Assembly: GCF_022376445.1 (NCBI RefSeq)
Contig: NW_025955005.1
Span: forward strand, 1 to 64,000
DNA length: 64,000 bases
Direction of reading: 5' to 3'
Source of the DNA: Fomitopsis serialis
Lineage: Eukaryota; Basidiomycota; Agaricomycetes; Polyporales; Fomitopsidaceae
Translations under genes and position numbers: made by a program
Notes under the pieces: generated by a model
Database searches by the model: none
The model's input: the letters and a program-made list of their open reading frames with translations, nothing else
Told to the model about the DNA's origin: nothing
Part shown: positions 1 through 64,000 of the stretch, one piece after another
Numbering within the stretch: the stretch's first letter is position 1
Layout of the letters: every line of letters starts with the position of its first letter

Positions 1-2527
1 CTCTGGAGGGTAGGACTGCCTGTACATACATCCCGAATACCAAATCATGGCCCATAACCCGGTAGGCATATCGTGAACACTGTGCGCGAGGGGCTCAAGG
101 GAGGCGCAGGGAAAGGTCTCGGTGACAACACGGTCCACGGGCAATTAAGGCGAGGAAGACTTGCGGACGGAGAGGTAAAGTGCGCCATCATGCGACATTC
201 GGGGCATGCGTGGGCGCCGTTGCAAGAAGGCTCAATAGGCGTCCACCATTCACGTTGCACCCGCGGATGGCCGCTCTTCCGTCCCGAGCTGCCACAAATA
301 AATTGCGAAAGGAGATGCATCAAACCGCGCCATGCATTGACTAGAGGCACATTCGTCAGTGCCATGTCGTGCGAGGCCGGTCAAAAAATGGCATCGTACC
401 AGGGGATGTGGGAAAGAGGCACCCATTTGTTGAGCTTATTCGGCTCCAGCCCGAGGAGACATGAGCCTATACGCGACAGAGCAGTGGACTTGCGTGGTTA
501 GGAAGGTAGCTTGACAGCAAACGTCATATTCAAATCCCAGAGTACTGAGTAACCTGGAAGCTGTACTAGCGTATGGGCACAGAGTACGCGCCTTGAAGAT
601 GAACGGGTCTTGTTCGGCGCCCGTGACGCGTATTTTCGCTGCCGGGATCGATGTACCGTACACAAGAGAAATATGATGCAAAAGACGTACGGCACTCTGG
701 GATTGAAATGTTGTTCCAAATGGATGTAGACTTACATTGCATGGTGTCCCACAGCTGAGAGCAGGGTAGACATGAAGAAGCTGTATGTACTGCTTGAGCG
801 GTCCCAATACAAGGTATGGCAGCTCGGGTTGTCCGCCGCGCCGATCCAACGTACGCATCTCGACTTGCTCTGGCAGGCAACGGTGACAGCGGTTACGGAG
901 GGAATATATACGGAAATGACGACAAACCAATGATTGCGCCCAAACTGCATCCAACTCAATTTTCAGGTTTACGATAGACAATGATCCGCAGATAACGAGT
1001 GTGCATAATGAGAGAGGTTCGGTGACGGTACCGTCACGACTGCAGGGCGTAGCGGTGGCCCCAGTCAACGTTCAATGTCGCCGGCACAGCCACAGCGGAT
1101 GCTATTTCCTAATCTGGCATGTTTGAACTACTTCAAGTTAGCGCCGCGACGCGACTACTGGCATTGACAAAACGTTCACGGGCCACTGGGCACTTGGTGA
1201 AATCTACTTGTTGATATGTGCCCCCGATAGGTGCCTCTGTTCGCTTCGCAAAGAAGCACAGCAGTATGCCATCCACTTCTACCGCGAACTACCCGAACGT
1301 GAGTTTCGAAGTATCATTTCGGGTGCAGATAGGCTCGTCACTCAGACTCTCCGTACTAATATGTCCATACTATCCGGGTACGTTCGTTTGTTTTGTATGT
1401 ATGTGCAGAGGAATTGATTGGTAAGTACCCACAAATGCGTCTTCCAACAGTCGGTTTTATGTCGCCTCCAAGGATATCGTCTCGGAAGTATGGCGACCTA
1501 TGGCGACTCAGCACACAGGCAGCCAGCCGAGCCGCTCAGATTTGTGTCATGCTTTGACGCAACGAGTCACAAATTCACCTACTAATCTAACTTAGTATTG
1601 CAGGACATCACCCGGTGCTAACTTAGAGCTATGCCCGCGCAGCTCAGCTATGGCTTGAACGCCGAGGCTGCGTGAACCCCGCTGGCAAGTCCACCGCCAT
1701 GTGGCTTGGCAATGCCATTGCCACTGGCACTTTGTTGGAACTGCATCATTTCCCTCAATTCGCAAAGGGAGAGCCACGTTCTCCCTTATCTCCAGATTCA
1801 AATGACGCACGGCCTACCGTGCCGTCGCTGTTGTTGAGCCGAATTGTGGCACGAACTCGTACACCCTTTCCAATCTGGCGGTGCGTTTGCTGTTTCGCGC
1901 CGGTGGTAGCAGATCTGACGCAGCCCCGAACGACCAGAAAACCCGAACAGTGCATAACAAATTACGTCGTGTTGGCCTGTTTGCTCCGATGTATGCTGGA
2001 AATACCGGTCTGTCAACTGCTTTTGTACAATAGCAGTCTACCAATGCACCCGAGGTACATCTCTCCAAATTCTGTGCCGATGGGCAATGACAGGGAGACT
2101 AATCAGTCATTCTGGAGATACGTTGTCCAATGTCGGAACATGCGAAGCATTTCAGTACGGGCCTCGTACTACATACGTATGGATGTCGTAGGAGAACATA
2201 CCAGGAACGATTCGGTCTTCGCTTCACTCAAGACACCCTTCCACCGGGAATGGAGGTTCTTTCAGTTACGCAGTCCTCTTACCACGATAACGGGATCTTC
2301 GTGATGAAGTCAGGCAAGTCGAAACTGGTCATACTTTCCGAATCACATACTAGAGTTCATCCCAGTAATGTATCAACCGAATGCGGTGTTGCGCAGGCCC
2401 TGGAAGCACATCTCGATGTCCACCGCGGAGCTCTAGGAGAATCGCAGCCCATCATGCCAGCCGTCACCTCGGACAGAACAGTGTCCGAGCTACGAACCCT
2501 GGTCTGACGGAAGCTATTGGCGTTCAA
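1..2527. other. No recognisable gene
   Basis: I see no gene here that I can support. The open frames (the longest are about 210 codons, at 436-1068 minus and 1672-2304 plus) overlap each other on both strands, have no recognisable domain, signal peptide or composition typical of protein, and no consistent set of splice sites. The stretch may be intergenic DNA or a gene too decayed to read. Confidence 0.5.
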
Positions 2528-2534
2528 TATAAAG
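2528..2534 (+). promoter_or_regulatory. TATA box of the P450 gene
   Basis: A TATAAAG heptamer lies 58 bp before the ATG at 2592. Its position fits a core promoter for the P450 gene. Confidence 0.5.
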
Positions 2535-2591
2535 CTCGTACCACGGCCTCGTGGATGTCGCAACGCTCTAGCCCCAGAGATTCTGTCAAAC

Positions 2592-4748
2592 ATGTGGGCG
2601 ACGGTACTCCTCGTATTCGCGGTTCTGCTAGCGACGCAGACTGTGCAGTTCTTTCTCAACCTCAAGGTGCTGTTGTCCCTCGCCAACCTTCTATGCAGTA
2701 TAAGTGCTCACATCACCCATAGAAAGTCAGTTATCTCCCTGGCTTCCGCACCGTCTTTTCGCAATTCTCCGTTTTCGGTGCCGCCATCCCTACGAATTAC
2801 TTCCATCCCGGCCTCAACTGGATTTGGGAGTGGCGGCAGTCAGGTTCGTCTAGCCAGCGGAACACGAGCGTTGCATGAAGCTAACTCTGTTGATATAAAG
2901 TGTACAAGTACTACGGCACACGCACCATCTCCTACGTCCCCTTCATCGGCGAGCCTGTGATATGGACCTCGTCTATGGAAGTGGCAAAGCAGCTCCTCGC
3001 AGGCGATTCAAGACTCATTAAGGCACCCTCCGCGCTGGTCCCCCTCCTGTACGTTCCGTATGATCACCTGGAATTGTGCGCGCTGACGCCGCCTTGCAGT
3101 CTTTGGGGTGACAGCGTACTGACCGCGAACCATGAAGCGTACAAGAAGCATCGCAGGGTGGTTGGACCCGCATTCTCTAGCAATACGTGCGTGTCCAGCA
3201 ACAGCGACGTACACCCGTCGGCTAACGCTCTGCACTGCAGTTATGCTCTGGTCGCACGAGAGACTGTCAGGTGGTATCATGAGATGGTTGAAGGCGAGAA
3301 CTGGATCAAGCAAGGTACCTTTACGATCGAGTCTCTGGAGCAGTCCATGCTCAAGGTATACTTCCTTCGCACCGTCATATGCCCATGTCTGACTATGTGA
3401 CACAGTTCACCCTGGGCGTGTTGTCGAGGACGTCGTTCAACTACCGGTACCCATGGGCCACTTCAGGAGACAGCAGCGGCGTGCCTTTCGAGCGGGCGTT
3501 GACGACAATTCTGACCATGAAGGACGTGATCATCCGCCTTGCTACACCGAATTGGGCGTATAAGCTTCCCATCGAACGGTATGCCTCCCAAGTCCCCTCT
3601 GTCGAGCTGCTCCGTTTCACTTACAGCGTCACTCAGCATTCGACGCGTGGACGACGCCTACCGCAAGCTCGGAGCACTCATGCGCTCCTTCGTTACCTCC
3701 AAGAAAGAGGAGCTTGCGTCGACCACGGAAGACATGGAGCCTCTGCGGAGCGATCTGCTGACCCGGCTCGTCTCTGCGAGTGAGGCGGAGGGCAAGAACG
3801 GGCTAGACGACTCTGAAGTTGTATGTATTCCTCGACTTCAATGCTTTGCCATGCCCAGTGACTCATGATATCCGTAGATCGGCAATGTCTTCAGCTTCTT
3901 GTTTGCAGGGCACGGTGAGGCTCGCGCTGATTTATCACGTTCACTTGTCTGACGAGAGACGCAGAAACAACTGCACATACGGTGGCGGCAGCACTGGCTC
4001 TTCTGGCTCTGCACGAAGACGAGCAGGAGAAAGCTGTCAAGGCCATCCACGAAGCTCTGCCTGACGGGCGCGATCCGGTGAGTGCATGCATGAAACGTCA
4101 CTGACATCGCTCATTGAGTATTCGCAGACATTCGACGATTTTGCCAAGTTGGAAAAGGTCCTCGCTTGCTTCCACGAAGCAGGAAGGATGTTCCGTAAGT
4201 GTTCCTCCACACTAGTCACTTGAGTTGTCCTTCTAATCGCCCTGTTTCGGTTCAGCTGGCGGCGCCATCGTGACGCGAGACACTATCGATACGTTCGTTC
4301 TGAAGGTGCCTGACGAGAGAGGCGATGAGAAGACACTCGTCGTTCCGCCTAACATGCGCATCATGATTGACATGGTTGGCGTCCGTAAGTCGATTGCGCT
4401 CTCGCCCCGAAGCCACTCAAACCCATTCGCGTCCGCACAGACTACGACCCGCGCCTTTACCCCGACCCCGAGCGATACGACCCGTCGCGCTGGTACGGCG
4501 TGACACAGGAGACGGACTTCACGTACTTCGGACTCGGCCCCCGGGCGTGCCTGGGCAGGAAGTTCGCGCTCGTCGTCGCCATGTCCCTCATGACCAGTCT
4601 CCTGCGGGACTGGAAGTTTACCGTGCCTCTGAAGCTAGGCGAGACGAAGGAACAGTGGCGCGAGCGGATCATGCAGGGCAAGTATGCTGGTCTTGGTTTC
4701 GGCGTGCACCATATTCCCGTGAAGATGACGAGGAGAGTTAAGGCATGA
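2592..4748 (+). CDS. Cytochrome P450 monooxygenase
   Basis: A membrane-anchored fungal P450 that would hydroxylate a small lipophilic substrate using electrons from P450 reductase on the ER. The first ~35 residues from the ATG at 2592 form a hydrophobic anchor (MWATVLLVFAVLLATQTV). About nine further exons are joined by short GT-AG introns. The I-helix has AGHETT, with the intron at about 3909-3962 inside the E codon. The K-helix ExxR is EAGR (near 4180), followed by PERYDPSRW, and the haem loop is FGLGPRACLG (near 4530) with the ligand Cys. The end is the TGA at 4748. Total length is about 550 residues, slightly long for the family. One oddity: around 2695-2735 the first exon and the next (LPGFRTVFSQFSVFG) are out of phase by one base with any normal-size intron, so a base may be missing. 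The CYP family cannot be assigned. The neighbouring dehydrogenase hints at, but does not prove, a shared pathway. Confidence 0.93.
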
Positions 4749-5062
4749 GGCACCCGCTTGTAGGTCCGCGACATTGTCCCCAGCTCTGCGTGTACCACTT
4801 CCGGCGCGCTGGCAAAGCGGGTTACTTATTCGGTAGTTGCAACATCAACCTTCGACTATACTAGTCTCATCGGCCCCGCACATTCACCCCGATAGAGCTA
4901 ACTTGAACCTAACTTAGTAGAGGTCCTCTTCCCGCACCCTTGTACATAGATGTGGCCTTTGTCTTGACTGCGCCTTATGACTGAATCACGGACGTCGACT
5001 CTGACAACCGAACCCAAATATGCTGTCTGAAGGACGATGCCTCTCGACAATTTAAGGTGTCG

Positions 5063-5330
5063 ACAAGACCTCATCGACGCGACCAAACCTCACTGCGGAG
5101 AACCGTGTTGTATCCCGTGTATCGATGATGCTGGACGGACTTGAGGAAGCAGAAGAGGGCTTCCAGCTGATGAGGAAGAGGCAGAAGTTTGGCAAGATGG
5201 TCAAGAAGACTCGCCATGGCGATGTTCCTGAACAGAAAAGCGTAGGTTCGGTCATGCACCCTACTGCTAGACAGTCTGGAATGAGGATATCGTTGCCACT
5301 GGGCTTCCGCGCATACGTAGAAGCATTGCT
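5063..5330 (+). pseudogene. Duplicated 3' fragment of the downstream dehydrogenase
   Basis: This stretch is a diverged direct copy of 7390-7650, which is the last exon and 3' flank of the dehydrogenase gene. The shared peptide runs through LDGLEEAEEGF, the LMRKRQKFGKM block and RHGDV. The similarity continues past the stop codon into flanking DNA (a CGCATACGTAGA-type block near 5309 and 7629). In this copy the stop is lost and the upstream part of the exon is frameshifted. No other exon of the gene is found nearby, so it is a truncated relic from a partial tandem duplication and not a gene. Confidence 0.88.
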
Positions 5331-5977
5331 ATAGACTGATCGATGTTTAGAACGCACGGGCGAGGAGAGAGGTATTCGTGTTCCGGCCACGGTCAACATG
5401 AAGTGGTTAGAGGTCTGAGCTTCATGCAGTCGTACTGTCATAGAAAGGCCCGGATACAAGAGGTGTCTTGAGCCTCATGGGGTATGAATTGCAACTACCT
5501 GCACACACTTTGCAAATGAGGCCCGCCTGAGGTAAGATACTTCCTAATAGTAACACACGTCGTGAACCTGGCGCCTGGGAGAGAAGTTGGGACGTTCGCT
5601 CGCCTTCGCCGCGTCTGCCGTGATCCCCATTATCGCAGCAGGACAACAGCGTGGCGTTGTACAATACAGAAGTGCGATTGGGACCAGTCTGCGGACGGAA
5701 ACACCAGGACTGCAGATAGCAGCAGACGTCTGCGGCCCGTACATAGCAATATCTATGACTCGCATGTCCGTTAGCCAAGGAGATCTTTCGCCAATTAGAA
5801 TAGGTCTTCACTGGCTTCTTTGTCCGGAGGTTTGACTGAGTACTCGTTCGGGGTCTCTTGACAGCCGCTACAGATCCACCGGCCATACATTCCCTATTGC
5901 CCATCACAGTCTTGACACCCGCAACGCTGTTCGCCACCGCCAGAGGCCGATATGGTGGCTATTCACTGTCAATGAGA
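5331..5977. other. Intergenic, no supported gene
   Basis: Apart from the promoter of the next gene I find nothing I can support. A 171-codon minus-strand frame at 5422-5937 has no recognisable domain and unusual composition. Confidence 0.45.
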
Positions 5978-5986
5978 TATATATAA
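5978..5986 (+). promoter_or_regulatory. TATA box of the dehydrogenase gene
   Basis: TATATATAA lies 59-67 bp before the ATG at 6045, a good position for a fungal core promoter. Confidence 0.6.
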
Positions 5987-6044
5987 GCCCATGCGGACGT
6001 AAGGCGTGAGGATACTGACCGACGAAGACGACGCCCGCGCGACG

Positions 6045-7563
6045 ATGGCAAGCTCAGAGCTGCCCCCCACTTCATCGAAGACCCTCATTTTACGCAGAGC
6101 AACTGAAGGCTCTGTACCGGCCTACCATGACGCTGTGCTTGAGGACAAGGCGATACCTCCGCTACAGGAAGGACAGGTACTCGTCAAAATCAACGCTGCA
6201 GGTTTCAACGCCAGAGATGTATGTGGTCCATGCCTCACTGTTCATATACCCCTCTGAACGGCGCCGATAGCTGTGGTTGCGTCTTGGTATGTATGGGCCT
6301 GGCACTGAGTTTGACAGTCCTTTAGGAGCGGATGGAGCAGGTGCGAGCTTCAGCTGACATGACCTCGCAGTAGGAGAAAACGGTGACGTCCATTGGCTAG
6401 GTGTTGTGGTCGCCACCGGAGACGCGGATGACCAGTTGTTGAACAAACGAGTATTTCTGCTCCCCATGCGCGGCTGGGATAAGCACCCTGACGCCCCTGA
6501 ATCGCCGAAGTGCGTACTCCGATTTCCTTGACGATAGAAGTGCTGGAGCTGACATCCGTACGTTGCCGCAAAGCTTTGCTGTGATAGGCGGCACCAAAGT
6601 GCACGTTGGCACATTCACGCAATATGTAGTCGTCGACAGAAGCGAAGTTATCCCTACACCTGAACACCTCGACGATGTTCACGCTGCAGCGTGGCCAATC
6701 AGCGGGTTGACAGCGTGGAGGTGAGCTTACTGACCCCTTTACTTTCCCGCAGTTGCACTGAAGACGACACAGATCCGCTGTTGTGTACGGCAAAGTCAAT
6801 CAGGGCGATAATGTGCTCATAACGGGGATCGGAGGTGGCGTAGCAGTGCTTGCCCTGCAGATCTGTCTTGCGCGTGGGGCGACCGTCTACGTCACGAGCG
6901 GCTCGGATGAGAACATTCGGCGGGCCATAGGGCTTGGGGCCAAGGCCGGAGTGAACTATAAAAATGGTAAGCCTCCTTTACCTATGTCCGCCTTCTGACT
7001 GCTAACGCAGACCACAAAATAGAGGATTGGATCAACCAGCTTACCAAGAAGCTCGAAGAAAGTGGCGCCGAAGAAGGGAAGGCAGAGAAAGTGCTTTTGA
7101 GTGCCGTTATTGACTGCGTCGGGGGAGACATCATGGTGAAGACGGGCCCTATCCTCAAGAGCGGTGGCCGAGTAGTGTTGTACGGAATGTACGTGTGGAC
7201 AGCAATCTAGTAGGTCGAACCGGCACTGGCTGATGGTATTCTCCAGGACCACACCGCCATATCAGACGATCTATGCCGCATCTCATTATACGAAGTGTCA
7301 ACAAATATGCGGTAAGCTTCCGGTACCTACTCACCATCGGTATCCTTGTTCACGTCCACCTGACTCGTCAAGGTGTCATGATGGGATCCCGGCAAGACCT
7401 CATCGACGCGACCAACTTCATTGCGGAGCACCGTGTTGTACCCCACGTATCGTTGGTGCTAGACGGCCTTGAGGAAGCAGAAGAGGGCTTCGAGCTCATG
7501 AGGAAGAGGCAGAAGTTTGGCAAGATGGTTATGAGGATCCGTCACGGCGACGTTTCTGCATAG
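6045..7563 (+). CDS. Medium-chain dehydrogenase / quinone oxidoreductase
   Basis: A zinc-independent MDR-superfamily enzyme expected to reduce a quinone, enone or alcohol with NAD(P)H in the cytosol. I chose the ATG at 6045 because it follows the TATA box and starts the conserved N-terminal fold. Exons can be chained without a frame break. They give the GroES-like part (EGQVLVKINAAGFNARD, then LGADGAG), the middle segment IGGTKVHVGTFTQYVVVDRS, the Rossmann loop GIGGGVAVLALQI with GATVYVTSGS, then VIDCVGGDIM and the C-terminal LDGLEEAEEGFELMRKRQ. The GHE and four-Cys zinc motifs of classical alcohol dehydrogenases are absent. Seven or eight introns of about 45-75 bp interrupt it. The exon around 7250-7310 is unusual in sequence but splices in phase. 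Length is about 360 residues. A partial copy of its 3' end lies upstream at 5063-5330. Confidence 0.88.
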
Positions 7564-8071
7564 AGGAGGGCCGTTTCAGTCATACTTACTATCGGGCGGT
7601 CTTGGATAGACCACGGCCATCGGTCTCGCGCATACGTAGACGCATTGGAATACACCGAAAGTTGCGTAGTGGTTGACAGGCAGTGACCATCCTTCATCAG
7701 ATATTCGCTCACAACTCGACCATGTTGACCGACACCGCGGTGACTGACTGCCACATGGTGTCGGCTCCTGCGGGTCTTGAATGTGAACGACGGTAATAAG
7801 AGGGCATTAGAACGGCTTCGACTTCACTCGACCCAAAGAGCCTGCTCGGGGGTGATTCGATGCTGTGAAGAGCAGCTGGAAGTGAGAGATTCAGCTCATT
7901 CAACTGTGACACACTGGCAGTGGCACCGGTGTCTGCAGTCGGCAGCACGTGATCGCGACAACACGCGTCGCGTCGGTTTGTTGGAGATCGTTTTTGTTTG
8001 CGACTCTCAGGGGCTGTGGTTAGTTGTTCTCCTCCTTCCTGCGACTGTCCTGCACTCACATCGCGTTCAGA

Positions 8072-10520
8072 ATGTCAGAAATAGAAGACGAATACGATGC
8101 ATATTACTCGCCGGTGGATCTCGAAGGTGTCTGCTTGTCCCAAAGTCCTCGCGCCGACCTACCGCACGCGGTCTCGGAACCTGCTTCACAGTCTACAGCA
8201 CCTGAGACTTCTGACGACGAGTTCGACGCATACGACTTCTCAGAGTTTACGGCGGCAGACCTCGCGCAGATCGACGCTACACTTAGTAATAACGCCGCCT
8301 CTATTCCAAACGCCCCATATGCGCCGAACAACAACCATGACGGCAACAAACCAGGAGGTCCTGTGATTGAAATCAAGCTGGAGGCGGAGCCTGCTGACTT
8401 CTCTGCATATGTGAAGGCATCGACGAGGGACGTTCCGCCATATCGCCCGCCAGTGCGCGATACCCGCAGCCCCTTCCGACGGTTTCGAAGTTGGAATAAG
8501 CACTTCTCTGTGTCCGATTTAGTGGGTCCCGCTTGGTATGCATCCCGAAGTGACATCCAGGGATCCATGCCTCATTCTGCCATCTGCCTACAGGTGCGAA
8601 GTGCAGTTTGACTATGGCCTCCGGCAGAAGCGACACTTGAAACCTGAGCAGAGGCCGGAATCATTCGTGACGGACGAAGGCAAGACTATCAGTGTAGACA
8701 AGGGTGTCGCACAACAGAACCATCGTGTCATTACTCGTGGGCAGGTTTGTGTCTTCTCGTGGGACATCAGCAGAAATTTACATCCCTCAGTCGGTCCATA
8801 AAGTTTTGGAGCGTGAAGTGCGCCCGGAAGAAGTACAGATTGAGATCACGACCCAGGAGGAACGCTGGGGATTACGGTATGTTGATCAATGTGTACATGT
8901 CGAGCACGATCTCCTCACACCACGCGACAGCCTCGTGAACATGCTAGCATGCCTCGACTCGCTCATGGAATCTGGCCTCTCTGTAGCTATCACGCTTCTC
9001 TCGTGGCTTGTCATAGCTTAACGCCCTCGCAGCGCGAAATGCCCGTATTCGGCATCGTACACGACCAAATCGTCGTCGGGATTATCGTGAGTCCTTCGTC
9101 AGTATGTTTTTGACCATCCACCAAACATATTCCTCAGGATGAGCTGGTCCGCAAATCTGCACCGCCATCAACCCCACCTCCAGAGCAGAAGCGCCGCAAA
9201 GTCCGCCCTCCTGGAAGCGGAAAGGGCGTAAACAAGCGTGCTTCCCCTTCTACCCCAACGAAGGGCAGCAGCAAGAAGTCGCGTCAAACGCCTGAGCTCT
9301 CGCAGCCTCAATTAACGTCGTACTTCCACGCAGCAGTGCAGGTACCAGAGCGGGATGACATCGAGTCTGTCTTTGCCGTGCGCTCACCAGCTGCTACGGA
9401 GGTCTCTACGCGACATACGGACCAGCAGACTCATCTCGACGTGGGAGACGATGGCCAGTTCATCGTTGCGCCCCCTTCGTCGTATATTATACACATCTCA
9501 GACACGAAGACGCGGCGCACACCGAGCCTCCCGCCTGACGAGGACACACTTTCCGCTCGCCTACAACTCATGCTCTACCACCGCTTGCTAAGCAGCCTCC
9601 TCCGCCCACCCTCACCGACGAAATCCAGGAAGACCTCCCAACCACTCACTGACTCCTCCCCGCCACCCATTGACTTCCCCGCAATATGGAAAAGGCTCAG
9701 CCTCGACCCGCAACGGACATTCTCCGCCACCTTCATGCACGATGCGGGTCTCCAAACCATCAAATGTCTGGACGACCTCACCGCGGCGTGGCACCACGCC
9801 GTCTCTGCGTTGCAAGTATCCGGCGTCGACCGGACGCTCACCGTCGTGTATCGCTTGCAGCCCTCTCATGCGCAGAGGGCGAGGATAATTCCCGATCAGG
9901 AGGCGGTAGATCTGGCTCGTGCGATTGAGGCAAGCCTGAACGAAGCGCCGCGCGTATGGGCTGGCGGCGACGACCAGCTCGCGCAGGCCATCACGGAGAG
10001 CATCAAGGAAACTGCTCTTGACAACGGGCAGGAGGACGCTGTCGCCGAGGTTGTGGGCGCAGTACCGGACACGCTGACCCCGAGTGCGGAAGACCTTGGC
10101 GGGAAGGAGGATACGTTGCGCAGAGAGACAACAGTTGCTCAAGACGACGACAAGTCTTCCGATGCGCGAGACACTACAGTAGAGCTGCAGGGTAACGACT
10201 CCGATGGCGAGGAAATGCAGATATCCGCTGCCGAGCTGGACGTGGAGGCGCGCATACTTGGGTCGAAAGAGTTCATGGTCGACGACAAGCTGCTGGACGA
10301 CTACCTCGATAGCGTTCTGCAGTGGTGGCTCGGGCAGCGACCGCCAAAAGGCGTTGACATCGAGCTGACCCGGCGATGTTTGTGAGTCTATTGTGCCGCT
10401 TTATGCTGTACGCGTGTCTGACCGTGCGTGAATGCTGATAGGAACTGCGAGTACGTGGAGGGTTGCGAGTGGCGAGCTAAGAAGGCGATGGAGACTCGAC
10501 AGAGCGTCTTGGATGCATGA
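8072..10520 (+). CDS. EXO5: Exonuclease V (EXO5/Dem1-like Fe-S nuclease)
   Basis: A PD-(D/E)XK-type single-strand DNA exonuclease carrying an iron-sulfur cluster, acting in mitochondrial and/or nuclear DNA repair. The ATG at 8072 opens an acidic N-terminus (MSEIEDEYDAY). The Exo5 signature SVSDLVGPAWCEVQFDYGL spans the intron at about 8537-8593 and supplies the first cluster Cys. Further on come REMPVFGIVHDQIVVGIIDEL, the catalytic DTKTR with RLQLMLYHRLL, and the C-terminal Cys triplet CLNCEYVEGCEWR, split by the last intron. Six introns all splice in phase, so the gene is intact. It is about 710 residues, longer than the yeast protein, owing to a basic insertion near residues 290-340 and an acidic one near 530-600. 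The basic insertion holds KKSR and then QPQLTSYF, which fits a PCNA-interacting (PIP) box; that function is inferred only. It is convergent with family copy A. Confidence 0.95.
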
Positions 10521-10769
10521 GCGTGTCTACCGTGGGCAGTAGCGGACGGAAGTTGGTATGGTGTCTCACCAGTTGGATTTCGAAGGGATTATGGATATGT
10601 ATGAACGTTCGGATGTACCTCGTGTTGTTGTTCTGCTATCGTTGCAAGATGTATGTAGTTGCCACCACAATATTGTCGCCATTGAGGTATCGTTCATTGT
10701 ACATCGTGTATAACCGTATAAGTGAACACATCGTAGGACAGTAACAGCACCGATTTAAAAACAGGTTCA
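10521..10769. other. Intergenic between convergent genes
   Basis: This is the shared 3' region of EXO5 (plus) and family copy A (minus). It is AT-richer than its flanks and has no supported feature. Confidence 0.5.
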
Positions 10770-12610
10770 TCAAGGATTGGGCCGCCTCAACCCTGAAATC
10801 AGTACCATGGACTCAATAACGGTCAAACCTGCGAGCTTTTGAAGGTCCTCTTCCAACTTGTCTTTGCGACTCTCCGAGATGAAGTCTCGCGTAGCGTCGA
10901 TCATGGCCCCATTCTTCAACCCGATGCGCTCTAGCTTGCTGGCATACACCTCTGGCGACAGCCTCAGAGATTCGAGATACCGCCTGACGTCAGGATCTAC
11001 GTTTTGATGGATGGCAGATAATGGGTCTGAAGGAGCCACTGGAATCGAAGACTCGCCACCAGCCGCGCGTGATGACGAGGAAACCTTGCTGTTATTTCCT
11101 ACGACAGGAGGAGATTTCTGGCGTAGCATCATCGGCCTGCCTGATGATGACCAGACGAAGGTGTCGGCGACAAAGGTCTCCAGTTGCTCTGATTGCGAGG
11201 ATGGCGCGGATGTGCCCATACCCGGGCCGACATTACCAGAGACCTGTCCATCCGCGTTAAGACTTAATGCTCCACTCTTCTAAGGCCAAACAATGCCTGC
11301 ACTCACTGCAGTAGACGGCCTCGGGGTGGCCACATTGTTGTCACCATTTGGGCGTTGTTCTTTAGTTGATTGAGAGGTTGAGGGATTGGACGTTATACCC
11401 GGCGCGCGAACGTCTTGGGGAGACGAAGGTGAAGAGGACATAGTCTCTAGGATGGATTTCGACGTAGACGCAGTCTGCGGCAGCACTTCAGATGAGGTGA
11501 TTGGCGGTCCAGCAACAGAGCGAGACATTGCATCTTTGGAGTGTCGCGACGAATTTTGTATTGGCGCAACAGCGCCATCAGATTCCGATTTGAGGCGCTT
11601 CAGACTCGGCTGCACAGGGTACTCTCTGTGTAACGATCAAGGTCAGATACCGCGTCAGAAATACGGGGGAGACATACCCATCGGGGACAGTGTGTCCAAC
11701 GTTCTTCCTCTTTGAAGAGGTGCGGTGCACTCCACCGGGAATGGGAGGCTCTGAGTTGACTGGTTGAGAGACAGGACGGTCTGAGAAGGGCAGCAGAGGC
11801 TCCTCGAGAGGTTCCAGCTGCGGTTGAGGCGACGACGGCCCAAGAATGGGCGGAAGGCGGGGACGTGAGGGTCCACTAAAGTCACGAGGTTCGGGCAACT
11901 TTTTGACCTGCCGGACAGCTGTTGGGTCCACATCTGGCATGCCAATGGGAGGGAGGCGGGGACGCCCAGGGCCGGACCAATCGATATATTCACGCAGACC
12001 CGTGATGGGTGGTGCAGGTTTAAGAATTGGCTCAAGGCGCGGACGTCCGGCATAGTCCAGAGCTTTAGGCGGCGCTCCGGCCTCTCCTACGGCAGTTGTG
12101 TCCAGCTTTGCACCAATGCGACCCAAGCGCAAGCGTACAGGTCCAACGTGGTCGGGAGCTTGGTCGGGAGCGTCAGGTTTTCCCAATTCCATGGATCTCG
12201 TCCGCCGGCGACCAGTCATTGAGATGGATCGTAACTTGTCGTCCACTACTATGACATTTACTGTATGTTGGACATATGCTAGCTCTTGAACCCGAGTAAC
12301 GACTCACCCAGTCTTTTGTGACTCGCCAAAGAGAAAGTGTACGTCCTGTGTCACCGCACTGAGTCTGGACATGAACTGAGGAGCTTTCGCCAAAGAGGCT
12401 CCGGGTCTCTCGAAGACCGATCGTTTGAATTCCAGTCGCGACTTGTAACTTCAGAAACAAGTACTGGAGCTCCAAAGAAGGAGCCTGAGATAGTAACAAG
12501 GACAGCCAGATGGCAGTTGTGGGCCAGGATGATTCAAGTTCGAGCTGGCAACGTCTCGATTTCCATACTGGGTCTGACAATCTCCGATCCGCTCGAGCTC
12601 CGACGTTCAT
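10770..12610 (-). CDS. Lineage-specific family, copy A (variant N-terminus)
   Basis: Function unknown. The last exon (about 11220-10770) carries the C-terminal domain that defines the family: VDPDVRRYLESLRLSPEVY, then KNGAMIDATRDF, SRKDKLEEDLQKLAGLTV and the SGLRR end. Before it lies a Ser/Thr-rich exon that begins near QPSLKRLKSES. Upstream, copy A differs from its relatives: instead of the helix-turn-helix part it has four spaced repeats of the type GRPRLPPI (at about 12130, 12040, 11960 and 11860), set 80-100 bp apart in a Pro-rich stretch. Introns near 12260-12320, 11640-11695 and 11222-11290 have good GT-AG ends. The first exon (ATG at 12610) is the weakest part of the model. The Pro-rich repeats suggest an SH3- or WW-type ligand, but this is inference. 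Confidence 0.7.
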
Positions 12611-12829
12611 TGACTGACTACTACTAGTAAGTTACTGGGTCATACTGCAATCATACTGTATCCTTCTCCGCATCGACGTTGCACAATGCAACGCGAGGGT
12701 CGGTCCCACTACCGTGCGCGAAATCTAGATCTAAGTACTACTAAGTTACCAGGATGGCAAGTACAGTTGAACATAGATGCAACCTACCGTTTGACTCAAC
12801 TGTGCGTACGAAGTCCAATGGATCATTTC

Positions 12830-15558
12830 TCACCCATTCGCAGGTCGCCTCAATCCTGAGATGAGAATCATAGACTCGGCCACGGTCAACCCCGCCAACT
12901 TCTGGAGATCCTCCTCAAGTTTATCCTTGCGGCTATCGGGGACGAAGTTCTTCGTAGCATTCAGAATGATCCCGTTCTTTAAGCCGACGAGCTCTAGCTT
13001 GCTCGCATAGACCTCCGGCGGCAAGCCCAGCGACTTGACATATTGTGCGACATCAGGATCGATCCCTGTAGGAGCATTGGGCAGTGGATTGGGCAGGATA
13101 GTCTGGGCGGAATGGCTATCGTCGACACTTCCTTGATGCGGGCCTGCGAGGCCAGCTCCATTCCCTCCTGCGATGAGAGTCGGGGTTGCCCCTTTCACTG
13201 GAGCTGACAATCTCAAACCACTGGGCTCATGCCCTCTAGAGGATCCCCGCTGGTTCGCATCGGAAGGTGACGGCGACAGCACAGGCCGCTTGTGGGCAGA
13301 GGCAACATCGCAAGACGTCTCTTCATCCACACAGTTGGCCGAGTCCAGGCTCTGCCGGACAGCGCTCACTGTGCTTGGTGTAGCTCCGGAAGGGGGTGTC
13401 GCCATCCTGAAATTGCTGTAGGTCTGTGGATGTTCGGTGTCCATCATTGAGACAACTTTCCGGACTCGTGAAGCGTCACAGTGGCTGCCGTGGTCGGTCG
13501 GAGGCGAGGGTAGTTCGACCTCCAGCTTGCGACTGCGTGTAGAGCTGCTGACTCGGATCTGAGGGATTTTGCCGAGTGCGCCAGCACTGGAACGGGGAGA
13601 GGTCACAGCCACATCTGATACCTGTGCTGACGTCCTCGAGACGTCTGGCGCGAATTTGGTGCGCTTGGGCTCTAACTTCCCAGAGCGTTGCCTGAAGAAA
13701 GAACATTAGTTCTGTCGCATCCGTTTTTCGGCGCAAGTCATGACTCACTGCTCATCTGCGCATTCGCCGTCTTCGCCAATTTCACGTTTCCTCTTCGTCA
13801 GAGACACTTGACTACCATCAGGCACGAGTCGAGATTGCTGCATTGGTCGCGGTTCAAGTGAATTGGGTGAAGAACGAGGCAGGGGCTGCCTTACTAGGGT
13901 CTCAACGTGCGGGGCTGTACTGGTCGCCCTGTCTACGAGCAGAGCGCGTTTGATTGGCAGCGCACGCCGCGAAAGAGCGAATTCGAGTACCCTATGTTGT
14001 GAATGGAGTTTCAGAGGTGTTTCTGGTGACAGCCTGCTGTCGAGCAATGGGGTCGGGAAACGGGGCGACGCAGATGGTTTGCGTATGAACCGGGGTGGCT
14101 CGAGGGAGCGCTGAGATGCTACACCTATAGACGTACTCGGCGATGAACCGGATTGCGTCAACGGTGCTTGGGAAACCGGCAAATGCGCTGTCTGGAGTGG
14201 GAGCAAAGGTTGAGATCGTACTTGCATAATTTTGGGTTCAGCACTGCCGTTCGCAGAGCCCCCTGGTTCGGCTACCATCTCACGCGCAACTGGCGATTCC
14301 TCGAGGGTTCCCGCAACAGCAACAGCCAGAGGTACTGACTGGCGACGTGGACTCCGTGCGTCAGTTGGTGTGGGCGTGGCTCTCCGTGCGTCGATGGTGT
14401 TGAGCACCACACCTGTCTCGGCGTCCATTTGCAAGGCGAATTGTGCGTGAGAATGCCTCCGGGCCCCTCTGCACGGCAATTGTAAACTTCAGTTGAGTCG
14501 GAAGACCATGTAGCAGCCTCTTACCTTGCTGTACGAACACCTTTCATCTTCGCCTTTTCGGTCTGTGAACCGGTAGTCAAGATTTTGGATTTGATGATGC
14601 CGCTTATGTTAGCGCGAGACTGCTCTCGCGGTTCTTGCTTCTCATTTGGAGTGCATGACACTAATGGTGACAGCGAGCGCGGGGAGTTGATGGGGGTTAA
14701 TGGGGACAGTGAGCGCGAAAAGTCGACGGGAGAACTGAGGTGAGATAAGGGGGACAGAGGGGATAATGAGTGAGGAGAGTGGGGGGACCTGTCGTCCAGA
14801 TCAGCTTTCCTAGTGGTCATGCTCTTCAAGTCGTTGACAGACCTGGCGGCAACATAGCAAGTGAGCCAGAACTTGGTGCAGGGCGTGGTGCTGGATTGCT
14901 TCGACGACCCTCAGACCGTCCTGTAATCGCCATTGTGAAGCGACGACGACATCGAAGGACAATGTCCGGTGAGAGTGATGTTTGCACGTCTTCAGCGACG
15001 CAACAATTGTTAGTGCACATCGAGAGATATCCAGAAATCAGAATCGAACGTACATGGTGGTGCTTCATGGCGAAGTCTTGCAGACACCCTCCTCTCGAAC
15101 AGACTGTCATATCCGGACCCAGGTTCCTTGTAATCCGAGTTTTCGTCGGCTTCTTCGCTCGAAGTTCCAACCTCATCGTCATCACTATCCTCCTCCTCCT
15201 TAGTCATGCAATCCCTGGTGTGGGCACTCGTGGTCGCCAAGCCTCCCGCGGGCACTGCAGCTGCATCAAAGGAATCAACATCGGTGACCACCGCATCCCA
15301 CATCTTCAGATATGTGGTGTCTTCATCGAGGTCGTCGCGGCCACGTTCGTTTGCACAGATGCGGTGCACAGACCGGCGAGAGCAGTTGAGAAATTTAGCA
15401 ATCTGCTTGAAAGACGCATGTTGCTCGTTGCGCATTCGCCTAATGACGGCACGCCTTACGCGGTCAATCTGCATCCTGTGTCTCGATGGTAAGACCAGTG
15501 AGAGCGCCCGCCGCCAGATGATCCTAGAGCCATCATCGAGGGGAGCACTCATCAGCAT
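12830..15558 (-). CDS. Lineage-specific family, copy B (HTH to SAM-like)
   Basis: Function unknown; probably a nuclear DNA-binding protein. Exon 1 (from ATG 15558, with a second ATG at about 15474 just before IDRVRR) encodes a basic helix-turn-helix-like segment: IDRVRRAVIRRMRN, FKQIAKFLNCSRRSVHRIC. An acidic stretch (EEEDSDDDEVGTSSEEADE) and RRVSARLRHEAP follow. A phase-1 intron with donor GTACGT at about 15050 leads to a QTSLSPDIVLRCRRR block. The next parts are Ser/Pro-rich (SPLSPLSHLSSP), then LEFALSRRALP, SLTKRKR and ECADE, then EPKRTKFAPD. The last exon (13612-12830) ends in the conserved domain DPDVAQYVKSLGLPPEVY through AGLTVAESMILISGLRR. A frame change near 14826 fits a 49 bp intron. 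It is one of four head-to-tail minus-strand members. Confidence 0.78.
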
Positions 15559-15892
15559 AGCTTATGGTAGTCAAAGACGGGAAATCGAACATACCGGTGT
15601 TTTTGGTTCGTATTGAGGAAGGGGCGTCTACACGCTATATCTGCATGCGGGCCCAATGCGGACCTAAAGGGAATAGGCATTCTTTTTCGGGGCCTTCTTT
15701 ACATAGAGCACGAGTTGCTCAGAGCGCAAGCTCAAGCCCACTATTGCTATTGCGTCCGAATCGATTGATAAGTACATCACAATATTCACCGTGACGCCCG
15801 TAGACGAGACAATCTGGGAGTGGCAAGCACGATTGAATGTCAATATGGAAGCAATCAACTCGAATTATGCGCCAGTGTGAATGTGCACATTT

Positions 15893-18615
15893 TCAGGACC
15901 CACTCGCCGATCGCCGCAATCCTGAGATGAGAATCATAGACTCGGCCACGGTCAACCCCGCCAGCTTCTGGAGATCCTCCTCAAGTTTATCCTTGCGGCT
16001 CTCGGGGACGAAATTCTTCGTGGCGTTCAAGATGGTCGCATTCTTCAGCCCAACCAGCTCCAGCTTGCCTGCATATACCTCCGCAGGCAAGCCCAACGAT
16101 TCGACATAGCGTATGACATCAGGATCTATTCCTGCGAGAGTGTTGGGTTGTGGATTGGAAGGCGCAGTTTGAGCCAGTCCATGGCTACCACCGACGCTCG
16201 CCTGTTGCGAGCCTGCGAGGCCTACTCCGTCTCCTACGACGGCAGATGATGGGGCCGTCTCCACAGTCTCGCTGCTGGGCACTCTGCTAGAAGAATTCGG
16301 CTGGTCCAGGTGGGAAGATGACCGTGACGAGGATGGAGCAGATACCTTGCTCGCCGAGGTCGCCGAGGCGACATAACAGAGACTCGGAGCCCCTCTGTTT
16401 TGATCTGCACCGTTCATTGACGGCGCGCTTTGCTGAGAAATGTTCGCGCTCGGTGCAACAAGAGGGATCATGGCCGTAATTGCAGCGTTGCTGTGTGGCT
16501 GGGGACGCTCGGCATCCATGAAGGAGATATCCTTAGGCGACGCGTACCTACCGTGGTCGATTGGAAGCGAAGTTGGTACGAACTCTAGCCTGCAATCGGG
16601 CATGGAGCCGCCGACCTGAGAATCGGCGGTGAGTGCCTCAGGCTGAGCTGGTGCATCGGCACTAGAACGGGGAGGCCTAGGGACAACAGAATCTGAGGTT
16701 TGGATTAACGGCTTCGAGGCGTCTGACGCGAGAAGTTTCGCGCGCTTTGGTTCTTGTTCCCCGGAGTGTTGCCTGCAGTTTCGAGAGACGTCAGTTTCGT
16801 CGCACCAGTTGTGCAGTACATCACACGTCAAACGACTCACTCGTCTATGCGTACGCCGTCTTCACTAAGAGTGTGTTTCCTCTTTGTCAGAGACGCTTGG
16901 CGACCAACGTCGGACACTCGAGGTTGCACTACTGGTGGGCTTTCGGGTGGTCTGGGCGAAGGACGACGCGGTGGCTGTTTCGTCTCACTGTGCGTCCGGT
17001 CTATGAATGAGCTGAGCCTGGATGGCAGTGCACGTCGTGACAGGGTGAGCTCGAGTGTCCTTCGTGGATGAGGCGGCTGTGGTGACGACGGCAAGTCGTC
17101 GAGAATTATGATCGAAGAACTGGGCGAGATTGACGGAGACAGTTGGCGCAGTGACCAGACTGGCCTGCGCGGAAGCTGCGACACTGTTTTTCTGGCAGTC
17201 GGTAGCGGATGGGATATCGATGCTCGAGAAGTCCTTGGGAGGGGTAAAAGTGGCGGTTTTGTCTCCGTAATACGGGGTTCAGCGCCACCATTGGCGTCCC
17301 ACGAGCGCGATGGCTCAGCCCTAACTTTAGGTCCGTCTGCAGTAGTACCTTTGGCGATGGAAGGCTCACAGGCGCCAGTGGCCGGATTCGCCGGCTGTAT
17401 ATGCCTCTGACTTGATGCCGGCTGCTCCCCTCTGTGTAGCAACTATGAGTTCAGTCGTGTTTAACAGCCAGGGAGCCGCTTACCCTGCTGTATGATCGCT
17501 CAAAATGCTGGCATGAAGGGTTCCGCCTTTCGCCTTCGGGTTGTCAATCCGTGGGTGTGTAGGTACCACCGACCTCCCTCCGGATACATCAGGTGTTGTT
17601 CGCCTTCCCTGCGGTCTTGCGTCCGTAGCCGACTCAGATTGAGGATCAGAGGTCCCCAACCCGAAGGGACTCAGATATTCTCGCTGCTCAGGTCGAGGCG
17701 GAGGTGAGATTGGTGATAATGAACGTGGGGAGACGCTAGGCGATAGCGGAGACAGCGGAGACAGTGAGCGAGACAGCGAAGACTCGGAATTGTTCGAAGC
17801 CGATGGTGTCAGTGGGTGTGAAACAGATGTGTCTTCCTCCTGATCAGCTTCCACGGAAGCGGTGCTGTTGCTGACGGACCCTGTGCCTCGCTGCAGCAAA
17901 ACATTAGTTAAGGCGGAATTCGGCGAGGAGCCTGAGGTCACTTTGATTCGAAGGCCCTCAGGTTGTCCCATGGACATCGCCGTGTTCAAGCGATGCCGAG
18001 TTCGCAGGACAATGTTGGGCGAAGACGACGTCCGTACATCTGCAGTGGCAGATTGTCAGAACACATCAAGACCCATGTAGAAATCGGGATGGATGTACAC
18101 GGTGCTGCTTCATGTCGGAGAAGCCCTGCGGGAACCCTCCTCTCGACCGGAACGTCGCACTCGGATCCGAGATCCTCATACTTTGAATCTTCATTACGCA
18201 GATACTCAGATTTTTCACTAGAAGTTGCGAGTTTGAGAGGATCCCTATCCCCGTGTTCTGTAGTTGCACGGCCTCTGGCGTGTGTATACGTCAGCACCTG
18301 ACCAGTCCGGGATAGAGCTCTGACTGAGGCGTCATGGAAGGAATCGTTGTTGGGAACAGTCGCATCCCACTCCTTCAGATATTCAGTGTCTTCTTCCAGG
18401 TCGTCTCCGTGCTCGTTTTTACAGACGCGACGTATAGACCGACGAGAGCACCTGAGGGACCTTGAAACCTTGACATGGCGCCAGGCGAGCTCGTTGCACA
18501 TGCGCCGAATGGCTGCACGCCTTGTGCGGTCGATTTGCTCATGCGGCATCCTGATGTGGTCCGGAAGCTCAGGCCAATGAGACGGACCACCGCCATTTGG
18601 ATTGGGGACCATCAA
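15893..18615 (-). CDS. Lineage-specific family, copy C (HTH to SAM-like)
   Basis: The cleanest full-length member. Exon 1 from ATG 18615 reads IDRTRRAAIRRMCNE, then LRCSRRSIRRVCKNEHGDDL with EDTEYLKEWDATV: a helix-turn-helix-like unit followed by an acidic linker. RRVPAGLLRHEAAP precedes the same phase-1 intron seen in copies B and D (donor GTACAT near 18100, acceptor CTGCAG near 18046), leading to VRTSSSPNIVLRTRHR. The Ser/Pro exon (SLSPLSPLSPSVSPRSLSP) comes next, then a long disordered exon at 17442-16840 with LTLSRRALP and SLTKRKH, then EPKRAKLLASD. The last exon ends with DPDVIRYVESLGLPAEVY through AESMILISGLRR. Very low-complexity, Ser/Pro-rich middle and short basic clusters suggest a nuclear, largely disordered protein with folded ends. 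No catalytic residues are evident. Confidence 0.8.
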
Positions 18616-19074
18616 CAGGGGAACACGGTTTGCGCCTTGTAAACAACTCGACTGTCCATGTCAGGACTTTCGACGTTCAGACTCGGAGGACTGAGAGCTG
18701 TCATGCAGTGGTACATACCGTTTTGAGGTTGTCTTCGGGTACTACTCAGTGACGGCCGCCAGGCATCTCATCCAGTTGCGTGCGTTAGCGTGAGGTAGTC
18801 TCCGAGCAGAGTTGACGATCCTTTCCGTTGCGCGAGAACGGGAACGAGAACGCGCTCCGGATCCGAGGCCGAGGTCGGGTACATAGTAATAACGTGACAG
18901 AGTAAATACTGCGGCACGGTGACTTAATATATCATAGTGATAGTATCGTAGCGGCGCAAGCGCCGATCCCCGACTCCTGCATGGCACACAGCTACTCAGC
19001 CTGCCACAGCAGCACCATAGTATATTATGTGTGTATTGTAATATTGTACCATCGGAATGGTATGGAGACTCAAT

Positions 19075-19127
19075 TGGAAGCCCTCACGCCCGCGGCGGCT
19101 TCGCCGCCCGGGCGTCTCGGGCTTCCA
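19075..19127. repeat. Long near-perfect hairpin
   Basis: Arms TGGAAGCCC / GGGCTTCCA, ACGCCCG / CGGGCGT and GGCGGC / GCCGCC pair in order around a TTC loop. That is 22 base pairs with only small asymmetric bulges. It sits between family copies C and E and outside any coding model. Confidence 0.9.
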
Positions 19128-19596
19128 CGAGTCTGAGCTAAGTACACGGTGAACTTACTTACCATAATACATAAGCACTACAGTGCATGCGAGGGCTCCC
19201 AACGTAATAGAGGCCCTCTTGCCTTTGGGAGGAGTTATTTGGTGGTCAAAGATCCAGACGTCCAGACGCAGCCAGATGCGCGGTCGGATCCAACTGCCTC
19301 GAGCTGCCTCGTAAGACACTCGAGCATTGCTGCGATACCGCTTATGGGAATTTTAAGTCACGTGTTTCCCACGGAGGGAGCGGCATCGCCGGCTGCGAAC
19401 GACTTATGGTCGACAAAGCCCTCCTCTCCCTCCGGTCGGAGTCGGGGATTACTGCGTCGCGCCTGCCCCGGCCAATACGTCCGATATGCACACATAGAAT
19501 GCTACCACCCACCAGCCCGAAGCTTCGGCGGACGGCGATGCTACGCGACAACGGACACGAATACATAGACCAGACCTTCGCATGTAATGTCTACAT

Positions 19597-19609
19597 AGGG
19601 CTTCGCCCT
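19597..19609. repeat. Short hairpin with same loop
   Basis: AGGGC-TTC-GCCCT, a 5 bp stem with the same TTC loop as the longer hairpin 470 bp to the left. Confidence 0.6.
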
Positions 19610-19837
19610 CAGTGACAATAAAGGGAACCAACAACAAAAAAAGAATGCTACCGGAAATACTACAACCATACTCTGCTTAACTTACCTACAAGGGACATCA
19701 GCCATCAGAGGAGGAGGAGGGGATTCCATTTAGTCATCACTTTCGCGCACCATAAGGCTCGCCACGCATGACAATCAGAGGAGACGCAGGGGTAATTCAA
19801 TAGGAACAAGCTACCGGGATTAATTCAGCAGTACTAG

Positions 19838-21810
19838 CTACTCATGTTGCCGCCTCAAGCCCGAGATCAATACCATAGCCTCGACGACCGTCACCCCTGC
19901 ACGCCTCTGAAGTTCCTCCTCTGATTTGTCCTTTCGGCTCTCCGGAACCAATCTCTTCATCGCCGTGATTAGGGCGCCCGTGTTGAGGCCGATGGAGTTG
20001 AGCTTGATAACGTACTTCTCCGGAGGCAGGCCAAGCGATCGCAGGTACTGTATCACAGCGGGATCTACATTGTCGAGCGTAGCGTCAGGAATTTTACGTT
20101 GGGTGGTGGCAGAAGACGCAGGTGCATGAGTAACAGTATTGACAGTTTGGACCCGGAGACCGGCATTGGTGCCCCTTCCGAGCAATGCCTGGATTGCGGC
20201 ATCCAGCAGTCCTGGGGACGTCGCGGGTCCTTTGTCGCCAAACTGAGCATGATTTGAGGTTGACAAGTCTCGGACGTCACCAACCGGCAGAGCATTGGGA
20301 TCCTGAGACCCGGCATCCGCACCTCGCGGTTGGTCATTTACATCGGCGCGAAGCTGAGCATTCCGAAGGGGGCCCGCCCTTGTCGCCTGCGGCGAGCTCG
20401 CTACGGGCATCGAGCTGCTAGGTGCCTGCGTCAATGTGGTGTCCGACCGAAGGACTTCTTCCCGTTATGAATCATCTCTTGGTCGCGAGGAAGGCAAGAT
20501 CTTCTGCGTACCTTTTGAGAAGCGCGGAGCAGGCCGATCGCAGTGCGTCTCTGTGGCTTTTTCTGCAGTGGCAAGCTGGGAATGCGCGGGCGCTGAAGCC
20601 TCAGTCTCCCGAGGTGCGTTCTGCTCGAGACCGAGACTGTTCCTCGTGGTAAAGGTAGCGGGTCCGAGCTTGGCCCGTTTGGCCCACTGTGTCGAAGTCA
20701 CACTATAAGAGACATGTCAATTTATGAGTAGCTGACCGCGGTCATAACAGTTATGGCGACGTACGCATCCGTGCATATGCCAATGTCAGTCGGGCATCGC
20801 TGTCCCTCTTCACAGGCGTGATCCGTAGGTGTGGCACGCGATCTCAGGTTCCGTCTGGGGAGCTCTAGGAGGACCCGAGGTGCAAGCTTGGCTATCTCTG
20901 AGCATTGGTTGTTAGTAGCAGAAAGCGAGCCTGTATCGGATTCCTGTTGGTCTTGGCTCTTGTCCATGATAGCAGCAGAGGTCGTAGCCGTAGGCAGTGA
21001 GTTTGGGCGCGTCGCATATCCGGTATTGCGAGGCGCACGTTTTTGAGATGCCCGCCGCTTCGTGTGCTTGCGGGCGGCACGTATCACGACGTCGGAAGAC
21101 AGAGACGTGCGCACATCTGCAGAACGATTATCATCAGCACAAGCTTGCTATAGTCCATACGTACAAGGGAACGAAACTAACATGGCGCCTTCTCCCTTCG
21201 CAGTCTTGCTGAAATCCTTGCACGATGAATAACGGACAGAGGCAAGTCGTGCTCCGAGTCGGAGCTATCATCGGGCTGAAACTCGCTGACTTGGCTGGTG
21301 CTAGTCTCGCTGCTGTCAGAAAGGGTCTCTCCAAACTCGATCTCGGATTCCGTGCGCCACATATGTGCCATAACAATTTCGGTGGCGCCGCCGTCAGGTT
21401 CGCTGTCACCGCCAGCCTGAGGCTGAGCTTGTCGCGCATCATCCATGTCCATTCTTGCACTTCCTCCTTCACTTCTTCGCTCCCTGGCGCTCCTGTTGTG
21501 CCAGGGCTCGAGCTTGAGCCGCCACAACCTCCGCGTTATCAAACGTGTCGACATCGGTCACCGCCTCCCACCCTTGAGGTGCTTCCCATCTTCGCTGAGG
21601 TCATCGCCATGGCCGTTCGCCACGGCCAATCGAGCTTCACGGCAAGAGCACCGATGAATGTGGCAATCTCCTTGTAAGTGACGTGCTGCCTGTGGCGCAT
21701 GTCCCGGATGACGGCGCGTTGGTGCGTCTTTGGGATGGTCTGCGAGGATGCATGCCTGCCAGGGTTCGTGCGGAAACGTTCTTGAACGGTCGACGTACGG
21801 TGGTGTCATA
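19838..21810 (-). pseudogene. Lineage-specific family, copy E (frameshifted)
   Basis: A diverged member. The last exon (20434-19838) has an intact C-terminal domain: VDPAVIQYLRSLGLPPEKY, then SRKDKSEEELQRRAGVTVV and ISGLRRQHE. The exon RTSLSSDVVIRAARKH (near 21110) and the segment RISARLRREKAPC (near 21180) match the other copies around the shared intron. The N-terminal helix-turn-helix unit is readable (RAVIRDMRHRQHVTYKEIATFI, split here: RAVIRDMRH and TYKEIATFI) but continues as GCSCREARLAVANGHGDDL only after a one-base shift near 21645. A second one-base shift near 21570 is needed to reach AVTDVDTFDNAEV. Both sites are next to G runs. It is either a decaying copy or a gene hit by consensus errors. 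Confidence 0.7.
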
Positions 21811-22726
21811 TATGAGAGACCGAATATTGTTGCGAGCTAGCGTGATTTCGGTGAGCGCCCACTCGCTATAGAGGATCAGAAGATATACCGTGGGTGGACC
21901 TCTAAAACATAACAACACGGCCTTGGCGACTGCGGATCTGGCACGCACCAGATGTCAACGGCTTCAAGGCTATCACGGCAGTGCTTTCCTTTGTTGCAGG
22001 GTCGCGGTGCAATAGGTCTTGCTCACTGCCGATAGCTTGAGCAGTTGAGCAGGCCGTTGGCATCTATGGCGAGACGCTCAGGTCCAGAAAGTCATGCGTA
22101 CAGACTGACGGATGCAGAATCGGAACGATGTGGTAAGAGATCATGGTGTGAGACGATCTCGGCAGGCATACTGAAAAAGGCCAATTTGCCAGCAGGTGGA
22201 TATACTACGGCCATGCTACGTCAACGCAGTACACGAACTTGAATGATCAGGCACTCACCAACGTCGGTGAATGGTACGTCGGCATGTGAACATGACGCGA
22301 TGGACCAATGATGTTGGGACTACAGCGCTGTGAATTGAGAAGTCATTGGCGGACGAGGCTTACCACGCGCAGAACAGAGTTACGTTCGGACGCCAGCGAC
22401 ATGGAACAATCCGAGTGCATTCTGCCAGAACCCATTAGAATATGCAGTGTCCGTTAGATGAGATGGTTACGAGTACAATAACGAGATGCCGGTATAGAGT
22501 CACGGCTAAAAGAGACGAGGGCGAGAGCGAGACAATAAAATGGTATGGCTACAAATTCGAACGCAGGCGCTGGGATGTCAAGTGGTGCGTAGATGCAAGA
22601 GATATGGGAGTGAACTGTAATGGGCATGTGGATGACTGAAAGATGTGCAACGTGTCGTGGATGCGGAACGTGAGCGGTGTATGGTCATTGTCAATGGGTC
22701 GTTGGACCCGTCGTGGCGGACCTCTC
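21811..22726. other. No supported gene
   Basis: Upstream DNA of copy E; no feature that I can support. Confidence 0.45.
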
Positions 22727-23087
22727 CTACGAGCGGCCTTTAGTGTTGACGTTGATGGCGGATTCTCTCCCGCCCATCCTCTCGACGGCTGGCGAGTCCG
22801 GCGCCGTCGCCTCGTCTATGATCGCCTTCGCCCGCGGGACGTGCGCCTGCGCACGGATCCTCGCGGAGCTCTCCCTCCTTCACTTCCTCTGTATGAACTT
22901 CTTGCCGTGCCCGAGCTGGCCTGGCCACCAGACTGCACGTTCGCTGTGCGAAGGTGCGAGGGCCGCGTACATTGCGTGCCCGTCTCGCGGCGACTGGTGG
23001 AAGGACGAGAACGCGTGCGGGGAAGCGGGCCGTGGGGAAGAAGCTCGCGATTGGCGACGACGGCGGCGACGTGTAGTTCGACGACAT
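22727..23087 (-). CDS. Hypothetical protein with in-frame TGA
   Basis: I do not recognise a family. From ATG 23087 the frame reads MSSNYTSPPSSPIASFFPTA, then shifts by one near 23030 to a protein-like stretch SPRDGHAMYAALAPSHSE, WWPGQLGHGKKFIQRK. It then meets a TGA, and the same frame goes on to RAQAHVPRAKAIIDEATAP and ERMGGRESAINVNT before the TAG at 22727. The downstream part is amphipathic and clearly protein-like, so I think a gene is present but damaged or miscalled. A plus-strand open frame across the same DNA is Arg-rich and less convincing. Confidence 0.4.
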
Positions 23088-24164
23088 GGCGGGCTCGGAG
23101 GGCGTAGGGAATAGATCAGAGGCCGATGGTGCACGTCGACCCGGTAGTCGTTACGCGGTGGAGGAGAGTGGCCTCGAGTCGAGAGCGGCAGGGCGGCGAC
23201 AATGTCGAGGCGGGCCAACCAGGCTGGAAGGGCTTGAGGGAGACACAACGCATTCTTGTTCTCTGTTTATATGGTTGCTAGCGGTTGCGCTGGGATCAGG
23301 CTCGAAGAAGGGCTGCCATTCCGGGAGCAGAGTACAAGGGATCGTCCAAATGCAGATGCGCTTCTCAAGCTCCGCGACACTGACTTGCCATATCTGGATG
23401 AAGGGAGCGGCTCAAATTAGTTGGTCGGGCGCAAGACGCATCTCTCGAGCACCAGCCGACCATGGGGCACGAGCGGCCTGACGTACGAGCGCGCGCGTGC
23501 GGTGTGATGCAGCGCGGGCGTCGTAGTGGAAGTCCAGGCATCAAAGGCAAGGGGAGGGAGCCCCTCGCGAGCTGAGGATCGCGTAAGCGCTCAAGCGATG
23601 TGGCGCGGCACCAGTCCCACACTCTCCCAGAGCGTTATATGAACGTTGTTCTCTACTGACTCGGAGATGTGGCTTTACGTACAACCTTATACCGGCAGAT
23701 GTGCAATTCGCCTCGAGGAGTAGTACGGAATGATGACTTTCCTTCCAGAACGGCGACACGCAGGCCCCGTGGCATTGACCAGCCCTCCCAAGTTTCAGCA
23801 GAACATATGTTTCATTGCACATGCGATACATGGATGCGGATTGCGAACGACGATGCGGGAAGTGATGACTGTACTGTACTACGACGAGGGTTCAAGATTA
23901 GCACCTGACATGGACGTCCGTGATGCGAGGCGACTACGATGCGGATATCAAACGGGATAGCTTAGAAGGCTCGAGGAGAGAAGAGAGCGTAAGATGGAAA
24001 CCACAGAAAACAGCAAACAGACAGACCGAGTGCAGCGAATGAATAGTCCAGAAATCCGACGGTATAATGATACGGTCAACACTCGGACTGGAAGTAAAGA
24101 GAACCACCGACGACGTAAAAATATCACCACCATACGTGCGGCACGGTACCGCGCCTCACCTCGC
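23088..24164. other. Intergenic, no supported gene
   Basis: It lies between the hypothetical gene and the 3' end of the TBC gene. GC-rich on the left and AT-richer near 24,000; nothing recognised. Confidence 0.45.
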
Positions 24165-26432
24165 CTAGAGCAGCGCTGAGTTCTGCTGGCCTGACTCGAC
24201 TAGTCGTTGCCAGTCCGCCCGCCACTGCCGCATACTCGAGCGGAGCTTCTTGTCAGCAACCACCTTCTCGACCCACGACAGAAGCGCGTTCTCGTCCTCA
24301 GGGACGAAGAAAGATGACAGCAGCGACAACACCGTCTCAAAACTTGCCGAGGCAGACGTGATGTGATCTAGCCCGAGACAATAAGCACGGAGCGCCGTCA
24401 CGAAATTTAATTACGCAGACTCACCCCTATGTATCCACACAATCGCCACAGCGACCACCACGAATATGTCGTGCCCCTCCAGGAGAAACGCATCCCATAA
24501 TCGCAGCTGCGTCTGGAACGGCACCGAGTTGGCGAATAGCGTGATATACCACTTGGTCGCATACGACGTCGTCGAGATCATGTGCTTCTTGAACGCGGCG
24601 TACACCGGGGGCAGCAGCTGCTCCATCATCCGCTCCTGCACGTATATCGCCTCGAGCAGGCCTGGAAACCCGGGGCTGAAGATCGTGTGCATTTGGTAGG
24701 CGTCGTGTAGGCGCACGAGTGACGCGTATACACGCTCGGGCTCGAAATAACAGAGAAGGGTCGCCGCAATTGGCCCCATGCCTTGACAATACCCGCAGGT
24801 TTCGCAGTGTAATGAAAACGAGTGGAGGACATGGAACAGTGACCTTTGCCTACATTCGCGGTTAGTATGCACAGTCAACACACATGCGCTAGAACCCACC
24901 CTTGACCGTATCGCGTGCGGAACATGACATGGCCACTAATCGTCCGCGGCACATCCAGGTCGATCTGCACATCATACGTCGAAGGCCGATCGAGAGCTTC
25001 TCTATACTCTCCTGAGAGCCTTCGAGTCTCTGCCTTGCCATGCCGTGAGAACCTGCACATCAGCGTGTCCCATGCCGCGCTCCGCCAGCAGTCCGGGATC
25101 CCCTTGAACGTCCGCTCCCGCAACTTGTGCTCCTTCGACGACCGCACACCCCACGCCTCGATGTTGGACCCAGGATCGCGCTCCCGCGCCTCGAGCATCC
25201 GCGACCACTTCGCCACGCGCGACTTCTCCTTCGGCTGGAGTGGCAGCGACAGCTGGGACGGCAACAGCGGTGGGCTCGCAGGCCCGCTCGTGTTAGCCGA
25301 GCTGAGTCGCGCGAGAGGCTTCAGCAGCGGGGCGGCGTGCAGCAGTATGCACCGGTCATGAGAAGGTGTCACGTAGAAACCATAGCTGTGTTTGTGTCAG
25401 ACGTGTGCGGCGATAAGCAAGACATGGCACTGGTACGCACCGGTCGAGGCTCGCGAGCATGCCCACCTCCTGCGGCGTGAGCTCACGCGTCTTCTCGTGC
25501 GCGTCCGCAAGCGCCTCCTGTGCCCGCAGCTCGCTCGCGCGGCTGCCCCCGACCCGTGCGCGCGTCCGCTCTACGCCCTCCTCGTACCCATCGCCGCGCA
25601 CGCCGCATACGTCCAGCTGCGCATAGGTCGAGCGCACGTGGAATGCATCCGGGTCTTCGTCCGGTGCAGGGGTGATTGATGCCGCACTTGATGGTGAGCT
25701 GGGAGAAGACGGGAGGTGGGGCGGAGATGACCGTGGGGGCGTTGCGGCGAGGGAGAGCGCTTGTGGGGGCGGTGTGGAAGCGGGCGTGAGATGCGGAGAG
25801 GATGACCGAGGTCGGGTGGTAGGCGAGGTGGGTTGACTGGATGACGGTCGACTGTTTGGCACAGATAGAGAGGCATAGGACAGTACCCGAGGAGTGCCGT
25901 CGCTGGCAGTAGCGTAACTAGATGTACTCCGACTGTTTGAGGCCGAGGGTTGTGCAGAGCCGTTGGAGAGATGGCGCGCGTCAGTGTAAGACGTCTTTGA
26001 CGAGCGCGCCTGACTTGACGGGGGCCGCTCGGCGTAGGCAAGCTGGACGGATCCGTTAGAGACGACGGACTGCCGTGCCTTTTCAACGATGCTCGCCCGC
26101 TTGAAGGTGTCCTGTTCGAAGTATGCGCTGTCCTCGACCGGCCTACTCCACCGTGGTGTCGTGCTTCTGCGGTCGACACCCAAGACAGCGACGTCGACTG
26201 CTGTGTCCTTGCCGGGGTGGAGCACGGACGGGGAGGCAGACCAGCTGCCTTCGTCCTCCTCGTACATAGAATATATCGTGACGATGGTCGTTTCGGAGGA
26301 GGCGCGTTCGCGACTGGAATCGTCGACGGAGAGGTCAGGCGTCGTCGCAGCCGAGGAGACCGGGGGCGAGACAGGCGGCCGTGAAGGGTCGAGAGGGGTT
26401 GGAGGTACGACAAGGACCGACGGGGAGTCCAT
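24165..26432 (-). CDS. TBC-domain Rab GTPase-activating protein
   Basis: A Rab-GAP that would switch off a Rab GTPase in membrane traffic. The ATG at 26432 starts MDSPSVLVVPPTP and a Ser/Pro/Thr-rich disordered region of about 330 residues. The TBC domain begins near KLRERTFKGIPDCWRSAAW. It carries both catalytic fingers: IDLDVPRT (IxxDxxR, near 24950) and CGYCQGMG (YxQ, near 24780). FANSVPFQTQLRLWDAFLLEG and DIFVVVAVAIVWIH follow. Three introns (near 25385-25445, 24848-24904 and 24370-24425) splice in phase, and the gene is intact at about 700 residues with a stop at 24165. It diverges from the ING gene over a gap of about 425 bp. Confidence 0.93.
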
Positions 26433-26858
26433 GAAGAATGAAGGTAGAATGAAAGAAAGGTGAGGAAGAGCAGAGACTGGTGCGCAAGACTCCACACAGC
26501 CGCCGTCCTTCACTGGCGGGGGCGATCAATCAATATGCTTTCTTTGGACACGCTCGTCGTCCACTGCAGTGAGCAGCCCGTGCCCACCGTATCACGAAGA
26601 TGGGAAGGTACTCGCTGGCCGTCGCGGGAGAGTGACGGTAGTGGACAAACCAGCAAAGTCGCACGTCGCACCGTCACGGTGACCGGGGAGGACAATACCC
26701 ATATCGGGCAATTCCCGATTCAGCTGGCCACGTGGTACTACGGCGCACGTGCCCAACCTTAATTCCTCATGGGCGTCTAGTTCACCGCGAAGGGACCCTG
26801 CAGCACGGCCATTTGACGGTCGTCCTCTATCGTTTTGTCCCGCCCTCACCAGGCGACC

Positions 26859-28272
26859 ATGTCTCGTCGCGCACCCAACGCGTCCTCTTCCAACGCCGTG
26901 GCCACCGCTCACTCCCTTGTCATCCTCGGCGAGTATACCCACACACTCGACTCTCTCCCGCTCGACCTCTCCCGCAACTTTGCCGAGTTTCGCGAGCTTG
27001 ATGCTGTCCTATCTGCCTCGATGACATCCTTGACCGCCAAGATCACCCAACTCACCAACATGCTCGAAACCAACGTTGGGTCCAAGGAGGAACGCCTGTG
27101 GCTGCTGGCCGACATCGCAGAGGAAGCCACCCGCCTCAAGCTCGGCAGCGAGGACAAGATACGCGTTGCTTGTCATGCTGCAGACGGCCTCCGTGGTCAC
27201 AAGTCGCATATGAAAGCCCTCCTGCAGAACGTTCCAGACCGCGACTTCGATAGCATCGATGCACTCTGCCGGAAGACGGTCTACCCTCATGTGGCGCCTT
27301 ACTCTACCTCATTGCAAGGCGGCCTCGGAGAAGGGCGCCGACAGAGAAGAGGAGCGTATGGGAGTTTGCTTGCGAGCGGCTCAGTGGACGCAAGCCCAGC
27401 GAAGCGGAAGAGGGCAGCGGGGAGAGATGATGAGTCGGAGGCGGTGGGCAAGACGCCGAGGAAAGAGAGGAATGCTGACGCTGGACGGCAGCGCAATGGT
27501 CCGAGAAGCAAACGGTACGCTCACAACAAAGTCAGAGCAGCATCTATTTTCTAACAAACCGCACTGAAAGGCCCGATCGTGCCGCTTCACCCGCTGAATC
27601 CCTGATGTCGGTGGCCTCGCACTTGCCACCGAGCGCGCAAATCTTGGGCGCTCCTCACCCTCGCCAGAATGCCCCCTCTCGCTCGGGTAACGGCAATGCA
27701 GCCAACAAACGCTCTCGTGCAGCGCAAAACCATGAACACCATGCCTCGACACCAGTTGACCAAGTACACGAGATGTATGTCCCACCTCCCTCAGCCTCCG
27801 CTGCACACCCTTCTCTTCCGAACCCGTTCGCGCACACTCTGAACGGGATGGGCGAGTGGACGCCCGGCCAGCTGGAGGGCCCTGGGATGCCAGTTGCCCG
27901 CAATTTCGTCAACACCTCTGCTGTTGTAGTCGACGAGAACGAGGGCGCTGTTGCACCTGCTGGGGAAGGCGAGGGCGAGGGCGATGACGGCAAGACGTAT
28001 TGTGTGTGCAATGGTGTCAGTTACGGAGAGATGATCGCGTGTGACGATGCTAGCTGTGATACTGAATGGGTGAGTGCGCTTAATGCGATGCTTGCTCAAT
28101 TTGCTGATGATTTGCGTCAGTTCCACCTCATGTGCGTGGCCTCCAAATACCACCAGTTGGAGAGTGGTACTGCGAGACATGTCGGGGCAAACGCAACGGC
28201 CGCCGAGCAGGCCGCGGTGGAAAGAAGAAGGCTGGCGGTGGTCGTTCAAATGCTCGGAACACTTCGTCCTAA
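26859..28272 (+). CDS. ING-family PHD-finger chromatin protein
   Basis: A reader of H3K4 methylation in a histone acetyltransferase or deacetylase complex (Yng/Pho23 type). The ATG at 26859 is followed by the ING N-terminal helices: VILGEYTHTLDSLPLDLSRNF, here LGEYTHTLDSLPLDLSRNF, and IAEEATRLKLGSEDKI. Introns are at 27515-27570 (donor GTACGC, branch CTAAC) and 28070-28120. A basic, disordered middle has PAKRKRAAGR and PRKERN. The C-terminal PHD finger gives YCVCNGVSYGEMIACDD, CDTEWFHLMCV and, after a shift of one base near 28137-28140, EWYCETC and a Gly/Lys-rich tail ending at 28272. As written, GTGGCC lacks one G needed to keep the finger in frame; otherwise the last Cys pair is lost and a stop comes at 28291. 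I favour a missing base. Confidence 0.9.
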
Positions 28273-28734
28273 CATGTACCGAGCAAGTTGATACGGTGGG
28301 TGAGGTCATATTCGCGTAACGCGTTCAGGTCTGGACGCTGATACCTCGTCGCAGATGTGTTGTACGTATACCAGCGCTGGATGTACTCTAGAATCATTCT
28401 TCTTCCTTACCTGGATCCGCTCTTTCCCTCAAGACGATTTCGATATCACTTACTTGACTTGCCGAGATTGTCCCTCTGAGACTCAGGAGAGTTGCTAGTT
28501 GACAATTGGTGGGTGTGTGCTTCGTGTTCTGTCTGTCTTGGAACGCGTCCGGAAGCGCCCGTGCGATCGTGTACGCGACAATCACGTGTTAGTTCGATTA
28601 CCGAATGTAGCGCGTTGCTCGCCGCGACGCTGCTCCCGACCATAACATACCCGCTGCGGGGTTTCTCGCCGTCTGCTGCTTGTCTCTTGCCTTCATCATC
28701 TCTGGTCAAATCAACCTCTCTGATACGCTGCCCT

Positions 28735-29560
28735 ATGAGCTTAACGACTTGTGACGATATTATCCATGTTGTACCTCCGGAAGTCTGGCTCCATATATGT
28801 CCGCAGTTCTTGTCTAGCTATACTATTGACGTGCTCACAATAGTGTTTTAAGTCTCATTCCTGGATCTTCCAGAGCTCGCCAGCGTTGCTCGTGTCTCTT
28901 GCGTCCTCGCGTGCTATGCCGAAGACCCCGTACTGCACCATCACCGCCTCCATGTAGTCGCGCCCTCTCGTGTGTCGCACTCCCTGTTCGGACAGAATTC
29001 GGAGGGTACACCCTTGCGGCCAACGGTCAGCGACCTAGTGCATCGCGGGATCATGCGCGGCCTTGGAATAGAACGACGGTGGAGAGCGGGAATGTACTTT
29101 TACTCGCAGCACGTATGTCGCCCACGACCTCTCCAGGTTGTCTGCAAGCCAGATGCTCACCATGTACCTTCTGTTTCTTCAGATGGTTGCACAGTACGAG
29201 GTCTCCCTCCGCCTCCAGCGCACGCACGCGGGCAACATCGTAGAGTCCGCCCTGCGGCGACGCTCTCCCACTAGCCTCTTCCATGTCTACTCCGCGCGCG
29301 TCCTCCCAGACGAGCTCTCCTCCGCGGCGATCTCGCCGTCACTCATCCCTGCCATGCGCAAGCTGAAGTGGTCCATCCAGCGCGACCGCCTCGCGAAGCT
29401 CGTCAAGGCGCGCAGCGAGATGGTACGGAACGGCGGCGCCGTGGCGTGGCTCGAGGACAGGGGCAAGGCAGTCATGCGGAGGGAGAACGAGCGCGTGCGC
29501 TTGGCTCTGTGCCCCGGGATTGGAGGAATCGTGAGGTTTTATGAGAACCTCGGTCACTGA
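28735..29560 (+). CDS. F-box protein
   Basis: An F-box protein, the substrate adaptor of an SCF ubiquitin ligase. The ATG at 28735 leads to the F-box: VPPEVWLHI, an intron at 28799-28852, then FSFLDLPELASVARVSCV and YAEDPVLHHHRL. The C-terminal part is a fungal extension of unknown fold: LRPTVSDLVHRGIMRGLGIE, FYSQH, an intron at 29113-29182, then MVAQYEVSLRLQRTH and KLKWSIQRDRLAKLVKARS. Both introns splice in phase and nothing is broken. Length is about 233 residues. The substrate is unknown. Confidence 0.82.
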
Positions 29561-29949
29561 TGAGACTGTAGGAATGTGTATGGACGAGGGACATGAAACG
29601 GTAGGCTTTTTATACCTCTATGTGAAGGACTGTATGTGGACTAGTGTATGCTGTTTTCACGGCCGGTTCTACGTTGGATGTCCGGCAACGGGTCCTACGA
29701 CCACTGTATGTTTGAACAGTCACCGGCTTTGTTTCATGAACAGCCTGAAACTGTGAAGGTTTTGTACAATCCACACCTACGAGTACACGTATACACCCTA
29801 TTGAATCGTCTTAGAGATGACAGTGGTGTCCAGGAGTTTATCCGCTGGTTAGTCGAGCTATGCTATCAATGACGCCTTGCCTTGATGCAGTTGTTCTAGG
29901 GTACTTGGACTGGATGCTTCGTGAGTTCCATAACTTTAACACCCGCGTA

Positions 29950-30687
29950 CCATCTCATGCTCCGAAATTCGCAGATCTCTTGGGTTCTGGGGCCACTGGC
30001 ATACACTCGGCGAGACTGCGCGGGGATGAGTGCCATGTCTGTATCCTATCTCTGGTACGTCTCAATTTCCGCAGATTCAGGGTTAATGGCAGATGTACAC
30101 ACGTCGTCATCCGCGCTGCCCCCGAGCCAAAGTGGGCGAAATGGCGGCTTTTGAGATGTCGTACGTCGCAAGGCCATGGCGACAACTTCTGCTGTCGTCA
30201 GCCAAAATCAGCAAGGAGGTAATCCAGGCCTGCTTTCCGCTTTTAAGTCAAGCAGAGCTCGGAGACTCCCAGTTCTCTACCTCAAGCACGACCCCAGCTT
30301 CCCCGGTGGAGGCTGAGATCGTGTGTCACACCATTGCCCGTCCCACGGATCACGCCTGTGAAGAGGAGTGATGCCTGGCTGACACGTAGGTCACCGTAAG
30401 CTAGTAACGGAAGGCCACCAATAAGTTGACACGCGCTTCTTACAGTGACACTTCGACGCAGTGGTACAAAGGAGCCAAGCTTCGGCAAAGGCCTGCTACG
30501 TTTATACCGAGGAACAATCTTGAGCAAGACGCACTGCAATCATCGCTTGGCCTGCTTTCAGAAAAGTCAGCTAGCACACTCAGCGCCCAACTGTACGGCC
30601 TGCCCGTGAACAAAGGCGCCTGGCCAGGCGGGATTGACGATCGTCGAGGCGACGGCGTTGATATCGGGTTTGAGGCGACAAAGGTAG
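29950..30687 (+). pseudogene. Lineage-specific family, copy F (relic)
   Basis: A decayed member closest to copy E. Pieces in order: VVIRAAPEPK (near 30105, matching VVIRAARKH of E), PTDHACEEE (near 30348, matching PTDHACEEG of E), DTSTQWYKGAKLRQRPATF (near 30450, matching STQWAKRAKLGPATF of E), and then directly the last ~20 residues of the C-terminal domain, GLTIVEATALISGLRRQR, ending in TAG at 30687. Most of the C-terminal domain is deleted and the pieces lie in different frames. No N-terminal helix-turn-helix part is visible. Confidence 0.78.
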
Positions 30688-31177
30688 CATGGCCGCGGCA
30701 GACCGCGATTCAATGTCAGAAGGCGGGTTGTTCTCGAGACGAGTATCGACAATGCAAAGCACGGCGCGATCTACGGAAGTACTAAGTTGCCTACTTGCTT
30801 GGTACTTACTGCGCACAGAGTTGCGCCGCGTCGCGGAGTCAAGCGGGCTATAAGTGGTCGGTCACGTTCACGCCTTCGACCTCAAGGTCTCAAGATCTCA
30901 CGCCTCTGCATGCGATTAGGATCGAGACACATTCCACCTAGCATAAGCTGACAGTCGTCACACAAACTCAAGACGAATCCAAAACTTGATCTGTACCACC
31001 GTGTACGTGCCAGTGTTAGCTATCTCGAGCTCCTGAAGTTCAAACCTGTAATCGTTGACTACTTAGCTTAGATCAGAAGCGGTGTTACGGTGAGGAGTGC
31101 CACCCCTTATTGATGATCAGGTTTAACTGAGTACTTATAGACCGCCTCACTGACCTCACCACCGGGACGATATCGGG
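30688..31177. other. Intergenic between copies F and D
   Basis: No gene seen. It should hold the promoter of copy D. Confidence 0.5.
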
Positions 31178-33405
31178 ATGCGAATTGACCGCGTCAGGCG
31201 CGCTGCCATCCGGCGAATGCGCAACGAGCAACAAGCTCCAGTCAAAAAATTGCTAGATTTTTTAACTGCTCTATCCGGTCTGTGCGGCGCATCTGTGCAA
31301 ACGAACGTGGCCTCGACGATCTCGGTGAAGATCCCAACTTTCTGGAGAAATGGGACGCAACTGTCACCAACGTCGATTCATCCGATGCAGTCGGATCTCC
31401 GCCGTGGGCAGGTCTGGCGACAATGGATGCGCGTATTTGGGATGACACGCTCAAAGAAGAGGACAGCGATGATGTTGATCTTGGAGCTTCCAGCGAGGAA
31501 GCCGAGTCTCAGGCTGATGAAGATCCGGATTACAGGGAATCTGGATTCGACCGCAACGGTGACTTGGTTAGCAGGAGGGTATCTGCAAGGCTTCGCGCTG
31601 AGGCAGCACCGTGTACAGTCAACCTCCTTACTGTATGCTTCCCAACGTGCACTGACATTGATTGCAAACGCAGATGTGCGAACCTCGCTATCACCGGACA
31701 TTGTCCTTCGAGCTCGTCATCGCACAATGAAAGCGACGACTACAGGAGGATGTGAGCCTGAGGACCGTCGAGGTAAACCAACCTCACGGCCCGCACCTGA
31801 TCCTGTCAGTGGCTCAAGTATGGGAACGACGATGGTTTCCATTGCCACTGACATCGCCACAAACGAACCCGGCGACACACGCAGCGAACTCGCTCCAGCT
31901 GACGCCCAGAGTCCGAGTCACCAGTCAGCTCCTGCACCTGGCACTGTCGCGCAATCGCTGAAAGTGGTTACGGACGAGATCGGGGCCACACCAGCAAGCC
32001 AAGCGAACAGCATTGATGCTGGGCCCGAACTTACGGAAGCACGACCTCTGCCATTGCCGCTACCACGGAGGCGTTTTTCGCTCACTCGACCGTCGTTGAC
32101 ACAGCCGCATCCCCCACCGAGCACGTCAAAAGACGCAGTGACCCAGCACTCGCCCGAGCTACCCCGGCTTATATGCAAACCCCTCTCTTCGCCTGTGTTG
32201 CCCCGTCCCTCGACCACGTTGCTCGATAACGAGCCGTTACCACAGATTTCCCTCGCACAACCTGGATCACAGAAACAGGAAGTAGAGTCCACTCTTGCTT
32301 TCAAGCACAGCCCACTCGTAGACAGGGCAACCAGTACAGTCTTGTCTGTCAAGACGAAGTCGCCTCTGCCTCGTTCTTTGCCCAGCCTGGCACCCCAAGG
32401 CCCACCAGTAGTACCGCAGCCTCGAGTGTCCAATAATGGACAAGCGTCCCCGACAAAGAGGAAGCTTGTGCGTAGCGAAGGCAGTGAATGCGCAGATGAG
32501 TGAGTTATTAGGCGTATGCTGCGCTACGCATTCTCTGATGACATTCAAGTAGGCAGCACTCAAGGGAGCAGGAGCCAAAGCGCGCGAAACTCGCGCCAGA
32601 TGGCATGAAGATGTCGATACAAGCTTCTAATATTGCTGTAGACCCTCCCCATTATAAGGCTGATGCGCAAATAGTTCAGGTGCGCGTTCCGGACTATCAG
32701 GTTGGTGGCTCGACACACAGTCGCAAACCGGAAGTTGTACCACCCGCGCCTTCGACCGACCACAGCAGCCACCGCATCGCACCGCTTAAGGACAATCTTC
32801 CCCCGAAGAATTCCCAAATCTACAGCGACGTTGGAATGGCCACATCCCCATCCGGTACACGGAGCATGAGTCTTGTTCAGCAAAGTGTAGGCGTGCCAGA
32901 GCGGCAGGCTTCTTGCGATGTCGCCTCCAAGACGGCCCGCACTGGGGTGCCGGTCCCATCGCCGTCACCTCTTCCAAAGAAGCCGAATTCCAGTGAAGGT
33001 GAATCCGATGGCCTGACACCATCGGGTTTAGTGAGAGCGACGGCCGCGATGTCTCTCGTCGTAAAAGGAGACGGAGTTAATGGCCTCGCAGACCCGCATC
33101 AAGCAAGTGCTGGCGATAGCCATCTCGCTCAAACCACTCCTTCGAGCCAATTTCCTACTGCCATCGCAGGAGTAGATCCTGACGTCGCACGGTATATCCA
33201 ATCGTTGGGCTGGGATCCCGAGGTTTATGCCAGCAAGCTGGAGTGCATCGGATTGAAGAATGGGGCCATGATCAATGCTACGAGAAACCTCGTCTCGGAG
33301 AGCCGCAAAGACAAATTAGAGGAGGATCTGCAAAGGCTTGCAGGTCTGACTGTTGTGGAGTCTATGATACTGGTTTCAGGATTGAGGCGACAAGGTGATT
33401 CTTGA
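31178..33405 (+). CDS. Lineage-specific family, copy D (HTH to SAM-like)
   Basis: The plus-strand full-length member. It starts MRIDRVRRAAIRRMRNEQ, continues IARFFNCSIRSVRRIC after a one-base shift in the A6 run near 31244, and then ANERGLDDL, EKWDATVTNVDS, the acidic EEDSDDVDLGASSEEAES, and RRVSARLRAEAAP. The shared phase-1 intron (about 31612-31673, donor GTACAG) leads to VRTSLSPDIVLRARHR. A long Ser/Pro/Thr-rich exon to 32503 ends with SPTKRKLVRSEGSECADE. After an intron, EPKRAKLAPDG opens the last part, which ends in DPDVARYIQSLGWDPEVY, KNGAMINATRNLVSES, LEEDLQRLAGLTVV and LVSGLRRQGDS, with the stop at 33405. The break at the A run looks like one missing A, because everything downstream is intact. 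Copies A, B, C and E point the other way, 9 kb away. Confidence 0.78.
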
Positions 33406-34678
33406 TGAGGTCATTTCTTGAGGATTCTGTGGCTGACGACTCGATCGAGTGGGTATGACTCTCCCCAAAATAAGCGTGTACTATGTAGTCTAGTACACTC
33501 ACTTCGAAGGATCGAATAATTGATCAAGACGCTGTCACCACTCATAGTCCTTTAGCCTACATATTCAGTTCCAGTCACGCAAGATACTCGTGGTCGTACA
33601 CATGCATGGCGGACAATGATATAGTACATAGTAGTAGACTCACAAACATCGCGGATAAGCTCGACGTCTACGCCTATCTGGGGTCACTACCCGAGCTACC
33701 ATTGCGTATTGGAGAATGCCATGGATGTAGTCGTTCAGAACCTTGTCGACTGTCCGCCGATGTATCATACATACCCGTCACAGCCAGAGGACCGTGGAGG
33801 TTTCCCATGTATCCCAACGCACAGAATGCTAGAGTCGGGACAATAGGCGAGTGCTCCCGTATCCCAATTCTGCATGTTACACGGCAGCCTGCGCGATTGT
33901 GCAGGTGTCCGACGGCGTGGCCAACTATAGGAACGTGCTGCAGATGCCACACTAACCACCTGTCGCGCTCGAGGAGTCAACTGTTGTGAGCAGCATATAG
34001 TATTATATCATATACATAATACGCGGCCAGTACACGCACCGTATGATACTCCGAGACACTTCATTCTGTTCGACATCGTTTGTGAACGTTTCCTGTCATT
34101 CCTGTTCTTTCCACCTCGAGGGACGTCTTTCCGATCCTCTGCTGCACCAGGATCGACCGTGACATCGCAATCATGATTCAGTACGGGTCCTATGGGATGA
34201 ATACCAGGACCAAAGAAAGCAGAGATAGGGAAGAACTTGAAGGTGGCGATGTTTGAGATTCTGGACGATGTACGAAGTTTCCCATTTGTCGTCAGAGACA
34301 GTGGTGTGAACTGGGCTCCCGCGCGCATACAGCCTTCGAATGCCTGTATTGAGCGAGGACAAAACCTCCGTTCGACTTGCAGCAGCTCACCTGCTACAAT
34401 ATCATATCGAGTCGAACGGGACGGAAATCACCAGCGACGCGTACCTGCTGAGCGAAGCGTACCAACCAGTGTGAAGTTCGTCCGTACCAGTGTTATGAAG
34501 GGTCATGATGGTCCCATCTCGCCACTTTCAACGCGAAATGCGTCATATGATTATGAATTTTTGACTAACGTATGATTAGACTTCCAGTAACTTGTCCCAT
34601 CACGCTCCGACTGTCTCTACCAACCCTAAGCAAGGCTGTTCTCAATGCAACAAACTGAGACATACCTGAACTCCAGTC
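33406..34678. other. No supported gene
   Basis: Open frames of 60-127 codons occur on both strands but none has a recognisable domain or supportive splice sites. Nothing supported. Confidence 0.45.
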
Positions 34679-35259
34679 TCACTCTGTCTCCGTAACATTC
34701 TGCACCTGATTCCCGACGCAAGGCCCCTCGCTCGTGACTGTGTGGGACGGAATAATGCCGTTGGCGAAGGGTATCTGAAGCCCGATCGTCTCGCTGTTGG
34801 TGGGGTACGAAGTATTGTGGCCACTACCGGTCGTGTCCACCGCGATAATGATGCCATTCGGCCCTCCCGGTACATACGCCGTTCCTGTGTTGTTTGGCAG
34901 GGTGACTACCGCCAGGCCAGAGGTGAAGACGACCCATCTGCGTAGCCGGTCAGCTCACGCAGTATGCAGGCGATATATCCGACTCACTGGGGATAAGGCG
35001 CGTTGTGGACACCGCCATAGAAGTTAGCCGGGAGCGCGGTGTATGTCACGTTCGCAAGGTTACCCAGCTGGATGGTCATCGCACCCGCAGTACCCGCACC
35101 AGTGGAGACAGAAACATTTGCGTCTAGCTGCCAGCACTCGAGGGCCGAGTTGTTCTTAGCGTCTGTTACGATCGCCGTTGCGAAGAATGCCTCACTTGCG
35201 GCGCAGTAGGTGGCGAAAGAGGCGAGGAGGACTGTCAAGGCACCGACGCTGGGTATCAT
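34679..35259 (-). CDS. Small secreted protein, fungal family
   Basis: A short secreted protein. The ATG at 35259 gives a classic signal peptide (MIPSVGALTVLLASFATYCA), which is why I prefer it to an in-frame start further upstream. The mature part has ALECWQLDANVSVS, VTYTALPANFYGGVHNAPYP, an intron at 34938-34987, WVVFTSGLAVVTLPNNTGTA, NGIIIAVDTTGSGHNTSYP and a C-terminal HTVTSEGPCVGN. Two Cys of the mature chain could form a disulfide, and several NxS/T sequons suggest glycosylation. I recall this type of protein as a small secreted family in agaricomycetes; its function is not known to me. About 176 residues. A TTAAAA motif lies about 85 bp upstream. Confidence 0.75.
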
Positions 35260-36413
35260 GATGCCGCGAAGAGAAGTGAGGTCGAATCTGGGTGATGAGG
35301 ATTCACCGGCACCTGGCTCGGGCAATTGGGCGACAAGCAGCTTTTAATGCGCGCCGGGTAGAGGGTAGATCTGTTCCCGCGTTCTTGTTTCGTTCGCATG
35401 GCTACGCACGCGATCCCGTCTTCTGCACGCAGTGCGTTTGCCGCAATCAAGGATGACCCGCTCAGCTTGATGCACCGTGACGGCGGCGCACAGCCAGTCG
35501 CAATCATGCCGTGGACAGTACTAGTCTTAACGTCGCATACCACTGTTAGACTCACAACTTGATCATAACGACGTAACATGGCCGCGAAGCGCAGTGCTGG
35601 TGGATGCCCATTCGCAGAAACAGGAGGAGGAGGAGGGGTCCATTTAGAGCGTTCGAAGCGAGTCGAGAGCGCGTCGTATGGGCGTCTATAATCTCAGTGT
35701 CCTTTCCAGGGCGCCAATTTACCACAAGTACTCGCTCTGACTTACACCGCAGAACCTGAATAACTGAACGGCTAGACCGTCTCACTCTGAGGCAAGGGCA
35801 CGGGCTGATCAGGCTACACGTTCTTGCAACGAATATGGAGAACATGACACGAACAGCGGGTGTGTAGTACGTGTGTCCCGCGGTTTTGGCCTGTCATCTT
35901 CACTCACATTGTTCTGCACTCTCAACGCGAAGGCTCGGCCTTATCACAGAGCCCTCGAAGTCGTGTCCTCACATCTATATGGTAAGAAGGGGTGTACGTG
36001 ACTATGAGCAGCTCGGAATACGCTTGGCGAGGCGGTGTTTGCAGACGACCACCGCGACCGACTCAATCTCCAGCTGCGACCAAGGTTCTGTCGAATCAGC
36101 TTGATACACATCGTTCGATGATGTACCTTGCAATTGAACACGTCTCCCACGGCGTGCAACTCATCTGAGTGGTCCACATCATATCTGTGTCCTGTATGTG
36201 CCGGATGGAGCCTGAGAGGGCGTTGAAGCACTCGTCCTCATCAACGCCTAGAGTCGAGACCATGGAACCGGAAGGGTATAGGTTGGTTCACCCGCGAGGC
36301 TCTGAGGAGCGGCACGAAGTAGGGAATCCAAAAGGAAACGTTCAGCTACAGTGAGTTCGACTTTACTTCACGGGCTACGTAGCGTCGTATGATTCCTTTC
36401 AGCGCAAAGCGAT
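35260..36413. other. No supported gene
   Basis: It includes the promoter of the secreted-protein gene. No gene recognised. Confidence 0.45.
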
Positions 36414-37127
36414 GTGTCATGTTCGGCGACCAAAGACCTCGAGAATTGTCGCCATTCCCGTCTTACTCGTCTGAGTATCGCATCGCCGACATCCGATGGT
36501 CATTTTGTGCGTATATGCCTCCGTGTACCCCTTCTCCTGAGTCCTCACGCTCCGATTCGTGATCAGGCACCAGCACGGTTTACTGGCGTATCGGCATCCC
36601 TGCTTGATCGAAGCATCGTAAGGCAATCAACCTGGCGTATCCCGTGCCTCATACCTGGCGATGCAGGCGCATCTCACCGCTGTTCGGGCGGTGGTGTGGT
36701 GTATCTACATAGTCAAGTACTCGGCAGAATCCTTCACCTTGCGCTGTTGGGGAAACGGTACAACGGACGAAGTCTCTAGGTGAGATATGCTCAATCCTCG
36801 CTGCCTATAGTAACCGACGAAGCGTGCTCTTGTTTGATGTACAGACCCGCTGGCACGAGGGCTGACTCGTAGCCACAACCACTTGAGCTATGTTCTACGT
36901 CACGCCGAAGAGCTTGCGCACCATCGGCGAATGTATCCTGGGTACGTGTGATCCTCGTGCGATTGTGATTCGTTATTGATGAGTCTCACAGGCCGTCACG
37001 CACCTATGTGAGCGCGCGAGATGTTCTGCTCTTTCACGGTTATGTGCCCTTCACGTAAGTAGTGTCGACTGTCTCTGTACTTCTCGCACCGCTTGCTTAT
37101 GCTCTCTCGATGCGACGTAGTCGCTAG
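36414..37127 (+). CDS. Possible multi-exon hypothetical gene
   Basis: Weak but coherent splice structure suggests a gene that I do not recognise. Introns with good ends are visible at about 36618-36665 (GTAAGG..GCAG), 36780-36843 (GTGAGA..ACAG), 36942-36990 (GTACGT..ACAG) and 37054-37120 (GTAAGT..GTAG). Peptides joined by them include FTGVSASLLDRSI, AVVWCIYIVKYSAESFTLRC, SHNHLSYVLRHAEELAHH and RTYVSARDVLLFHGYVPF. They do not all lie in one frame, so either a base is missing or two short genes are involved. Start unknown. Confidence 0.3.
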
Positions 37128-37782
37128 ATGCCAGCCTCCTAAAGCCGGCCTCGAGGCTCATATACATGCTTGTATTTGCCAAAGGGGGTTGGAAGACTAC
37201 TCGAATCGGCAGGGGAGTGTTGAACTCAGTACCGCCAACGATACTCGCTTCATGTGAAGAGCTCCTTTGTCTTGTTCACTAGAGTGCACCGCTGATCCAC
37301 ATGTGCACCGATGCAGCGTGCGTTTACCAGCTAGTAGGCTAGTCTGACTAGCAAAGACATGGTACCACAGCATTTGCGGGTGTCGAACAAAAGGGTGCAT
37401 GCTGTCATGAAGTGCACGAGCAGCGGGTCTGAGACTGAGCGCCACGTCACGGTGCCAGTGCTGAAGGGACACCTCGGCGGAGCAGACCAGCTCCACCTCC
37501 GCCTCGACCAATAAATACAGCTCTTACGACTACAATTACCCGCTCAATCCTTGCATTTCGTGCAGATCCTCATCCTCGGACTAGCGGGTAACCGTATGCG
37601 TTCTGCTCAGAAGACGAAGGACCGGTCGCCCACATCGCTCGAGCGCTCGCACGCGACATGCACAATGCGCCGGACTCAGATGAAGCACTATGTTCAAATA
37701 TCTCTGGACTTTTCGAACTCGCTATATTGTACATGGCACAGACAGACGGATGATGTAACACGGAACAAATTCGAGGCAGAAT

Positions 37783-40479
37783 TCACGCCTTTCCATCTCC
37801 CGACAACTTCGAGACCGCATGCTCGCGCAGTATAAAACTCGCCACCTTGTCGCCCTTCGCATACCGCTTCAAATGAACGACGCGGTCCTCGTATGATCCG
37901 GCCTCCAGTCCGAACTGCGGGTTGTCTTCTTCGTCAACGAACCTCTCTCGGCGACGAACGGTCGTCGGGCATGCGGGGCAGACGTCGGAGCCAAGCCCGG
38001 ACGCGCAGTCCTCGCAGACGACGTGAGAGCAGGGGTGGAGGAGGAAGGCAGCCTTGCCGTGGACGCAGAAGGCGCACCCCCTCTGCGATGTGGTCTTTCT
38101 CTGCATGCCGCGTTCGGCATCCAGCGCCGCGACAGACTTGACTTTGGGGAGTGGATTCGCCTCAAAGTTCATCTTCGCAGTCGGGACACGCTCGTCGTAA
38201 AGGGTGAACCACGGCAGCTTGTTCTCGAGGTAAGTGGAGGTGCTGACGGGAGTAGAGGGGGCAGGAAGGCCTGTCATGGCAGAGAAATGTGCCGCATTAA
38301 TGACCGTGATATGAAGCCTCGTCGGGGCAGCATCATCGTATGCCAGTGGCGGCAATGTGTCTCGGTTGATCTTTTGGGAAATCCGCCCACCTGCAGCAAA
38401 CCCAGCTATGGCATCTGCATCTCCGAGTCCACCACCTCTCAACCGGAGGACTAGATGCAGGGCTGACCCAGGCTTGATGTTGTAATCTAGGGGCGTAGTC
38501 AGTAATCTACTTAAGTGTCGGCAATGTTGCATGGCAACAATATATACCAGATAGGATTCTTCCATCTTCCAGCTGTTTACTAGCAAAGATCAATCTCTGT
38601 TGGTCTTGTGGAGTGCCCTCCTTGTCTTGTATTTGTGCCTTGAGGCCATCTATGGTAAGTTGATTATCGTACGGCACCTTGATTTCTTTTCCATTGAGTG
38701 TTTTGATGGTCACTGTGTCAAAATTCAGTCTTGTAACTAAGACTGCCATGCAATCCCATGACATACATGGCCAACTATCATAAGCAATGATCTGTATGTT
38801 TGTACAAGCAGTGAGGGTTGCTTGTGCCACTATATCTCCTGGTACCAGTTGTTGAGATATGCTAGACAAGGCAAAATTGTCATTTGGATCACTGATACTA
38901 GCAGGATGATCCATGATTAGAGCTCACTCAGCACTGTCATGCATCCACAAAGAAACTGATGGTCTCAATCCCTGTTGAGCTGGTGACCTAAAGAGGTTCA
39001 TGTCCTTTCCATTGCATCTGAAAGTGACAGCAGTTGGGTATGGCTTGAAGACATCAATCTGCATTCCTCCAACTTCCTGAAAGACATAAGACAATGATCA
39101 TGTCAAAGCTGAAAATGATAGAGGACCTACCTCTTTGCCAGTTATCTGACCCTCAATAGTGTAACCATGGCCCAGTGGCATAGCAACAAACTCTAATGAG
39201 ACAATGGCATATATGAATGGTATCTGTGATTATGAGCAAAATGAGTGTACTCACGGCGGACAACACCAGGTGAAGTACAGATTCCATCCTGTGAAGGTGA
39301 TAAAGGATACTGTTAATGAGTGAAATTGAAATATCCTTACCAGCCATCTGTGAGAATTTGAGTCAAAGTATCTCACTTGGTAAGTACAAATCAACATACA
39401 GTTGACCACCACTGTCGTGGATTGGTAGATAATCCTGGTCACCTTCGTTATGCATACCCTGTGCTGTCCCAGTGAGGGCATTCACTCCGCCAACAGATAC
39501 TTTCACAGCGGATGCACCCTGCTGTTCGTAGGATGAGAGAAAGAGATCCACATGGCCTCCCTCTGATACATAGCCTACCAATCATTATCAGTGTGACTAG
39601 ACCGGCCACTGCAAGCGACGACGACATACAATGAAGACACCGCCTTTGTTGACTACAGACTGGGGGAGTTGTCTGCGAAGTCCGCAACATTGCTGCGACG
39701 TGCCCGTCATCAGTGTGATAGTCGTAGTAGTGTTGAACATACACTGACTAAACCTTGAACGCCCCCATATTGGGAGGCAATGCTTGTAGCTTGTCGTTAT
39801 CTGCAGATCCCTGAGATGAAGAGGTACATGACAACATTATCTGTTCTTACCTGGGACACGGATCGTCCTATGTCGATCATCAGTGTTGAATGCATCCGAC
39901 TACTCATCGCATCATACCTCTGCAGTTGTATGTTGACTCCGCCGACTTCAATAATCGTCTGGTCCCGTTTGATGCAAGATTCACTGACATAGGGAGGGGG
40001 GTTCCCAGCTGATCGCTCGCCAACGTCGCCACGGATAGCAGGTAGGTACACCTTATTGTAGTAGTGTAAGAACGGCTGGTCACTAGAGACGAAGACGTCA
40101 GACAACCGTGCAGCAACATTGATACACCACTTGCATGTTTATTTTCCCTCCTTCGCCTGGGGTGAATCGCGACGTCCGTCCGTGACCTCGAGCTTCAGTT
40201 CACCTGGCTCGCAGATGAGTACCGGGGTGCGGGATGTCCTGCACGACACCATTGCGGCATAGACGTCAGTAAAAGGTATGGACAGGCTGCTGTGGTCGAA
40301 CCTCGGGCAACCATCTGAGTTGACAACTGCTCGAAGGTAACCGGCAACTTCAAGTCATTGACACGGAACTTCGCCTCACGCACGACTACATCGGCACTGA
40401 TCGACGGTCGATGCTGTCTGTAGTCGTGAGTGACAGCCGAGCCTGCGTAGGGAGGCGGCGGAGAGTTTGGGATCAACAT
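37783..40479 (-). CDS. Ubiquitin-domain protein with C-terminal RING-like finger
   Basis: A large fungal protein with a ubiquitin domain inside it. From ATG 40479: [15 protein letters not shown], then [39 protein letters not shown] (over a 17 nt exon at 39851-39867), [39 protein letters not shown] (over a 7 nt exon at 39341-39347), [20 protein letters not shown] and [19 protein letters not shown]. The ubiquitin domain follows: [19 protein letters not shown] through LVLRLRGG. Aligned to ubiquitin it keeps K6, K11, K27, K33 and K48 but has Q at 29 and P at 63. A unique C-terminal region ends in a C3HC4 RING-like finger ([21 protein letters not shown]). The intron inside the ubiquitin part splices in phase. 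Two one-base breaks (near 39657 and 39521) interrupt the N-terminal part, and the junction near 38940 is uncertain. Likely an intracellular signalling or ubiquitin-pathway protein; function unknown. Confidence 0.8.
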
Positions 40480-40587
40480 CTCAGTGGCGGTACGGAATGA
40501 AAGACGGATGCGACAGTCGCGAGGCAGGCAAGAGCACCTTTTCTTAAGAGCCAGAGATAAGTACCGGGCATCCGGAAGTATCCTCGT

Positions 40588-41246
40588 TCACATGAAGGCG
40601 AACAATAGAAAGAAGAGCTGATTGGCCAGCACCTGCAGATAGTTAAGGTTTCATGCGTGCGTCCCACAGCATACGAACCTCATGGTCATAGTTATGCTGC
40701 GGCACCAGAGCCTTGAGCGTTCGGCCCATCGATGTGTTGCGCCACTAAGCATTTCCGCGACGGGACTACTGATACAGAGGACTCACTATGGCAGGACTGA
40801 CGAGACGCGGCGAGACAGGCCTGGGCACGGAAATGCACACCGCCTGCAACGCTAGACAGCCCGCTGTCCACTCAAGTGGTGGCCGATCCAAAATCTTGTC
40901 AGGATCAGCGTTGAACTGACGCCAATACATCTTGGCAAGGTGGACAGGACGACGGTGCATCCACCGTTGAATGTTCGGGCAGTCCGGGTCACAGAATCTT
41001 GAATGGGCCCAGGTTGGCCACTGGCGCCTAAGGAGGAAGCATTGTAGTGAGGGAATGCGAACGTGGCCCTCTGCAGTGCCCAGCGTGAGGGAGCGGAGGG
41101 AGTCCGGATGAGCGAGCGCTGTCTGTGTCGGTCGCGCGGGGGTGCGTGACCGCGAGAGGGCGCGAGCGGCGGAGATGGACGACGGAGGGCGGGCAGCGGT
41201 GGCTGAGCGCCCTGCGTCTGCGTCCGTCAATAAACCTATCGCGCAT
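40588..41246 (-). CDS. Hypothetical protein
   Basis: I do not recognise the family. A convincing exon reads FCDPDCPNIQRWMHRRPVHL, here CDPDCPNIQRWMHRRPVHL, then MYWRQFNADPDKILDRPPL and CLALQAVCISVPRP. An intron from about 40786 joins ALVPQHNYDHE, and a last intron (GTTCGT..GCAG, about 40625-40671) joins VLANQLFFLLFAFM, with TGA at 40588. The N-terminal part is Ser/Ala/Arg-rich and in a frame that lacks an ATG. The ATG at 41246 (MRDRFIDG) is one base out of phase with it, so a base may be missing. It lies just upstream of the ubiquitin-domain gene on the same strand. Confidence 0.45.
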
Positions 41247-41508
41247 CCTGCCTTGCCCTAGGGGAGCGGGTTCAACGGCGGATCTCGCGTCGGGGTACTT
41301 GGATGGGTGTGTGATGAGTCAGATTTGGCAGTGGCGAGCGGCGTGGCCGTTCCCTCCTGTTCTAGATAAGTCGGACACATGATAGAATAATGTAGTACAC
41401 GGTACTTAATTGAGTCTGTGAATATAGATGAGATGTGCTGTTAGTACAAGACGAGAATAGTGTCTCCATAGTACATGAGGTGGTGATACAGAGGTAGATG
41501 GCGACGCC

Positions 41509-42275
41509 TTAATCAAGCGTGACAGTGCCGTCGATCATGTACAGCACACCGTTCGATGCCTAAGCACATACGTGATCATCAGGGATCTGGTGGTCATTGA
41601 AAGACAACGATGCAAGCATACCTCCTTCATGGCAATGAGACGCACATCATCATTCAAGCGCACGCGGGACCACTCCGGTGTGCTCTCGTCACCGCCGACC
41701 TGTTGAATGAGACGCTCTTCTCCTGCAACATAGTATCATATGGCTCGAGGACGAGACGGAGATTGGGGATTTCTGTCAAAGAAGGCGTCAACAGCCGTCC
41801 TCTGCAGGATCAAGGCGAAGTGCTCACAGGTATGATTGAGCCGAGACCCAGCGTACAACGTTCTCCTTCGAGAGGGCGTCAACTCTGCCTCAGAGGTGAT
41901 CTCTCCGTCCTTCACAGGTGCAGAGCCCTCATGCCTGGCAAGGATAGACGAATGCAGTCAGTAATCCGGCGTAAATGCAGAGAAGGGCACTCACGGCTTC
42001 CGCGCCAACGCCATGACGGCCTTGTTCGTCGGACCAGCAGAGTGAGCTGTGCCTCTCGTCGCTGAAGAGAGAGCTCATTTCCGTCTCACGCGCGTAAGAG
42101 TAGTAGATCGAGGCGGAAGACTCGATCGTGAGCAGGTCCGCGAGCGTCGGCTGGGAATGGGTTTGCGGGGTATATGGCGCCGACTCTCAGGATGGTCCAG
42201 ACATTGCAGTCTGGTCGTCGAGAGAGGCGAATGAGAAAGCGGAAGGGCCAAGAACGAGAGGGCGTAGAGGCGCAT
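41509..42275 (-). CDS. Fasciclin (FAS1) domain secreted protein, frame broken
   Basis: A secreted, cell-wall or surface adhesion-type protein. ATG 42275 starts a signal peptide (MRLYALSFLALP). The FAS1 domain shows LADLLTIESSASIYYSYARE, TNKAVMALARKP, HEGSAPVKDGEITSEAEL, ALSKENVVRWVSA, ESTPEWSRVRLNDDVRLIA and, after the last intron (about 41560-41622), ASNGVLYMIDGTVTLD with stop at 41509. These blocks lie in different frames. About five or six single bases are missing (near 42255, 42040, 42030, 41882 and 41708), mostly at C or G runs, and there is a TGA near 42190. Splice sites and conserved blocks are otherwise well kept, so missing bases in the consensus are more likely than true decay, but a pseudogene cannot be excluded. 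Confidence 0.72.
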
Positions 42276-42960
42276 GGTGGTCAGTAGCAGCGAGCAGGCA
42301 GGCGGGCGTCGTGACGCGCGCTCCAATTCCAAACCAGGAAGTCTTCCACGGTCCAACACACCTGGTCCTCTCCAGACTCGCGCTATTAGACCGTGTCGTA
42401 TAATCACCCTGGATCATCATGATCGTGCTTGTTGTGGCTTTATCCTTGAATGACCTAGGATCGTAAGCTATGGCCTGCGCGAACGAGAGATCCTGGAACA
42501 GCTACGTACACTCGATTTTCCAAGTTCACGCGTACGCTGTATGGCAACAAGTCGACATCATGCTCCGCAAGCCTGCGCACCTCCACTATTCCAGTATCTA
42601 GCTCATATGCTTGCGGTGGACTGGGCGGACTATTCTTGGAGAAATAGCGCGATGGCGAGGAACATCTTTATCGCCGGCCGCTGTTCCTGAGAGACTGCGA
42701 CTTCTGTTGGGAAGCATATCTGCGTTGCAGATGACCATGGGTCGGTGTATTGGGGTGTCACTGGTACGTGTGCCATGCTGCTCGAAGTCGGGGACAGTCC
42801 CTATGGAGTCATTTTCGGAACGCCGCCATCGCGTCTACGCCCTACGCCTCGAGTAGATTCGTCAGTCCTGCAGTGGCGCCGTGTGGGTCAGCGATGTGCT
42901 TGAGTGAGGGCCAGCCATTCGATGAGCGCGATATGGATCACGCTGACTGTACTGTACAGA
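42276..42960. other. Intergenic between divergent genes
   Basis: Shared upstream region of the fasciclin (minus) and aldo-keto reductase (plus) genes. No other gene supported. Confidence 0.5.
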
Positions 42961-42966
42961 TATAAA
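42961..42966 (+). promoter_or_regulatory. TATA box of the aldo-keto reductase gene
   Basis: TATAAA lies 78 bp before the ATG at 43044. Confidence 0.55.
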
Positions 42967-43043
42967 CCGCCAGTGTGGACTACCGCCACCGCCACCGACC
43001 CCCTCCTGTTCCCTCCTACTACGTCCCACACCTAGAGACCATT

Positions 43044-44909
43044 ATGTCGGTTGTTGAGTACGATCCGAAGGGCATGCCTTTCAGGCGCCTCGGCCCCAGC
43101 GGCTTGCGCGTCCCCGTCTTCTCCCTGGGTGGATGTGAGTATCTTCGCGGCTTCCACAAGTCAGGATCGTTCGGATGTTTGAACTCAAACCCATGATTCT
43201 TAGGGCTGACACTCGGTGGGACCGTCAAGGGCGACCCCGTGAAGGTGAGTTCCGGACAAACGAATTCGTCAGCAGAAGAGCTCTTGATGAAGCAAACGCG
43301 CCGCTGCTCCCATCTAGGACATCATCAAGGTCGCGTTCGAGAATGGCATCAACATGTATGCTCATCAGAGTTGATGTTTTCTGCGTTTCTCCGAGATCTG
43401 ATGCATATATGCGCATCTTCGCAGGTTTGACACCGCTGAGGTATATGCTGATGGGAACTCGGAGAAGGAAATGTGCGTTCGCCTTCATTGACTTCAGACA
43501 TCACGCGTCGGCCATCTCGAGACTGACCTTGATGCTGTTATCATAGGGGCCGAGTCATCAGGGAGCTCAACCTCCGTAGGACCGACCTGTCATCACCACC
43601 AAGCTGTACTGGGGCGAGAAGAACCACCCCAACGGCACGGGTCTCTCCAGGAAGCAGTACGTGAACATGGACAGCCTCTTGTCCCGCGGCTGACAGTTGT
43701 AAGCATCGTCGAGGGCACGAAGCTGTCCTGGAACGACTGGGCCTTGACTATGTGGACGTAATCTTCGCCCACCGCCCGACTCCACCGGTGAGTAACTAGC
43801 CATCTGTTCAGGGCCGTCCGTAACCGTGCCACCATTCAGTTCCTATGGACGAGGTCGTCCGTGCGTTCAACTTCGTGATCGACCAGGGCTGGGTACGCAT
43901 ATACCCACTGCGCGGACGTCGACATTCAGTGATTGACAGTTCCCCGCCAGGCATTCTATTGGGCGACCTCGGAGTGGTCTGCTCGTGAGATCGAGGAAGC
44001 ATACCGTGCGTCTGATCCTTCTCGCAACAAACACGCGCACTGAATACAGCCTTCCCGGCCAACAGACGTTGCGGACAAGCTCGGCCTCCAGGGCCCTATC
44101 GCCGAGCAATGTCAACACCAGTACGGCCGTTGTTGCTCCTGTGAGGGCGGGTGCTGACGCAGCGCTGTAGCATGTTCCACCGCGACCGTCCGGAGGGCGA
44201 ATACGGGTGAGTCCCATCCCGCCTACGCGAACGTGTGCCGCTCACCCAATCCGGACAGACCGCTCTACAAGAAGTATGGCCTCGGCACGACGGTCTTCTC
44301 CGCGCTCTCGAGCGGCCTGCTCACCGGCAAGGTAAGCAAGCCCTCCCCACGCCACGGTACATGCCGGTGCTCACGCCGGCATATTCACTGCAGTACAACA
44401 ACGGATCCGGCGGGCTCGCGGTTCGAGAACCACAAGGACTTCTTCAAGAACACGATCCAGAGCCTGAACGAGAGGAGGCATGAAGAAGCTCGAGAAGGTC
44501 AGGACGCTCACCGCGCTCGCCGAAACGGTGCGTCGCCCCGGCCGCCGTCGGCCGTCTCTTCGTCCTTCCCGTCGTGCTGATCTTGATCGCCGCGTCTCGT
44601 GTGCATCGTAGAACTGGACTGCACCGTCGCGCAGCTTGCCTCGCGTGGATCGCGATCAACCCGAACACGAGCACGGTTATCCTCGGCGCGTCGCGGCCGA
44701 GCAGGTCGTTGAGAACCTGAAGGCCCTCGAGGTGATCCCGAAGCTGACGCCCGAGGTCCTGGCGAAGATCGAGGAGATCTTGCAGAACAAGCCTGCCCTC
44801 CGGTGCGTGTCCACTCGTGCATTGGTAAATTACAGAGAGCAGAAGCTGACTGTGGGGTGAACAGCCGACCTTTGGCCGGCCGGCGCTGGACAAGTTCGGG
44901 AGGTTGTGA
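43044..44909 (+). CDS. Aldo-keto reductase, Kv-channel beta-subunit type, frame broken
   Basis: An NADPH-dependent oxidoreductase of the AKR superfamily, closest in pattern to voltage-gated potassium channel beta subunits. ATG 43044 starts MSVVEYDPKGMPFRRLGPSG, then VPVFSLGGWLTLGG, FENGINMFDTAEVYADGNSE (catalytic D and Y), TTKLYWGEKNHPNG, FNFVIDQGWAFYWATSEWS, GLQGPIAEQCQH, YGLGTTVFSALSSGLLTGK, AINPNTSTVILGASRPEQVV and a C-terminal KPALR plus FGRPALDKFGRL, with TGA at 44909. About ten short introns. The frame is broken by at least eight missing bases (near 43589, 43727, 43776, 44403-44409, 44470-44478, 44652 and 44866), nearly all in GG/GGG/CC/CCC runs. All conserved blocks and splice sites survive, which argues for consensus error in a functional gene. 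Confidence 0.85.
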
Positions 44910-45767
44910 TAGCATCACGAGAGGACGGACGGAAGAAGGAAAGAAGAATTGAACCTTGTTCTTGTGTACTGCTGTATCATCCTGTGGTCGCGGGCTAACT
45001 GCAATCTGTCTCAATGGCGAACTGCACGAAGAATGGACTTCATGAGTTCCCAGCCGAACGCCGCGAGCCGTGGGTCAACGTCTCAACGTTTCAAAATCTC
45101 AACGGTCCCACAGTTGAATGTTCAGGTAGGTGCGGCAGGCGGATTTCAGTCTAGGTGACATCAGCTGCCCATCGTCTGATGTTAACGTCCTGCGCCGTCG
45201 TTGCGTTCAACGTTCAGCATCAGCGTCAGCGGTCCCTTGTTGGTTGAATGACCACCGGTCTGTCGGACCACAGTTCGACCTATGCCACAATTGTTGGCTC
45301 CCATACAAGTATCACTCTGACATTGAGACGACGTTTCTAGTCCGTCGCCTGTATCATGGCCTCCGAGTCTATGTACTGTATACTTCCATACAGTGCCCAC
45401 CGAACTGCGCCCTACGTTCGCCTCTTACGCGAGGATGCGTGTTAGCGGTGCCTAACTACGTACTTAGGGCGGATGGTAGTCGACGAAGTCCGGAGACCGC
45501 TCATCGGATGTTCTCGCCGTGTCTGTTCTGGTTTCTGTCAGTCTGTCTCAGCCTGTCTCGAGGATGGCAGGTGCTTCGAGTCGACCGACAACGGTACAGT
45601 GTACACCTCGACAAAGCTCATGCATTGCGAGACTATTGCGAGCCCTTTTTCGCTCCTTTCCAACCAAATGGCGAGTGGCGGCGGCGGCCGACTCGGAGCG
45701 CGGCGCAGCCGTTTTGTACTCTAGCCCTGCTCTAGCCTGCACGGCACATCATGGGAGAACAAGCCGT
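44910..45767. other. No supported gene
   Basis: Downstream region of the aldo-keto reductase; open frames overlap on both strands without recognisable domains. Confidence 0.45.
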
Positions 45768-45812
45768 CCGCTGGGGTGGACTGTCCACGGTGGACTCCCG
45801 TGGACTCCACGA
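45768..45812 (+). repeat. Left terminal inverted repeat
   Basis: About 45 bp; it begins CCGCTGGGGTGGACT and contains nested GTCCAC/GTGGAC units that are themselves inverted repeats. Confidence 0.75.
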
Positions 45813-46399
45813 CGCACGTGACGTACAAACAAAGGCGATAAGATTACAGCCTTTTACGGCGCAAGACAACCTCAAGACCGCGCCGTACCCAAATGCAACG
45901 AGCTCTAGCAAGGGCATTGCTGGAGGGTCGCAAAGAATGGTCGTGCAGGGAGGGAAGGTGGTTGTAGCCAGCAAGGCCAACAAACCAGGTGAGTCCCCTG
46001 CTTGTCACCTCGGTCCGGTAGCTGACCCTGACAAGTGAATGCCCACCAAGGACGACCGAACTCAGACGAACGCGACGGAGACGGCCTCAGCACCCCGCGC
46101 GTGCATGCCCAACGAGCATGAGCGTGGTGAAGACGACCCGGTGCGCGCGTGCGCAAGCGACACAAGCCTGTTAGCGCAAACTCACCAGGTATGCGCCTGA
46201 CGACTCACCGAGCCTCAACATCATACCGCGCACGGACCCGCTAACAAGAGCCATTGCCTGTGGATGGGATATATCACGCGCAGACGCGTACGGGTACGGT
46301 GAGGCCAGCTTGTTACACACCGACACGACATAAGCCCAGCACGACCCAACTCAGCAAGCAGGACCGCGATGAACAAGGGCCTGCCAGGCACACTGGTAC

Positions 46400-46920
46400 G
46401 TGCACTCGCGCAGCACACAAGGGCTTACCAAACAATCGCAGCCATCTACATTCACCCCGCTCTCTCATATGCTCAGGCACTTGGGCACCCATCTGTTTTC
46501 GCTCACCCGCTTACCCGCCTGGTCACCCACTCGGCTGCCTGGGAACCTGCCAGCCCACGCGATCAAGACAAACCTGCGAAGTCAGCGAGCGCCGCGTGTG
46601 TTGGCGGACGTCCATCCGCCTCTGCCATGCAGGCGCTCGCTCTGTGCCCGCTGTGCACGAAGTCCGCGCCCACTGTGCGCAAACACGCCCACAAGCCTGG
46701 CCTTTCACGCCGACACCTTCTCAACGCGCTCGTGCTGCTCACACACGACAAACAGCATCCGCTGCTGCCCATCCTGGCCCATTACTGCCCTGCCTGTCTG
46801 CGGGCTCGCCCACGCACTTGCCCGCCCGCACACGCTTGCCCATGCACCTGCCCGCTTGTCCAGTACCCGCACACCTGTCCGGCACACCCGCCCACACGCC
46901 TCCTTGCCTCCTCGCTCGTC
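46400..46920. repeat. C-rich low-complexity tract
   Basis: A strand-biased stretch rich in CCCAC, CACCCG and GCCCGC words inside the inverted-repeat element. It causes long open frames in all three plus-strand frames with Pro/His/Thr/Cys-rich translations. Confidence 0.6.
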
Positions 46921-47202
46921 GTGAGCGTATCATCATACTCACACCGATTTGGGACCAACATCATTTAGAATATATTAGGTTACTTCATTATAGTATCTAC
47001 ATGTACCCGGCGACACGAAAATGTGTATTTGCCTTTGTGCGGCTTAAGACGCTTCGCTGCATATCAGGAAACAATAGGTAAGAAGTATTGCGATCAGTGG
47101 CAGTAATAACAGGGCAGTAATAACGGATTACAATGAGTCAGTAGACCATATAATGCCAATCTAATCAGCTCGTTATCGGCGTCACTGTTTGGTCAGTCCA
47201 GC

Positions 47203-47238
47203 TCCGTGGAGTCCACGTGGACAAGTCCACCCCAGCGG
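47203..47238 (-). repeat. Right terminal inverted repeat
   Basis: Inverse complement of the left end, about 36 bp, ending CCACCCCAGCGG. Confidence 0.75.
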
Positions 47239-47608
47239 GTCCATTACTTTGCATCATGGAGAACACTGCGACGATCTGACCAACTGTCAATGAGGCGCAT
47301 CAACAGATGAGCAGGCTGATCCAAGACTTTGTCGTTGGGCGATAGCAAGGATGCTATGATGGCAAGCAAGGCTATCTGGCTTCGAGAAGCGGCTGGTCTC
47401 TACACAGGTGCAAAATTGCGATTCGATCCCAACTCGATCATATCCAACGAGTTCCCCGTGCTTTACTAGTACTGTACTAGCTCAAATGAGCCATCAGGAT
47501 GCTGGTGTGCGCTCCAGACGACCTTCATATACCTAGCGTTGACGGCTACGCTGCAATCCTTCCTTGGAACCCAGGTTCTCATGTCACCATAGCCTCAGGT
47601 GCAGTACG

Positions 47609-49399
47609 ATGTCTTCGGACGGTCCATCGGAGGAGGAACTCATCGCGGCTTCTGAACAACAGTGCGTCCGACTTGCTGGTGCTTCTTCATTGGTTCTGAA
47701 TGCCGACACGCTTGTCAGGTTCGTCAGTATATGCTGCCTTTCCGCTGTATGCTGTAAGTGCACTCTCGGCGATGGCATGAGGGCCGGTGATCATGGTGTG
47801 CGCGTGAACTGACTGGAAGCGACGCGTACAGCGGTGTACGTTTACGACCATGTCCTCACGTTCGGACAAGAGGTCGCCGTGCTCTGGACGCGTCGCAAGG
47901 GCTGGCCGACAGTGATCTACTCTCTCTTGCATCTACTCACTGCTCTGGAATTGGTATGGTATGTTGTTGCGTGGATTAACATCCCGTCGTGTCGAGTACG
48001 TGAATCACATTTCGTCGTCAATGAATGGAATGGACCTGATTGAAATTATCACCCTTCCTCAGACGTGCGTGGGGCCTCCACGTTGGTCTATAGATCTGAG
48101 CTGACGGTTCACGCTATCCTCAAGGACATACAACTCAACCTAGTAACCGCTGCCACCTACTGCGGGCTGAATATCCTATGGGGATGTGAGTTACGGGATT
48201 TATGCTGTAACCCGTTGAATAGGCGTTGACGCCGCCCTCCAGTCATTTCAGCTGTGCGGGTCCACGCTATCAATGGGCGGGAATGGCCACTGTCCTCGGT
48301 CGTTATGGCGCTCTACTGGGTGCCCGTGATTGCGACCATTGTAAGTCGTCGTCTGTCCGTACATACAGATCTGACGACGGCAAGTCAGTACGACTATAGC
48401 CGTCTGGAGTGGGTGTTCGAAGATGGCCAATGTCACATCTTCAACACCGCGTCTACAAAGACACTATACGGGTAAGTATCTCCCTCTCAGTGGTGCGATT
48501 AGTACTAACGGGGAATGGGTACCTAGATGTACGATGACCACATTCGTTCTTGACTTTTATCGTTCTCATGCGCTGTCTGTCCACGCTGCAGTCGAAATGG
48601 CCACACGACTCAGCATCATTGTAGCAGATGCGATTGTTCTGGCGGTCACTTGGCGTGTTACCTATGGCGTCAAGAAACTCAGTGCCGCTACCACCAACAT
48701 GAAGCTGCCTCTCACGTCATTGCTAATCAGGGATGGTACGTGAACATAGCCTTGGACGGTCCGGAGATTGACCTGTTTGTGGCAACAGGAACGGCCTATT
48801 TCGGGTACTGTCACTGCTATTGCTCGTCATGCCAGAGGTCGGTCTAGACTGACGAAGCGCTGCATCCCAGTATACTCCTTGTACTCAATGTAATCAATAT
48901 TGTAATGTGGACGTCCAACGCAAGTTCTCCTATCATCTTGAGTGTGGGATCTAGCTGACATATACTGAACAGATATACCAGAATATCACGGAATTCCCAC
49001 CACGTATGATATAGTGGACATTATCCTATATGCGTGCTCGTCTGACACCGTTTCTTTAGCCTCACGACCATACTGCTGTCCCGGCTCTTACTCAACCTTC
49101 GCCAGCGAGCGCTGACTCCCCAGAGCATCATCTCCAGCCCATCGCAGCTCTCGGATATCCGCTTCTCTACTCTGATAGAGAGCCTCAGCGGCTCCCTTCC
49201 CCATGGGTCCGATGGCCCGGACTCGGAGGGGACTGGTGAGAGCAGCCACTACGACAGCCTGGAAGGCGAACGCTCCACGGAGTCAGGAGACGAGCACGAG
49301 CTGGGGGTCCTCGGCCTGCATGGCACGAATAGTATGGGACAAGAGTCTTCCGAGGCGACCCCAGTCGGATCCAGTATCCTGCTAGTCGCTCGGGTATGA
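47609..49399 (+). CDS. DUF6533-type multi-pass membrane protein
   Basis: A basidiomycete membrane protein with a GPCR-like layout of hydrophobic segments; function unknown. ATG 47609 begins MSSDGPSEEELIAA. After the intron ending at about 47831 the DUF6533 signature appears: VYVYDHVLTFGQEVAVLWTR with RKGWPTVIYSLLHLLTALEL. Further segments are LNLVTAATYCGLNILWG, FISAVRVHAINGREWP, SVVMALYWVPVIATI, a luminal YDYSRLEWVFEDGQCHIFN, LSIIVADAIVLAVTWRVTYG, a 16 nt exon at 48789-48804 (GTAYFG), and ILLVLNVINIVMW. A Ser/Glu-rich cytosolic tail ends at the TGA 49399. Six or seven introns. The junction between the exon ending SCR (near 48000) and SELTVHAILKDIQLNL is one base out of phase, so a base may be missing near 48070. 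Confidence 0.8.
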
Positions 49400-52300
49400 T
49401 CCTAGCGCTGCCTTTCGTGTCTTCACATTTACCTCGTCACAGCAAGATCCGTCCCTGTGCAATTCAGTTGCTTGTTTCTGTATAAACGCCGGGCGTCATG
49501 AGTGTACGGACTGAACACGCGTTGGCACCGAAGACGAGGTGAGGGCCTGTCGGGTGCATCCGTTACTCACTTTTGATAGACTCGAGAACCCCTTGTCGCC
49601 CGTGAATCGATCGGACATGACGCAAATCACGATCGGTGAGTCAGATTCCAAGATCCTTGCCTGTGTCCAGCCTGGGGGGTCCAAGTGCCGCATGGTCATT
49701 TCAGACCAGACTAGCCTCGGGATTGTGCACCAGTACAATCCGGGCATTAGCAGCACTTTTATGGGTACGATGGAGATGTGTCAGGAGCGATTCAGATAGT
49801 GAGGCAGTCGAGATACTTCACACTCACAAGCCATCGTCATGCGGTTCTATCGGTCCGGTACTGAAGAAGCTTTGATAGGATTCGAAGCCCACGAACGTCA
49901 TTCATTATAGCAGACTTGCGATGCTTTGCCCTTTGAGACCGTCGCAAGCAGTCTGTGTCAAAATTATGTGTGAGAAGAGTTGTCAGAGGACCACTACGCT
50001 GATGGTACAGGGCCCGGTATGTCCGGAAGCGCAACCTACTCACCAGTGGTAGCCGCCGGGTCGGTAGTAGAAGCACAAGACCTGTTATGATTTTCATGAG
50101 TGTGTCCAAAGCGTGTCCGTAGCCTTTCGGTGTGTATACATACGCGCAGTCGCAGGTGCTCGGCACCGGTGCTAATTGCTCAGAATCCGGTGGATTCGGT
50201 TGTTATGGCCTCGTAACCTCTGTCCGCAGACTGGTTAAGGTAGTGAGTCTATTGTGCGGTGGTAAGCATGAAGCGTTGCGACACAGGCCGCTCGTCATAC
50301 GTAACCCTCCACGCTTCTGAGACGACAGAAACTCCCACTGGCAGGACACAGGAAGTTTTGAAGCCTAAGGTCATTTTAGTTGAGATCACACTCGGGGTGA
50401 TATCCGAACGAAGTTGTGTCGTCGACTGCGGACCATCGGCAAGCAAGGCGATGAGTGTTACCGTTCGCATCTACATGATGGTGTGTAAGTTGTGAGTAAG
50501 TGGATGACGTTGTGAGAGGTGTCTTGCGGTCAGAGAGCCAGATTGTCTCTCCGAACGCGCTGGAAAAGACAACCGTTTCACCAGTTAGTCAGGTGTCGCA
50601 ATGTTCAAACGTTCACGGAGGACAACATCTATTGTGCAGCTACCGTATGCCGTGACCTCTGGTGAGGATTGTGACTTCCGTATCATCCAGTTGCTAGGTA
50701 AGCTAAGATATGGCGCGCCCGGAGCTTCGCTGCACGTATCATGTACGGGCATGCGAGTCGTCCTCCTGAGTGGGTCGCGGCGCGGCGGCGAAGATGAGAA
50801 GTCGTACTAGCCACGATGTGCGATCTTCTCTTCTCGGGCAACGTTGCGTAGGCGCATTTCTCGTCCTATGTCATAGATTACCCAGTAAATAAACAGTACA
50901 GTGGGCTAGCATTGCACGTCCGTCACCGCACCGTGGAGTGGTTTGATAATGGCGACATCGGCCCGACCAAACCATCGTTCGTTCTCCTCGTGTCGATACA
51001 CATTGTCTCCCTGGAAAACGCCGTCACCTAGCTAGTTCGCGCAATCTCACGACGGTCATCTGAGTACTCCGGTCCAAGCGGGAAGCCTTCCGCAGCTCTT
51101 CACATTGACGCCTTCCCCACACACCGAGAAGTCGTCGTTCGATCCATGCGGAACACCAGCCGTTCCTCTGGCTAAACGCAGCGTTGTCATTTGAGGTTGG
51201 ATATGAGCCCTGAATAATCACGGCCGGCGGCCGGAGTCAGCTGCGCTATGCCCGGAAGCCGGGCCCAATATACCAAATTGACGATATCGTCAACGCGGTG
51301 GAATGGCGGCCAGAAGCTGTAGCAGCGATCGAACGCAGGAGGATAACTAAAGGCAGATGTCCTTCTGATTCTGGAGGCGCCCGCTACGTCCGCCGTTTGG
51401 TCGAGGTCTGTTCAGCATCGCATCTCAGAAGCAGGCATGGGCGTCCAAAGTGGTTGACATACCCGGATTCTGGTGCGATGTTCATCGTCTACAGCACTCG
51501 AACACGGACTTCTAGAATTGACGTCAGCGCTTCTGTCGTGCGAGGCTTCTGGACATGCATATGGGCAATGCATCTGCTGTTCAGGCTCAGCGTCCGGACG
51601 ATCCAGCATCATGACATGACGGCAGTCAGGATCGCACGGACGATATCAGGCACCGAAGCAATCTGCTGTCGACCCCATGTGCGCGCACTCCGAAGGCCGT
51701 CCGCGAGTGTACACACCGAGTCTCTTCCTTAACCTTATGCGCGTGCTATTCCTGCGGCCGCTTGTGCTCGATCTGCGCACCCCAGATTGCGGCTTGTGAC
51801 GGGTGACTAGGGTTGCAGAACCTGATGAGTGCCGCAGGTGACGCTCTGAAAACCAGAGTGGGAAGCAACTACACTGCGCATTGTACTTAGCGAAAAGAAT
51901 TCGTATACACAGATTGAAATGGCGTACCCTGAGCGGCGTTGATCATCGCCGCAGCATTTCACAGGCCGCTTCTGACACGAGGACGGCGGCCTTGAAGAAT
52001 TCGAATCTTCGTCATACCCGAGTGTAGTTGAGCCTATGTCCCATGCATCTGGCGACCTGAATAGCTAGTGGCGCATCACTAGTGCACCGACAAATTCGGG
52101 ATTGTCAAATTCGATGTCCAGCACAGCTTTTGCGGGGACGCTCGCAGTGCCCGATCCACCGATGTCGCCGGCATCTCCATATCAAGAGTAATCCAGGAGC
52201 CCGAAGAGGCCGCTTGTGTGATCCATTGCGACTCTTGCGAGTCTGCGAGTCTGCATACTGTAAGCAGGTTACGTGTGTCCGGGCTGCATCACTTACGAAT

Positions 52301-55126
52301 ACGCTTCGTCAGCAAGACTGATTCCTCTATCAAGCAGGATAATCCCGACGGGTTTAGTAGTATACTCGAGCGGGAGGCGATACCTCCTCTCAGCCGACGG
52401 GTTGCAGGGAGGGCCTCTGTAGCCACTATCCGAGCACTCGGGAGTGGCGTAGATACGCATCCGCGCCTTCGTCGAATGAAGAGGGAGATCGAGTTTGAGA
52501 AGCTGTGTGGTGAGTGTCAATTAAGCTGCACTCGCGACATTGTAATCCAATTGGCGACCCACCGGTCCCTGCGAGAGACACTGACGCCCGACAAGACGTG
52601 GACCCTTGAATTCTCTCCGCAATTCCCGAAGTCTATCTAGGGCCCCGCAATGCATCCAGATAGCGGCGAGACGAGTTACATCCTCGTTTCGCACTTTCCT
52701 CAAGGACATAGGCATGAGGAAGACGTGGTGCCTAGCTGCAGAAGACCATCAGGGACATGTCGGGTCCGACATGGGCGGGATTACGCGCGGTCACATAGTC
52801 TGTGGGCGTCCGACTGCACTGTCACGGCATGGTTAATTAACATACGTACTCTCGCGTTTATCGCGCTGCCGTGAACGTCGGGATTGACGCCGCTGTTGTC
52901 ACAAGTGACGCTGATACTCCGCAGTGACGACTTGTGGAAGACGCCGAACAATTGCGTTGTGTGCGCTGTTCCGTGCATCTACTTCAGACAGGTGGATTGC
53001 ACAAAGGAGCAGAGTTCATTAAGCCACCTGCCTAGTACTCTAGTCACCGAAATACAGAGATCAAGGGCCCCTACTCACCTTCTTTCACCATGCCATGTTA
53101 ACGCGGGGAGGATCAATGGCGCTCGCAATCGGACACCAGCACCTGCTGACCGCATATCATCTTGCTCAGCGGCGCCCTTGAGCGCAACCGTAGCCCCTAG
53201 ACTCGCGCGCCGGCGCTCATGCACATGCCGGTCAGGGGAAGGATTGGCCTGAATCTACAGCGGCATCATGTGAGTGACAGTGAGTCCGATTGAATACGTG
53301 GATAGTGTGACCGGCCGATAGCTGCTGGGCTTGAGAAGAGCGACAATCAGGGACGGTGAGAAGCTCGTGTTGTCTCCGGATTGGAGGGTCCGCAGATGCT
53401 GCTTGGGTATAATGAACGACGGACGCACGTGTCAGAGTACTTCCAGCGGGGAACAACGACATATTGAATCTGTGGGAACCCGCATACATTCCGCCACATC
53501 CTTGTATTCTGTGATGCTGAGCTGCAGAACACAACGGCGAGTCAACTTCTCCGGCGATGACAGGGCTGAAAGAAGCGGATACACAATGTGTGGGCGTGCT
53601 TGTCCCCCAAGGCCGGGACTAACAAACGTGTTGAGTGGCCACTGGCGATAGCACCGACCAGCCTGAATGATGATTCAATCTGCCAGGCAGAAGGTCAGCG
53701 CAATAGAAGGCACGTAAATATAGAAGACGTAAACATAGAAGACATGTCACTTAAGCCGCGCCCTTACTCTTCGAACGTCTTCGGTCTGTAACGTGCGCCG
53801 TCAGCTCGAGACCGTGGACATCGGTGACACTGAACAGCTACATGTTCGCAGCGAGATCTGTACGTACGAACTCCGTAACACGCGAACTCTCTTGATCAGG
53901 GCCGCGGACGCGTCGAGACTCACGCAACGATATGACTCACGACGACGTGCAAGGTTCACGGCAATGTCGTACGAGCGACTTGCTTGACGCCTCGGTGGTT
54001 CGAAAGTGCACCTCTCACCGTCCACAGATAGCAGTCATCTCCGCCCATCGTATCGTATCTGTCAGAGACAAAGTTAACCTCGCACCCAGGCATGTCGCGA
54101 TCGCGGAATCGAACCAACAGACTCGCCGCACGCCTCCATCGCGGACGTGCTATATGCGGGCCAGCTTCCAGCGCCCCGCGAGTCCACGACGGGATTACAG
54201 CACTGAACGGGTCGAGCCACTTTACTCCCCGAGGCGAAGTCCTGCGGGTGTCTGATACTTCGTGCTTCGCTGTCCATACGCACGAGGCCGAGTCGGGAGA
54301 AGTGGAAGTTGAGTGGAAGACCCTGGCCGTACATACGTCCCCACACCAGGCGGCTCGCCCAGAGACCCTGCAAGGATGATATCTTCCGAGTGAAGTGGAA
54401 GATAGCGTAGTGGCGTCAGGATTTGTAGTGGACAGTTGCAATTCCTCTCGCGGCCGGCAATATCCAGGAGAGCCTAAGGAATCGCGGGTCCCTTCCTTGT
54501 GATGCGGGTTCCAGCACTTGAGCCCTTGTTGCCATTGGGCGGCTGCATGAGCGCGTCTCCTACGAACAAGCTTGAGGCTGAGAGTCTGCGTGGCGCAGTC
54601 GAGCCTGACGTAGAACCGTTGAAATAGCGTGTGGTTCAACCGAGGTGTGACAGGAACCTAGGCGGCGCACGCCGCAGTTGCTGGTAACTTGGCCAGGACA
54701 TGGGAGAACCAAGTCATATCGAGAACGGCTTCCCACTGCAGAGACTATAGGTCTGCAGACGTAAGAAGTGTGGCGTTGCGACGGTCGAGCCTGTCAGCAG
54801 CTGGGTCGTCGAGTGTGCGACTGATTGTATTGCGGGCTTGAGGTATGGTTTCTCAGTGATGGCTCGCCATGACATCGGCATTGATGAGTCCGTCGGGCCA
54901 GTGGACATCGCGGTTGGGTCGACCCAGAGAATACTGTAGCAGCTGCCAGCAGTACTTAGAGATCCTGTAGAGACCCATGTGGAGACAGTAGAGTAGAGCA
55001 ACGGGGTAGGCTCGGGGATTCCTATTGTGGACACCGAGCGCGCACCTCCTCCTTACCACGTGACCCAAGACAGACGCCTACTCTCCGTGCTCAAAAAATC
55101 GCCTTTGAAAGAGAAAAATACAATGC
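49400..55126. other. 5.7 kb without a recognised gene
   Basis: Short open frames (60-230 codons) occur on both strands. Some short translations look moderately protein-like (for example 49539-49799 and 50259-50495 plus), but I find no domain, no signal peptide and no consistent splice chain. The region may hold unrecognised genes broken by missing bases, or intergenic DNA. Confidence 0.4.
55114..55118 (-). terminator. Pol III terminator of tRNA-Met
   Basis: A run of five T on the minus strand, 9 nt after the tRNA 3' end. Confidence 0.75.
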
Positions 55127-55207
55127 TAGCAACTCCTGGTTTCGATCCAGGGACTTCGGGGTATCACGTGATATGAGCCCCGCACGCTTCCACTGCGTCA
55201 AGTTGCT
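55127..55207 (-). tRNA. tRNA-Met (CAT), elongator type, with a 9 nt intron
   Basis: On the minus strand the sequence folds into a full cloverleaf. The acceptor stem AGCAACT / AGTTGCT has 7 pairs with discriminator A. The D-arm is ACGC / GCGT. The anticodon stem CGGGG / CCCCG holds loop CTCATA plus A, interrupted one base after the anticodon CAT by the intron TCACGTGAT. The variable region is AAGTC, and the T-arm is CCTGG / CCAGG with loop ATCGAAA. The intron position (after base 37) is canonical. Because the acceptor begins A-T and the T loop is ATCGAAA, I call it Met elongator with some caution; the anticodon is clear. Confidence 0.93.
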
Positions 55208-55630
55208 ATGAATGAAACGGCGTACACAGTGTTCATACGCTGCATCAACGGCTTGAGCTACCAAGTCCTTGAAAGTTGAGACAGCAGACTTCAGTGCATC
55301 GTCCGGGAAGTCCAATGACCTGGAAAAATCGCCATATCTTACTTACAGCTGATATAAACCTTCTGAGACCATGTTTTTGGCAGTGTGAGTGCTGGTCGCT
55401 GCACAGTCTTGCACAGTATGTCGGGGAACCAGGAAAATCCGGGAATGGCTTGATCAGAAAAAAATCGCGACTGATCTCCTTACTGTACGACGCCCACTCA
55501 ATGGACACGCACATGGATTTTTGGCAAGATGTTTTGGACATGCCTTATTGCGTCTACGTTGTTCGATCTTGAAGAGCACACGGTATTTCGACGTAAAACG
55601 CCGAATACGACTTAAGCGCCTCCATCCACC
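55208..55630. other. No supported gene
   Basis: Upstream of the tRNA. Three AAAATCGC-like words occur here and near 55093, without a clear meaning. Confidence 0.4.
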
Positions 55631-55660
55631 ACGCGCGTCTCCACTGCGTCAAGAAAGTTG
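55631..55660 (-). pseudogene. 5' relic of a tRNA-Met-like gene
   Basis: On the minus strand TTGACGCAGTGGAGACGCGC closely matches the acceptor-D-arm part of the tRNA at 55127-55207 (TTGACGCAGTGGAAGCGTGC). No anticodon or T-arm follows. Confidence 0.5.
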
Positions 55661-58600
55661 AAGACCCAAAACCGATCCTGTGCATATCCCCTCGTCACTT
55701 CAATGGTCGATTCGCGACACAACCTCAGTAGGGCTAATCATGCCCTTCGCTATGCTTCAGCCCAGCATACAAGCCGCTGTCTGCCCGGGTCCTCTTCACG
55801 GTGAAGTTCAACGCCACATGATCCCTCCTCCGAGTCATCTCCATTCAGCCATAGCACCCGGAGATGCGTCCTACATCCAAATCCCAGTGGACCCGTCTAC
55901 ATAGGGACAGGATCCCGGCACGGCACCCCACTGACGGGCTCATGAGGTATCCTCCATATGTATCGTGCGCGGGCACTAGTACTGATGCAATGCAATGCAG
56001 TGGTGCGTACTGACCCCGGGACTGTATTGCGCGGATTTGACGGGTCCGAAGCGCGAGCGACGACGTACGTACGTACGTATTCTGCGAGTGGATGCGACAG
56101 ATTACTGATGCTCTACCCATCCCCATCATCGCACGTTCCAAGCCAAGGCTTGCGGGGTCCTCGGGCAGACAGGCAGGACGAGGCGCGACGAGAGCAGGCC
56201 AGAGAGCAGAAGAGCGGGGACGTACGCCGTGCAGAAGACGTCGCCAGGGCTCGCGGGCCCACGCGACACGCACCGACCGTGCAGTCTGCAGAAGGGCGCC
56301 CTATAAGCGGCAGGACGACCCCGACGCGGCGACCCAAGATAGAAGGCCCCCGCCCGGCCGCAGAATCGCCCGCACGGGTGCAGAGGCTGCGGGGCCCACG
56401 GCGAAAGAACCGGGCCACAGCCGCCAGGCCCGAGCTCGCCTTCGCGTTACGTGCAGCAGCACTCGCGCGCCGTGCAGCGCTTCTGGGAGCGTCCGTGCGT
56501 GCGTCGACGGTCATGCGCGTCGAAGGACGCGGTGGCCCCAGGGCCCCTCCGCTTCCGGGCTTCGACGCACGACGTGCGGCCAGAGCCGTGCTTCGCCTTC
56601 CACGGGACGTTTCGCCTCCCCTGTGTGTGAATGTGGCGTCCGCGAAGACCTCCGCTGGCCCAGGAAGCTCGACGATGCGTCCCCGGGCAGCCGGCCGGCG
56701 AGTGTCCGGCGCGCGAGAAGGCTGCAGGCAGCCCGTTAGGCTCAGAACTCTCTTGACGTCCGTCATCCACAGACGTCCCAGCGGGCCATCCGCAGATCAG
56801 GCTCGCGTTGCCTCGTTTGCAGGCTACCGTCCTCTTGCGCACGGTGTCTAGGTACGCCGGTGCAGCGCGGGTTCCCAGGCCATCGCTCGTGTGTACCGTT
56901 CTGCGGATCTGCCCTGCCGCGTTTCCGTGGGTCTCTCGCAGAGTGATTGCGAAGGCTGGGGCGAGCACGATGCGCGGGGCGATGGAGCGGGGTGCGAGGC
57001 TCGTGAGGGGCTGCGTCAACTGCGGCTGGGCCGCATGGCCGCACGTCCAGCAGTTTCTGAGTGTTAAGCTTTCCGCGCGCCATGGTGTGCGGAGTCGCGC
57101 CGCCGGGCGATACTGTATATACTGTACGGGCGCTGCTCCCGCCCAGGTGACAATTAGCATTCAATTTGACAACGTTGGACGGGTGTGCGTATGTGGAGTG
57201 GGAAGACAACCTACGAGACGTCGACGTTGTGGGCTGTGCAGAGCGGACGAGATGGGAGATGGGCTGCATCATCCACTCTATTGTGTGTGTCTCCGGCCGG
57301 TGCAGCACCGGCATTCAGGCTGGCATGCATCCAAGGCTACGTTGGTGTACCGACATCCGGCACTTGGTGCGGCGCTCGTCCAAGGACAGTCCTTGATGTT
57401 GCCTTGATCCTCCTTGATACGCTGATACAGCTGATCTCAATCTGCCCACAGTCTGTTGAAGCGGAGGCAAAGAACGCCGGGGCTGGCGGGTGCTGACTGT
57501 GGCCCCGCTGCCCCGCTCCGTGGACGGTGGACGACGTACACATCGTTATCGCATCAGACGTGCGTAAGCGAGCAGAAGTGCGAGAGACAGAAAGGACGGA
57601 CGCGGGCTGCCCATCGATGCGGCAGCGGCCAACTTTCGATGCGACCTGAGCGCATTTGCCGTGGAAGACCCAAGCGTCCGCAGGAGAGGCGTTCACGTGG
57701 GGGGTGGGGCGAGCACGGCGGTCAGCTGAGTGCGGGGTGAAGTGTTCACGCCGTGCGCGCGCGCTGGCGGGGCGTCGGAGAGGCCAGTTGGGCACAGATT
57801 TGGAACAAAGGCAGCCTGCGCGGGCGCGAGCCAGTGCTTCGGCGCGGACGGAATGTGCGATCCGAGGTCGAGGAGGACGTTTCTCCGGCGGGCGCTCCAG
57901 GACTTCCGTCGCATCCGAGACATAAGGGATATGTCAGGGAGTCGCGACGATCGTTATGGCGACGCGGGGCCAACGCATCCCATGGCCTGGCGGCGATGCA
58001 TCGATGGATGGCCGGGCGCGGCGGCGCGTCCGGCAGCGCTGCGGGCAGGCGTGTCGGAGGACGGGCCTTGGCGGGTGGGAAGGAGACGGCACGGCGGCGG
58101 GGGCTCGGAGGCGGCGGTGAGAGGCAGCCCGCCGAGAGCACACGCGCGCCGTGAGGGAATGCGGGGAACGCGTGCGCGACGTCATGATAACGTTACGCCG
58201 GATCCGTTCCTGGAGATAAGATCACAGCATCTTGCCACAAACACGGGCCACACGCGAGTGCGGACTTCGGCGCGGGCTGCGTACCTGCGAAACAGACAAC
58301 AACGAAGATTTACACTCACCGCGCTGCTCACTGTTCGTCTAAATGCCACCGCGGGCTGCATCGCGCATAGGGAGTGAGTGCGAGACGACTGTGGATTGGA
58401 GTGTTCACAATACATGGATGGGGGTATGTACAACCACGCTCATTAGCATCAGCTCTCCCCGCCTCCGCTTTCCTTCCGTCCATCCAATTACACCTCCTAC
58501 AATGCGCGTGAATATACGTGGGGCGAATAAGATACGGGCCGGCGCATGGCTTGCAGTGCGCGGCGATGGTGTTGATACAAGATGCTGCGGGATCGGGTGC

Positions 58601-58772
58601 GAATGACAACATGGCGAGATCGACGACAGGCGACAATATTATGGTATGACACAGACCTGCGAGGGGGAGACGTCGCGTCGCGTTAGTGTGGCTGCCCACA
58701 CACGACGACGAGGGAAGGCGCGGGCACTCACAGGAGACGGGACGATGGTAGTACAGGGCACAGCGGCCACAA
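55661..58772. other. GC-rich gene-poor stretch
   Basis: From about 56.0 kb the DNA is very GC-rich with many CG dinucleotides. Long overlapping open frames (up to about 297 codons) on both strands are Arg/Ala/Pro/Gly-rich, as expected from GC-rich random sequence. I call no gene here. Confidence 0.5.
56063..56078. repeat. (ACGT)4 simple repeat
   Basis: Four tandem ACGT units, a self-complementary tract. Confidence 0.9.
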
Positions 58773-58967
58773 TCACTTGAAGGGGCACGTTGGCGCGTGG
58801 TCCCCTCGCCAGCCGCAGTGGCAGCACTGGGGCGCGTTGTGGTTCACGGGCGTGGACTGGTCGTTCGCGCGGTGGCAGACGGGGGTCGTCTCCGCGGATG
58901 GTCGCTGGTGCGCGGTCGAGCGAGTGCAGCGGGTATGTGAGCGCGGCGCCATGGAGGTCGAGTGCAT
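58773..58967 (-). CDS. Small protein with CCHC-type cysteine cluster
   Basis: A 64-residue frame from ATG 58967 to TGA 58773. The N-terminal two thirds are basic and Ser/Thr/Arg-rich; the C-terminus is QCCHCGWRGDHAPTCPFK, in which C-x2-C-x5-H-x3-C could bind one zinc ion. I have a vague memory of similar short C-termini in other basidiomycete small proteins but cannot name a family. An AT-rich TATA-like word (GCATAAAAGC on the minus strand) lies about 205 bp upstream. It is the only open frame in this GC-rich stretch that looks like more than compositional chance. No intron. Confidence 0.45.
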   Translation of the reverse strand: MHSTSMAPRSHTRCTRSTAHQRPSAETTPVCHRANDQSTPVNHNAPQCCHCGWRGDHAPTCPFK

Positions 58968-61900
58968 AGTGGCGGTTGGGAGCGCGACGGGGGTGGCTCG
59001 TGAGCGAGGTGGGTGTCGGTGAGGACGAGGGTGAGGATGATCGCGAGGACAAGGTCGTCGAGGCAGGGCAAGGCACGGATGGTCGCTCGGAGGCAAGTGG
59101 GAGTAGATCGCTGGGGCTAAACGCGTTCCCGGTGGGATGGATGGGAACCTTGGCGGAGGAGAGGCAGCTTTTATGCTGCAGAGGGAGGTGGCCAGCGTGA
59201 CGGCGCCATGGTGGGCAGGTGCACGGCGCGACGTGACAAGGCCGGTGACACAGAGGGAGTGCCACTCGTTGCGGTGATATGATGATGATTCGAATAACCA
59301 ACTTATCCTCGGATCGCGCTAACCCTAATCGGGACCCGATCTCTTGGGTCGCCCCGCGTGTGCCTAAGCTATTTCCGGCAGGTGCTGCACGGGCCACACG
59401 CCTCCGGGGCAGCGCCCGCCGGCGTGACTCGATGTGGCTGCGAAGCGATCGTGGCCTGCGCGTGTTCGCCGCCTGCCTCCCCGCATCCGTCCACCGTCCC
59501 CGCCACTCCTTCCCTCCCTCGCAGCGCCTCGCTACGCGAGCGTCCATTGTCCCTACCCGAGCACAGCGCCCGCCTTCCGTTGTGGGCCACCTCCACCACG
59601 CCCGCGCGTCCCTGCACTGCTGTCCGTCCACCAACCGTTGCCGCCCACATCCCCACCGCCGTTTCGTGATCGTTCGATAGCTGATGATACATTCACGCTG
59701 CGGCATGCCCGCGAATGCTATGCTCTCCCAATTGTCCGCGTCTGCCCTCCGTAATCCATCCATCTATCCACCTGCACGTTCCCCGTCGAGCACTGCCGTG
59801 CGACCCCAGGGCCGTCCTGCCGGGCCCCCGCTGCAGCCCATGGTCTGCTCCGAGGCCTTCTCGCTCCCACCGGCAGCTGCTCACGTACGATCGCGAGCTG
59901 TGGCGCCCGGCGGTGGACACCTTCAGCTCACGATCACGTCCACTCAGGGCGTGCCGTTTGCGGGCAATTCACCGGCGCGCCGCCCTCGAGTACGTACGCT
60001 GCACCGTAACGGGGCTGCGCTACGCGCGCTCCGAGCCCAGGGAGGGTGCTCTACTCGGCCGCCCATGCGGTAACTTTCAGCTTGTCTGAAGCAAATTTGT
60101 CTAATTGTTTATTCGATCGTACCCGCGCGTTAACGTTATTCGAGGCTGAGCTAACCTTCTCCAACCTTCCGTGTCCGGGCGCGTGTGTACGTGCGTCGTG
60201 CAGGCTTCCCTCTCGTCATGAAGTCATGAGCGGCGTACAGTCAGCGTAAGTACGTGCGATGGCCGTCTCGTTCTGTCTATCGGATAACCGCTGCGAATAC
60301 GCGGTGCGCTACGATGTATTTCCACAAGATGCTCGCTCTCGAGTTCTCTCAGCTCACCCAGAACCATTCTGGGGCGGGCTCCGCCCGTTCGAAGCACGCA
60401 GGAGTCCTCCATGGCCGTGGCTACCAGTGCCAGGAGAGCCGCATCACCGCCGTGACAGACCCACTGCGAAGGTTGCAGTAACCCGTTACCTTGCCGGGGT
60501 GGCTCTTACGGTACGACATTGACCGTCGGTGCCCGCCTCCCGGTTGCGTATGCGCTGCCGTACGCGTCTTCGGGCCTTGGTGAGTCTCGACTCGCCTCGA
60601 CTGCCTCGCCCTTGTGCGAATTTACGTCCGCTACTCCGGGCTGATGCGCGCGAACCCAGTTAGCTGCTGGTTGCTGTCTTCTGCCTGAGGCTCTTCAGGG
60701 CGCGGCGCGCGAGGATCCCTGCCAGTCAGCATCAGCGTTTATGCGCTGGATGAGTCGGCGCCCTCTGCAGTGAGTAGCCCGCTAGTGTCCGCCTGTGACG
60801 CCGCTGGCCCTGAGCCGCATCGCCGAGCGGACAGGGGCGATGACGGCAGGGGCTGCAGGCGTTGTGCGTGATGGGATGCTGGGCGGCGGCGACGGTCTGG
60901 ACCGCGCGGCCTGCTGCGAAGGCGCACCAAGCGCTGGACCGCGGTGGACCCACAAACCTTCTTTCCGCACGTGGAACGACGTCTGCCTCCTCTCGTCGCG
61001 ATCAGGCCACAGCGTCCTGCGGCTGTCACCCGTCGCCCTGCATGTTCGCTGCCGTATGCGGCCCACGCGCGCCTCGCGCCGTGGCGCAGCGCCCCTTGCC
61101 CGCTTCCCGCTTCCCGCCCTTCTCGGACTGCCATTCGCTGATGGTGGCCCGCGCTGCAGACACGATCGCCGTCGCAGGCAGGCGCAGCCCAGGGCTCCCG
61201 CACGAGTTCGCACCCCGCCCCGCTACGTCCGCGCGCCCGACTGCCCCCTCGTTTCTGGGGCAGGCTGAATGTTCCCGCCCGCCGTTGTGTCCGTCCGCAC
61301 TAGCAGAGAAGCGCACGGATCATACGCGCATCACGCCGCAGCTCGCCCGGTGCGCGATCCCACGCGTCGTCCGTGCCTTCATAATCCAAGGAACCGCCTG
61401 CCCCCCGTATCTTGATTCGTGATGGGCCACGCCATGACGGCTGATCATGCCGCTCGCGCTGGGGATCCTCCTGCTACTCTCGGTTAGAGCACACCTACTT
61501 AGCAGCCCGCACTATATCACCCCGGATGCAATCTGTGACATGGTTGCGCTCGATCCGCACTAAGACGCGTCCTAGAAGGTTGGCCGTACTTGACGGGCGC
61601 AGCCCTAGCCCTGCTTCGAGTACCTGCACCTTCCTACGAACCTTCGCACGTCTGCACAGAGGCAGGGTCCCACTCCCAGACCGCCCAGCAACGCGGTGCT
61701 TACTGCTCACGGACGTAAGACGGCGGCGCCTGCCCACCCCGTCCCTCCTTCACACCCACGGCACGTCCAGACTGCCGATGCATCTTTACCAAAGACCCAG
61801 CTCGCGGCGCTGCCCACCCGGACTCGAATACCACAAGACGCCTGCGGGAGACGCTGTGTGAGCCAGAGCAGGGGCGCATCGCGCACAGCAATCGGACTTT

Positions 61901-62463
61901 ACACCTCGCACGTAGCAGAGGCAGCCTACACGAGGATTCCGCGAGGCAGGAGTTATCTTTGGCTCTCACACGTAGTGCGATCTCATGTTCACTGCTTTGT
62001 TTGCGTTCAACCAATCCGCAGCGCGGCCCTCGCCAGCCTGACGCCTGAGATCTGACGAACATGCAGTCTCCGAGGGCGTGGTGCCGCTCGCTCTCGTCAG
62101 GTTGTCAGGGAGCATACAGTACCCGCCCTGTGAGGCACCCGTTGCGTCGAGTCGTCGACTCGAACGACTGCGAGCTCCTGCAGACCCGGTGACGCTGATC
62201 ACATGCGGCGCAGTGTGAAGACGCGTCCACATTGGGCGTTGGCGACTGGCGAGCGAAGAGACGAATCATGAACCAGCAGAGATGCTGTGCGACCATACAC
62301 AGCCCAAACGGGCAGCGAGACACCAACACACCAGACGTACTGTACACGGGGACGCACGCACCGGCCCAGCATGTCCTCTATCACGTACAAACCACCTCAG
62401 AGCCCCAGACCCGACGTCTTGGCCCGGCCGTCGTCCGATCGTGATCACACCCCCGGGGAATTA
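58968..62463. other. GC-rich gene-poor stretch
   Basis: Overlapping Arg/Pro/Ala-rich frames on both strands, no recognisable domain. Nothing supported except the 3' flank of the TPX2-like gene at the right end. Confidence 0.5.
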
Positions 62464-64000
62464 TTACGACTTCGCCCTGCCCGTCCTCTTCGGCGCGTCC
62501 GCATACCATTCCGGGACCTCGTTCGCTTTCGGCACGGCGCGCCTCCGCAGTTCTTTGATCTCCTTCTCTTCCTCGATCTCCCTCAGCCGCCGGCGCTCCT
62601 CCATCTGCACCTCAATCTCCCGCTCACGCGCACGGCGCGCCTCGTCGAACCGTTCGCGCTCCTTCGCGCGGACATCCGTCGGGAACCCGACCTCCTGCGG
62701 CACCACGGGCACGATGTGCTCGCGCCGCGCGGCGTGCGCGGCCTCCTGCGCGGCGTGCATCGCCTTGAAGTCGGGGATGGGCAGCTGCGCATGTGACCGC
62801 GACTTGCTGTGGCCCATGCTGCCAGTACCACCGCCAGCCGACTTCTCGAAGTCGGCCTTGCGCGCTTCTATCCGCGCGTCAGAGTGGAAGTGGAACTCGA
62901 TCGGCTTCGTCGGTTTCGCGGGCGGAAGCGCCGATGCCTAAATTGCGAGAAGGGGGCGCGAAGCGGGCAGGGAAGGGAGGAGGAGGGAGAACGGTGTATG
63001 AGCATTCATTCGGACCTTGTCGTTCGCACGCAAGATGCGATCGCGCGGAAACGTCTGTCAGCTCTGCAGGCCTGGAGCGCGCAAGCACCGGAGGCCTGCT
63101 GCTGCAGACGTGCAGAGATGCTAGATGCGATGCGATGAACAGCGGGACTCACCGGTCGCTCGAAGGTCGGCGTGGGCCCGTGCGCGTGTCCCCCTCCGCC
63201 GACGCTGGCGGCCGCGCTTTCCCATCCGTGGTTCGGTTCTGCTTGTGCGAGTCGCGTGAGGTGGTTGGGCCCCCTGATCTGCTCCCGCCCGCGATCGCGT
63301 CCGCCCCACTACGCGTGTCCGTCAGCTGTCTGGGCACGGCGCTCTTCCCGTCCTCTTCGGCGTTCGCTGACGATCGAGAAGTCGAAGGTCCGGACGCTGC
63401 CCTCTCCCTCGCGTTTAGACTCGCACACGCGCCGGTCTTCGCCTTCGCAGCTTGATCTGCAGACGGGTGCCGTACGTGTACGTTCGAGGGTGGAGGAGCC
63501 CGGCTTCGACTGGCACCCCGCGCGCCTGGAGCCCTTCCCCGTCCTTCCTGTGACCTCTGCGATGACGAGCTCCAGGCCCTCGCACGCGTCTCTTGCTCCG
63601 GATCGCGTTCAGTCTTGCTGCGCTTATTCTGCGAAGATGAAGCTGCCCCCGAGGAGGTAGCTGATTGCGGGCGCTTCGTCGGCGGACGTGTAGGAGAGGG
63701 CGGCCGCGCGGGTGCCCGACCCTGGCGGGGACGCGCAGGCGCCGGGGCATCTTTGGTAGGCGACAGTTGGGAGAGCGTGAGCGGCAAATCAGTGCGTCGA
63801 TCGGTATCGCGATATGCCTCCGGGGACGCGGATCGGGATACAGGCCGCTCGACCTGGCCCTGTCCCTCCGATGCATCCGTACCTACTCCCGCATCCGCAT
63901 CCGCATCTGTACCGGGCGTGTCGGGCCCGTAGGTTTTGATGTTGACGCGGTGACGGCGGGGGTGACAGTCAATTTCGTCCCCGGTGCGGGCTCGGTAGCT
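62464..64000 (-). CDS. TPX2-like microtubule-associated protein (C-terminal part)
   Basis: The C-terminal portion of a TPX2-family protein, which binds microtubules in spindle assembly; the 5' end lies beyond the window. The upstream exon (open from 64000 to about 63140) is Ser/Pro/Arg/Lys-rich and disordered (SQLSPTKDAPAPARP, NKRSKTERD). An exon or exons around 62960-63140 are hard to resolve and may lack a base. The last exon from about 62938 carries the TPX2 C-terminal domain: PTKPIEFHFHSDARIEARK, IPDFKAMHAAQE, the acidic-basic coiled coil RAKERERFDEARRARERE and EEEKEIKELRRRAVPKAN, and the family-typical end VPEWYADAP. Stop at 62464. Confidence 0.85.

Follow-up and report, generated by a model that had tools for sequence, protein, structure and literature searches.

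A tandem cluster of fast-changing genes with a helix-turn-helix-type head and a conserved SAM-like tail in Fomitopsis serialis

Introduction

Some DNA-binding proteins carry a self-associating SAM domain. Yan is a DNA-binding protein that is made effective by self-association (PMC6226293), and ETS factors are damped by the SAM-only partners Mae and TEL2-SAM (PMC3355116). In the CP2 superfamily the combination appears absent from fungi, as fungal CP2 proteins lack a SAM domain and the known basidiomycete genomes lack CP2 (PMC3348937).

Here we describe a locus of the wood-rotting polypore Fomitopsis serialis whose predicted products have a comparable layout. The window, that is the whole stretch of DNA that was analysed, is the initial 64 kb of C390, a contig of 290,018 bases; the genome has 66.2 Mb in 806 contigs. 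From its sequence, the locus looks like a tandem cluster of related, fast-changing genes whose products resemble DNA-binding proteins and end in a conserved tail.

Results

Copies and gene models

Translated searches (tblastn) of the window revealed a full C-terminal tail domain of 72 residues in five copies, four on the minus strand (A, B, C and E) and one on the plus strand (D). The initial annotation had proposed six copies sharing a conserved last exon; the sixth, F, is a relic in which DNA resembling E survives in pieces and only the final 19 tail residues are left. The B tail as query against the whole genome gave seven matches, five in the window and two on contig C101. The tail of the related protein P0007 recovered the same seven and one weak extra (L070, E 0.12). 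This extra, as well as a head match at E 0.43 (L017), was dismissed after reading of the surrounding frames, which contain no related layout. No Rfam family matched. The features are as follows:

10773..12219, minus strand: copy A, a gene without a head; P0004 (420 aa) in public annotation, exons 12219-11677, 11624-11301, 11237-11154, 11081-10773
10782..11003, minus strand: A tail domain (tblastn)
12833..15474, minus strand: copy B; P0001 (693 aa) in public annotation, exons 15474-15055, 14658-14524, 14467-13895, 13837-13748, 13690-12833, approximate at split codons
15250..15474, minus strand: B HTH head; HTH_23 24.9 bits for 15229-15474
12833..13066, minus strand: B tail domain (tblastn)
15893..18549, minus strand: copy C, 825-aa gene read in frame; exons 18549-18099, 18039-17484, 17431-16841, 16772-15893
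18322..18549, minus strand: C HTH-type head; HTH_23 below cut-off
16736..16747, minus strand: C KRAK, nuclear-signal-like motif, residues 542-545; position computed from the C exons
15896..16132, minus strand: C tail domain (tblastn)
19841..21721, minus strand: copy E; head pieces in different frames at 21721-21526, tail ORF preceded by an in-frame stop
19841..20071, minus strand: E tail domain (tblastn)
30296..30681, plus strand: copy F, relic resembling E; 19 tail residues at 30625-30681
31178..33402, plus strand: copy D; head in two frames, divided near 31240; P0002 (724 aa) in public annotation, exons 31178-32500, 32554-33402
33169..33399, plus strand: D tail domain (tblastn)

Copy C gives a single reading of 825 amino acids with three short introns of 59, 52 and 68 nt; no named public record for it was among the protein-search matches. 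By sequence inspection, the position of its first intron also fits B, D and E, and the Rhodofomes roseus protein P0003 reads through this intron exactly where predicted, which bears out the spliced layout. The other copies are less regular. No head was found for A by tblastn. In B, the head exon and the tail are in frame, but the stretch after the head exon is frame-shifted; P0001 bypasses this stretch via a long intron. Both B alleles are frame-shifted within exon 2, though not at the same site. P0002 follows a frame that departs from the family alignment of D after about 25 residues. In E, the pieces of the head are spread over different frames, and the tail ORF follows an in-frame stop that an intron might remove. 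The N-terminal head previously assigned to B, C, D and E is therefore in frame in C and in the head exon of B, but split between two frames in D and in pieces in E. The shifts seen in B and D may be real, but some of them could be assembly errors. Domain boundaries and gene models are now available for proteins that are publicly “uncharacterized” and in part wrongly modelled.

The head domain

The initial annotation had described the head as helix-turn-helix-like, and this assignment is narrowly supported. With a cut-off of 24.6 bits, the Pfam family HTH_23 (PF13384) is just matched by R. roseus P0003 (24.7 bits) and by the isolated B head (24.9 bits), and a profile search of the genome gave 25.1 bits for B. 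The longer B exon (23.4 bits), C (12.6 bits) and the D fragment (12.3 bits) are below this cut-off. CENP-B_N, with a cut-off of 21.2 bits, was missed by both the B head (13.6) and the D fragment (13.0). Compared with solved structures, the head profile matched angiogenins best (E 0.007), which we take as chance.

A domesticated transposase head had also been suggested. In a wider form of this idea, the transposase HTH might even be mobile still, and the genes would have spread as an element. The HTH_23 match, together with a weak likeness to IS630-type HTH domains (E 0.013-0.045), is what speaks for this idea. No DDE catalytic domain was detected in Pfam scans of the copies and their relatives, however, and the copies form one tandem cluster with introns. 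Moreover, three heads used as queries against the genome found nothing above chance apart from this tandem family and one pair of genes on contig C101 (described below). A transposon-derived family thus seems improbable to us, and of the earlier suggestion only the weak IS630-type likeness is left.

The linker

Between head and tail lies a long linker, which in C consists of 17% Ser and 13% Pro. The motif KRxK occurs in six of eight family sequences, and the models of the remaining two begin downstream of it. It resembles a c-Myc-type nuclear signal, and the KRK-type nuclear signals noted at the outset are in this respect backed by the sequences.

The tail domain

Whether the tail belongs to the SAM domains was examined in several ways. 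A Pfam scan of eight members, with E values up to 10, gave no SAM family match; full-length P0003 matched HTH families, and the other families were hit by single members, at E 0.08 or worse. The SAM profile PF07647 had five matches in the genome and none in the window, and a comparison of the tail with solved structures gave one PDB match at E 1, not beyond chance. In contrast, profile-profile comparison (HHalign) of seven tails with eight SAM domains, six from PDB alignments and two from this genome, scored 21.2 (P 9e-4); none of 500 column shuffles scored as high (top shuffle 20.6), and the reversed profile reached 12.0. With two tails of the C101 pair added, the score rose to 26.3 (P 7e-5; 0 of 500 shuffles as high, top 22.6), while those two tails alone scored 17.5, with three of 500 shuffles as high. 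For five helical sequences used as controls, P was 0.17-0.52. This comparison tests one family chosen in advance rather than searching among many, the match spans only the first half of the tail (residues 1-34), and an earlier single-sequence test was weak (shuffles as high in 13 of 400 global and 66 of 400 local alignments). For these reasons we call the tail SAM-like and not SAM; the earlier proposal of a SAM-like tail is modestly supported.

Vts1 and Smaug bind RNA through their SAM domains, and both of these domains, as well as a Vts1-like sequence of this genome, are among the eight that the tail resembles. The tail might accordingly bind RNA, and the proteins would then act on RNA. However, omitting Vts1, Smaug or the Vts1-like sequence hardly altered the score (20.7-22.4), which fell most without Shank2 (17.7) or tankyrase (19.1), and we give an RNA-directed role hardly any weight.

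Relatives and a possible sister cluster

Protein searches with E values up to 10 matched 3 of 340, 1 of 1053 and 4 of 37 candidates, all of which were the family's own members, R. roseus P0003 and P0005, and P0007. Since P0005 shares 61% identity with P0003 over the last exon, it is probably a paralog or a divergent allele of it. In a tree of the tails only two forks closed, that of B with its allele B′ and that of the two R. roseus sequences, and neither reached the tool's star. The protein searches depend on shared words of five residues, and the head search (1053 candidates) recovered only its own query and missed P0001, a known head-sharing relative, so that the absence of further relatives is weak evidence. 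The expectation of a small clade agrees with the relatives seen, but with searches this insensitive a restriction to such a clade is not established.

A weak head match (E 0.007) points to two tandem genes at C101:392-396 kb, each with an HTH-type head (with a GDDLDED motif in one), then a linker and, at the C terminus, a tail about as long as those of the window. Searched back against the genome, a head of this pair found B (E 0.015) and C (E 0.094), and the window heads align with those of the pair far above shuffled sequences (local z 8.6, global z 7.7; none of 400 shuffles as high in either). Homology of the heads is solid on these alignments. For the tails it is likely: the global comparison gave z 4.6 (0 of 400 shuffles), the local one z 1.4 (31 of 400), and HHalign a local P of 0.046 with five of 500 shuffles as high in global mode. 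Upstream in the pair there is a weak C2H2-like match (E 0.026, below cut-off). The pair has the same order of parts and lies about 61 kb from the alleles A′ and B′ on the same contig. We read it as an older sister of the window cluster, which would then be a branch of a wider family.

Selection and the two haplotypes

The region C101:446-461 kb is collinear with window positions 1-14973 in five main blocks, four of them at 91.6-96.1% identity and one of 389 bp at 82.5%. We therefore treat it as the second haplotype, on which A′ and B′ lie. In B′, tandem repeats and an LTR element whose repeats are 98% identical break up the head region; past this interruption, the examined stretch showed no similarity to the window. 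Searches of the assembly gave no further copy of C, E or D, and they found the neighbouring ING gene once.

Constraint acts on both the tail and the head. Between different copies, with A′ and B′ included, the tails have dN/dS values of 0.06-0.25 in 18 of 19 pairs (C-A′ is undefined), at dS values often above 1. The heads have values of 0.26-0.40 and the exon-4 linkers 0.37-0.45. Purifying selection on the tail is thus present, which had been posed as a check on the family. Within the pairs of alleles, the A tail has two synonymous and no nonsynonymous changes and the B tail three of each (dN/dS 0.32), while the linkers give 0.86-1.43 for A-A′, with small counts, and 0.43-0.44 for B-B′. In the headless A, the contrast of no nonsynonymous change in the tail versus about 34 in the linkers is significant (p 0.002) at equal synonymous rates (p 1.0), but p rises to 0.14 when the linker exon that diverges most is left out. 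For the B alleles, tail and linkers differ in nonsynonymous (p 0.012) more than in synonymous changes (p 0.12).

These data also bear on whether the family is simply decaying, with duplicates of one regulator becoming pseudogenes, at most one or two copies (C and B) active, and the tails still open because the decay is recent. The relic F, the in-frame stop and fragmented head of E, the D head in two frames, the frame shifts in both B alleles, the B′ head broken by repeats and an LTR element, and the high A-A′ linker ratios would all fit. Against this stand the five open tails, which are constrained between copies at such high dS, and an A tail free of nonsynonymous change between alleles; furthermore, assembly errors could account for some of the frame shifts. 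We consider general decay somewhat unlikely, and the broken heads of several copies also count against reading the family as regulators.

The difference between the haplotypes, measured per 250 bp, peaks in the linkers next to the tails, with 14.6 and 7.6% upstream of the A tail and 9.2-15.8% over four bins upstream of the B tail. We considered whether this allelic divergence stems from gene conversion by C or D; the site pattern is mixed and does not support it. Such peaks would be expected of haplotype-recognition or nuclear-identity factors, in which balancing selection would keep the linkers of the two nuclei different. Other bins of the same stretch are also high, however (8.0% at 5750, with 87 bases, 10.8% at 7750 and 9.4% at 14750), the B linker ratio is not elevated, and two haplotypes at one locus are the sole sample, so that a recognition role appears very improbable.

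Discussion

The reading that we favour, tentatively and in the awareness that it could well be wrong, is that the cluster encodes tandem, fast-evolving nuclear DNA-binding regulators of Fomitopsidaceae that self-associate via their tails. The N-terminal homeodomain-like HTH would bind DNA, the long Ser/Pro-rich linker with its nuclear-signal-like motif would bring the protein to the nucleus, and the C-terminal SAM-like domain would self-associate so that bound molecules act cooperatively. The headless A, and perhaps E, might bind the same tails and modulate the head-bearing copies, as Mae does to Yan. The layout, the HTH family match, the KRxK motif and the constraint on tail and head are observed; DNA binding, nuclear location, self-association and modulation are inferred.

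A bolder version, which we regard as rather unlikely, is that one cluster makes both the DNA-binding B and C and a selectively kept tail-only A, possibly also E, that caps or poisons tail assemblies. This would be an independent circuit of the Yan/Mae type, in which haplotype-divergent linkers make the nuclei of the dikaryon differ. If the regulator reading is true, these regulators sit in a locus of rapid turnover that seems to retain a headless copy.

Each part is of a known kind, and the combination of an HTH and a SAM-like domain in a basidiomycete appears undescribed in the literature searched. This covered F. serialis, R. roseus, HTH and SAM proteins of Agaricomycetes, orphan genes and SAM polymers and, among the papers listed, yielded no description of the family, in agreement with the initial annotation, which knew of none with this order of domains.

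Within the same genome, a CENP-B-like cluster at C490 likewise has N-terminal HTH domains and clustered copies, but by inspection its genes have another HTH and a second basic domain, and the window heads are below the CENP-B_N cut-off. The C101:392-396 kb pair has an HTH-type head, a linker and a tail of similar length, and differs in its strongly diverged tails. Among described proteins, the CP2 superfamily (LSF) also joins DNA binding to a SAM (oligomerization) domain. No CP2 match was found in Pfam scans of the window copies and their relatives, and in view of the distribution of CP2 and its SAM domain outlined above (PMC3348937), the CP2 route is not what the window family represents. A parallel is offered by Yan and TEL1 (ETV6) with Mae, where a DNA-binding domain and a self-associating SAM domain are combined in one protein and SAM-only partners attenuate it (PMC6226293 and PMC3355116). 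In the window family no ETS domain was found; instead, an HTH_23-type head is N-terminal and the SAM-like domain C-terminal, and the resemblance is one of layout, not of homology. If the regulator reading holds, basidiomycetes would have evolved their own HTH-plus-SAM-like regulators with a layout known from animal ETS factors.

Gene models and allelic variation

The public models of copies B (window 12833-15474) and D (window 31178-33402) look faulty, since P0001, the model of B, partly skips exon 2 and the frame taken by P0002, the model of D, departs from the family head.

In copies A and B, the linkers directly upstream of the tail (window 11000-11500 and 13000-14000) show an unusually high allelic difference, whereas the tails that they adjoin are near-identical between alleles. 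In the part of contig C101 read as the other haplotype, the head region of B', the allele of B (C101:461.7-472.0 kb, in loci L009 and L010), contains tandem repeats of about 180 bp as well as an LTR element, the 987-bp repeats of which are 98% identical.

Genomic neighbourhood

Pfam searches identified the following neighbouring genes:

Window 9117-10385, Exo5 nuclease
Window 24411-24935, RabGAP-TBC
Window 26820-27554, ING histone-reader
Window 37786-38589, RING finger
Window 62467-62937, TPX2

A 279-bp direct repeat (window 5061-5339 and 7390-7658; 77% identical) is not part of the tandem family.

Other HTH gene clusters in the genome

Two further HTH gene clusters were found among the 28 matches in this assembly to HTH_23, the Pfam family whose cut-off the isolated B head narrowly exceeds:

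C490:117-177 kb, loci L035, L037, L041, L045, L048, L049, L071 and L072 (6 of 28 matches)
C66:26-62 kb, loci L042, L043 and L047 (3 of 28 matches)

By inspection of their sequences, both clusters appear to be CENP-B-like. Their genes seem to carry an HTH of another kind than the window family, and those on C490, unlike this family, a putative second basic domain.
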